From Enchytraeus crypticus (Eukaryota; Annelida; Clitellata; Enchytraeida; Enchytraeidae): DNA of 64,000 nt. The notes under the pieces are model-generated. The model made no database searches, was not told where the DNA came from, and saw only the letters and a program-made list of their open reading frames with translations. Shown piece by piece: positions 1-64,000 of the stretch (positions are counted from its first letter, which is position 1; every line of letters starts with the position of its first letter). The position numbers and the translations under genes are program-made. The stretch is taken from assembly GCA_905160935.1 (NCBI GenBank), contig CAJHZI010000739.1:124001-188000 (forward strand), given 5' to 3'.

Positions 1-4
1 AAGT

Positions 5-118
5 CAGTTTCCTCACTCGAAAGCAATGTCAGTGACGGGCGAGCCCAGGATTTGAACCCCGCATCAACTGAACCGCTGTCGAGTATCTTACCGACTTCGC
101 CACTGGCTCCAGCCAGTA
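5..118 (-). repeat. tRNA-derived SINE, family 1, copy in a PHB2 intron
   Basis: In minus orientation it has a tRNA-like A box (TGGCGAAGTCGG) and B box (GGTTCAAATCCTGGGC), preceded by a near-palindromic head around CACTGGCTGGAGCCAGTG. The 3' part ends GAGGAAACTGAC. The same unit occurs at least eight more times in the window. A short (TA)n run follows at 121-140. Confidence 0.85.
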
Positions 119-195
119 AATTGTATATATATATATATCTATATTTATTCAATGTATGGTATATCAGTGTGTGTGTGTTTTTATGCATTGTGCAG

Positions 196-3005
196 AGTTC
201 CATGGTTCCAATATCCCATAATATATGACATTCGCGCTCGACCAAGAAAGATTTCCTCTCCAACTGGCAGCAAAGGCATGTATATTCTCAAGTTTTCTCT
301 CAAGCTTAAATTGTTAAATTAAATTTGATTAAATTATTGATTGATATTTGTATACTCTGTGTTATCTGATCCTGTGGCGAGATAAACTTGCCATTTAAAA
401 CCTTTAGGAAATCTCTGTGTTCTTTATCTGACTCTTCAAAAAGATAAACTTGGTTTTCAGACTGTTTAGTAGATCTTGGTGTGATTGACAGAGAATCAGA
501 TATTTTGTTTTATGTAAGGATTCTATGTTTCATTTTCTTGTTTACAGATTTGCAGATGGTAAATATATCGCTGCGAGTGCTGTCTAGACCTGATGCCTCT
601 CAGTTGCCAGCCATGTACCGACAGCTCGGCATTGACTACGATGAGCGTGTCCTCCCGTCTATCTGTAATGAGGTAAATATGCTTGATAATATCTTCCGCT
701 GGTTGAGATTTTGTATCTGCTCGTTTGAATATTTATAGCTCTGGAAAGAATGACTAACTATCTGAGATAAGTTACTGCATAGCCTTAAACGTTTGTACTT
801 CTATACATGGGATTATATACGTGTGATATTAGTTCATTTATGACATGTTATAATTATCTGTCACGTGTATGAGCATTCACAGACTGTCAGTGCTCGGTTT
901 GGCCAAATTGTTTGTCAAGGCATTTCAGGTTGTTTTGGCATATTAAAGTTACTCAGTTTGATCACCTTGTAAATGCATCCTAGTAAATTATTAAAGTCAA
1001 AGACAGGATTGATCAGTTTGATTGTAAAGGGTTTCTCAGCTGTCGTTGGTATTGTATCCTCTGTTTATTTGAGAGCTGAATCATGTCAGTGAGCAAGCTT
1101 TAGATGATTTTGGTTGATACTCCAGGTACTGAAGAGCGTTGTAGCAAAGTTCAACGCGTCGCAGTTGATCACTCAGAGACAGCAGGTGAGTCTGCTCGTG
1201 CGCAAAGAGCTAATAGAGAGAGCGAGGGACTTCAACATCATCCTCGATGATGTCGCCATAACAGAGCTGACGTTTGGTAAAGAGTACACGGCAGCTGTGG
1301 AAGCTAAGCAGGTACAAATATTTATTCAATTAGTGGCGCAAAAGCTAACACTAGAGTTATTTGAGTTTCTGTTTGTGTTTAGTGTAGCTGGTAATTTTAT
1401 CTAGGCTTATACTCAGTAGTCCTATGATATTGGACTAATGGTACTGCCAGAATTCTGCATGGACTAATGGTACTGCCGATTTATAATATATACTTTGCAA
1501 ATGATGTGCCACACTATAATTTCGTATCTTTATTAATATAGCTACAGAAGCTCAAGATTTTTGTCTCGATTGTATGTAAATGTTGGATGAAGCGCTGGAT
1601 TTAAACTTGCGCATACTGGTTCTCATTCGAAAACCTTACCGATCGGCTAGAAGAGAAATTGTTGTTGAGTGTAAACAATTCCATTGTGCAAACAAAACTT
1701 CTGACTTACATATTGTTTGTGTAGATTGCACAACAAGAAGCCCAGCGTGCTCAGTACATTGTGGAGAAGGCAAAACAAGAGCGACAGCAGAAAGTTGTTC
1801 AAGCTGAGGGAGAAGCTGCTTCTGCAAAACTTGTATCCTTTGCTTAAAAGTGCAACCCTCTGAGCCCAGTTCAGCCTATCTAATGCTTTTAAATTATGTA
1901 TGAAGATGATCAGATGTAATATTACATCATATAGAGACCTCTTTGGAAAGGTATTAATTTTATTAATAAGTCTAGTATTACTAGATTAAATGATGAGCCT
2001 GGATTGTCGTCAGTCCTTCTTGTTAACATTGAGCGTAAGGCATTTACGATGTGCGTGTTTGTAAGGTGCTTCTACAACTGAAACACCGAAAACAGAGTAA
2101 ACAAAACTCATCAATAAATATGTTTTCTTTATATTTAAAATGAAGACGATTTTAAAGAATATTGTATGATTAATATTGTATTAATAGTCTTAGCATAGGT
2201 GCTTGTGTTGACAGTAAATGACCTTGTTGATTTTTACAAGCACTGTATTCCTTAGCTAATATACTATACAGATTGGTGAAGCTATATCTAAGAACCCAGG
2301 TTACCTGAAGCTGAAAAAGATTAGAACAGCACAAAACATTGCCAGAACTGTTAGTACTCTGACGGCTTGTACTGATAAATATCTAACTAAAAGTATTGCT
2401 GATAGCAATCTAACTGTAAATCTGTTGTGTAGCTGTAAATATCGTAACCTTGTGTACAGTGTTTTCTATACACTGCTTCATAGTATCAATAGTGCTCGAT
2501 GTTGTCAGTGATGACTGTAGCACTCTAATTGTTGTTATTATTATTAGATTCTTAATTTGCTAATAGAATATTTGCTAGTAGATATTGAAAATTGGCTAGT
2601 AGATATTATTAGAATCTTATTTATTAGAATCTTATGTCCAATGTCCCTGTCACTGACATTGGACAGGAAAATGATATTAACTGACTTTGCTTTTGTTTAG
2701 TTTCATTTAGATTATCTAGTCGAGAAACATTGGTTGTCGTGCTCTGTTTTCTGCCTTCGTGCTATTACGAGTTTGCTAAAAGTTATTTTACTACTTATAA
2801 TTATTATCGAGGTGTTTATTGGTGCTATCAGACATTCATTCTTCACTCGTAATTATGTTAAGCATTTGCAATGTTTGTAATGTTGTAGATTGCGCAGTCC
2901 AAGAATAGAGTGTACGTGAATGCTGGAACACTGATGCTGAACATTAACGACAAGGACTTTGATGAGAACCTGGAGAATCAACTACTTAGAGGAAAGCGCA
3001 GATAG
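196..3005 (+). CDS. PHB2: Prohibitin-2 (partial, 3' six exons)
   Basis: Six spliced segments read as one frame: 196-275, 548-672, 1126-1311, 1725-1832, 2272-2349 and 2889-3005 (stop TAG at 3003-3005). They encode about 230 residues, against roughly 299 in the vertebrate protein, so the N-terminal membrane anchor and about 70 residues lie left of the window. Visible family blocks are [20 protein letters not shown], the SPFH-domain stretches around [20 protein letters not shown] and [20 protein letters not shown], the coiled-coil run [17 protein letters not shown], and a basic tail ending LLRGKRR. Known role: PHB2 assembles with PHB1 into ring complexes of the mitochondrial inner membrane that act as protein scaffolds and chaperones. 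The first intron seen (276-547) has a GC donor instead of GT. The other introns are GT-AG. The family call is secure; only the missing 5' part is unknown. Confidence 0.95.
2485..2548 (+). repeat. CR1/L2-like LINE 3' tail fragment in the last PHB2 intron
   Basis: Sequence around AGTGCTCGATGTTGTC and GACTGTAGCACTCTAATTG, ending in a TTATTA run, matches the 3' end of the LINE at 56330-57250 (inverted there). It lies in the last PHB2 intron. Confidence 0.7.
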
Positions 3006-3409
3006 ATACAATCCGATTGTCCAGTTGAACTCTTGGGCATAGTTCAAAAAGAGACATTACTGTTAAGCAAGCACTGTCAAAGTTTTAGTTAACTTTTCTT
3101 TTATAGTTTTACATAACAGAAACTGTAAAAGTGCTTTGTTTGTTAAGATGTATGATCATGTGGTCCTTTACTGAATGAATAATAGTGAAGATACATTTTG
3201 TAATTTTTGGCAATAGCTTGATTAATTTTGTTTATTTGGACAATAATGTTTCTTAGAATGATTTGGGTGCTTGATATGATGTTGTGTTTAGTTTTGATAC
3301 CACTGGATGTTGAATTAACGAATCTTTGAAATTACTACTATGGTTATTAAATTTAGTAAGATGCTAGACATATTTAAACTTAGCTCTGAAAAATTGGAAA
3401 TCTGCAGAA

Positions 3410-3850
3410 TAGGGTAACTGCAAACAAGCTGCCGCGTGTACGTAAGAGCCGACTAAAGCAGATTTTAGGAAGGCAAAGGGAATCCACCTCATCATTAAAC
3501 TTCTTCATGATTAAATGCCGTACGGAACTGAACAAATGAAGAAGTTCTTGAAAGAGTCGGTACAAAGAGACAGATAAGATGTGATAATATATAGAAAGGA
3601 ACGCTAGATAGAACATAGTATAAGGAGGAATGGTTTGATGAAGGATGTAATAAAAGAAATATTGCAGGGGAAAAGAGTTAGAGGCAGAGCAAGAAGGGAT
3701 GTTTTAACGATTTGATAACAAATTCTTATATAGAGCTGAAAAGAAAAGCTGAGAATAGAATTGGTTGGAAAAGTTATATGCCATGGCCATGGCGTTAGGC
3801 AGTGCAGTTGAAGAGGTTCTGAAAACCTGATCGAATTTTGGTCTAGTAGC
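3410..3850 (+). mobile_element. Decayed repeat plus LINE reverse-transcriptase C-terminal remnant
   Basis: The first part (3420-3500) matches the dispersed repeat also seen near 19320-19400 (GGGAATCCACCTCA). From about 3610, broken frames read LMKDVIK, KRVRGRARRDVL and IELKRKAENRIGWKSYMPWP. This pattern is typical of the C-terminal end of several LINE polyproteins (a GKRxRGRxR block followed by a helical tail). Frameshifts and stops show it is dead. Confidence 0.5.
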
Positions 3851-3860
3851 ATGATATTAA

Positions 3861-6140
3861 GCTTTAATATCTAGATGTTAATGATACATTTTGATTATCC
3901 TCTTTGATGGACTTGTCGCTTATCAATGAAATTTGAAAATAAAATATCTTACATAATTTTTGTACGTCAACTCATTTTGCAATTCTGTGTGTAGGAATAA
4001 AAAATGGATGAAATGTTCATCAAACTGAATATTAGTGATTTAATTGGTAATCCATTCTTTCTACTGTGTTGTACCGAAACGACTGGTCCAAGATTTTGTA
4101 TTCTTTTTCGTTCTTGGTTAGGAGCACTCCATTTATCAAATGGTTAGTCTCTTCACAAATCGTACGACTTATCTGCGTCTTTGTTTAGACACAAATCATT
4201 ATGGCATGTGGAGATCTTAGGGCTGGTTCCAGCCTAAGATTTCTGTATGATAGTCCTCCTCAAACTTCTATTATTCGCCATATCCTCGATGATCATTCTT
4301 TTTCGTACTAGTGTTTTCCCACAAAGGCTAATTTCAGCAGTCTATTTCGAGATGGCCATAAACATTTCTTTGAGGTCTTCCCACTGCTCTTTTGCCATCT
4401 GCTTTGTAGTTACGTATCTTTTGAGGATTGTACTGTATCGTTGATATCCTGCTTTCTCATGAGTTTCTGTAACTTTAATGTTTGTCCTGCTGAAACAATT
4501 TCTGACTCTAATCCTCTTGCTTTCATTTATAAACATTTGGGTTTAAAATTATGAAATATTTTTCTATAATAGTGAACACATGTTATTTTAGCTGCCACTA
4601 AAATAATTATTTTCAAATAATGTTTTCAAGTAAATTTTAAATGTTAATGGAGATAGAGCCAAATTTATGTACTGTCAAACGATGCAATGACTTGCATGAA
4701 TGGATTTCAATTCCTTGTCAGCTCGAATGAAGCGGTTGTTTTCCCTTTTCTCGTCAAGTAATAAAAAGACTACTGTATCAAACTAAAATGTTTATTAAGT
4801 AGAATAATAATCAATAATGAAAAATAATCACCCTTTAATCTTAAAAGTAAATCAAAACATTTTAAAGCTTAGGAAAGATTTGTTATTTTTAAAATAAGCT
4901 TAGGCCTACATAGCTTGGCCGATGAAGAGATCGCAGACATTTGATAAGCGTTAAATCTTCGTGGAAATATATGCCGTGGACTTGGAATTTAGGTGAAAAT
5001 TGAAATATGAGTGGAGAAACAGGTTCACCATCATGCCAGGGCGTAGTAGCTAGTACCGCGCAATCTTCTCAAGCTCTGTCTTGTTAGTTATGACCAAAGA
5101 TATAGAATTATAATAATATGCAATTCTTTATTCTATGGTTATGACCTTGAGTAGCCAGGCCTGGGATTTGGAGTTTAACCTCCCCCCCCTTTAGATTAGC
5201 ATAAAAGATTCAGCACTTGTAGTAATTATAGCTATAACTAATGAATCAAATATATATTTAATGCTTGTTGTGTTATATACAAAATTTACTATTTTTCTTG
5301 GATATGATTAAATATAACTTGTACAAGTTGGTGCATGTAAGTTAATTATAACCCAAGGTAAGAACTAGTAGGCCTGGTGTTTTTCATTTAAATGTCATAG
5401 TCAAACAAGTCAAAACTAGTATAATTGCAATTATGATATCAACAATATTACATTTAATAATACCCTCCTTAAAAACGGCACAAGGTATGATGCTTCCTTC
5501 GACTATCGGCTCGTAAAATAAGGGGTGGGTAAAAGGTTTGAGGGGGGGGGGGGGTAAAACTCGATCTAAACTCGCTAATGATTCAAACAAAGCGAATCGG
5601 GCATGCCCAGACATCACGCGCTTGAACCGTGCAGGTACATTGATCACTGTGGGAATCAAGGAATTTCGATGAAACTATTAAAATAACTAATATTTTATTT
5701 TAATAATGGAGTCCATTAAAATCCATATAATATGTAGCTATATCTTTTTCATCCGGTGGTCAGGTATATTAATTAGTATGTATTATATGAGTTGAGGCCA
5801 ACATATGCACGCAAACGTCTCTATCGTACGTCTAACTGATTTTTCTGATATTAGATTGCACATTTTTGTTTCTGATCGCCGGCTTTGGTTCCACAGTACT
5901 GGTTTTTGTCATTGACAATAGTGTAACTCGTGAATTTTGTTGTTATTTTTGTTAGTAAAAATATATTGCTAATTTTTATCAGATATAAATTTTGTATTTA
6001 AAATATTGACTTTATTTACACTCCTCTTAGATTAAATTAAAGCTGTTGAAACATGATGTTCATACAAGCACACATTCACAGTTAATCGTGTTTAAGTGTG
6101 ATCTAGTTCCATACATATCTAGAATTCTTTTGAAATTATC
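3861..6140. other. Intergenic spacer between PHB2 and INCENP
   Basis: No spliced coding signal was seen. A minus-strand open stretch at 4342-4536 (KAGYQRYSTILKRYVTTKQ and nearby) may be a retroelement scrap. A C-run near 5181 and a G-run near 5541 are the only other notable features. The rest is AT-rich unique-looking sequence. Confidence 0.5.
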
Positions 6141-6147
6141 TTTCCTT

Positions 6148-6292
6148 TGGACTGAATTTCTGGATTTTAGAATTTGCACCGTTTTTGGACCTTATTTTTT
6201 GCTCGCCGGCTTGATTTTGTCTCAATAGTGCTCGATGTTGTCATTGATGACTGTAGCACTCTAATTGTTGTTATTATTATTATTATTTCTTA
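6148..6292 (+). repeat. CR1/L2-like LINE 3' tail fragment
   Basis: It contains GGACTGAATTTCTGGATTTT, TTGCTCGCCGGCTTGATTTT and GACTGTAGCACTCTAATTG, and ends in (TTATTA)n. It is the same tail as 60192-60340 and, inverted, 56330-56480. The shared microsatellite end is the expected 3' terminus of a target-primed retrotransposon. Confidence 0.75.
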
Positions 6293-7418
6293 TCTGTAAA
6301 AAAAGAAAGGGAGTGGTAAATATTTAAAGTGTTATGGTGGAAGAGCTGTGATTGGTTGATTGATATTTTTGTATATTTATATCGGCGGGGATCCATGTTT
6401 AATGTTTTAGGGTTCTTATTTAATGTTTTAGGGGGCCTGTTTAGGGTTAAAGTCTGCACACTAGCGATCGTTAGGAGCCCATAAATCTAAAACCTTATGC
6501 GTTAGGATCTGCGTACATATTTATGGCGTATTTCGTAAATATAGAATTTAGGCTCGAATTGTAGGCGATCAAACTTTTTGAACAATTCATGTAACTGGTA
6601 TTTGATTTTAAGGCCCAATTCTTAACTGCATTCGAATTTGCAGAGTGCTTTCTATCAGGTATTTATTATAAAATTTTCATGGTGAATATGTCTCGATAAT
6701 TGTTCATCAATTATATTAGGGACAGTGTTGATTAGAAATATTTGATGTAGAGGTGGATGAAATTACTTTGTATACGATAATGAAATGGACTAATTCGGAG
6801 ACGTCAGAAGCGAACACTTAAGAACTATTTCTGCACTAACTGTCAGGATCAAAAGATATCTTCATTTGGTTGGCATTGTACTTCAAGCAATCACTGCCAT
6901 ATATGCTTAAATTATTAAATTTAAACAGAATTTAATTTATTCATTTCCTTAAAATGAATTCCATTTGTTTACTTCTTATAGGTGGTAGTTATTTTCTAAG
7001 GATAACATATCTTTTTAGGATACCAAACTTTTTGTAGTTATCTATGGTTGTTAAAATAAATGCTATGATTATAAAACTACATCTACATTACTGTTATTTT
7101 TGTTAAACAATCAAAAGAGCTTGATTTTAGATAAGAATAAAAATCTATATTTTTATTTGCATTTTAATCATTAAAGAAATAAAAACCAGTGTTACGAAGT
7201 TCTTAGAGAGGCAGAAACAATCGAATGACAGAAATTGTTGTAAAGTTACTGACAAATGTTTTCACAGAAGTTGCTGTACAATTTTAAGTGAACTGTATGT
7301 TTTTATTATATTTTATTACTACATGATTGTGCTGTCCCTTACCTTTACTTCTTTTTCAGCATATTTTTTACATGTTTTTGATTCATATTTTGTACATGTC
7401 TAGAACATAATTAGGACA
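6293..7418. other. Upstream flank of INCENP
   Basis: AT-rich, with no coding signal. A possible 5'-UTR acceptor (GTCTAG) ends at 7403, just before the ATG at 7419, so the true first exon may be non-coding and lie further upstream. Confidence 0.35.
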
Positions 7419-10400
7419 ATGTCGCAAGCAAAAATTATGTCGTCAGCGTTTGACGAAATATCTAATGAGGCTCAGAAGGGCCTAAAAAAACTGACTTCAA
7501 TGTTCAATGAGGTAACTGAGTGGATAGAAGAAGTACTGGCTGAAGGCAAGAAGACATTGCAAGAGTAAGTTTATAAACTTGATCGCCAAGAGTTTTTGCA
7601 GAGTTTCAAGTTATAAAAGTATATTATACAGACACACATGTATTGCAGCACATGTATTGGTATTATGTATACATGCGTTAAATAAACATATTTGACCAAT
7701 ATGATAGTATGATTTTTACTAATGGTTTTTGTAGCGGGTTTAGGGACATCCTGGACCTTGGCTGAATCATTGTCAATGTGGTTTTTGTGATTGTCGTTGA
7801 ACAGCTCTGATTAAAGAATACATGAGTCTGTTGAATCCACTTGTAATTGCCTGACTTGTTTTGAATTGGCTTTGAACAGTTTAATGTCAAGGAGTGTGGA
7901 AAGTATTTTATATTTGGTGATGATTGAAGAATATCTGCTAATCTAGGTAAAGGTACAAAATGCTACGAAAGTGGTAGCTAGTTTTGCTAATGGTAGATGT
8001 TTATTGGCTACTTTAAATGTAATGATAGAAATGAAAGTATTAGTTATTTTATGTCATTGTCAGAATTTTATAGCATATACATGTATTTCTGCTAAATGAC
8101 ATTTTAGAAACATTTGATCTATCTTTTATTTTAATACTATGTGCAAATGAATACTGTCATTTTTCTCGAGTTAATCATGTTACCTTAATATGTATGAATT
8201 CATTATACCATGTGTACTAATTCTTGTATATAAAATTACTCTGTATAACATCGTTTCAGTGATGAAGTTACTCTTCTTCCTAAGACCCCATCAGCAACTG
8301 CTCGCAAGTCCCGTAGACGTGTTAATCGCAGGAGCAGCGTCGCTGGAGGAGCTGCTCGTCGCAACCTACGCTCCACTCTTCTCTCGGCTGTCGTAGTCGA
8401 GGAGGATGAATCTGTTATCAATATCAGCACAGACTCTACTGTTTCTAATAAGGGCGGGTTAGTTAAGACAAAGAATTTTGTAATAAATAAACCAACAGCT
8501 AACTTTGTCATAAGATGTGTCTGAGCAAAAACTAGGAAGGAAAGTAGAAACCACCTTAGAAGCCATATTTTTCCCAGCTAGAGGCTATATAATGGATAAG
8601 ATGTAGCCAGAGAGTGACATAGTATTCTGTGTTGTGGTAATTATAGCAGTAAAAGTTGTAATTCTGCGAGACTACCACGGTAATGGAGAACAAATTGGAA
8701 TTATACTGTGATGTGGAAAATTGCATAAATGCTTTCATAAAGTAGAACAAAAAATATTCCATTAATTTACAGAGTCCTATTTAATTTGATTTTATAATAA
8801 TAAAAATCTAAAATCAGTCTATATTATCATGGTAACGGTTTTAGTCTCTATGAGAAATTTAGTCCGAGTCTACGAGAGTTTTAGTTTCTGCGGAAATGGA
8901 TTCAAAATTGAACTTTTACCACGGTGAGGATGGTACCGGATTTGTCGTATTAGGAACAGCATGGAGTCATAGGCAACATTTCTCTCGTGCCAACAATAAG
9001 ATTAGAGTGCTAATGTTGTCCGTGACAACAACACTGAGCACTAAATTTGTCTTTAGTCAATTTCTAGGCATAGCTTTTGTAAACAAATAATTAACCAATC
9101 GCTGCCTGAGTCGGATTCCAACTCAACCAATGAAAGCACAGGACCTACAAATTCATTTACCAAAGCATGCCATATCGTGCTCAACCAGTAGCTCTTTAAT
9201 CCAGCCTGTTGCTGAATGGTCGTAATCATTGCTGAACTTAATCTCTTGTCCCGGCTATATGGTGGCTTACATTAATTAGACAAACAATTTAGCTTTTGTT
9301 GAAGGTTTAACTTATTGATCTATGGAGTTATCATTATGGAGCTTGAAACCAGAATGAATGTGAATATATGCCTTGAACTTTCCACTTGGGAGGACAAAAA
9401 GGAGATTTTTTATATTTCAGATCCTGTAATTACTTTTACTAGATACTCTTGTAGACTTGGGGCTTGAACATGGTGAGGGTATAATCAAGGATCTCATTGA
9501 TCTTACTGCATGTTTTACTGCTATTGAGATTTTTTAGACTCAGCAATTTCTGCTTATGTAAATTAGTATTTAATTTAAGGTATTTGCTTATTACTGTGAA
9601 GTCTCCAATATTCATTATTCCTTGACTTCAGCCTTATAATGGCTTTCTATATGTGAATACTTAAACTCACTCCTGCATTATTGACTATAAATTAACAATA
9701 CTTCGTTAAGTAGCTTGATTATACTGTGTGACGAAATTCACCATTAGAGTAAAAACTTCAATTTTTGTGTGATAGTTATAATGCATTGTCATTTTTTATA
9801 TGGCCAATGTTAAATTAAGTATGTCTATTACAGAAGGAAGCGAGTCTTGAAGACTAAAGCAGGTGAATTAAAACACAAGAAAGCTGTTGTGCGTGATGAT
9901 GTCGCAAACTGTGCAAGCGAGAGTGAGCGAGGCGAAGAAGACTTGAATAAAAACGAAGACAACAAAGAGAACGATGGTGGCAAGATTAACCTGACCAGCA
10001 ATGACAGCATTAAGGAGAAGCTGAAGGCTGCGCTAGCCATGGCTAATCAGATAGTCAATGCTGAGCCAGATCTATCAATACAGGTTTGATTCCACTCATG
10101 TTTTGTGATTTCATTCCCATATTGTGTAGTCTGCAATTATCACTATCACAGGAGTCCCTTCGTTAAACTTGAATTGTTATTAATTTTAATAGATTTATTA
10201 ATAGATTTCTCATTCCGAGAGATGTTAAAATGAATTTTATGAAAATATGATACGGATACTATATAAATGGTGAAGTTGCATTCATTTTAGTTCTATCTTG
10301 CATATATTTAACAAATTGAGTATAGAATTAAAAATTCCTTTTTATAACCAGCATTTTCTGCATTATTGGATGAGAGTAAAGCCATGATTCTTTGGTTTTT

Positions 10401-13400
10401 ACAATTACTTTTTGCATTATTGAACAGCTTAGCTAATTTTTTGTTAAATCTAGTTGTAAAGTGATTGATCTCATCTTTTACTAGGTTTTTCCTACTGATT
10501 TTCTAAATCTGAAGTTGAATCATGAAGTGCTCTATATAGTTGTATCTGGAATTTGTTATATTTCCCTGTATTATTGACTTTTTGACTATGTTTTGTAATT
10601 TGTGAGCAGGATGTGTTGTCTAAAGGAAAGAGGAAACCTCCCGACACCGCTGTTGTCAAGAAACTTAGTGAGAAGATTTCTGCAGGAAGTAGTATTGAAT
10701 CCTCTGCGGCAGGTGAAGTATCTGTTCAGACGAAGAAACCCGAGGATGAAAAATTGAGCATGCAGCCTGTTGTGATGGTTAACTCGACAGTGGTGGAACA
10801 GCGGTTGTCCCTTCAAGAGTAAGTTTCACTATAAGTTACTGAAACTCTCAATGTTTCAATATCACTGATTTTATTGCCTGAGTCACTGAAAAGTGTATGT
10901 CGAAGAAGTTGATATGCCTTTCTGCAATAGGTGCTAATAACTAATTTTAGTATGAACATAAAATTCAGCAACTTGTAAGCTGGTAAAACTAATGTTAACA
11001 TCAGTTTCTTCACTCGAAGGCGATCTCAGTGACGGGCGAGCCCAGAATTTGAACCCTGCACATATAGATCTGCGGTCAAATATATATCTTATCTCGTAAA
11101 TAACTCGGGAAGATTGTCTCGTAGAGAAATGTTGTTCAGAGAGATTAGCTCTCAAGAGAAGTCTCTCAAAGAGAATATCTCTCAGAGACAATCTCTGATA
11201 GATATTCTCTCAGAGATTGTCTCTGAGAGAGATGTTGCTCAGAGATATGTCTCTCAGAGATGTCTCTCAGAGATACTGAGTATTTTAGGTGTGATGAGAG
11301 AGATGTCTCTCAGAGATTGTCTCTGAGAGACATCTCTCTCATCACACCTAAAAATACACAGTCTGATAATTATATAATATTTGTAGAATTAAATTTTTAC
11401 TTTCTGCTTGGTTTGGAAATTTTGTTAAATAATGCAATTTGAAAGTTGTAAATATTTTTATACACGTCTGATGCGGTGCAATGTGTGATGTGACAGTGCT
11501 GCAAAGAAAGAAGAGAGTAATTCAGTGCAGGAGAGTGAAAAAGAACAGGAAGCAGCTTCCCCTAGACGCTCTAGTAGACGTTCATCGACTGTGAAAAAAG
11601 CTACGCTGAACGTTGCTCGACTCTCCACGTCTCGTCGTTCAATTAAACTTACGGCCACCAGATCACAGCAAGAGACTATTACTATGGTGTGTATTTGATC
11701 AGTCAATACTTGGTTTATTTATAAAGACATGTTTTAGCAGGTAGATGGGCACACTTAGTAGCATAAATATCTGAAGAGCAGGAGCCTCTGGTTCAAATAT
11801 CAGCACGTTCTTTTCTAACACTGCCTTTTTATTTGGAACATGCACTAAGCCTAGCTTCAACTCCAGCTGCACTGTACTCTACGCTATCGTAGACAGTAAA
11901 TTGATGTGTGAAGATATGACACCCATGCCTGGATAAATAACTTTAATATGTAGCTAGTCTCGTTCGGTTTTTAGATGTTGGTGTTTGTTAATAAAGGTGT
12001 GTATGGAGCTGTGTGTTTTTTTCTATATGTTTTTTCAATGATTCATCACGTATGCGATATATTTTCAGTTCCTCATAATACAATCTTTATTGTAATATAT
12101 GTTTTTCATAAAGGAAGCTTTTGGTTATACAAGTTCATCACTCATGTTTTGTGGTATTATGCATTATTCATAATGCAATGTTTATGGTTATATCAGTTAT
12201 TCCTAATCCGTGTTTTGTGATATTATCAGTTATTCATATGGCTAGTATTATCAGTTATTCATATGGCTAGTATTATATTATCAGCTATTCATCCTGCCTG
12301 TTTTTGCATTAATGCAGGCCACTATCCAAGCAGCAAAGAATCCATCAGGTAAGCAGTTAACTCAGATGGATGATTGTAAAACAAATAAGTCGAAGCAGAG
12401 GAAAGCGGAGAAGTCTGAACAAGCTATGACCACTGACGACGACGATGATACCATGATAGAGGACACTCCGCCAGCTCCACAGCCACCGCAGCAGCAGTGT
12501 CGCACCAGATCAAAGATGGCTGCTGTTAGTAAGACGTCTGCTAGTGCTGCGACTGAGACTTCTAATAGAGCCGCTGCGGTAGTTGAGGCTTGTCGGACAA
12601 CGAGATCTAAAGCTAGAGTTAAGGAGATTGAGAAAGTCTTACTGGGTGCTGCTACAGGGGATAAGTTCAAGAAGCCTGTTCAACCCATGACACCCGGGAG
12701 AGCCAAGAATATTGGGTCTGTGTGTCTAATATGTCGCTGTTTGTTTTCTTTTGGCTTTATCTGTATCGGTACTATTCATTGCTGTATATATATTTTGTAT
12801 AATTTTGATTTCATCTCTATTTTAGGGTGATATTTTCCAGTATTTTACACAGAGAAAATTCTTTAGCAAACTAGCAGAAGTCCTTAAGACATTTGGATAA
12901 ACCTTTACAGTGAGACTAATTATTTATATGATATAAATGCTTTAGCGTTTGATAGCTATAGATTCTATTTCAGCTTAACTTATTACAAATTATTGGGCTA
13001 GTTTATTGCTTGGTGCTGTGCTTGCAGCCTATATTTGATAAAGTGAAGATTTTATCTCAACTCTGATATATTTTCTTGCAAGTTTAGGTCTCAAGTGGCC
13101 AATAGATCTTTTCGGTAATAGCTATAAATTGAACATTGGGGACACCAAATGTAAACAGTGGACAAGAAAACGTAAACACTGCATAGAATACCATTGAAAT
13201 GTACTAGTTCCTCATAAATTTTCTAATACAAGCTTTCTTTAGAAATGTTATTTACTTTACAACCTACTATACGGATATTAATTAAAGAATAACTTAACAC
13301 TTATAATTTAACTCTGACACCCATTATAACTATATGCATGCATTATAACGACGTCATAATGTAGACCCATTACACTTACATGTAAATATATGTATCAGAT

Positions 13401-16400
13401 GTCAACATAAACAAACCAGTGTTAACATGCAACAAAATATGTTTTCAATTATCGAACTGATCTATTGACTAGTAATGGAAAAATTTATTTTTCATTATTG
13501 TCACAATATATGGCTGTTAATTATGATGATTTGAGCCAAGGCTTTTTGACTTTTTCTAAGTTCTCTTCAAAATCTGTTACTGGTAATTTATGAATTGATA
13601 GTAGACTTTCCTATTGCAACAGTAGAGAATGTGAATTTTTCACAGTAGAGAATGTGAATTAAAGTGATAAATTCTATAATGCATTGAAATGACACAATTT
13701 ATGAAAGACAACATTTGAAAGGCGTGGTTAGTAATCATATTATTGTGAACATTTTGAGACTGTGGTAAAGGTATAGCCCTGTTGATGCAAATAACTTGTT
13801 GTTTGATGGAATGCTCTCTGGAGAATATATTAATGAATATGAGAGAATAACTATTTGATATTTAACGCAGCTCAAAGGTGCAGCAGCTGCAGGAGCTGTT
13901 GTGTCAGGACGCAGGCTTTGGACTCAGACCAGCCACTCCAAAGACTGAACACAATCGTCGATCTGCTGGCAAACGTCTCATTGAGGTCGCCGCAAGTGTA
14001 AGTCTTCAGGCATCGATTCCTCTTCAGTAATCTAATCTTAATCTAACTTGTGTATGAAAACTACTACTGTATATAGTGAATGACATTATGTAAAGTAAAT
14101 GCAAAAAAGAGTATAATATAAAAATCAAGAGTATGGAGAATCTTTAATGACTTTTCATGTAGATTGACTTACTAGCTAAAAATGAAAGTTAAGCGAAACA
14201 TTATGGATTAACTCTTAGTAGTAGTGACTTTGGATGATTTACTAATTGATAGAAAATGGTATTAATTTGTTTTAGTTGATTGAAATTTTCTTACTGAACA
14301 CTTGGATTTTTTCTGTAAGTTGTTTTTTTTTCTAGTTTTTCTGTCGATTAAGTCTTGGTTTATAATGGTTTGGTGAAATTAGTTCACAAGTAGATTTGGC
14401 ATAGACATTTACCAAGTTGGGCTAATAATCTTGAAATACAATGTAAAGTACACAATGTGTATTGAAATTGTATTTCCTGTGTCTTTATAGTGCTGGGTTT
14501 GATTATAATTATTTATGACAGTAGTACTTAGATTATATTGTATAATATTGCATTATACTAAATTATTAAATGCTATTGAAATTTATTTCAGCCTGCTCGT
14601 ACTGTAACGCCTAAGCGTGTTTGCAAGAATGGAAAAGATAGTGGAGGTAGGGTTATGTTGCTCTAGTTTAATTTTAGGAATATTACAATTTCATTCTATT
14701 TATCTCTCTTGTTTCCTAGTCTCTTCCTTTCTTAGGTCCATGTTTCACATCCATATAATAGCATGGTCTAAACCAAAATTTTCACTATCTTTATCTTTGT
14801 GTCTTTCTTTAGACTTTTGCTAAATTCCATTTGTTTGCATGATTAATTGACTGCTTAGCTCTTCAACCTTGGTTGGATTTATTTTCGTCGATTATATTTC
14901 ATGTTGGAGCTTAAACAGCGGAAACTGAACTGATCGACTCCTGAATTTCTATTGCATCTTTTTTAAATGCTAAGTTTCATGAAGTTGCGAAAAGTTAGTG
15001 ATGGAGGTTGTTAGTACTGTCTTCATTGTTAATAGGATATATTTACAGTATAGTTAGGCTTAGTTTTTACTATAAGCACTAGGTATAAAGTGACTGGATC
15101 TAAACCAGTGTCTGTTAAAATGGACTCAATCAGTATAAATTCTGCTATCAAAGTTGGAAAAATTAAGCAATGTTTAACTAGAAATCTAAAACCTAATATT
15201 TCAAATGGCACAACTCTAAATAATGTCAACTAAAGACTCAGAGTTGCTAGCTGAAGAACTGACAAGTTTTATTCATTGATTAAACTGAGAACAAACTGCA
15301 TTTTCTAAATTACTTATTTAGAAACTTTCAATGCATTTATTTCATTACCTACTGGCCCTAGACTTAAAAAGGGTCTGTATACTTATTTAGGCAGAATGCG
15401 TTATAAACAGTGAAGGTATTTCACTACCTACTGGCCCTAGACTTAAAAAGGGTCTGTATACTTATTTAGGCAGAATGCGTTATAAACAGTGAAGGTATTT
15501 CACTACCTACTGGCCCTAGACTTAAAAAGGGTCTGTATACTTATTTAGGCAGAATGCGTTATAAACAGTGAAGGTATTTCACTACCTACTGGCCCTAGAC
15601 TTAAAAAGGGTCTGTATACTTATTTAGGCAGAATGCGTTATAAACAGTGAAGGTGTTGGATGGAAAGCAATTTAGATTGGACCAATATGGATCAACAAAG
15701 TTGTGATAGGACGGATTCGTGACTGGAGAGTTTATAGCATGATTATGAGCCATGTAATAATATGCTTGATTTTATGATAATTAATTAATGATTTTAATAT
15801 GGTGAAAATTTATAGTAACTTTGTTTGATGCAGATGGAAATGGGACAGCTGTGATAAAATCGAAAGGATTGCAGGTAGTGTTTTCAACTATTTCCCAAAA
15901 AATTTATTAAGATTTGTCTACTTGCATTTCCTATGTGTCTCTATAGTTCAACTAGATAAAAATGAAAATGAAAAATATTAATTATAATTAATAAACGTTT
16001 GTACCTTATCGGAACGTTTTACTCAGATTAATAAAAATTCGGTTGTAAATATTAACGAATTACATATTAATATACAGCTTATTTTGGGGTGTAGTTGGTC
16101 AAATTTCAAACTGAGATACCTCAAAAACTGAGGTTGATAGAGAAAAACGAAAAACAGATTTGGAATCAGTATATAAAATCTCTACTAAAGATACTCTATG
16201 CCATTGTTTGTGTGCTCCAAAAAATTTTTTTGTAGACCAGTGTTACTAGAGACAAATTGAAGTTGATATTGTAGATATTATAGGTAGTCAATTTTTAAAT
16301 GTAATCATACCGAAAACATTATGAGCTATGTAAATATTTTCAATCGATCAAGAAAGAAGAAATACAGTATTGTATAACTGAAATAAGGTATATTAGATAG

Positions 16401-19400
16401 ATTAAACATTCTTACCTAGATGCTAATAGAAAAACAAGACAGAAAAACCAAAGTTCTATATTTACCTTATTTTATTATATATTGTTTATAAAAAATATAA
16501 ATTTTTGTAATGTTTATTATTTCAGTATTATTTCTAAGATGTGATATAGCATAGGCTTATATCAGGGTCAGTTGAATAATTGTTAAGTCAGTTTTCAGTT
16601 TTTAATATGAATAGAAATGAAGCCATGCCGATAATAATAATAATGTATGTTGTGAATTTATATTTAAGTTGCTTTTATCCGATTGTATAAAGCTGTGTGT
16701 ATCTGTTGCTGTTTGTATGGCAGCTGTCCAATGGCAGCTCCCACGTCAAGTCTGTGCTGGCTAACTTTAAGAAGGCATCTGCTACACCGGCCAATGTCGT
16801 TTCCTCATTTGGACAAAGGACCACTCCTAAGATTCCTTCACATGAGGTACGTCAGTAGTTGTAGTAGTTATCAACACACCTGCAAATTCTACTTTGATGG
16901 AATGATGCGTTGATCATGATAATATCTGCTAGGGTTAATTTCAGTTTTTTTAACCAGATAGTTGTTGAAACAGTTTAGACCATTTTTCTAGTATATTACT
17001 GGACTCCAGAGCTTGACCCAAATAATTTTGGTTTTTAATCTACATATAATACTGGATTAGGCTCCTCCTATAACTTTCTTCAATCATAAGATCTGTGGTA
17101 TTGCCATGGTCTCCTGCTTCCTCTTATTGTATTAGAACAAGTATCTATTATATTTGTTATACTTATTTGTTACATTTAAGCATCACTGTATATTTGTCTC
17201 CATGGGCTGCTTCCTACTGCATAGAGTTCTCGTAGCTGCCTTTCACATCTTCTTCTTCCCTTGTATCCCAGTTTAACTAGGATCAGGATTAAAAAATTTG
17301 TAGCAATTTTTGAGCCTAGGCGCTCACCAACTAAGTGCCCTTTCTGACCTAGCTGCAAGTAAAAAATGTAAAGCTCTGATTTATTTAGAGAATTTCCATT
17401 CAATTTAGTTTGAGGATTAAAATGAACCTACATATGTGAGAATTAACATGTTAGATGTGGCTAGTTGTGTCTGTCATTGTTCATTTCTAATGCCACTAGG
17501 GCCTGCTGCTGTAATGAGTTAGTCAGAGTGAAGCTGTTGACCATAGATATAATGATAGCAGCTCCTCTGATGTATACTCTGCAGGAGCTGTTGACTACAG
17601 ATATAATTGTAGCAGCTCCTCTGATGTATACTCTGCAGGAGCCGTTGACTACAGATATAATTGTAGCAGCTCCTCTGATGTATACTCTGCAGGAGCTGTT
17701 GACTACAGATATAATTGTAGCAGCTCCTCTGATGTATACTCTGCAGGAGCTGTTGACTATAGATATAACTGTAGTAGCTTCCTCCAAAGTATACTCTGCA
17801 GGAGCTGTTGACAATAGATATAACTGTAGCAGCTCCTCTAATGTATACTCTGCAGGAGCTGTTGACTATAGATACTACTGTAGCAGCTCCTCTAATATGT
17901 ACTCTGCAGGAGCTGTTGATTATAGATATAATTGTAGCAGCTCCTTTAATGTATACTCTGCAGGAGCTGTTGATTATTGATATAATTGTAGCAAGTCCTC
18001 TAATGTATACTCTGCAGGAGCTGTTGGAGCAGAAACGCAAGGAGCTGACGGAGAAAGAGAAGAGACACAACGTGCTGATACAGAGACGTCTGGAGGAGCA
18101 GCAGAGGAAGTTAGAGGAGACGAGAAAGTAAGTTATCTAACAATTATCTTGTTATAAAATAGCATGAGATAATAGAGTTTTAAGGATAGGCTCTGAAGAC
18201 AATGATTTCAAGTAGAGTTCCTCAATTGAAAACTATGTCAAGCAGAGTGATGCATGTATATTCTCAAAAAGAAATTTTTAAGCATTAGGTCTTGATTAAA
18301 ACAGACTTCAGCTGTTCAAATTAACAATTTTTGCATTTATATTTTCTACAGTGTAGAATTTGTGCATTTGAAACTGCTGACTTCTTTAGTTTCAGGCATA
18401 TTTGAGCTAGTTCTAGATATTTATTTATATTATTTATTTTATTTCTTTATATTCCACTAGTTTTTGGAATTATATATCTCGACTACAATAATATGAATAA
18501 TTAATTATAAGTCAAGCTTTGAGTTTTGTTCTGTTACAAGTAGAAACTGATCAGAAAAGTATTCACACTGAGCTTTTCAGGTTTATTTCAACAAAAGCTT
18601 TTTCCACAACTAAACCTACAGCTTCTTTATGTCTATGGGAGTTGAGAAAGTGGATATTTGACAAAGATTTCTGGTGCATGAAATGTAGACGATTACAAGT
18701 AATATGGTATGTATTGATAATTAATAAATAAAGCAGATAACAATAAGATTCTGATAATAAAACAAATTAATGTGTTTGACGAGCTTGTAGGTCCACTGGA
18801 ACAACATTGAGAGCAGGTAATGAGAAGAAAATTAAACCAGTTTAAGGATGTCTGTAGAAATTACTTCCAATTAAAATTGAAATTTGAATTATCTATGAAA
18901 AATAATATTAGAATTGAAGTTTATTCTGAAACAGAAGAACACAACCTATATGTCTGCGGTTGATAGGTTCATAGAATGTTGCAGGGCAGTGACAAGTGTG
19001 TATGTTTGCATGCTTAGATTGCGTGAGGAACACTTGAAGCGCGTTCAGATACGTCGCATGGAGTTGGAGCAGGCCATGACGTCTAAGAAGCTCACGTCTG
19101 GTCAGAAGACTGAGGCTGCAGGCAGCAGAGCTAACAGAGCCGATGATGCTCAGAAGAGCGAAGAGCTCAGGTGCAGTAGTTCTGCTTACTCTAGAGACTT
19201 GTTCATGTTTGTATTAAATGGTTGATGAAATCTGCAGGGTCCGCTCACTCTATGCATTCATTTTCCACGTGTGTTGTCACACTTTCCTTTTATTGTGTCT
19301 GGGCACTGAAGAAGATAGCATCTGTTAACTGCACTTGTTGTAAGAGGCGACTTTGGTAAAACTGAGGAGGTCAGTGGGAATCCACCTCAGAAACATATTT

Positions 19401-22400
19401 TTCTCCTGGTGTAGGCTACATAAAGCATAGATAAGGCTTAGCCTTTTGTTAAGGGATTAACTTGTTGATCTTTGAAATGCTCTTTATGGTGTATGAAACA
19501 GTCTCTGAGTAGGAATATGTACCTTGGACCTTCCAATTGTAGGATACTAGAAAGAGACATTTCTTCAGCATGCAAACCTTTTATTATTTATTTATGCTTT
19601 TTAAAAGTCTAAAACCACTTAACTCTTTAATTATGTGTTGTAGTTATTTTTGATTGTGTTTGTAATTTTTTTAATCGCCTAGATATTACAATATTGTGAA
19701 AAGGTATGTGAGGTTGCTGCTAAATATGTTTTATGCTATGCCTCGATTGTAATGCAGTAATAACAGATAAGAGTTGACTTCTGCTGTTCTAACTTTTCAA
19801 TGAATATTGTTTTTAATGATCAACCTTTTTAAATGAGCAGGATCGTGATAAGTTTAAAGATTAATGCATTCATCCTTGACTTAAAATTTGAACCTTAGAA
19901 ACAGCTAGAAGTATGCAAATTCGTTAAATTTCATCTTTTCCGTTTGATAATATTCTATTACAAAAAATCTGTAAAGCTAATGTTAACATCAATGTCGTCT
20001 TCTGAAAACAATATCAGTGATGGGCGAGCCCAGGATTTGAAACCACACAATACAAAGGTACTGTGGTGTTTCTACTTGTAGCCTATTTGTTAACTAAGAC
20101 ATTTCATGTAATAAAAAGTTAACCTCGCTTTGATAGTGTATTTTTCCTTAAAAAATTCTATTTTCAGAAAGCTAGCTGCAGAGGAAGAGGCCTTGCAGGA
20201 AGAATTGGCCGCTACATTGGTGAGTTATTTATCGTGCATGATCTAGGAGTTAATCGTAAAAGATGTGATCATTGTTTCTAATGCAATGTTTTCTACTACT
20301 AGTAGAGAATTTTACTGTATAGTAACATATTCTGAGCCTTCATAGGCAACTCTTTCTATCTATTTGCACTGATATCTGCAAAGCATGTCTATGTAGAACT
20401 TAATATCAATTAACTTCTATATAATCTTAGTGATAATTAATTGATTTTAACTATATAAATATCCTGATATGTATTGTTGCTGCACATTTTTTGAGATATC
20501 AGAATTTTTTGCTGCAGAGCAAGAGCTTCATAATATTGCTTTGAAAATTAATTATACTTTTTAAAGTGTAGTATCACTGAAATATTGATCTGCTAATTGT
20601 TATGACCTTTTGTGAAATTTTATGACTCCTTGTTTTAATAATTTTTCCGATTGAGTTTATCGATAACTGAAGTACGTTTTAAGTAACTGTATCAACACTT
20701 CAGTACATAGATTCAGTTTTAAGTTTGTGCTTTTGAATCATAGAGCTAATTAAATATTTTAAGTACGTGAATCCATATTAAGTTTAACTTTTATTTTATT
20801 TATGTCTATTTCGTTAACTGTTTTCTTCGTATGTTCTGCTTCAGTATAGGTTTCATAATTTAATAGTTGGTTTTGAATGGTTTGTAAAGAATATTTTAGC
20901 CGTATTTTATGTGCTTTAACAATTTTCTGTATTCGTTTCACTTTTACAACAGCATAGGTAGATATTTTGTGGTAAGATTTGATTTTGTTAAAATTTTTGT
21001 TGGATATATTGTTTGTATTGTGCTCAAAGGAGGTAACAAACAATACCGATGATCAACCGCGAAAGTCTACAAGATCATCACGGAGTGGGCTAACGAAGAA
21101 TGATGCAGTGCCAGGCGAAGCAGACGAAATGCTTCCAGAGAAAGATAGTGCTAGCAGTGAAGATAGCAGGAAGACTATTGCAGAGCAGCTGGAGTTGGAG
21201 AGGTTGGAGAAGGAAAGATTGAAGAAAGAACATGATAGAATTTTGAAGGAGAAACAAGAACTGGAGGCAAGGAAGGCTGAGCAGGAGGAAAAAGAACGAG
21301 AGAAGCTTCGATTAGAGCAGGAGCAGAGACAGAGAGAGCATGATAGGCTCATTAAGGAGCAGAAGTTGAAACAAGAGCAGGAGCTTCAGCGGCTCAAGGC
21401 TGAGAGGTCTGGGCTGATTATAATTATATTTAATTGTACATCAGAGCATCAGATTAATTTTTTAGGGAGAAAGAAATACAAGTAATGTTATTTATTTATG
21501 TGTTCAGAAAATATGATCTGTGCTTTTACGATTATCTGGGCTTCTGTGTAACTTTAGATTCTAGCTTTGCCTTTAAAATATAGTTAATAAGAAATTTCTT
21601 ATATTAATATCATACTCACTGCAGATTTATACATGTTCTCAGAAATTTATTAAGTCAGTATTTTATTAATTCATTTTAATAATTATTTATTCTGTGCATA
21701 CAGAGAGAAACTGGAGAGAGATCAGAAGGAATTTGAACGTCAAAAAGAATTGGAAAGAATCAATAGAGAAAAGCTTGAAGCGGTATTATATAAACTTTGT
21801 TATTACAAACATTTATTTAAGAACATGAATTTTATAATAGTTAATAATATATTTTATTAATAATTCGAAAAATATAAGGGTCATTCATTTGTCACCCACT
21901 CAGCTCAATTTTATACTTAATATGCAGATTTTCTAGATTCTTCCTATTGCTAAGCAAATATGAACTTATAGAATATTTCATCGCCACTGGCTGGAACCAG
22001 TGGCTATGTCGGTAAGATATTCGACCGCGAATCAGTATGTGCAGGGTTCAAATCCTGGGCCTGCCGTCACTGACAAGGCTTTCAAGTGAGGAAACTGGCG
22101 TTAACATTAGATTGAGCTTTATTATATGTTTTACAAAGTAGTCGTAAATAGGTTTTCAGTTTAAGGTATTGTTAAGTTTAGGTCGTCGTGTCTTCTAGCT
22201 AGGAAGTTTGAGGTATTGTTAACATGAGTTTGCTGTGTTACCTGTAGGCTAGGAAGTTTGAGGTATTGTTGACATGAGATTGCTGTGTTACGTGTAGGCT
22301 AGGAAGTTTGAGGTATTGTTGACATGAGGTTGCTGTGTTACGTGTAGGCTAGGAAGTTTGAGGTATTGTTGACATGAGTTTGCCGTGTTACCTGTAGGCT

Positions 22401-25334
22401 AGGAAGTTTGAGGTATTGTTGGTGTGAGATTGCTGTGTTACCTGTAGGCTAGGAAGTTTGAGGTATTGTTGATGTGAGATTGCTGTGTTACCTGTAGGCT
22501 AGGAAGTTTGAGGAGGCTCAGGCGAGAGAGAGAATTAGAGCAGAGGCTGAGAGGAGAGTGAGAGAGGAGCAGATAGCTAAAGCCCAGTTGCTGCAGGAGA
22601 AGTACAAAGAGTCGGCCGGCAACAGATTGAATCAGACTACAAACGGCACAGCTTCTAGAGTTCTGTCTATGTCTCTGACAGATGTGGGCAAGCAGTATAA
22701 GGGTTTGACTGCGAGTAGTCAGAAGCCATCAGGAGCCCAGAGAATCAGCCCTGCGGAGGTTTCAAAACCTGTGCCAACCGGCCCCGCTAGGGTCCCTGGT
22801 ACTGCTGCCACTTCAGGAACTAGTAATAAGATCGTCACGGCTACAGCTCTAAATACTTCTAGTAAGCCTATGGCCGGGCCTTCCACTGCTGCAGCAAATA
22901 CTTCTCAAATCAAACAGGATGGCCAGAAGGCTTTCAACAGAACGTTTGATAAGGAAGGCGATTGCGATTCGTAAGTTTATCCTTTTTTATTTGTTTGTTT
23001 TTACCATTTTGTAGATGTTCAGATATTAAATAAAACGATGATTCATTATGGTAGTTGATGGCTTTACCTAGTTTAATAAAAATACTTTTGTTTGTATCTC
23101 TGAATTTCATTTCAGTCTTTAGATGTATCTAATAACGTTTCTAATGCATCATTGTTGCATATTGGTAAAAAATTGAATATTTATTATTCTTGTGTTATGT
23201 CTATCGTTTCATATTCTTCTCTATTCTTGTGTTATGTCTATCGTTTCATATTCTTCTCTATTCTTGTGTTATGTCTATCGTTTCATATTCTTCTCTATTC
23301 TTGTGTTATGTCTATCGTTTCATATTCTTCTCTATTCTTGTGTTATGTCTATCGTTTCATATTCTTCTCTATTCTTGTGTTGTGTCTATCGTTTCATATT
23401 CTTCTCTATTCTTGTGTTATGTCTATCGTTTCATATTCTTCTCTATTCTTGTGTTATGTCTATCGTTTCATATTCTTCTCTATTCTTGTGTTGTGTCTAT
23501 CGTTTCATATTCTTCTCTATTCTTGTGTTATGTCTATCGTTTCATATTCTTCTCTATTCTTGTGTTATGTCTATCGTTTCATATTCTTCTCTATTCTTGT
23601 GTTATGTCTATCGTTTCATATTCTTCTCTATTCTTGTGTTGTGTCTATCGTTTCATATTCTTCTCTATTCTTGTGTTATGTCTATCGTTTCATATTCTTC
23701 TCTATTCTTGTGTTATGTCGATCGTTTTATATTTTTCTCTATTCTTGTGTTGTCTATTCTTGTGTTGTGTCAATCGTTTCATATTTGTCTCTGCTCTTGT
23801 GTTATGTCAATCGTTTCATATTCTTCTCTACTCTTGTGTTGCATTGATCGTTTCATATTTGTCTCTACTCTTGTGTCGAGCAGCTACGACATGACTCCCG
23901 CAGTTAAGAAGAAATTTGCTCCTTCCACTGAGGATAATTACAACATCGCTGATCTGAACTCTGAAGACTCAACCGACGATGAAGAGAAACCTCGCAAAAA
24001 GATTCCGTTGTGGGCTCAAGGTATACATGCATCTAGTTAGAAAATATTTTAATGGCAATGGTTTGTGTTTAGTAAATTTATTAAAGCTTCTTTGATTTTT
24101 AAGAAGGATGGTGTATTTAGAGATTTTGAAACAACTCAAGATTCTCTAATTCTATGATAACTTAAAAGCTTATCCATCTGGAGTGCATGTATCCAAGTTA
24201 ACTATTTTTTAAATGATTGATATTTGTTTGTGATGGTGTCCTAACATTCAATTTTTACTATAATACATCCGGTGCCAAGAGCTCCTTAGTACGTGTCCCT
24301 CCCTATGTAAAATAAATAACTTGGTGTCTGCTTAAAAGCTTTAGCTGTCATTCTTGAAAACTGCTGATGCAAGACATGGTATCGCTGTGCACAGCACACT
24401 ATTAGACAATGAATGACGCTGCTTCCTAATTGCTTAATTTTAGGAGAATTACCACAAGCTTTAACCTCTTTTTAAAATAATTAGATATGAGATAAATTAA
24501 ATTATTTTTATAAGGAGCACTTAATAAAAAGACCTGATTTGAGAACTTTGGCACCTTTAAAATTGTGTAATATATTTTATATATTAATTGATAACATGAG
24601 TATACATTTCATTTATAACTAGATATTTGAAATTCAAATTATATAGGACTTAACATCTTCTGTGGAGCCTGTTTAGTACTGTATAAAATCGAAACAAGAT
24701 TCACATATGTTTCTAATATGATTTGATCAAAATTTCTCAATTTTTATACTACATTTGTCTTAAGAGGGCATTCAGAGAGCTTACAAAAGACTCTGTATGT
24801 TGTCTTGAATTACTTTAAATATACCGGAGGACCCGAAAATCGATCCCTCTCCAAAATGAAAAGATGGAATAGTAGTTTAATTTGTAGATATTAACAGTAT
24901 TGTATACTTGCTATTGTGGATAGATTTGTTGTCCTAGTTTCACTGAAGCTTCTATGAAGGTTATATGGGCATTATTACACTTATATACAGTTCTGAAACA
25001 ATCAAATAAATAATTACATTGCTATAGCCATTATTTAAGCTTTTTAATTTTCACGAAGATCATATCTAGACCATGTATACATGTAGATTTACATTGCTGC
25101 AGAAATGTTTATAATGTCTGCCTTAATCAATCAGTTCTGTGTGTGTGTATCGTAGGAAACAGATTGAAGGCTGCACTAATTAATCAATGCGTGGAAAACT
25201 TTGACGCTCACAAACTGTTTGGGGAGATGGAAGTTCTTGATCTCAACTTTCTCTTCAAGAAGAAGAAACCTCGATTCAACAAGCGCACAAGTTCAGCAGT
25301 GTGGGACGAGTTTCCTTCTTTCACAAGGCCATAG
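7419..25334 (+). CDS. INCENP: Inner centromere protein INCENP (18 coding exons)
   Basis: Exons: 7419-7564, 8260-8457, 9834-10083, 10610-10818, 11497-11686, 12318-12715, 13871-13997, 14592-14646, 15834-15874, 16724-16846, 18018-18127, 19018-19170, 20168-20219, 21030-21406, 21704-21782, 22498-22970, 23884-24020 and 25156-25334. They total 3297 nt, 1098 aa plus stop, and the phase agrees at every junction. The ATG follows an in-frame TAG at 7401. The N-terminal helix WIEEVLAEGKKTLQE followed by LLPKTPS and a basic patch matches the Survivin/Borealin-binding end. The middle is low-complexity, rich in S, K and A. Residues about 730-880 are a charged E/K/R single-alpha-helix or coiled coil. The C-terminus is a clear IN-box: KIPLWAQG, then FKKKKPRFNKRTSSAVW, which holds the TSS motif. 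Known role: scaffold of the chromosomal passenger complex; the IN-box binds and activates Aurora B and the TSS serines are its targets. It is longer than the 918-aa human protein. Several introns hold tandem arrays at splice sites, described separately. The acceptor of exon 14 could be 3 nt further in. Confidence 0.93.
8540..9425 (+). repeat. Dispersed repeat (family C) and CR1-tail scraps in INCENP intron 2
   Basis: 8540-8620 and 9285-9425 match two consecutive parts of the repeat at 19320-19565 (for example TTAACTTATTGATC and the CCTTGAACTTTCCAC block). Between them, 8985-9045 resembles the inverted CR1-like tail (AGAGTGCTAATGTTGTCCGT). The insert appears composite and old. Confidence 0.5.
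10993..11095 (-). repeat. tRNA-derived SINE, family 1 (truncated)
   Basis: It shows TTTCTTCACTCGAAGGCGAT, the inverted B box (AGCCCAGAATTTGAACCC) and part of the A-box side. It lies in INCENP intron 4 and abuts the inverted-repeat element that follows. Confidence 0.75.
11100..11357. repeat. Fold-back element built of GAGA/TCTC palindromes
   Basis: The segment is made of repeated self-complementary units such as TCTCTCAGAGA. It ends in a large hairpin: 11281-11316 and 11320-11356 are inverted copies of 36 and 37 nt, differing by one inserted A, around a 3-nt loop. The whole stretch could fold into one long rod. It may be a MITE or foldback element. No transposase is seen. Confidence 0.75.
11740..11910 (+). 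repeat. Possible decayed tRNA-like SINE in INCENP intron 5
   Basis: The spacing resembles a tRNA head: TTAGTAGCATAAATATCTG as a weak A box, then CTGGTTCAAATATC as a B box. No second copy was recognised, so this is tentative. Confidence 0.25.
15341..15654 (+). repeat. 79-bp tandem repeat, four copies, INCENP intron 8
   Basis: The block containing ACTGGCCCTAGACTTAAAAA recurs at about 15351, 15430, 15509 and 15588, an exact 79-bp spacing. The copies look identical apart from the left edge, suggesting recent expansion. It ends 180 bp before exon 9. No splice signal is inside the unit. Confidence 0.95.
17531..18026 (+). repeat. 54-bp tandem array repeating the 3' splice site of INCENP exon 11
   Basis: Each unit holds GAGCTGTTGACTA, a branch-site-like TTGAC, a pyrimidine-rich stretch and TATACTCTGCAG. 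The AG ends fall at 17584, 17638, 17692, 17746, 17801, 17855, 17909, 17963 and 18017. The spacing is 54 bp except one 55-bp step. The last AG is the inferred acceptor of exon 11, whose first nine bases (GAGCTGTTG) are part of the unit. From 17802 the units are open and in frame with exon 11; each would encode an 18-residue segment of the type ELLTIDITVAAPLMYTLQ. Confidence 0.95.
19320..19565 (+). repeat. Dispersed repeat, family C, INCENP intron 12
   Basis: It contains GGGAATCCACCTCAG, GTAGGCTACATAAAGCATAG and GGGATTAACTTGTTGATC, then a block ending CTTGGACCTTCCAATTG. Relatives lie at 3420-3500, 8540-8620 and 9285-9425 in plus orientation, and at 32505-32720, 59080-59235 and 63385-63640 in minus orientation. 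No coding capacity was seen. Confidence 0.65.
19979..20055 (-). repeat. tRNA-derived SINE, family 1 (3' half)
   Basis: It carries the inverted B box GAGCCCAGGATTTGAAACC and the family 3' block TGTTAACATCAATGTCGTC. The A-box end is missing. It lies in INCENP intron 12, 112 bp before exon 13. Confidence 0.7.
21978..22130 (+). repeat. tRNA-derived SINE, family 1, INCENP intron 15
   Basis: A near-full copy: palindromic head CACTGGCTGGAACCAGTGG, A box, B box GGGTTCAAATCCTGGGC, and 3' block GAGGAAACTGGCGTTAAC. It lies just upstream of the 50-bp array. Confidence 0.85.
22198..22512 (+). repeat. 50-bp tandem array repeating the 3' splice site of INCENP exon 16
   Basis: The unit is GCTAGGAAGTTTGAG (15 nt, identical to the start of exon 16), then GTATTGTTGACATGAG, a TGCTGTGTTACC stretch and TGTAG. 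Acceptor AGs fall at 22247, 22297, 22347, 22397, 22447 and 22497, exactly 50 bp apart. In all but the last copy the 15-nt piece is followed by GTATTG, a donor-like site. Reading through a unit gives an in-frame TGA. Confidence 0.95.
23186..23878 (+). repeat. 37-bp tandem array, about 18 copies, INCENP intron 16
   Basis: The unit contains TCTTGTGTTATGTCTATCG followed by TTTCATATTCTTCTCTAT, total 37 bp. Copies are almost identical on the left and degrade near the exon. It is pyrimidine-rich on the sense strand and stops a few bases before the acceptor (GAGCAG) of exon 17 at 23884. Because 37 is not a multiple of three and the unit lacks stops, all three forward frames stay open for over 200 codons, which is an artefact of the repeat. 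Confidence 0.97.
24111..24293 (+). repeat. 183-bp direct repeat, copy 1 (INCENP intron 17)
   Basis: It matches 25467-25649 over the full 183 bp without gaps and with only a few substitutions. It starts GTGTATTTAGAGATTTTGAA and ends near CTTAGTACG. Confidence 0.93.
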
Positions 25335-25466
25335 TAAAATGTTATATTTAAACTCTGTGAAACTTAAACTCTGTATTATAATGTAGTTTTATCATAGCAT
25401 TTTGTAATTATTTCTTCCCTGGTCCTTCGTGTTCTAGAATTTTCTTTCGCCTTCGTACTAGGTATA

Positions 25467-25649
25467 GTGTATTTAGAGATTTTGAAACAACTCAAAATTC
25501 TCTAATTCTATAATAACTTAAAAGCTTATCCATCTGGAGTGCATGTATCCAAGTTAACTATTTTTTAAATGATTGATATTTGTTTGTGATGGTGTCCTAA
25601 CATTCAATTTTTACTATAATACACCCGGTGCCAAGAGCTGCTTAGTACG
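25467..25649 (+). repeat. 183-bp direct repeat, copy 2 (3' flank of INCENP)
   Basis: This is the second copy of the segment in intron 17, beginning about 130 bp after the INCENP stop codon. No family relation to the SINEs or LINEs in the window was seen. Confidence 0.93.
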
Positions 25650-25739
25650 AGAAACAGTACTTCGTACTATGTTTCTCGGTTGGTTTCATTGATTAAACTT
25701 GCCGTGATCAAGTTTCGAGAAATTTAACTCTAAGGCCAA

Positions 25740-25865
25740 GCTTAATATCAGTTTCCTGCTTGAATAGCATGTCAGTGACAGGGAGAACACTGGATTTGAA
25801 CCCTGCATCTACTTATCCGCTATCGAATAACTTGCCAACAAGCCACCGGCTAACCCGTGGCTGAG
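25740..25865 (-). repeat. tRNA-derived SINE, family 1 variant
   Basis: It contains the inverted B box ACTGGATTTGAACCCTGCA and the A-box side. It shares CAGTGACAGGGAG with the copy at 52010, so these two may form a subfamily distinct from the CAGTGACGGGCGAG copies. Confidence 0.75.
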
Positions 25866-27650
25866 AAATTGCAGTATATATTTACTCACAAATATCTACA
25901 TTTTAAATATTAAGCTGTTAATATATAATTTTAATAAACATAGGATAATTAATGTTAGCCGGTACCATGATAAACCTTTCTCTGTAACTACTTTGATTTT
26001 AACTTAATGTAGTATTTTACGTAATGATGTTATGATTAATTGTGGATGCTGTGTAGTTTGCATTTCAATATCAATTGAAATGAATATCATCAAGTAAATA
26101 GTGAAATCTTTCCGTCTTGTTGGACAATAGCTTTGTTACTGTAAGGTGGATAATATTAAACAATGGAATTAAATGTAGCTATTATGCATTATAATTTACT
26201 ATTTAGATCTATTTTAACTGTATAATTGTGGTGTGATAATTTATTGTTAGTCTGAACGAATGAATAGCTAGCTTTTTTAAACAAAATAGAATATATTCAT
26301 GGACCCTTAAGACATTTCATTAGCACCGTGTGCTTTTCTTATTTAATATTTTATTGTTTGCAAACAAAATGATAATACTCTATTCTTATTGAAGGCTGAT
26401 TAGATGCCTTGACGCAGAGTTAGTACAGTAGGACTGGTCACAGATGATAGTGCGTTTTTTGTAATCTGTACTATTTATGGCATTTATGCAATTCGTTTTA
26501 AAAGTAGGAAAAATGTTGTATTGATAGAGTGCAGTAGGCTTTATGTAATACTCATGAGTGCTTTATTGTAACACAATTTATACGATGCTAGTGCCTTCTC
26601 TGATGAACTGAGTCTGAGATAAAATTTATAGCGTTTCATTATAATGTAAGTTAAGAAAAGCTACTGTGAACTGTTTGCATTGAAATGACCTGATGGTGAT
26701 TGTTCCGATATTGATTGAGAAACAGTATTTTAGTAGAAGTTGAGCAACTTGATTATTAGCATTAAATATACAACTGATTTCCTGTTTGTACACTACTTGT
26801 ATCAAATGTTCTTCGACCGAGTGATAGCAGGCTGCATCACTTCTATCAAATAAGACTTATAACATTGCGTAGATATGGCAATGCCCTTAATGCTGGCGAG
26901 GCCTTATTGAAAATACATGTATATAACAATAGCATTGATACAATTTAATTGTACCGGTATCAGAATGCTCTTATTTCTCTCTGATATGTTTTTATATTGA
27001 ATAAATTGCAGGAAATTATATTATATAATTCTGTTGCTATATGGGTCTCACTACTAATACTATTTATTCATTTTAATTGTTCGTATTATTTAGAATAAGA
27101 CGTGTTAGGTCTTTTTATGGAGGAAGTGAACAAAGGAGTTTGGTGAATATAGTGGTGTGAATCTGCTGATTCTATATATTGTATAGACATCAAATATGAA
27201 CAAGCGTTCACAACGACCGGATTGTATTGATCAAAGTATAATAGCTGTAATTGCAAGCAAAGCTTACAAGCCGCTCTGACTTTGGCCGTTGTCAAATAGG
27301 TTTAAAATCAACCAATAAAAGCTCATGATATCCCCACACCCCCAACCAATCACAACAATGATTCATCGGTACAATTCAATCAACGGTACAATTAAAGGAG
27401 GCTTTGAAGTATTAAACAAATTCTAAAATTTACGTAATTATGTAGATTATAATTATTACATACGTAAAATATATATTCACAGCATATAAGCCTGAATATC
27501 TTACGAAACAATAATATAATTTTGTCGGTTGTTTCAAGCTTTATCGTATACTTATGATTGCCTATTTAATCTCATAGTTTCAAATTCCAGTTATTTTTCT
27601 GTACATGTAAATTCAAGCATTGATTTAGCTAAATTTTAAACACCTATAGG
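25866..27650. other. Intergenic spacer with a small CR1-like scrap
   Basis: AT-rich with no spliced coding signal. 26815-26865 matches, in minus orientation, part of the LINE coding region near 56735 (CGAGTGATAGCAGGCTGCAT). Nothing else was recognised. Confidence 0.45.
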
Positions 27651-27654
27651 CTTC

Positions 27655-27805
27655 TCATTGTCATCTAATAATGTTTGTCGTTCTTTGAATCAACCAGCCT
27701 CCTACAAGTCACGTCCTGGCTCTAATAATTCTGGTGTAAGTAGGTTATTATCAATCAGCTACTTCAATGCTCGAAGTCTTAAAAATAAGTTTTACGATTA
27801 CACCG
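27655..27805 (+). mobile_element. LINE endonuclease N-terminal remnant
   Basis: The frame reads SLNQPASYKSR, then LLSISYFNARSLKNKFYD. The block YFNARSLKNK is the usual start of the AP endonuclease domain in CR1/L2/Jockey-type elements. The frame breaks soon after, so only a fragment remains. Confidence 0.6.
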
Positions 27806-28239
27806 TGCACTTTATAATAACAATTCCCTACACATGTTATGAACACCTTACGTATTCATGGTATATAGGCCTAATTAGGAATTGTAAACTACATCACGAT
27901 TAGGGCCTACTGCAGATACAGAAGTTACAGTCTGTTGCTTGCTTAGTCATTGAAATTATTTTTCAGACGTCGATTAGGTCTAAGCAATATTTAGAGGGAA
28001 TTTAATTTTAAATGTCTATAGTAATTAGTCCGCGAAAATAACTTTATACGCATCTTAGATAACTATTTCTATGGCTTTCTATAGTTATAAATTGAAATTA
28101 ATGCTGCATGTAGATTATAATTAAAATATATACTGTATGCTTGTAGTTTAACTTAATAATAGCCATAAATAGATACGAAAATTACTGTAAAACTATTTGT
28201 CTTCAGTGCTCAGTATTAATAATCATAGTTAAAGTGCTA

Positions 28240-28335
28240 CTCTCGCAAATGACAAAATCGAGCACTATTCAAGCAAATCCAAGCCGGTGAGCAAAAAGGT
28301 CTAAAATCGGTGCAAATTCCAAATTCTAGGAAATC
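28240..28335 (-). repeat. CR1/L2-like LINE 3' tail fragment
   Basis: An inverted copy of the tail: AAATCGAGCACTATTCAAGC, AAGCCGGTGAGCAAAAAGG and AATTCCAAATTCTAGG match the corresponding part of 56375-56465. Confidence 0.7.
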
Positions 28336-28892
28336 AGTACAAAGATACAGTAAATTAAAGGCTACTTTTGCTAAACCAGTTCTTGACTTTAGTGGCTATA
28401 CTAGTTGTCCTTCGTGGTGTACAAATGTGTCACTCTTCATTCAAGTACTAAACAAGTATAATTAGAAGATAACAAGTGAAGCCATTATTTATCTATATGG
28501 CCCATCCTAATGTTAATCTCATCGTTTGGTTGAATATTATAAAATCTAAAATTCTATTTGATCAGTGATTACTCATTTTCGGTTAATCGGTATTATTTGG
28601 TTTCAGAGTAGCATCAAAATTTTAGCTTTACATCGTAATTTTACGGATATATGTGCAGGTGATTAGGTGAATATTTAAATATAGTTATAATTTTCTCAAG
28701 AGTCATGTTAATTCTGTTGATTTGAATAAAAATTCACGATCTGTGGGTGCTCCGTTAGCTTAAAATTTTCCAAGTTAGTTGCAGAGCTTCGTTCAGAAAA
28801 ACCATGCTCTAAGAGTTTGAGAGTTGTAGCTGTATTTAATTTGAAAGCGGACAACTGCGTTTAGAAAAGTTTGTTTATGTTATGTTTTTATA

Positions 28893-30990
28893 GTGGACAG
28901 ATGCAGATCATAAACTAGTAATATATCAAATAAAATTTGAAAAAATATATAAAAGAATAAAACCAAATATTAAAAAAAATGTTTGTAAACTAAATCTGGA
29001 AAAACTAAGTGACAACGATATCAAAGAAAAATTCCAAGTTAACATACAACATGATTATGATGAACTTGTAGAAGAAAATGAAGAAATAAGCTGGAAGAAT
29101 CTTTCAGAAATAATAAAAAATAGTAGTATAAAATATCTCAAATCAGAAGAAAAGCATGCAGATAAAAAATACATAGTAAACCCTTTAATTAGTAAACTCT
29201 CTGCAAAGCAAAAAGTCTTGAGAAAGATAAATCGACAAAAACCAAAAGAAAAACTATTTTTAAGAGAAAACAGTAACATAATACAAAATGAAAATGTAAT
29301 AAATACAAAAATAACTGAACACTTCAAAGATATATTTTACAACCAAAATACAGAAATTAACTGAAATTAAACCTGAAAAAATGAAGACACCTTTCTCTAC
29401 AGATGAAATAAAAAGTGCTGTTAGAAAATTAAAAACAAATAAAAGCCCAGGATCTGATGAAATCACAGCAGAAGAACTAAAAAACTGTCCTGAAAAAATT
29501 TACAATGAAATGGCAAAAATATTCAATAAAATGGCTGAAACAGGAAAATATCCAGAAGAGATTAAACTAGGAATATTAATACCCCTACAAAAACCAGGAA
29601 AAGTAAAAGCACATGCAGCAATTTAAGACCCATAATTTTATTAAATCTTATCAGAAAGATACTGTAAATTGTAATGATCAATAGAATATACAATAAAATA
29701 GACAAAATAATACCAGTCACTCAAGCCGCCTACAGACCAGGCAGAAGTACCGCTGAACATGTCCTAACATTAAAACTTCTTATCGAAAAAGCAATAACAA
29801 ACAAAAACTCAGAAATAGAAATCATGCTTCTAGACATGAGTATGGTGTTTGATACTGTCAATAGAAATAAATTATTGGAGGATTTAACTTAAATAATTTA
29901 TCAGGACGAACTGCCTATAATTAAACTTATCATTGATGATGTAATTTTAAGAGTTAAAAATGGAGATGCAACTGGAAATGAGTTTGAAACTAATATTGGA
30001 ATACCACAAGGAGATTGCTTAAGCCCGGTACTTTTCACATTTTACCTTGCAAATAGCTTAAACAAACACGAGAACCAAATTAAAATAGCAAACCAAATTG
30101 AAGAGCACTCATACTCCAAAGAAAATATACCATATGAAGACTTAATTCCTAATCATATTATAGAACATAACTATAGCAAAAAACGAGAAATAGGTATAAA
30201 TATTGATCAGCAGTTTGGAGATGATATTGCATATGTAAGCACATGCAAAAAATAAGAGACAAAATTCAAAAGGAAGTCAATGATAAACTGAATAAGAGAG
30301 ATTTAAAACTAAACACAGATAAAACAGAAAAATATACCATTGGAAACAAAAATGATCAGGAATGGAAGAAATGCAAATATTTAGGTTCTTACTTGGATAC
30401 TGAAAGAGACATGATCCATGGAAAGCAATTGTGTATGGCTATTTTTAATAAATACAAGATGAAACTAACAAATAGCAAAATAAGAATGAAAACAAGAATA
30501 AATATATTCAATGCTTATATTACGCCAGTTTACTTATATAATAGTGAGCTATAGACATTAACTTCAAAACAGGAACAAGAAATTGACATATTTCATAGAA
30601 GTCTATTAAGAAAACTGCTTAAAATATATTACCCTCACATTATAAGCAACGATGACTTATACATCAGAACATATGAAAAAAATGGAGTCTTGCAATTAAA
30701 ACACGAAGACTAAAATGGATAGGTCACTTACTTAGGTTACCGAACAATGCACCTGTAAAACTTGCTTTGAATGAGAATAAAAAATCTCAGACAAAACAAA
30801 GAGGTTGTCAAAATAAACAAACATGGATCAAATTAGTAAATAAAGATCTCAAAGATATAAATCAGAATTTGAACATATTAGATGAGAGCATCTGTGATCT
30901 GGCTGAGGATAGAGCGAAGTGGAGTCAATTAACCTTGAGACCTACTGCAGGGTCCAAATAGGACGTAGCGCAGTGTCAGTAGTAGTTTTA
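28893..30990 (+). mobile_element. Degenerate AT-rich non-LTR retrotransposon (5'-truncated)
   Basis: The frame opens with WTDADHKLVIYQIKFEK, the end of an AP endonuclease domain. Reverse-transcriptase blocks follow: FSTDEIKSAVRKLKTNKSPG with GSDEITAEELK, QAAYRPGRSTAEHVLTLKL, MLLDMSMVFDTVNR (the F/YxD site), GIPQGDCLSPVLFTFYLAN and QFGDDIAYVST (the FADD-type box as FGDD). Then come KLNTDKTE, WKKCKYLGSYLD, and the C-terminal RINIFNAYITPVYLYNSEL. Several stops and frameshifts break it, so it is inactive. Very A-rich codon use separates it from the neighbouring genes. The clade is not certain (RTE-like or Jockey-group). Confidence 0.85.
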
Positions 30991-31169
30991 TGTTTTGTAA
31001 TTTTATAAGTTTCATGTGTATATTATATTAGGTATTAACGTCAGACCATATTGCTCATAATATACACCTTAAACTAAACATTTTTAAGGTTTAATCGAGC
31101 CTTATATGGCAGGAGTGAATTAATAACTGAAACACTATGTTCGTTGTTATGCGAGCCAAAAAAGAGTAT

Positions 31170-31260
31170 ATGGAACGTCTTAATAGCATAGGGGTAACGT
31201 CATGAAGTTTTAGTGATAGATCCTGAGGTGAATGGAACCCAAAAATATCGTGATTGTCTC
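31170..31260 (+). repeat. tRNA-derived SINE, family 2 (5' part), upstream of PPIL4
   Basis: TTAATAGCATAGGGGTAACG looks like an A box, and GATCCTGAGGTGAATGGAAC matches the copy at 50040. It ends about 145 bp before the PPIL4 start codon. Confidence 0.6.
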
Positions 31261-31404
31261 AAAAATATAGTGACTCAATTGAATATATTAACAAATATTG
31301 CTTTCTTTTTTAATTTATGGGCATAATGATTGTAACTAACAAAATTTGTTTTTAAGTTAATTTTGTTTTCAGACTTCACATTGAAGAACCCTGTGTAATT
31401 TAGC

Positions 31405-32832
31405 ATGGCTGTTATTTTGGAGACATCGATTGGAGATATTACTGTTGACTTGTATGTGAAGGATCGGCCGAGATGTGAGTATAGTAATTTATTTCTATAC
31501 TTAAGTCTTTTCTGCTTCAGATTCTTGACTTTATAATAATATGAGATCTTTCATCTCATGGTACTAAGTTAATTAATATTCTGTAGTTTAATATGTACTA
31601 TACACACTGTTTTTTTATAACCAATAACACTAATTGTTTGTACAACAAAGATTTGGCGAGCTGACAGATGTTCTTTAAATTTACAGGAGCCAATTGCCAG
31701 CAGTCAATTCTTCCAAACATAGAGAAATTTCAGTTGAATGTCTTATCATTGGAATGTTATAGGTTTGCAATTATGAGTGGGTCAAATAAAAATTTTCCAG
31801 TACAGTAATGTATATGCATGTTACATGCAGCATCCATGAAACAACTATAACAAGTATGTATCTCGCGTTAAAGTGAGACTGCATGAAATTTTATTTTGTT
31901 GTTGGCTCTGGAAGAGTCTTTTTGTTTAGCCAATGATGAGGACATGTACGGTATGTAGGTTACGCACCTGTTCTACTGTTAATTATAAAATTAGTTACTA
32001 ATATTGTACAAGTTTCTTTTGGTTTGCATCTATGAAATTTATGTTTCTTTCAGGCTGTTTGAACTTTCTGAAACTTTGCAAAATCAAGTACTACAACTTC
32101 TGCTTATTTCATAGTGTGCAGGTAAGCACTTGTAGAATTACAATTTCTATAAGTATGTTAATTGTAAGGAATAAGGATTAAATAGATTTACAAAATTTTT
32201 CTGACATGTTAACATGGATGCAATCTTTCTCTTGTTATAAATCAGTGTTTCATTTGTAAATATAAGCTGTATTAATTTCCTGTATCAAGTTTTAGTTAAC
32301 AAATTCTATTGGTAAAATTGCAAGTACTTATAGATTTTTAAATGAAGTAAATTAATAATTATTATCATTTTTCAATTTTAGTTAATGTTGTTGGTGTTTT
32401 TATTAGAGAAATCTTGCGGCACAAGCAGGTGATCCTACGGAGACTGGAAGAGGAGGACATTCTATTTACAAGTCCGTACAAGTTTCCTTTTGTTTGAATT
32501 TAAGTTCTCTCTCTTAGTGCACTGCCTGCTGGCAGGTTCATAGTATGTAATGATACACCCATCTCTCTCTTCCATTTTCCTCTTCATGTCCACACACGAG
32601 TGGATCTATAAATCATCTATAACATTCCATTTGATATACCATTGTTCTCGGGGGATTCTGCTTATGACGAGGTGGGCCCTATGCCTCCCTTAGCTTCGAC
32701 TAACATTTACTGGGCAGGAGCGTCTTTATCTGAGAAAACAATCCTGTCTACCCAAACATTTAAGTTATAACTTGAGAAATATGTAAATGATATTTTCATT
32801 TTACAATCATTTTAAGCTTATTTTGCTTTTAA

Positions 32833-32901
<69 letters not shown>

Positions 32902-35900
32902 TTTTGCAACTGTGTCAGATAAATATAAAAGCAGCACATCTCAAATAAAATTTTCAGCATAAATTTTAAATTAACACGTACTGTGTATAATCGTGTCATA
33001 ATGTATTAGGATAGTAATGAAGAAGAAAATTTATTGGTACAATATTTGAATAATACAGAGTACTGTATGGAGATCAGGCTTCATATTTTGATGCTGAATT
33101 GAAGCCCAGAATAAAGCATAAGAAGTTTGGCACGCTTTCTATGGTCAACAATGGTAGCAATATGCATGGATCCCAGGTATTACAGTCTGCTTACATTTAA
33201 TTTAAACTTAGGATATTTTTAGGGTCTGAGTTTGAGTTATGTATATTTTGAATTGTGGAACATATAAATTTGTTAGGGGATTTAAATCTGGAATATTTTA
33301 AATCTCATGCAATTTTGATTTAAAATATCTTAGTAATATTCGAGAGCTCCGTTAAAACTAAATTAAATGTAAAAGTTGAAATGCAAACTGCACAAGGTGA
33401 GACATGTGATACAACATTGTCTAGATAGCGTCTTCTATTGCATCTACCTTTCTGGGGGCCGTCTGTCCCTTGTGAAGTCCCACAAGTGAATGGAAGTTTG
33501 TAATAGTTTGTTTGTGGATTAGTAGGATTGTTAAATCAAGAATTTCACCTTGGATTCCTGCAGATTTGAAGCAATCCTTACAAGATGACATAACTGCTTG
33601 TAGCCGAAGAGTGAGCTCTTCGCTCTGTCCTATATTATTATAGAATATTTATATAGTAATGAGTTTATAGTATATTATAACGCTGTCTTATAGTATTATA
33701 TTATAACGAGTTTATAGTATTTTTATGGAAGCTTTTGAAGTAGCTCACTAAAGTAGATTTAGAATCATTGAAAGAGATCACTGGCTGGAGCCAGTGGCGA
33801 AGTCGGTATTACACTCGACCGCAGATCAGCATGTGTGGGGTTCAAATCCTGGGCTCGCCCGTCACTAACATGGCTTCCAAGTGAGGAAATTGACGTTTTC
33901 CTTAGCTTTACCAGCTTTAGCTTTATTTAAGTAGATTTAGAATCAGAATTGTGCCCGTGCTGCGTGCCGTGTATGGCTTTACTCCCATGTCCCTATGGAT
34001 AATTCTTGGGAATTTAAGTTAAAAGTCGTTCAAATTTGAATGTAATTTTTAGTTTATAATTTGCTGTGTAATTGCTAATAAATCAGTCGCTACTGCTTGA
34101 CTGGCCAAGGTTAAAATAGTTTGTCTGCTGTTTGGTACATTAAGGCTATGAGTAGAGACCCCTTTTGTGCTGAAATTTAAGTGACCTATTTGTCTGATAA
34201 ATAGAATGTTCAGTGCAATCTACCTTACGCTGTATTTATTATAGCTGTGTCTTCGAGCACTATTATGAATGATTCTTCAATTTTAGCATTGATTCATCGT
34301 TGTAGTTTTTCATAACACTGGGTGAAGACATTGACTACCTGGACCGACAGATGCATACAGTGTTTGGAGAGGTTGGCGATGGTTTTGATACTGTGAAGAA
34401 ATTCAACGATACTTTTGTCGACTCAAAAAATAGACCATTTAAAGATATCAGGTTGGTGGTGTTACTGGTCATATGAGATGCTTAATATGCTGTATTTTAC
34501 TTGGCTTCTGTACACTGAATTTAATGCTTACCAGGCATGTAAACAGGTAATTAATAAATTCATGACCGGTAGCTGGTTTTCAAGACTGCTTTATAGTTTC
34601 CTGGCTGGTCATTTTAAGTCCCTTCCATGGTTAATCATATATTTGCCATTGATAGCGCTAATTGGCTGCAAGCTTCGATATATTATTAACCTACTATTAA
34701 TATAGGCCAGATCATCCCCATTCAGCCCCAAGTCTAAATCTGGTTCATACCTACCCTCCAACATCCCCATCCATGGTTACCCCACTCCTCTCATAGGCAA
34801 TCCAACCTCCAGGCCACTCCTCTCGAGGACACCCCAATATCAAGCAAACTGATCTCGGCCCACTCCACGCCCAGGCAACCAATGACCCATTTGATGATCC
34901 TGATAGTTTGTTGTTGAGGATCTTCCACACAGTGATACTGGATGACCCATTTGATGATCTTGATGGTTTGTTGTTTAGGATCTTCCATACAGTGATACTG
35001 GATGACCCATTTGATGACCCTGATGGTTTGTCTCCGCACATACCTGATGCTTCACCGGAACCAACAGCAGAGCAGCTGGAGGTGAGTGTAGGGCCCAGTT
35101 AGACGATGTTTGAGGAGTGGACTAATGATGACAATTTAGTTCCAAGAAATATGTAGACATGTGATTGATAGGGCATGGAATTTTTAATTTGGGTAATATA
35201 CTGCTGTAAAATGAGTTTTGCATTATTAAAATATTACAAAGATGATTAAGTAAATAAATTTATATTATCAAAACTAATTGTTTAAAATTTAATTTCATAA
35301 ATAGCATTCCTATTCGAAATTAAGTCACAATTTGAAAGCTTGACAAACTACATTAAAATAGAAGCTTTGAAATTGCCGATGCCGGAGCCTTGTGTGGTTT
35401 TAATTTTTTATGGAAGCATTTAGATATCCTTGAATAACACATATCATTACCTTCATACTCCAGTCAGCTACTAATGGCTATTGTTGAACTAATAAAAACT
35501 TCCTTTTAGCGTTCTATGGGGTCGGCACGGAATAGTCTAGGTAGCAAATTGAACCGTAAGGACGGCTATTCTTCGGTCTGACACCACGAAGTGTACCCAA
35601 CTAGGTTTTTATATTCATTTCGGAGAAGAAAAACCAGCGTTGCATTGCAGTCTCAAACCCCCATTCAAGAGGTGAGCTCTCTACCACTGCGCCACTAGGC
35701 GTTCCCGCTAATGTTTAACTAATAAATTTTCAAACAGTATTTCTACTAAAAAATAATATTTTCCTAGTATTCCTCCTAATATTCCTTAATATTCCTCAAA
35801 TTCCGGGCTCGCTCGTCACTGACATCGATTTCGAGTGAGGAAACTGACGTTAACCTTAGCTTTACCAGCTTTTACTGCTAGCACTGCAAACTATAATCAG

Positions 35901-38900
35901 TTAATATAAATAGTGCCTTATTAATGGTAAAAATTGCTAAAGAGCTGGATATGAATGCGATAGAAATATTTATAGATAGAATAATATAACTCTGCTAATC
36001 TGGTTTACCTGCTGTATATCATTGTATGCGTATTTTGTGGACAGAGTCTGCGTATAGGTGTTGATGAGGATCTCGATGAAGATGAAGGTCTCAGCCAAGA
36101 GGTTATAGAGGAACGTAATAAGGAAAAGGAGGCTCAATCCAATGCTCAAATACTTGAAATGGTTTGAAATTATACTATAAAATAGCGATTTGTAACGTAC
36201 ATGTAGTCGTAATACTATTAAAATTCAGAAAACTCTTAACAATTGTATAGATAGAAGATTTAATAGAAGTAGTGCTAGTCCTTTAACTGAGGTAGTAGTG
36301 TGTGTGCTCAGAAATTAAATGAGACTAAAATCTGTATGATTTGACAGTTTATTATGCAGCATGACCGTAATATTGAGGTTATTGTAAATCTTCTACTGTA
36401 GCTTTCTCTCTCAGGTGTTCTTCCAGCTCACATTCTGCATAGCCGTAAATTTAGTCTTATAATTATTTTAATACAGAATTTCGTCAAACTATTATGATGT
36501 AAAATCACAATTTTCCTTTAACTCTTTATTCCAGTTAATTTATGATTGATTTTGTACCTCTACTCTTACTTTAGCCATTCATTATTGTTACGATATTGAC
36601 TTTGCACAGCTGATAGTGGTAAGCTTCCCTCTATGAGACTATCTCATAGTATCTAGATTAACTAATTAAATAATCTTACTTTCACTTTTTGTTTGATGCT
36701 GATTTTTTAGGTCGGTGACTTGCCTGCGATGGACGTCAAGCCTCCTGATAACGTCTTGTTCGTCTGCAAATTAAATCCTGTGACAACTTCAGAGGATCTA
36801 GAAATCATCTTCTCGCGCTTTGGTCCAATAGAATGGTGAGTAATTTCATTTAGCTATCTCATTAATTAATTTTAAAAAATCTATTTAGCTTTTTAGAGAG
36901 ATCGCTGCACACGTGATCCGATGATTCTTCAGTGATTCTAATATCTTATATATAGAGAAATGGACAGCTATTGTTACATTATTTTAGCTCTTACTTATAA
37001 CTTTTATTCATATGCTTTAGTTACATAATTAAGTATTGTTTTTTCACTAGCTTCATGATTAATCGCCATCTTTACAAGATATAGCACAGTTCAGTAAGAA
37101 TAAATTTAAGAATAATCTTTAAGACAGGCTATTACTTGTGATTTTTTCATTTTTGGCTCCCACGGAATTTTCATTGAGGTTTTGCTATTCTTAAGTGTGC
37201 ATGTTACAACTTTCCTGTGCAATGGCTGAGTTACTGGCGGAATTGTCTGCTAAACAAAAGGCCTTTGGTTCGAATTCCAGGCGATCCATCTTCAATAATA
37301 ATTTTGTACAGAGTCAGAACTTGGCTTTACTTCAGAGCTTTAACAAAACCCCAACTTTTCCAAAGTTGTTTAAGGATATAAATTTGGAGCTTCATTTATC
37401 GTCATTGAGATGGGCACATAGTCGTCAAGATTTTATATTTGCTGTTGTTGTTTCAGCTGCGAGGTGATAAAAGATCGCAAGACTAATGAATCTCTCCAGT
37501 ATGCATTTATTGAATTCAAAGAGGTTTGTATCAAGTTCTCCAGTGCACTAGTTGCTAATATTTGCCTTAAATTGTGAAGTATTAGATAAGGATTTAATTT
37601 GTTTTTCAGCTGGTAGTAATACTTGGTCTTAACTAAGAACTTTTTATAATCAAATTGACCAGTTGGCATTTTACAATTTAGATGTGCTTATATTTTTTGT
37701 AAAATATGACGTATGCTCATAGGAAGCTCTTATTGATATTAGAAAATATTAGCAAAACAGTATAACTTTGTATGACCTGATTTCAGTTGTCTGCCAAATG
37801 TTATCTATCAAAAAGTGCCTAAGAATAATAAATTTTAACTATTTGGTTTCGTTGGTCACAACTAGTTAAAAAATACAAATTAGTATATTTAATTACTAAT
37901 TTGTCGTAGTTGTATTCAGGCCATTGCAGATATTTATATTTTGCTTACTTTCCTTTTGTTGCCACTTAGAGGCGCCTTAGCAGGAGCATGCTAAGACAAT
38001 ATATGATCACATAATGAGCCATATCAGGCTTAAGGCTATCAAAAGACTGATAAAGGTTTTTATTCTCGATGTACTGCTTTTGTGAGCGTAAAAGCAGATT
38101 GTAAGTAAGAATATACGCCTTAGACCTGTTTTTCTATAGGCAAGGTTGATAGGACAGAGAGAAATTTTAAATTGAAGTGTGACAATTTCAGAATAGTATG
38201 TCAAATGCTACGGGAATGACATTCTAACTAGCTATCTGTGTTTATATCTGTGCAGCCCAAAGATTGTGAGAGTGCTTACTTCAAAATGGACAACGTGCTG
38301 ATAGATGATCGTCGTATTCACGTTGATTTTAGTCAGTCTGTGTCAAAGGTCAAGTGGAATCGAAAAGGTTAATGCGATTTGGTTTTATTATCTTGTCGTT
38401 CTTCAATCAATCCAACCAGCGTGCATGTAATGTTTGCACCGAGTCTTAAACTGCGTTAGTTAGGTCTCAAAATTTGACTGAACTATGCACGTTAACACAC
38501 TATTGAATAGTTTTATTGTTTAAGCAACTCCAGTGGTCGAATATGATGAACATTCAGGTAAACATTTGTTTCAATTTAAGGGAAACTTAATTTTGGACTA
38601 CTCTGATTTGCAAACATCTAACGCTTCCTAATTGCGTAATAGACTGTTAACATAATTAAACTTAGTAATTAAATTAGTACACCACATTTATTCACATTAA
38701 TTTGATTTGTATTGCAACAGATGATACATTTTTTAAAATCATAATAATTGTATTGCCACGAAACGGCGGATTTTACTACTGTATGTTTACCACTGCATAA
38801 TTTGTTATTACGAGAATAAATATCTCAGACATATTAAAATAATAAAATAAATAAAATAATTTTATAATTAATAAATCTGCTTTTATTTCCTCGCAGGCAA

Positions 38901-41142
38901 GGTAGCAAATGTTAAATCAAATGAGAGAGATGATGAGAGACCACAGTTTAGAATTAAGGATCCAGACCTCAGAAAAGAGTAAGTGTTACCAATAAACTAA
39001 ATTATTTTATTTCTAAATACTAGCATTTGATTGCATTATACGTGGGCGCTGACTTTTCATTTTGAGTAGGCCTACCTGAGAAACAATATTTCCAAAAATC
39101 TAAATACAATGTGTGCGCGATAGTACAAGTATTTAAAAGGCATGATAAATCATACTCTTGCTCCAACTCCTTTCAAAGTATCGGGGCAAAATCCAGTTCC
39201 ATCCCCACGAAGAGTCGGCGCCCATTGCATCAAATCTATATAGTCTAATCCCAACTATATAGTCGAATCCCAGCCGCGCTGATCTGAGAGTAAAATTTCG
39301 GACATTCACTGGACTGGCTACACGGAAAATGGAATAAATTGCCTAACGGATGTAACATGTGGTACTAAAAGTGATAGATATCAACATAGTTGATCATTTC
39401 ACTATAATGTGTTATTATTATTATTATTAGTCTATAACTTCTACTACATGTACATTTGGCATACAACAGTTTGACTCGCTACCAGCATATATTCAACGTC
39501 GCGAGATCTGAAAGATTTGAATATGAAGCAGCTGAAAACTGGCAAATGACCTTTAAAGTCGACCAATCCAGACATTTGTGGAGTTTTCTTCCTTACTTTC
39601 CAGTAAAAAAGACTTCCATAGCGTAGTAAGGGCATTTAGGGGCCCAATTTCTCCAGTTCAATGATTTCTTTTTTCGGCGTAGCTAGCCATTTGAGTGCTT
39701 GCTGTATCATATGATAACTCCACCCCTAGTTTATACTGACGCTATGCGTACAGAGCTGGTGTGAAAGATTTTAATAATAAAGCATAATAACAATTGGGAT
39801 ACTTTTAAGACTAATAATTATTATAATACTTAATAATTATAATACTTATAATTGTTATTTTTTAATAGAAGGGAGAGATGGTGAGAGCAATGCTGAATTT
39901 AGTGATATTACGAAACAACATAAACATAATCTTATACTAGCCAGGGGTCTTCTTGTCCGATTGTTTTGTCCTTTAAATAAATCTTTTAAAATTTAAAGCA
40001 ATAAAACTTATACTGTTCATCACGAAAATCAAGATTTGTAATTCCAACATATCTCATTCATTTTATGCTTTAATATTGTATTTTCAGCAATAAGTACGAT
40101 TTGGTATTTGATGATGAGGAAGAAGATGAAGGACGTAACAATCAGAGCAAATCCAAGAAAGAAGAAGTACATAAAGCTCATAAAAAGCACAAGAAAGAAA
40201 AGAAGAAAAAGCACAGGCATCCTTCTTCCAATTCTGCAAGTTCATCTCCTGTTCGGCACAAGGTGAACTTATTAGTATTATTACTTATTATTATTTGAAC
40301 TTCGATTTATTCCATTAGCCAGGTTTAAGACACACTAGGTGATTATATTATATAGTAAAGAATTCCAAGTCATCCAAATCATAGAGATCTTTAAAACGCC
40401 AAAGTCATATATCAAAGAGATACTAAGAAATTTACTCATGCTTCATAAATATAAGCTTTACATGTTTGTCAAAATTAATTCTAATATATATATGTATATA
40501 AACTCCTTGTTAAGGGCAATTGAAGTTCTAATATTTTTATTTCTCTTATGTTCATAGTTTGATTTCCTACAGAAAAGTCGGAAGGAGTCGTCCGAGCAGT
40601 CATCACGAGGACGTCACGGATCCAGGAGCCCAAGTCCTAGAAGCCGGTCCCACAAACACAGAGCTGACGAAAGACGTCGTCGCTCAGCGTCCAGCGGGTC
40701 GGAGAGGCGACAGAGAACTGACGGGAGACGTCGCCAGGCTGACAGAACCAACGACAGTAGAGAGAAGAAGAGAGAACTTTCCACGGAGAGATACGATAAG
40801 GATCGGAAGAGAGAACGTTCAGTGGAGAGGTATGACAGCAGAGACAGAAAGAGAAAGAGCAGTAGAGAGAGAAAGAGAGACGAGGAGAGACGCGACGGTA
40901 GAGGGTATGATGGAAGTCATCGACACGCCTCAGAGAGGAATGAGACTCGTGAACGATGTCACGACATCGCTGAGAGAAGAGCAGATAAACGAAGAGATGA
41001 CGACGGTAGGAGGGAGAGAGATGAAGAGAGACGAAATGGCTCAGATAGAGAACGGGACGAGAGAAGAAAAGATTATGACGATAAATCACGCAGAGATTAT
41101 GAATCCACAAAACATTCGTCCAAGTTCAAGGCTGGACGCTAG
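31405..41142 (+). CDS. PPIL4: Peptidyl-prolyl cis-trans isomerase-like 4 (cyclophilin + RRM)
   Basis: Thirteen exons: 31405-31474, 32054-32121, 32407-32471, 33059-33176, 34306-34451, 34979-35081, 36045-36161, 36711-36835, 37457-37523, 38256-38367, 38897-38978, 40088-40262 and 40573-41142. They total 1818 nt, 605 aa plus stop. Residues 1 to about 165 are a cyclophilin domain ([38 protein letters not shown]-like [27 protein letters not shown]). Then come [15 protein letters not shown], an acidic linker and an RRM at about 240-325, with RNP2 VLFVCKLNP and RNP1 QYAFIEF. The tail from about 350 is Lys-rich, then RD/RE/RS-rich. Known role: nuclear cyclophilin associated with the spliceosome. Exon 13 alone gives 189 residues of basic/acidic repeats, making the protein about 110 residues longer than the human form. 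The donor of exon 3 (GTCCGT) is weak but fits the frame. Exon 6 has a second, in-frame acceptor 60 bp upstream. Confidence 0.94.
32505..32720 (-). repeat. Dispersed repeat, family C, PPIL4 intron 3
   Basis: CTCTCTTAGTGCACTGCC and GGCAGGTTCATAGTATG match the inverted copies at 59085 and, more loosely, 63400. The rest is divergent. Confidence 0.5.
32835..32899. repeat. (AT)n microsatellite
   Basis: About 64 bases of uninterrupted AT in PPIL4 intron 3. It is self-complementary and prone to cruciform formation and length change. Confidence 0.98.
33778..33930 (+). repeat. tRNA-derived SINE, family 1, PPIL4 intron 4
   Basis: A full-looking copy: CACTGGCTGGAGCCAGTGG, A box TGGCGAAGTCGG, B box GGTTCAAATCCTGGGC, then GAGGAAATTGACG and the 3' end CCTTAGCTTTACCAGCTTTA. 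It defines the family 3' terminus. Confidence 0.88.
34881..35020 (+). repeat. 60-bp in-frame duplication of the 3' splice site and start of PPIL4 exon 6
   Basis: The acceptors at 34918 (GTTGAG) and 34978 (GTTTAG) are 60 bp apart. Each is followed by GATCTTCCA, then CAGTGATACTGGATGACCC. A third, partial copy lies at 34881-34918. Use of the upstream acceptor adds 20 residues, [20 protein letters not shown], in frame and without a stop. The annotated exon uses the downstream acceptor because it gives the family-like single [11 protein letters not shown] block. Confidence 0.93.
35477..35726 (-). mobile_element. tRNA-derived SINE, family 3, with target-site duplication
   Basis: In minus orientation the head is tRNA-like, with A box TAGTGGCGCAGTGGTAGAG near 35690 and a B-box-like GGTTTGAGACTGC. 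The flanks GCTATTGTTGAACTAATAAA (35477-35496) and GCTAATGTTTAACTAATAAA (35707-35726) are direct repeats matching at 18 of 20 bases, a likely target-site duplication. Only one copy was seen in the window. It lies in PPIL4 intron 6. Confidence 0.75.
35800..35880 (+). repeat. tRNA-derived SINE, family 1 (3' half), PPIL4 intron 6
   Basis: It begins inside the B box (AAATTCCGGGCTCGCTCGTC) and runs to the family 3' end CCTTAGCTTTACCAGC. Confidence 0.75.
37200..37300 (+). repeat. Possible tRNA-like SINE head in PPIL4 intron 8
   Basis: AATGGCTGAGTTACTGG resembles an A box, and TTTGGTTCGAATTCCAGG carries a near-perfect B box at tRNA-like spacing. No second copy was recognised. Confidence 0.35.
39235..39415 (+). 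repeat. tRNA-derived SINE, family 2 (3' part), PPIL4 intron 11
   Basis: From TAGTCGAATCCCAGCCGCGC through GATCTGAGAGTAAAATTTCG, the CTGGACTGGCTACACGGAAA block and GATCATTTCACTATAATG, it matches 50100-50255 with scattered differences. Confidence 0.8.
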
Positions 41143-43000
41143 CGGTTGTTATGATAGAGTAATTGACATTAGCGTGTTGTGGCTTATGAGAGCAGAGAAT
41201 TAACTTCCGTTTAGCAAGCCGTATATCCGGAGGCAACACGGATGGGACTAGATAGGAAATGGAACATTAAGGCCGGCTATAGAGTGGAGTCCAAGTCAAG
41301 AAATTGGATTTCTAGAGTAACGTGTAGAAGGAATTTTATCTGTCGCTACATAACTTAATTGTAGTGTGCAGTTAAGTACTGTTGTCTTTATTCGTTATCA
41401 TTACTTTTACTACTTATACGATTCGAATTGGCCTATAGAAAAGAGGAAAGAATTTCTCTGGATAACGCCCATTACAGTTTTTACATTACTACCAGTTTAA
41501 ATGCTAAGATGAAAACCACAATTTTTCAAACTAAACGAAGAATTGAAAACCACAATTTTTCAAACTAAACGAAGCATTTAATTTATTGCACCTGAAATTG
41601 TATCTTTTTGTAATTTTAAAACCTTGCTATTTAGTGATAAAGCCAATTGGCAGCAAGCTCCGACACATGATTAACCTTCCCTGGACCCAAGGAAATAACC
41701 ATCCTGTGCTGACTAGAGTTTTAAATCTACATGTAGGCCAATTGCAATTGAGGCGAACACTCTAACCATATCTCCTCCTAAATCTCATATCTCTTCCCAA
41801 ATATTGTACTGTTGGCCTGTTGGCCACCTAATGACAAATTCAGGGTTGATCCGTTTCGCTAGATGTAAAGCAAGTTAATCCGATTTAAAGAAATTATTTT
41901 TACCCGTGTTGCGTCCTGGTTGAAGAATAGACCAACCGTGGACTGCACGTGTCGCAAAAGGCGACAATGCACTAAGATCCAAACCAACGCCAGAAAGAGT
42001 TTGTTAGCGCATAGGCTCCAGAAATTACTACAAAATTTTCTAAAACGAATGGAAAAATGGTCTATTCGTATCCCGACCTTAGTTAACCGAGATTCAAGGG
42101 AAGATGATGATGATGACATATTACACCGCTAGTCTCTCCTTTCATCTTAAAGTCGCATACAAACGAGGTAATATAAAACATTACTGACCCATCATTCTTC
42201 ATTGTTTACATCCTCACAACGTTAGAAGATGTCATATTCAGTTCTTTCTATTTAATACTGACCTTATTAATACCAATCGCTTTGTAATTTTTGAAAGTTA
42301 ATTTTCATAGCCTCACTTCATTTTTCTAGTTTCCTGATCCACGGTTCACTTCGGTCAGGTGCAAATTTTATTGTCTTTTTTCTTCCTGGCATTCTCAATT
42401 AGTTAATAATCATAATTATCAATGTTAATTTTTTTAAAGTTAATTTCTCAATTAGAGTTTATATAAGTGAGTTGAAATGTATGAAAAAGATTAGCTGGAC
42501 CTAAGAAATTACAAATGAAAAAGTTCTGGACAGAGCTGGTCCAGTTACAATGATAAATGCATTAAGAAATAGGAAGAGCTGGATAGGCCACACTCTAAGG
42601 GAAGACTAAAAGAGATCAATGAAATTATAATGGACAGACGGAGAAGCAGAGGCAGACTGAGCTTATGTATGTTGGCTAATTTAAAGATTCATATGTGGAC
42701 ATAAAGAAGCCGCAAGAGAGAGAAGAGTGAAGGCGCTATATACTATGGACCTGCCAGTAAGCAATGCACGAGAGAGAGAGAGAGGGAGGCGAATTCTGCA
42801 TCAATTCCAGTAACCTCACGAGGTCAGAACACCCTGTTACCTGTATCACCGACTCTGCTGGAATTAAGCAGCTCCACATTTGTGGAAACGCATCATTCTG
42901 ATCCAGACTAGCAGTCTTTACGTATTGAAACCACCACTGATGTACATTAATCAGCCAACTGTTTCCGGTAGTTAATACTGTCTGGCGGCACTACTGTAAC
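41143..43000. other. 3' flank of PPIL4 with a LINE remnant
   Basis: 3'-UTR and spacer follow the PPIL4 stop; no unambiguous poly-A signal was picked. A 30-nt direct repeat (CCACAATTTTTCAAACTAAA core) lies at about 41510-41575. 42540-42720 reads in broken frames as SWIGHTLRED, then RRRSRGRLSL, a typical LINE reverse-transcriptase C-terminal pattern. A short (GA)n run follows at about 42770-42786. Confidence 0.5.
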
Positions 43001-46000
43001 ATTTCCATTTACGCCGTTGCAAAAGCCCTCGCATAGAGTAGCCTGCTAGATGCTAAACACTATGGGTAGAAGCAATTATATCGGCATCTATTATTAGCCT
43101 GTCAATAGAAGAACAGAGATGATATCATACCATCTATATGCGACAGTCTACTTCTCGTATCTTTAGGCAAAAATTATTTACTATTTGTTAAAGATTATTA
43201 TTCTAATTATTATACATACATGTGTTACTGTATACGTACATGCGTTACTGTATATAATTATGCAGTTATTTACGATACTTTGCAAATATGAATGAGTTCA
43301 ACACTGCAATACAATACATATTGTTTCTTCTAATTAATATACGAATTGAAAGAAATGTACTTCTATAGGAATACGGAAATCGAATGACATTCTAACAGCA
43401 TTTATAATAATAAAAGATTTCAGACATGGATACAGGTTGTAATCATAGTACGACATACAATATTCTTGTATAGCTCATAGCACATAACACTCTATACACA
43501 TAGCAGCGTCCTAGCCACACAGATACTGAAAATACGTGGTAAGAGAATACCACACGCAGCATTACATTCATAAACTTCTTATAATGGCCAATGGCTCCTT
43601 ATTATAAATTATATCAGCTTAACTTAAGACATAACGGATGTACTTGTTTACAATTTTACAAAGATCATATCTGTTAAATGTTAACCATCGCATAACATCT
43701 AAACAAGTTGTACATTAAAAAATAAAATTTGTAACTAATGTATGCGAACATAGAAAAAATGCAACATCACATATTTAGTGTTGAGCCTCAATACAATAAC
43801 TATCTAAATATTACATAAAAACTAAGTGGCTGTGTTACAAAACATACCCATTGTTTTTTATCATACTTTATTACAACAAAAAAATTAGAGTAATGATCGA
43901 ATCTCACAGCTATAAACAGTTCTTCACAGATCTGCATACCATATCCATTTATTTATACAGTGTTGTATACCATTGTTCAGTATCACAATATTAATATTGG
44001 CATTGCATCTTAAATGATACCCAATAATTCTAAAGTACAAGATATTACCGGTTATCAATGAAATATCAACACTGACATACTTTACATATTTTTAAGCACA
44101 TTGTAGACACAGTACAGCTAAATATATAGATATTAAAATACACACTTTTGCAATGATCAAATCTAGCACTGTTTCCACCACACGTTTAAATTACAAGATA
44201 ACTTAGTCAACTATGCTACTACTAGTAAGATCGACGCTATACTCTCGGTCCGGCTCCTACCTGCACCAATAGAAGTTTGTCTCTTAAATGCACGATGCCG
44301 CCTGACACACTAACAAACTTTAGACATACTGTGAACAGGACAGAGAAGAACTTTTAAGTCATACGACAATCTACAAACACCAATTTATGGCCATATACTG
44401 AATATATTATAGTACAGCATAACTAAATCGTAACTGTCACACCATAGTACATTCATAAACATTAGTTAGAGAATGTCAATTTCTAAACATTAGAGAATGT
44501 TAAATTACTCTTTGGACATCAACAGAACACAGCTTTTACGTTAAGTACACGTATACTCCAAGGTACAGCTGACACTTTTAGTACAGAGACATCTGCATAG
44601 AATTTTACATTTCCATACAATACAAATTAATGTTTTCTAGTAAAGGTTTCTCTGCATTACAAATAAACATTTATGAAGTCAAAATTACTCATTAAATAGT
44701 AAAATATTTGAAATATGAATAACATACACATAACACACTTTATATTATTTTGGTATATTTAACAAATAATTACTTAAATTCACATGCCCTATTATCATAC
44801 ATGCGTTACATATCTAAAAAAGTTGTATATCTTAATGTTAACTGTTATATGTTATATATCTTAATTACACAGTGTAACCGAACATAAAATAACTACTAAC
44901 AAAATATTACACTTTTACAGAGCACAACAGAATGTTTACTCCACATATAGCTAGCAACACTACAACGATATCTTCATGTACAGAGAACGGCAGCATCGAA
45001 GATTAAAAGTCAAATCACTTAACAACAGCATACAGTAACAGCTGCCACAGATGATAATACAGGGTCACAGACACACGAGTTTACTGCACTTTCAATACAG
45101 TCACGATTATCTAGAAACAATGCAAAGACAAACAATACATAAGTTATACAAGCAATACAATATAGTTCAATATGCCATTTATAAACAAAAAACACTTATA
45201 ATTGCAATACAATCCTAACAAGCTAATCCATTGTGGTAAATTTAGCACTATTAGAGAACAGTTAAATTTTTAACAATGGCATGGATTCAAATAGTCTACC
45301 TTTGATATTATAGAAGTTTATATAAAATTTAGATACAACTAAGATACTTTATATAAGATAAACTTTATTCGTATGTTGCTCAAATATACTCGTAAACATA
45401 CACATACATAGCATAATAGCAGACAGTTTCTCATTCACATAGACACTACCTGACTATACTCATAAACATACACATACATAGCATAATAGCAGACAGTTTC
45501 TCATTCACACAGACACTACCTGACTATACTCATAAACATACATGATATTCAGACAAAGCATACGTAAAAATGTTTTACGTAGCACTTTAGACACTTGTAC
45601 ATATACTGTACACGTACAACTAACTACATACATGTATATACCAACCTTTTCTCTTGGTATTTGCATTCACAACATATAGGAGAAATGCACTTGAAAACAT
45701 CTATACTTACCTCTCCTTGTGACATTCTTGAAATATATTTAGAAACAGCTAACCTACCTCTTTTGTATACACTTTCTGCACTTACCTCTTTTCTATACTT
45801 GCTGTTGTGTCTGGAATAATATTCCACTTGCTATTCGCAATGCATTATAAATATATTCTCTTAGTAAATGATGCAAAGATTTCTTAATAAATGGTCAGTG
45901 AGCTCTAGTTCATTACTATCAATTTCAATTACCCATGTTGTATTTCAAAAATATCTCGCAAATATGGCCGAGAATTCAGCTAGACGAGATACTATGTATC

Positions 46001-46436
46001 TTCACTGATGGCCACGCATACTCGTAATATTTACGCTTGTATTTTCCATTTGTTGTGCAGGCTTTTTCACTGTTTGCAAGGACGTTTTTGTTTGCTGTAT
46101 TTATATAGTTGAGTTTAAATGTAATATAACCTATTTCTCTCCTTCTATCTCCTGAGGCACATACGTGAAATATTCTTAACAACAGCCATACTTACTACTT
46201 TGTGACATACGTGAGACGTACTTAAATATGAACAAGCTATTTAATCAAGATCAGTAAAATTAATTATATTATTTCAGTCGTTAACTCCGTGAAAATGAAT
46301 TAGCTTTATTTAATTATTAACAAAAAAGCATCCTTTGAAGAATGAGTGTTATCTGAATTTACACTTTGTAAATTACAAAGAAACTGCCTAAGATAAATTA
46401 ACAGCACTGAAAGCATACCATGATCCTGTCTTAGTC
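43001..46436 (-). other. Probable long 3' UTR and flank of CELF
   Basis: No coding signal was found on either strand. The plus strand is dense in ACA and CATACA words, so a minus-strand transcript would be rich in UGU and UGUAUG. A 70-bp unit is repeated just over twice at about 45389-45545. TTTATT near 43868 is a minus-strand AATAAA candidate. The extent of the UTR is inferred, not shown. Confidence 0.4.
45389..45545 (-). repeat. 70-bp tandem repeat downstream of CELF
   Basis: The block AAACATACACATACATAGC to CACTACCTGACTATACTC recurs with 70-bp spacing (starts near 45391, 45461 and 45531, the last partial). There is only about one difference between the two full copies. Confidence 0.93.
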
Positions 46437-49400
46437 TCAATACGGCTTTGAAACCTTTGGTGTCTTTAGCTGCACCTTCAGCTTTCCCATGCCAATACGA
46501 AATCCATTCATCGACTTAATGGCATTACTCGCTGACATCTTGTTATCGTAGCTCACAAAGCCTATTAATACACATAAAGCTGGTAAAGCTAATGTTAACG
46601 TCGGTTTCCTCACTTGAAAGTGATGTCAGTGATAGTCAGTTTCCTCACTCAAAAGCGATAAGAGTGATGGGCGAGCCCAGGATTTGAACTCCGCACATAC
46701 TGATCTGCGGTCGAATAACTTACCGACGTGGCCACTGGTTCTCCAGCCAGTACATACATACATGCATGCAAATATTGTTAGATACAATATTGTTTAGCGT
46801 CAGACACTTCTTAGTCAAACTCATCACGAAGCAAATCATCGTGCAGCATAAACTATGCGAAGTAAAATATGATTATAACACTGTCGAAATATTGCGTCTG
46901 CAGAAGATTGAAGTGTTTCGATAAAATTCTAACTTGACAAAATTGAGAAGATTTATCTCAGGAAATCATATCAGACTCACAGACTTAGTATACAATATTC
47001 CTGTAACTTACTTTATATTGTATCACATTTAGAATCAGCTTTAACAAATAAAAACGAAGCAAAACCTTTTAAACACAATTATTTTAAATGAAAATTGATC
47101 CATTATTACACACTGTATCAATTCATTGCTGCGGCATACATAGGTCTACACGTACACTAAGCTCTTATTACTTACCATATCCCTTGCTAGTCTTGGTGAC
47201 TTTATCGACGAAGATGGTAGCAGAGACTATGTTACCAAAAGGTGAGAACATATTGTACAGCTCTGAATCGGTGTAAGTCGGTGGAACATTGAATATAAAC
47301 AAGTTGCAACCTGGTGGACCTAAACATATATAAATTCTCAAATCTATAACAGTAATGACAACATTCTCTCACAGTCTAACTATTCATTTTTGGTGACTTC
47401 TTGTTGAGATTTTTTAGAATATTTTAGGGCTTTCTGTTGATTCTGTAAATGCAAGCGAATTTAGGTATATAGAATGAACTGATGGTAGTTTTATATACCA
47501 CTAAAGACATTCATGATATAAAAACATTAACAACTAATAGAGTATGATTGGCTTAAATGATACAATCAAGCATTACTTAACTAAATTACAGTTTACGGGC
47601 AACAATACAAATGATTTCAAAATCTAATATCCAGAAAATCAGTCCAAAGATAGAGAATTAAAGAAAAGGAGGTTATGTTCTAGTCGCAACCCAAGGAAAC
47701 TGTATTGAAAATAGATATCAAAAAGATATTAAACTACGCAAGTAACTGCTCATAGGAATGCAAACGCTTACGTGATACATATATTGCTTAAAATATTGCC
47801 ACAAGTTGTGTATTGCTGCTGTTATACAAAAATCTAACCAAGAATTAAAGTATCAGATTGACTCGAAGTAAATAATTATAAATTAATCTTATCGTTCTGC
47901 TACTATTACTTCAAAACCATCAATTTAATATATCAATATTTCATCACTGATCTCTATTGACCGAAAGAGAAAAGAATGAATGCAGAGCTACTACCTTCTT
48001 TATCTTTTCCAGAAAGGCCTGACAAAGGAGGACGTGGAGCAGCTGGATAATTCATCGGCGGTGGAACAGTACTGCCTGGATATGGGTAGGGTCCTGATTG
48101 GGCATAGCACCAGTCAAATAGAATCAGTCAAATAGAGCATAGCACCAGTCAAATAGAGCATAGCATCAGTCAAATAGAGCATAGCATCAGTCAAATAGAG
48201 CATAGCATCAGTCAAATAGAGCATAGCATCAGTCAAATAGAGCATAGCACCAGTCAAATAAAGCAAATGTACACTGTCGATAATTAATTAATCAATATAC
48301 ACCGTAACTGTACACTGTTGAGATACAAAGCAGCAACTATACACTGTCGAAAGAATGAAAAATCAACAAGTTGTAAAGATAGCACAATTTTTTTTAAATT
48401 TCTAGAAGAATTTTGCATGAGTCCATCGATGAGGTTACCTGATTTTGATAACCGTAAATCCACTTTCTTTTCAATAATATGAGATAGTACTTACTTAAAT
48501 CTTCTAGATTACCACCAATAGTGGTCAGTAACAGTCCATGAGTTCCAGCTGACTCAACATCAGCAATAGACGAGCCTAGAATTCATTTCATACAAGTACT
48601 GAGAAGTGACCATACACACCAATAAATTTAGATCTGGAAATATGAATGCAGGCTGCACTAACCAGGAATATTCGTAGGGAGAGATGGTTGTGTGGCTGCC
48701 GTACCTCCAAATGCTGCAGCCGCTGCAGCAAACTGTTGAACAATGGCCGGGTTCAAAAGCGTGGACAACACTGCAACATCAGCAACAGAATAAAATCTTT
48801 TAGTGAATTAGAGGAGTTGATAGCATACTCTTCGATACTTGTGTGAGTTACGAGTCATATCAGCGATTAATTAGAAGTTCTAAATAAATATCAGTCTGAT
48901 ATTTTTGTTATATTTATTAACATTTAACCCTGTCAAAATATAATAATTAATTTAATTAAATATTATTAAAAATTGTCCAGCCCAGTGGACAAAATTTGAA
49001 TTAAACCGGTCTAAATCAGACAAAAATGGGGAAAACTCGGCAAAACTACGAGCAATAGAAATGGTATTACAGTCAATTTAACCGAATACTAGTAAATTCT
49101 TTGCAGTGCTAATAAATATAATAATTACTAACCTTTACAATAGACTACTAATGAATAAATATTAATTAATTTAATAGCAAAAGCTATAAGAACAAGCCTT
49201 TATGTTTGTGTGTGCATTAAAAGTTGAGTTTTGGAACAATTCGAATTGAGAGCAAATACAAACACATCAGCCTCATTCAGTCCAGGCGCCTGACGGCCTG
49301 GTGGTAGGGGAAACTAGTCAGGCTGATATGTTGCAGTTGCATGTTGTATTTTCTATGTGGCAATACAGCAGGAAAACCCTAACAGCTACGATTTAAACAT

Positions 49401-52400
49401 GCAGTTTAACCACGGTAAAAATGCATGTGGGTAAAACTTGCCAACTCTGCCGAATACAGACCTGGATTAGACGCCAGTTGAGCCAATGCCTGAATGCCCT
49501 GAAGAGACTGATTGTCGAAACCTGAGAAATACAATATTAACATTTAAATATATTACACATCTAAATATATTATACATCTTTCAATTCATGAGCACTCCTT
49601 TTTGAGCAAATATCATATTGGATGGATGACCAATTTGATAGCATGCATGTCTGATATAGTTAAGCAGGAGGCCTTCCATTCTAATGTCAGTTGAAACAAT
49701 TCTGCCAGCATCCTCTGAGGTTCTTACCCCAAAATGCATGTGGGAAGAACAGAAGTTAAACTTTAATATTCTGCACAACATGAGCAGGTTTTGAGAGATT
49801 TATTCTGAAACTCAAAAAGTGAATTTACAAATGCTTAAGTGGAGTCATGGCTACGGTAAATAGATCAAAAGCACACTGCAGGTGTTGTAATAGAAGACTA
49901 AGCAGAAGCTGTGGAAATAAATCAAGACTACAAGTCTCACAAGCCGCATTCGTCAAGCCAATAGCTTCAAATTGTCAATGAGATACAGTTTAATCACAAT
50001 TTAAATTCCCAACGTCTTAATATTAATAAATGTCTTAATAACAAGGGGTAACGTCATGAAGTTTTAAATGACAGATCCTGAGGTGAATTGAACTCTCGTT
50101 GGTTCGAATCCAAGTCACGCTGATCTGAGTGTAAAATCTCAGACATTCACTTGACTGGTTATACAGAAAATGGACTAAATTGCGTAATGAATTAAACATG
50201 TGGCACTATAAAGTGAGAGACATAAACATAGCTGATCACTTCACTATAATGCGCGTTAACTTAACAATGAAAAGAAACATGTCAGCAGATATTCCTCATC
50301 CTATGATAATACCTGTAACTTCCCTGGACTCACATTATTCTGACAGACAAGGCTACTTAGACTTAGAATAGAACTACACAACAGTGGCAAGGTCAACCTG
50401 GCACAGGAGGCGGACTAGAGTATGGTCCTGAGGGGGTAGGGGCTCTCGCTGAATATGGGTTCATAGGAGGGGCCCCAACTGATGAAAAACGTGGAGCACC
50501 TACAATAGTAAAAATAATAACAAATGACTACAAGCAGTACAATTAATTAAACGTCAGACAATTAATTAAACATCAGACTAATCAGAAGTCTAGCTAACTG
50601 AGAGCATAACATTAGTATAGCAGCGATACCACTGATATCAATCACACCATTGATATCAATGACACCACTGATATACTGATGTTATACTAGGCTTTAGACT
50701 TTTTAGCATTTGCTTTTTGTTTAAGACATATTCATATGCTTCACAAATGATTACATGTGCGTAATTATATTTAAAGATTTGACGTCCCTGACATTGCCCT
50801 AAGGCGAGGAACCGGACGTTAAATTCTTATTGATTATTGATTGATTGAAAGAAGATAATGATTAGTACTTTAAATAAGTTTAGTAGTGTCACAAACATTA
50901 ACTGGATCAATGACACTAAGAATGTCAGAGGTAATGAACAAGCTATTTATAACCAATCCATGCAAGGTATAAGCTATGTTAAATTATCTGCAGCTACTAA
51001 CCATAACTGAAAGGTGCTCGGGGAGCGCCCATTGCTGGAGGTGGGCTCATCATCTGAAACATAAATAATATTATATTATAATTAATCAATCCATCAATAA
51101 CTCAAGTCATACACAATGGCATGTGGTTTGAACTACTGGTTGATTGACAACTATCAATCATAACCAACCAGATAAGCAATGCGAAATATAATAAGAGGAG
51201 ATAAAGCGGCCATGCATAGCGCATAAATACCAAAATGATGAGTGACTGAATTACCTTATGTTACTGTAGGAATCACTGTTAGCAGGTATACTAGGGCAGT
51301 TGAGAGATTGAATTAACTTAGTTATTGTAGGAACCACTGTTAACAGGTAAGATAGGGCAGTTGAGAGATTGAATTACCTTATGTACTGTAGGAACCACTT
51401 TTAACAGGCAGGCTAGAACAGTTGAGAGATTAAATGAACTTACGTTATTGTAGGAACCACTGTTAGCAGGTATGCTAGAACAGTTGAGAGATTGAATTAA
51501 CTTACGTTATTGTAGGAACCACTGTTAGCAGGTAGGCTAGAACGCGGGTGGTTTGAGTGCTGACGTTTCATTTCTTTCTGCTGCTGCGTCTCGGCAAACT
51601 TTACAACTATTGGACTCTTACAGCCCTACAACAAACATCAATCAATCAAGTAAATTAATTATCAATCAATACGTCAAATAAAGATTTCGCCGCACAGAAT
51701 ACAAATAAATTGTATAGAGACCGGAGTCTTGCAACCATTTTATAAGCAACTTTGCAGTAACTATCATCTCAGCCGTAAATTGTATATACTTAGCTCTTGC
51801 ATTTAGTTTTACCTGTAATTGACTCCTATAAAAACTCTTGAGGTGAACCTAAGAGTTCAATGCCAATATTTATTCCTGCAGCAGAAAGTGAAAAGTTTTG
51901 AACTTATTGAGATAAGCAATACTACAAGCACTGGTTCAAATTATTGTCTACAAGTAATAATACAAACATTTAGTGCAGATTGATCTAAAGGTTACATTTA
52001 AATGTCAAGTTTAACGGCAGTTTCCTGCTCAATAGCAAGTCAGTGACAGGGAGAGCACTGAATATGAATCACGCACTTACTAATCCACTGTCGAGCAACT
52101 TGTCAACAAGCCACTGGCTCAGCCCAATCTCTAGTCATACAGTTTCAAAAACCAACTTTAGAATCTGAGGAATAGAATAAAGATATAAATAATATAATCA
52201 AACCTCGAATGTGCGAGAAAGATGCAAAGCTTTGATGGCATTCATCGCACTCAACTGAGTTGTAAATGTCACAAAAGCACATCCTAAATATCATAGGAAA
52301 CAAGTATTAAATACATAACATCAATTGAAGTCAATTAACCATATGATACAGCATTACTTTGTCAGCAAGAATTTTTTTTAGATAAGATGAGCTAATGAAT

Positions 52401-55400
52401 GCGAATCATTTAATAATAAACAAATAACGGATGATGACAGTAGAGAAAAATTACTAAAATTAGTCAACTAAATTAAGATTATCAACAGCACTTAGTGTCA
52501 ATACAATTTCACAATGCTTTATTTATTTATATCACAGACAGTACATTTCCAGCTCAATGACAAACTATTTCAGCTACAGTAATATTTGATTAAATAAATT
52601 CATTTGACAGTTAAATAAGAAATTAAATCTTGCATATGATTTGAGTAACCAGCCAATTAAAACTCTCCACCCCATAGTTGGTCAGTAGGAATTATCACAT
52701 GCCTGTATAATAAATATAATAAATGCCTATATAATAAAATAACAAATGCCTGCTACAGAAAAATTGGATGGAATCTATGAAAGTCTGGAATAGGATTCTA
52801 TTGGATTAAAGTAGGACAGGTGACTAACAACATTAGTTGCTAATAGACAATAAGTCGCATAGATCATAAACAGCGGCAGACCTTTACTGTTTCCTTCACT
52901 ATCAATCAGTATGACGCAGTCGTCCAGGGCACCGAATGGACTGAACAACGCGACCAGCTCTTCCTGGCTAGTGCTCTTAGACAACATTCCAACAAACAGG
53001 CGTCTCTCCTCTTCTGTAAACATTAAATACAGCAGAGCTCTGATAGCATTCCAGTACAGCAACAAACGCTCAACATAGCTTTGCCTATTCTCTGTCAATA
53101 CACTGACGTTAATGTTCATTGCGCTAAAAAATTAGTTCACAAAAATTAAGAATAAAATCTTTTAGAAAAATTCCAATTCTATTGATTAGAAATAATAGTC
53201 GAGATTTCTGCAGCACACAAAATTTACATTTTGTCATCATCATCGTCATAATAATAGCAATAATAATAAAGATGACGATTTAGAGTGAGTGCCCTTATTC
53301 AAAGACTACATCAGGAACATTCATGCAGCACATCTCACTACTAAGATATTAAATAAAACTATTTGGAAAAATATATATTTCAAAAACAACAATATACCTA
53401 CAGTTAACACAATAATACTTAAAATATATTATGTTATAGAAACAGTTGTTGATTTTTGTAATACCAACTTGCACAACATGAGGCTTATGTGTAAAACTGT
53501 GAAAGCACATTAAATAAAGAATGCAAATTTCACAGCGTTCGTCTTGTTACTGACAGAGTATTTGGGCCAATTAGTGTGACAACAAAAATGTTATAGAATC
53601 AATTCGATCACAACATGCAAATATTGCACATTACAAGGCACATGTAGACTTAATAGTAGAAGTGGGAACGAATCAAATTGTCAAGATTTTACTAACAATA
53701 AGAACAAGCAAACTATTATATAAGTAGCATAAATTAGTGCTTTAAATAAGTAAGTGCTTACTGTCTCGATTAATGTTAAAAAAATATTAAAATCAATTTA
53801 AATGTTTACACATAAATATACTATCTCATATTCTGAACTTTCCTTTAGTCACTGAACATATTTAATTGCTTACCACTCTTAATTTCACTGTTTGCTGTTT
53901 TAACTTGCATAGGATGCTTCAACTGCAGCAAAATGATAAATAAACAACAGTAACACTGAAATTAAAACATAGCAATATTACCATGCAAACTTGAAGAGTA
54001 AAGACAACACAATATATTTATACAACTAGAAACTATAATATAAAAAAGAAATGTTTATTTCTAAAAGGAATAAATAGTCTTAAACAGAGATCTAATACAA
54101 GCTATATACAATAAATAGCAAAATTTATGATCAAGCGAGTTCAACATATATAGCAAAGGTTAATAAATCTAAGCAAAAGAACTTATTATATACTATAAAG
54201 AATTTATCTATTAAGGTACAGATTCACTATTCCTAGAATACCAGGTATTTTCAATGCAGCCATTCAACAGCAGAAATATATTCTTTTAAGCGCTGTTCAG
54301 AAACATATAATTGCGGTAAATTAGATAGCTTAATTAGATGTCGAAAAACAGCCACATGAAATCGATTTATTAATGATTAATATTTCTCAAAAAATTAAAC
54401 AGCATTTTCCTTCGAAATGCAACTTTAACTTACGCCAGGCATTGTTTTCTTCCCATGCCACTCATTCTGTGCATCCAGAGCAGCTTGTCTTTTGTAAAAC
54501 TGCAGAAAGCAAGAACCTGCAACGTTCAACCACATTATGATTACTCATTACTTAACGCATATTTAATTCTAAGAAATTTGTATTGATAATACTGCATAAT
54601 TTTCATATTTATATACTCGTCATTTAATCAATTTTTTTATTAATTTATTTTGTAATTTTTCACAGAAAAGCTCTTTCCCACTACCCTGAATTACCTGATA
54701 ACTTCAGTAAAAACTTTGAAGACTGTCAGTCTGCCAAAAATTTATAATGAGCTTTTAATTCAAGAAAAATTTATAATATTTATTTAAAATATATTCTTAC
54801 TTTATAATAGATAAATATATTTCTAATGAAATTATCTATGATATAATGAAATTATCTTTGCATACAGTCTTTATACGAAAATTGAAGTAATATATTGCAA
54901 GCCTATTTTATTCTTTCAATTATGAATTGTGAGTAGATGTTTCCAACTGCGTAAGCCAGATCTTATTAAATATTCGTAAATTAAAATTAAAAGATATTTG
55001 TAACTAAAATTTAAAATGTCTTACTAAATATTATTAAATCTATAATATTTCCAAAAGTAGCTCAAATATTACTCAAAGAAACATTTTTATCAAATTTCAA
55101 CTACCCCATAATCTTATGTTAATTAGATTATTAAGAACTGGCAAACTAAAATGTTTTCATCATAGTAAGCTAAGAAACTTACCTCTACTTTCTTGAGTAG
55201 ACTTATCCTTGAGAATAAACACACTAAACACAGGACCAAATACTTCAAACATTCTTTTTATATCTTCCTCTTTCATGTCACGAGGAATGTGTCCAACAAA
55301 CAGCTTCATAGAATCAGCATCAGGAGTTGATTGATTCAATTGATTCATGACTGCACCGTTTTCTTTTTGCATGTTATCTATACAAAAAATAATCATTGTT

Positions 55401-56261
55401 ACAGTTTTGTTTGATTGATGGTATTTTTACCTTTTTCAAATTTTCTTTTATATTATTTTGCTTTCTATTCAATTTGACTATTTCTGTGTGCTTGTTTTCA
55501 TTTTTTATGGTGTATGCTGTGTTTTGATCTAATAAACATATTTTTCCTCTCTCTCTCTCTCTCTCAGTTCTAAAACATAAATTTTGCTAGATTCTAACTC
55601 TTAAACGGTTAAACTAAAACTACAACTTAGACTAGCCGCATATAAATCAAGGAAGTGCCTCAACTTTGCACAATATAATCTATACATTAAGTTGTCTTGA
55701 AGGAAGTAACAAATGGTTAAAAATTCACTGTTTACTACAAATATGAGACAATTACAAGCAATCAGTTATATACCAATTTTATACAGCAAAAGACTTTCAA
55801 GTATCAATTTACGAATCAGCATAGTCTAAGTCAGACACTCAAACCTTTTGCTTTTTGCTAGTGATCCTAGCAAAACAGTAATCAAATAGTTATTATATGC
55901 AAAGTAATCCTAGCTCCTTAGTGTTAGATGTTAACGTTGACACCTCAACAACGTTAATAACCTTAACGTTAACAGTAGAATTCTAACGTTGTTGGAGTTA
56001 CCAGATAAAGATATTAAGTTGCACTAATGTTGCTGCTATAAAACTCAATTGCACCGCCGGTTTCCAAACCGGTTTTCGAAAACACGTTAGAGTAACAGTA
56101 ATGCGTAACAAACTAAACAGATATTTATGAATTTATTCTAAAATGTGCACACTGCGCTTACAACATCAATTACATAATCTAAAACTGCAATAAAGAACGT
56201 AGCAATACAATTATTGTACAAAACAAGAACAATACAAACCTAAAGACGCCATTTTCATCAT
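46437..56261 (-). CDS. CELF: CELF/Bruno-like RNA-binding protein (15 coding exons)
   Basis: On the minus strand, in gene order: 56261-56240, 55377-55183, 54516-54434, 53922-53874, 53013-52882, 52283-52204, 51625-51506, 51053-51002, 50499-50398, 49521-49462, 48770-48663, 48575-48495, 48093-47995, 47319-47176 and 46561-46437. They total 1452 nt, 483 aa plus stop, close to the usual CELF1/2 length. Three RRMs are visible: RRM1 at about 30-112 ([28 protein letters not shown]), RRM2 at about 119-200 ([34 protein letters not shown]) and RRM3 at about 397-475 ([36 protein letters not shown]). A P/A/S/G-rich linker separates RRM2 and RRM3, and the protein ends in the hallmark KPY. Known role: binds UGU/GU-rich RNA to control splicing, mRNA decay and translation. 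An in-frame TAA precedes the first ATG, but upstream alternative first exons are possible. Assignment to one CELF subgroup is not attempted. Confidence 0.92.
46575..46752 (-). repeat. tRNA-derived SINE, family 1, at the last CELF splice acceptor
   Basis: In minus orientation, the same sense as CELF, it has A-box and B-box sides and a partly duplicated 3' block (TTTCCTCACTTGAAAG and TTTCCTCACTCAAAAG). It ends with the family terminus AGCTTTACCAGCTTTA at 46575, leaving only 13 bp to the acceptor AG of the last coding exon. Confidence 0.85.
47600..47790 (-). repeat. CR1/L2-like LINE fragment in CELF intron 13
   Basis: TCAGTCCAAAGATAGAG, GAATTAAAGAAAAGGAGGTT and AACTGCTCATAGGAATGCAAA match consecutive parts of 56455-56590. 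The copy is decayed. Confidence 0.6.
48101..48265 (-). repeat. 21-bp tandem array next to the acceptor of CELF exon 13
   Basis: The unit in gene sense is GATGCTATGCTCTATTTGACT, about eight copies. It ends within about 10 bp of the acceptor AG (at 48094-48095) of exon 13. Each unit offers a pyrimidine-rich run and a CTGAT/TTGACT branch-like motif. Confidence 0.92.
50040..50260 (+). repeat. tRNA-derived SINE, family 2, CELF intron 9
   Basis: GGGGTAACGTCATGAAG (A-box side), then a perfect B box within GTTGGTTCGAATCCAAG, then the shared 3' region. It is the most complete of the three copies (others at 31170 and 39235). Confidence 0.8.
50785..50855 (+). repeat. Short SINE-like tail with (TTGATTGA)n end
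   Basis: GACGTCCCTGACATTGCCC, then GGACGTTAAATTCTTATTG, resembles 61998-62072 (GACGTCCCTGACATCATCC, then CGGACATTAAACCTTTATTA). Both end in simple repeats, suggesting a shared retroposon 3' end. Confidence 0.55.
51247..51543 (-). repeat. 61-62-bp tandem array repeating the 5' splice site of CELF exon 7
   Basis: The block TAGGAACCACTGTTA (plus strand) recurs at 51267, 51328, 51389, 51451 and 51513. In gene sense each unit is the end of exon 7 (AGTGGTTCCTACAATAAC) followed by GTAAGT and about 30 bp of intron. The donor is intact in the exon copy (exon end 51506) and the next copy (end 51444) and altered in the others. Reading past the first donor meets an immediate TAA. Confidence 0.94.
52010..52125 (-). 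repeat. tRNA-derived SINE, family 1 variant, CELF intron 6
   Basis: It shares CAGTGACAGGGAGAGCACTG with the copy at 25740. The inverted B box is decayed (GAATATGAATCACGC). Confidence 0.7.
55546..55566. repeat. (CT)n microsatellite
   Basis: A pure CT run in CELF intron 1. On the gene strand it reads as GA repeats. Confidence 0.95.
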
Positions 56262-56282
56262 TTACTGTGAAAAACGATCAAT

Positions 56283-56310
56283 ACGGTTACCATCAGGAGA
56301 TGGTAACCGT
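56283..56310. other. Perfect hairpin just upstream of the CELF start codon
   Basis: ACGGTTACCATC and GATGGTAACCGT are 12-bp inverted arms around a 4-nt loop (AGGA), 22 bp before the first ATG in gene sense. It could be a 5'-UTR stem or a promoter palindrome. Confidence 0.8.
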
Positions 56311-56324
56311 GTAACCATAAATAA

Positions 56325-57250
56325 TAATAACATAATAACAACAATTAGAGTGCTACAGTCATCAATGACAACATCGAGCACTATTGAGACAAAATCAAGC
56401 CGGCGAGCAAAAAAAGAAGGTTCAAAAACGGTCAAATTCCAAAATCCAGAAATTCAGTCCAAAGTAAAGGGAGTTAAAGAAAAGGTGGTTTAGGCGCAGG
56501 TCGCTGCTCATGGACACTGGATAATAGAAAAGAGAGATGGAAAAGATAGGTCTTCAACTGTTTATGAAACTGCTCATAGGAAAGCAAAGGCTGATATGAT
56601 TCAAATGAAGATTTCCGAAGATTGAATGGAAGAGAATTCCAGATCTGAGGTGCAGCATGCTGGAAAGAACGATTAGATAGCTTAGAGCGTGAAGGTAAGC
56701 TAGGTCTCACAAGAGTAATTAACTTAGAAGACCGAGTAATAGCAGGCTGCATCACTTTAATCAAGTGAGACATACAAGTTTGTCCAGGGAAGGTGATGGA
56801 CTTATAGGTTAACGAAGCTGTTTTGTAAATGATACGCTCTTTAATCTTTAGCCAGTGCAAAGACTTCAAAATAGGCGTAACATGTGAGTACTTGGAACTA
56901 CAAAAAATTGCTCGCGCAAGAGAATTCTGAACAAACTGCAACCGATCAATCTCACAGCCAGGGAGATTTAAAAACAGGGAATTGCAGTAGTCCAACTTCG
57001 ATTGCACAAGAGCAGCACCAATTGTAGCAGCTGTCTCACGTGACAAATATGGACGTATTCGACGAAGATCACGGATATGGAAGAAACATGCTTGTGAAGT
57101 TTTAGTTATGTGTTCATGGAAGGTTAGGTGTTTATCAAGGATAACACCGAGATTTCTCACAGAAGAAACAGGTGATATTTTAATACCCGAAGATAGCGAA
57201 AGAGTTTTCCCATTCAGCTTCAGAAGCTGTTGAGGTGTCCCGACCAACAA
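56325..57250 (-). mobile_element. CR1/L2-like LINE, 3' part with reverse-transcriptase C-terminus
   Basis: An open frame at 57250-56474 (minus) encodes 258 residues that read as the post-catalytic part of a CR1/L2-group protein: VRNLGVILDKHLTFHEHI, SKLDYCNSLFLNLPG, RLQFVQNSLARAIF, ILKSLHWLKIKERIIYKT, AAPQIWNSLPFNLRK and QFHKQLKTYLF. The 3' UTR runs to an (A/T)-rich TTATTA tail near 56325, so this is a 5'-truncated insertion. It lacks endonuclease and catalytic motifs. It is the best preserved member of the family whose tails are scattered through the window, and it sits just beside the CELF start. Confidence 0.88.
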
Positions 57251-58640
57251 GAAAAAACAGTCTTTTAATCACTAGAAAAGACATAAAGAATAGAGCTCGT
57301 AGTGATGGACTACGAATTACGTCCAAATTTAGTATGATAACTCCTTAAGTAGTGATGTGATGCTAAATTAATAATCTCTTAAGAATTTAAACTTTGAATA
57401 AATTTCAGCTGAAGGTGATCAAAATTGCTATAAAACGACAGGTCGATAGCATAAGCAACTGAAAATGAGCATGTACACGTAGTACGCACTGCACTGTGAA
57501 TAAGTTTTAAAGAAATAAGCTTTACAACGTCCTCTCCCCACTTCCCCGCCACTGCCTCACCTGGCTTCATTTATTATCTGAACAGAGCTTCCACTATATA
57601 ATATAATAAATCTATAGAGACCTTTCATAATATGTTGTGGCACCTTTGCACAGATTATAAACAAAGCCAGGTAAGAGAGTGGGGGGAGTGGGGAGGGGTG
57701 TGTGTTCATTTTGACGGCAGGCAATGCTTAATACATATGCATATATTTATGAGGTATTTCTTCATTTTTAGCAAAATTAATTAAATAAATTCGAAAAAAA
57801 TTATATTTAAATTAATTATCAAATGATTATAAAATAATGTCGTAATTTACATTTAATATGTCTAGATAAAATATCTCTCGAAGATGCCTTATATATGAGA
57901 TATCTTACATTATAAATGCCTGCCGTAAAACAGTCAACTATTGAGTGCACAGTGTAGTCCTCCAACGAATAATAAAATATACAATTTTCAAAAAGTAAAT
58001 AAATTTTATGAATGGTCTATTGCTAACTTAATTAAATTTAGGTGTGAAAATGTTATTTATACGCCTATGTGACTAAGGTAGAGACATTAATTGCAACATA
58101 TATCACTATTTAGAAGTTAAATCTTGGTGTATTGTCGGCTAAATTTGTCGGTTTTAATTTTAACTGTACAATGACTAATTAAAATTTCTTGAGCAGACAT
58201 CAAACCTCTTCAAACAAAAAATATTATTTAAAAGGAGAGATTAAACAGGGAACTAGAAATAAGTTTTGTTTTGCTAGGCTTTTTGAAAATATAAACTTTG
58301 TTTACAATTTTTTGTATTGTATTTTGTATTTTTAATTATAAAGTATTTAAGTATGTTTTACTACATTCTAATGTATAAATAAATTTAGAATTAGGGGTGT
58401 ACACATTAAATATGTAGATAAACCGCTTAGTTTTAGTTTGGATAAGTTAGATTGCATTTTTCGTTAGGATTAATATTTATAAATTTTGGGTTACTTTACT
58501 TAAACTTGACTTTCATACTGATTTAATGGTCTTTTTACACAGCTTTCTTTATTTTTACTTTACGCCATGTAATAAATATATTTTTGAATCCGGCTGGCGT
58601 TAATACGTGAGTGTCATTAACGACGTTAACGAGGGTCTTT
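57251..58640. other. Divergent intergenic spacer, AT-rich
   Basis: No coding signal or recognised repeat was seen. It lies between the minus-strand CELF and the plus-strand ankyrin gene. Confidence 0.4.
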
Positions 58641-58644
58641 AACG

Positions 58645-58950
58645 GCTACACAACAACAATACGATTAGAGTGCTACTGTTGTCCATGACAACATCGAGCA
58701 TTATGAAACCAAATCAAACTGATTAGCAGCATGTGGATGGTCAATAAATGGTGCGAGCCAAAATTCGGGTAATGAAGCTTTGTGTGGTGGTCTCAGTTCA
58801 TGGACATTAGGATAGGATCAAGAAGCTCTTACCACCTATGAAACTGTTCACAAAGTAGGAAAGGCTGATCAGATGAGAGGGTGCACAGAGTGGAAGGAAG
58901 AGAATTCCACATCTGTGGGTCAGCATGCTGGAAGGAGACACTGAAAATCT
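58645..58950 (-). repeat. CR1/L2-like LINE 3' fragment
   Basis: GATTAGAGTGCTACTGTTGT, ACAACATCGAGCATTATG and AGAATTCCACATCTGTGGG align in order with 56345-56660, with deletions. It is an older, more diverged copy. Confidence 0.7.
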
Positions 58951-59079
58951 GGAATTGATGAGTGTTAAACTCATCTATTTCTGTTTCTTGATGGAGATTT
59001 TAGTGTTAAAAAAATTAGTGAGTGAGGCTGAGCCGTAGATGTTGTTCCTGAATGGACTATTTCATACATATCTCTTCCC

Positions 59080-59235
59080 TCTCTTCAGTGCACTGCCAAA
59101 TGGCAGGTTCAAGGTACATATTCATGCTCAAAATCTGTTTTCTCGCTGCATAGGAGCATTCCTTTGATCAACAAGTTAATCCCTTCACAAAGTCTACTCG
59201 TAATCTGTACCTTATGTAGACTATCACTTATTAGC
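59080..59235 (-). repeat. Dispersed repeat, family C, upstream of the ankyrin gene
   Basis: CAGTGCACTGCCAAATGGCA, CAAGGTACATATTCATGC and GATCAACAAGTTAATCCC match, inverted, the copy at 19420-19560. It lies about 80 bp before the ATG of the ankyrin gene. Confidence 0.65.
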
Positions 59236-59317
59236 CTTAACTGTTAAAATGTTTAGCTAAGCTGTAGATCTAAATTGTAGGCCTATGTTTTCATTCTAGA
59301 TATATAGGGTTACAGCA

Positions 59318-64000
<4,683 letters not shown>

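Follow-up and report, generated by a model that had tools for sequence, protein, structure and literature searches.

Minisatellites on and beside splice junctions in INCENP, PPIL4, CELF and myosin genes

Genes and minisatellites in the window

The window, meaning the whole stretch of 64,000 nucleotides that was analysed, holds three genes, for which exons were picked by eye with homology taken into consideration, and the chosen exons, once joined, give open frames for INCENP, PPIL4 and CELF, the introns between them being GT-AG. The identity of INCENP is based on a Pfam match to INCENP_ARK-bind at 23.7 bits (cut-off 22) along with a match to INCENP in the PDB, that of PPIL4 is backed by a PDB match to PPIL4, and three RRMs matched by Pfam further back the gene identities in the window. 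For PPIL4, the top identity was 74% among the best 120 of 5957 matches, none of which was recognised as a transcript of this animal, and for CELF, a search with a strict cut-off and at most 8000 candidates gave two proteins, 48% and 46% identical, among the matches listed. In the PPIL4 tree, the bootstrap of which had not settled, the closest grouping was with two metagenome proteins (99/96), and a weak grouping (53/86) placed the protein with a leech and others, apart from Branchiostoma.

Minisatellites in the window were located with Tandem Repeats Finder (TRF), as follows.

12144..12276, plus strand: 25/33-bp repeat in an INCENP intron, 41 bp short of the acceptor of the exon beginning at 12318
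15338..15654, plus strand: 79-bp minisatellite, 4 copies, away from junctions: it lies in an INCENP intron at 179 bp from the acceptor
17532..18026, plus strand: 54-bp minisatellite, 9.1 copies, spanning INCENP acceptor 18017/18018 (TRF and gene model)
22198..22513, plus strand: 50-bp minisatellite, 6.3 copies, spanning INCENP acceptor 22497/22498 (TRF and gene model)
23185..23876, plus strand: 37-bp minisatellite, wholly intronic, 7 bp short of INCENP acceptor 23883/23884
34882..35031, plus strand: 60-bp repeat, 2.5 copies, spanning PPIL4 acceptor 34978/34979
45385..45542, minus strand: 70-bp minisatellite, away from junctions, lying downstream of the stop codon of CELF at 46437
48118..48265, minus strand: 21-bp minisatellite with 7 copies, located in a CELF intron upstream of the acceptor of exon 47995-48093
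51239..51543, minus strand: 62-bp repeat with 5 copies, extending across the donor of CELF exon 51506-51625

Six arrays at intron boundaries of the three genes had been pointed out in an earlier note on this DNA, and all six were recovered by TRF. Four of them hold the splice site together with exon sequence, as the note had claimed, three at acceptors and one at a donor: the 54-bp array contains 9 bp of exon 18018-18127 and 8 spare acceptors (8/8 intact), the 50-bp array 16 bp of exon 22498-22970 and 5 spare acceptors (5/5 intact), the 60-bp array 53 bp of exon 34979-35081 and a single spare acceptor at 34918/34919, and the 62-bp array 38 bp of its exon and four spare donors, one of which is intact. 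The note had also placed the ends of two arrays within about 10 bp of an acceptor, which holds for the 37-bp array, while the 21-bp array ends 24 bp away by TRF and about 7 bp away when its last interrupted copy is included by eye. Since these two arrays cross no boundary, they are junction-associated only and fall outside the class of the boundary-spanning 'mirages' of lancelets discussed below. The 79-bp and 70-bp minisatellites were correctly described as free of junctions, but the 25/33-bp array near an INCENP acceptor was not among the arrays named.

Position of arrays relative to splice junctions

When the window was taken by itself, 5 of the 8 intronic arrays lay at most 20 bp from a junction (expected 2.5, P=0.059) and 7 of the 8 at most 50 bp (expected 3.5, P=0.0066); the excess over chance is marginal. 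A separate sample from the same genome consisted of 16 myosin gene pieces with 145 introns and 290 junctions, for which genes were collected via Pfam PF00063 and repeats were not considered in the choice. Myosin exon ends were taken from spliced alignment with an intron penalty of 48 (a low penalty gave spurious micro-exons), and in the main null each array was slid within its own intron.

The myosin sample contained 54 arrays, in 43 of the 145 introns. The results showed that 24 of the 54 arrays either cross a junction or come to within 20 bp of one, in comparison to 12.2 expected (P=0.00018), and that 13 of the 43 wholly intronic arrays end at most 20 bp from a junction, in comparison to 3.67 expected (P=0.00002); 11 of the 290 junctions are spanned. 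The excess survives dropping each of the 13 array-bearing genes (largest P 0.0023), persists under two other TRF settings, and was seen in a smaller set before three regions were extended (20/44 arrays, expected 10.0, P=0.0006). When all myosin arrays with a TRF score of at least 60 were included, the count was 22/72 (expected 15.1, P=0.03), and the weak arrays with scores of 60-100 showed no excess (1/28 versus 5.1 expected). The test proposed in the earlier note, for enrichment over shuffled positions, gave an excess on this gene sample within the arrays' own introns, but not under an exon-blind null allowing arrays over whole exons, where 20/46 were observed versus 17.2 expected (P=0.23).

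Array coverage of intron bases was not raised near junctions (5.5-10.7% in bins to 320 bp and 7.0% beyond), and the pile-up was seen for array ends alone. Some arrays are non-independent, as the units that two adjacent paralogs carry at one and the same junction are 80% similar, and gene C129 has several units that are alike. In the sampled genes, which comprise one gene family and three further genes, a small total with junctions predicted from genomic DNA, arrays lie on or beside junctions more often than random intronic placement predicts.

Splice sites copied in the arrays

Boundary-spanning arrays number 15, four in the window and 11 in the myosin genes, and they cover 9 acceptors and 6 donors at predicted junctions, with weak predicted splice scores at 3 of the 11 crossed myosin junctions. 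In these 15 arrays, 57 of 62 spare splice sites are intact, in comparison to 50.9 expected from flank identity, and no purging of spare sites was seen. Nor was any frame preference of the units seen, as 7 of the 15 arrays have units whose length is divisible by 3. Both results agree with the neutral 'spare splice sites' that the earlier note had suggested. In one case, in a muscle-type myosin gene, 17 near-identical donors stand in a row, 21 nt apart; read by eye, the 21-bp unit at a myosin donor gives V-S-A-G-L-I-Y and is stop-free.

For 10 of the 11 crossed myosin introns, the position is aligned in another myosin gene too, and these introns therefore probably predate the arrays. Intron gain by tandem duplication was rejected for the myosin genes on the same ground.

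Relatedness of the units

Two of the six window units were searched in the genome (524 Mb), with very common words skipped. The sole match of the 54-bp unit was its own array, and the 37-bp unit matched its own array and one further place at 75%. Among 50 units, 7 pairs align, 5 of which come from a single gene or from two neighbouring paralogs. The two searched units are thus essentially confined to their loci, in line with the earlier claim that the arrays are not one spreading element, and a dispersed mobile element was rejected for these two units, neither of which showed many genomic copies.

Origin of the arrays

We consider it probable that the junction-associated minisatellites, of which the strict cases are mirages, are local tandem duplications near an exon edge that were later expanded. 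Such an array would start when unique sequence was duplicated in tandem, one end of the duplication lying no more than about 50 bp from the exon edge, and would then grow in place. The junction mainly used would be the one at the exon-proximal end of the array, which keeps the protein aligned with its relatives, and the spare sites may be neutral because splicing ignores them or rarely uses them. Exon edges might be preferred birth places for duplications with units of at least 30 bp, and arrays growing into introns might persist while those reaching deep into exons are lost. The earlier note had also proposed slippage or repair at R-loops or splice-site motifs, which is not supported. Array ends are spread from about 50 bp within the exon to about 40 bp within the intron; this scatter points to an effect of the exon edge rather than of the splice motif.

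Further information comes from copy number and unit length. Of the 8 two-copy repeats (at most 2.7 copies, matches of 85% or more) whose units measure at least 30 bp, 6 lie at or across a junction in comparison to 2.1 expected (P=0.003), which suggests a bias in birth and not survival alone. With units shorter than 30 bp there was no excess (1/14), and arrays of 2.7-6 copies taken alone were not significant (4/11 versus 2.8 expected). We tentatively propose, as a reading with nearly as much for it as against it, that exon edges are hot spots of tandem-duplication birth in this lineage, with about 4% of junctions (11/290) spanned and more flanked, and that the process is tied to the edge itself (through transcription, nucleosome position or a composition step) and steadily supplies natural series of near-identical spare sites.

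A less likely alternative, which nevertheless deserves weight, is survivorship, in which birth is even along introns and exon-adjacent repeats last longer and accumulate, because deletion of a whole array there would harm the gene. It accounts for the strong excess among wholly intronic arrays with more than 6 copies (7/17 within 20 bp, expected 1.07) or with less than 80% matches (4/7, expected 0.68), and for two-copy repeats of all unit lengths showing no significant excess (7/22 versus 5.1 expected, P=0.21), but it sits poorly with the enrichment of two-copy repeats with longer units and of arrays with at least 90% matches (9/21, expected 4.6, P=0.02). Given the small numbers, a mixture of birth bias and survivorship is likely.

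Chance and attention are disfavoured as an explanation and seem unlikely. Intronic minisatellites are abundant, as the 43 array-bearing introns indicate, and introns are short, so that some arrays would contact junctions anyway, and both the exon-blind null and the 20-bp result in the window are compatible with this. The within-intron null was, however, rejected in the myosin sample for all arrays and for the wholly intronic ones, and the rejection was robust to gene omission. It is more doubtful still that the arrays have been selected for a role in alternative splicing, providing variable in-frame peptides or splicing control. Some units are in frame (the 21-bp myosin donor unit and the 54- and 60-bp window units), and for the human IFI6 gene a pair of downstream repeat units is described as acting as donors (PMC4526556), but units that are multiples of 3 occur in only 7/15 crossing arrays, wholly intronic arrays are likewise enriched, and the one homologue with which PPIL4 was aligned lacks an insert at the junction. 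An assembly artefact, or a mobile element favouring exon edges, is very improbable given that array copies bear private substitutions, the arrays lie on several contigs, and the two searched units have no kin in 524 Mb except the one 75% match.

If tandem copies of the splice site occur at a few per cent of all junctions in an ordinary animal genome, lancelet mirages would be no curiosity of one subphylum. Such a genome would also offer many natural experiments on spliceosome choice among near-identical sites differing in position (for the 17 myosin donors, the choice would be readable by RNA-seq), and it would constantly produce material from which introns could be gained, exons extended and splice sites shifted. 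The idea that introns arise by tandem duplication could then be tested on living intermediates, and mutation models would need to include a mutational bias at exon edges if there is one.

Comparison with known systems

The closest counterpart is the lancelet (Branchiostoma) mirages, described as minisatellites spanning exon-intron boundaries at the donor or acceptor (PMC3087553, PMC3902484), in which the AG or GT signal is present in many, not all, copies, mRNA splicing stays normal, and length is unstable between haplotypes or in soma (PMC3087553). The likeness lies in repeats over both donor and acceptor boundaries, with units of 10-160 bp and many copies retaining AG or GT; here, 15 arrays span a boundary and 57/62 copied sites keep the splice signal. 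The lancelet accounts, as far as their available text goes, concern single Branchiostoma genes and include RT-PCR and haplotype length variation, whereas here one genome assembly of what appears by the PPIL4 tree to be another animal was read over a 145-intron sample, in which, unlike in those accounts, wholly intronic arrays ending near junctions were also in excess.

The human IFI6 (6-16) minisatellite, with multiple splice donors (Turri 1995, via PMC4526556), is similar in that repeat units serve as donors; transcripts using these donors are described for it, whereas the spare sites here are known from genomic sequence. In the potato RdRp gene an intron was gained via tandem duplication across an intron-exon boundary (PMC4974935), and the duplication likewise included the acceptor and exon start, but there a new intron arose, whereas most crossed myosin introns probably predate their arrays. 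Internal tandem repeats of human segmental duplications alter gene structure, are minisatellite-sized and lie in some cases at exon-intron boundaries; they are found in paralogs, about half are coding, and the available text of that report mentions no junction bias (PMC2812944). In the literature searched, mirage-type junction-spanning minisatellites were found for lancelets only, together with these two human cases and the potato case, and as far as that search shows, mirage-type arrays outside cephalochordates and a measured exon-edge bias are new.

Gene models and tandem repeats in the window

Exon models for INCENP (partial), PPIL4 and CELF were made by reading the sequence, and the exons were then joined by script, which gave open frames and GT-AG introns throughout. 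The PPIL4 model aligned with PDB PPIL4 over 371 residues and was 62-74% identical to the 120 matches listed, while the INCENP model matched PDB INCENP and carried the Pfam INCENP ARK-binding region with a score slightly over the cut-off. The CELF model (46437-55300, minus strand) contained three RRMs and may be unusually divergent; two matches at E 1e-100 (48% and 46% identical) were found among 8000 candidates scored.

Tandem Repeats Finder (TRF) returned 44 rows across the window and recovered all six arrays that an earlier note had placed on or near intron boundaries. Four of these include exon sequence and the splice site itself, three at acceptors (54, 50 and 60 bp) and one at a donor (62 bp), as that note had read them; its statement that two more end within about 10 bp of an acceptor holds for the 37-bp array, and for the 21-bp array only when a last, interrupted copy is included by eye (about 7 bp), the TRF end being 24 bp away. 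Extra splice-site copies inside an array are called spare sites below.

Tandem repeats at or near junctions in the window
INCENP, 54-bp array: runs into the exon starting at 18018; the actual acceptor and 8 spares all read ctctgcag/GAG, giving nine acceptors in series
INCENP, 50-bp array: at the exon starting at 22498; six acceptors up to and including the exon start, 4 cctgtag and 2 cgtgtag
PPIL4 (plus strand), 60-bp repeat: at the exon starting at 34979; 53 bp of exon included, second acceptor 60 bp upstream
CELF (minus strand), 62-bp repeat: exon 51506-51625; the exon's final 38 bp and donor, with four more copies into the intron, 1 donor intact
37-bp array: ends 7 bp short of an acceptor
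21-bp array: ends 24 bp short of an acceptor
INCENP, two further intron arrays: distance from array end to acceptor 41 bp in one and 179 bp in the other

Other elements in the window
11149-11338: 14-bp arrays (TRF; 8.8 and 3 copies), CTCTCAGAGA-rich, built of short palindromes
~21990-22070, 33780-33870, 46670-46750 (minus), 11020-11090 (minus): by eye, look like copies of a tRNA-derived short interspersed element with a GGTTCAAATCC-like stretch; ARAGORN called no tRNA
28894-30255 (plus), 56474-57268 (minus): open frames resembling, by eye, fragments of non-LTR reverse transcriptase elements; three of the fragments were run against Pfam and had no hit at E 0.001

For a chance test we took the 8 intronic arrays of the INCENP, PPIL4 and CELF models with TRF score of at least 100 and period of at least 10. 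Each was shifted along the intron that holds it, and an overlap of as much as 60 bp with exon was permitted. Five of the eight crossed or lay within 20 bp of a junction (expected 2.5, P=0.059), and seven lay within 50 bp (expected 3.5, P=0.0066). This excess is suggestive, yet the arrays had been chosen by eye, and a separate test was therefore made on other genes.

Junction bias in a separate sample of myosin genes

The genome (524 Mb, 802 contigs) gave 81 matches in a Pfam myosin head search. About 3 kb was cut out around each of the 30 best, and 20 stretches (164 kb) were taken around ten listed gene regions, the selection being blind to repeats. Exon ends came from spliced alignment to a profile, for which myosin exons of the genome itself were used, while the splice matrices were derived from 31 window introns; in this alignment paralogs share exon lengths at many of the array-bearing junctions. 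Extension of three gene pieces turned the first set into the final set of 16 gene pieces, in which 145 introns total 143.6 kb; 43 of these introns hold the 54 arrays. One contig of the genome (C332, 749-836 kb) carries a group of three muscle-type myosin heavy chain genes within about 90 kb, with many intron positions in common.

In the first set, 20 of 44 intronic arrays crossed a junction or came within 20 bp of one (expected 10.0, P=0.0006); the final set gave 24 of 54 (expected 12.2, P=0.00018), of which 11 were crossings. Among wholly intronic arrays, 11/35 in the first set (expected 2.5) and 13/43 in the final set (expected 3.67, P=0.00002) ended no more than 20 bp from a junction. P stayed at or below 0.0023 when each of the 13 array-bearing genes was dropped in turn, and the picture was the same with higher TRF mismatch costs (23/50, expected 11.3) and with a period limit of 25 (20/40, expected 9.6). 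Array ends in the first set numbered 18 in the first 40 bp from a junction (1.7 per kb), fell to 0.2-0.3 per kb at 40-320 bp, and rose again to 0.9 per kb past 320 bp, the zone that holds the far ends; array coverage of intron bases near junctions was not above that elsewhere. Weak arrays (score 60-100) showed no excess (1/28 vs 5.1 expected), and pooling arrays of score at least 60 gave 22/72 (expected 15.1, P=0.03, first set). The data are not fully independent: genes at 788 kb and 828 kb of C332 share a junction whose array units are 80% similar, three units of the gene on C129 are alike, and splice scores are weak at three of the crossed junctions.

The enrichment near splice sites that the earlier note proposed to check is thus present in the sampled myosin genes under the intron-conditional null, and absent under a null letting arrays cover whole exons (20/46 touching vs 17.2 expected, P=0.23, first set). 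We think the latter null unrealistic, because arrays within conserved exons would be lost; the bias claim is therefore limited to tolerated positions. In this modest, separate sample the junction bias is real. Arrays spanned 11 of 290 sampled junctions, about 4%, and a similar share may hold genome-wide.

Nature of the arrays

In whole-genome searches with two of the six window units, the 54-bp unit matched its own array only, and for the 37-bp unit there was a single match, at 75%, besides its own array; no mobile element was seen, in keeping with the earlier view that this is not one spreading element, and the units look local in origin. For ten of the 11 crossed myosin junctions, the alignment shows an intron in the same column in a second myosin gene, so those introns are probably older than their arrays. 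AG or GT is retained in 57 of 62 spare sites (50.9 expected from neighbouring-base identity), and 7 of 15 arrays have a unit length divisible by three, both of which agree with the suggested neutral birth of spare splice sites; local units, probably older introns, kept sites and unit lengths all fit neutrality.

The most notable case lies in a muscle-type myosin gene (sequence piece L042, 692-1066, from contig C404 of genome G000), where the exon's last 18 bases and the start of a GTAAGT donor form 21-bp units, giving 17 donors including the actual one, with 16/16 spares intact. By eye the unit is open in frame (V-S-A-G-L-I-Y). The locus is a natural head-to-tail series of near-identical 5' splice sites.

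Possible origin of the bias

Exon edges may favour the birth of duplications, with survival contributing, and we hold this ranking loosely. A point for birth is that two-copy repeats with units of at least 30 bp are already biased to junctions (6/8, expected 2.1, P=0.003). If survival alone acted, arrays beside exons would outlast others since whole-array deletion would damage the exon; as this predicts, 12 of 18 arrays of more than six copies lie within 40 bp (expected 4.5), and two-copy repeats pooled over all unit lengths show no clear bias (7/22 vs 5.1 expected, P=0.21), but the bias in the long-unit pairs speaks against it as the whole cause. Splice motifs, raised earlier as a trigger, are unlikely because array ends are scattered across a stretch of some 90 bp that includes the junction. 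For a birth bias, R-loops, nucleosomes or the exon/intron composition step (GC 0.48 in exon, 0.33 in intron) are ideas for what might act at the exon edge.

Comparison with known systems

Repeat units serve as splice donors in human IFI6 (PMC4526556, citing Turri 1995), and a potato gene is described as having gained an intron via tandem duplication across an acceptor (PMC4974935). Tandem repeats over exon-intron boundaries have been named mirages in lancelet Adh3 and globins (PMC3087553) and are reported in lancelet troponin C and PGBD5 (PMC3902484); the globin study (PMC3087553) reports regular splicing by RT-PCR and copy numbers that differ between two haplotypes, and it proposes that mirages can give rise to new introns. 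The present boundary-spanning arrays are of this known kind. By PPIL4, the window animal appears not to be a lancelet: its protein is 65-68% identical to the Branchiostoma proteins among the matches listed, and molluscs and annelids are at least as close. In a tree whose bootstrap had not converged it groups with two metagenome proteins (99/96) and weakly with a leech and further sequences; the two Branchiostoma proteins form a separate pair with full support. As far as we searched the literature, what is new is the occurrence of such arrays in another animal group and their measured concentration at exon edges.
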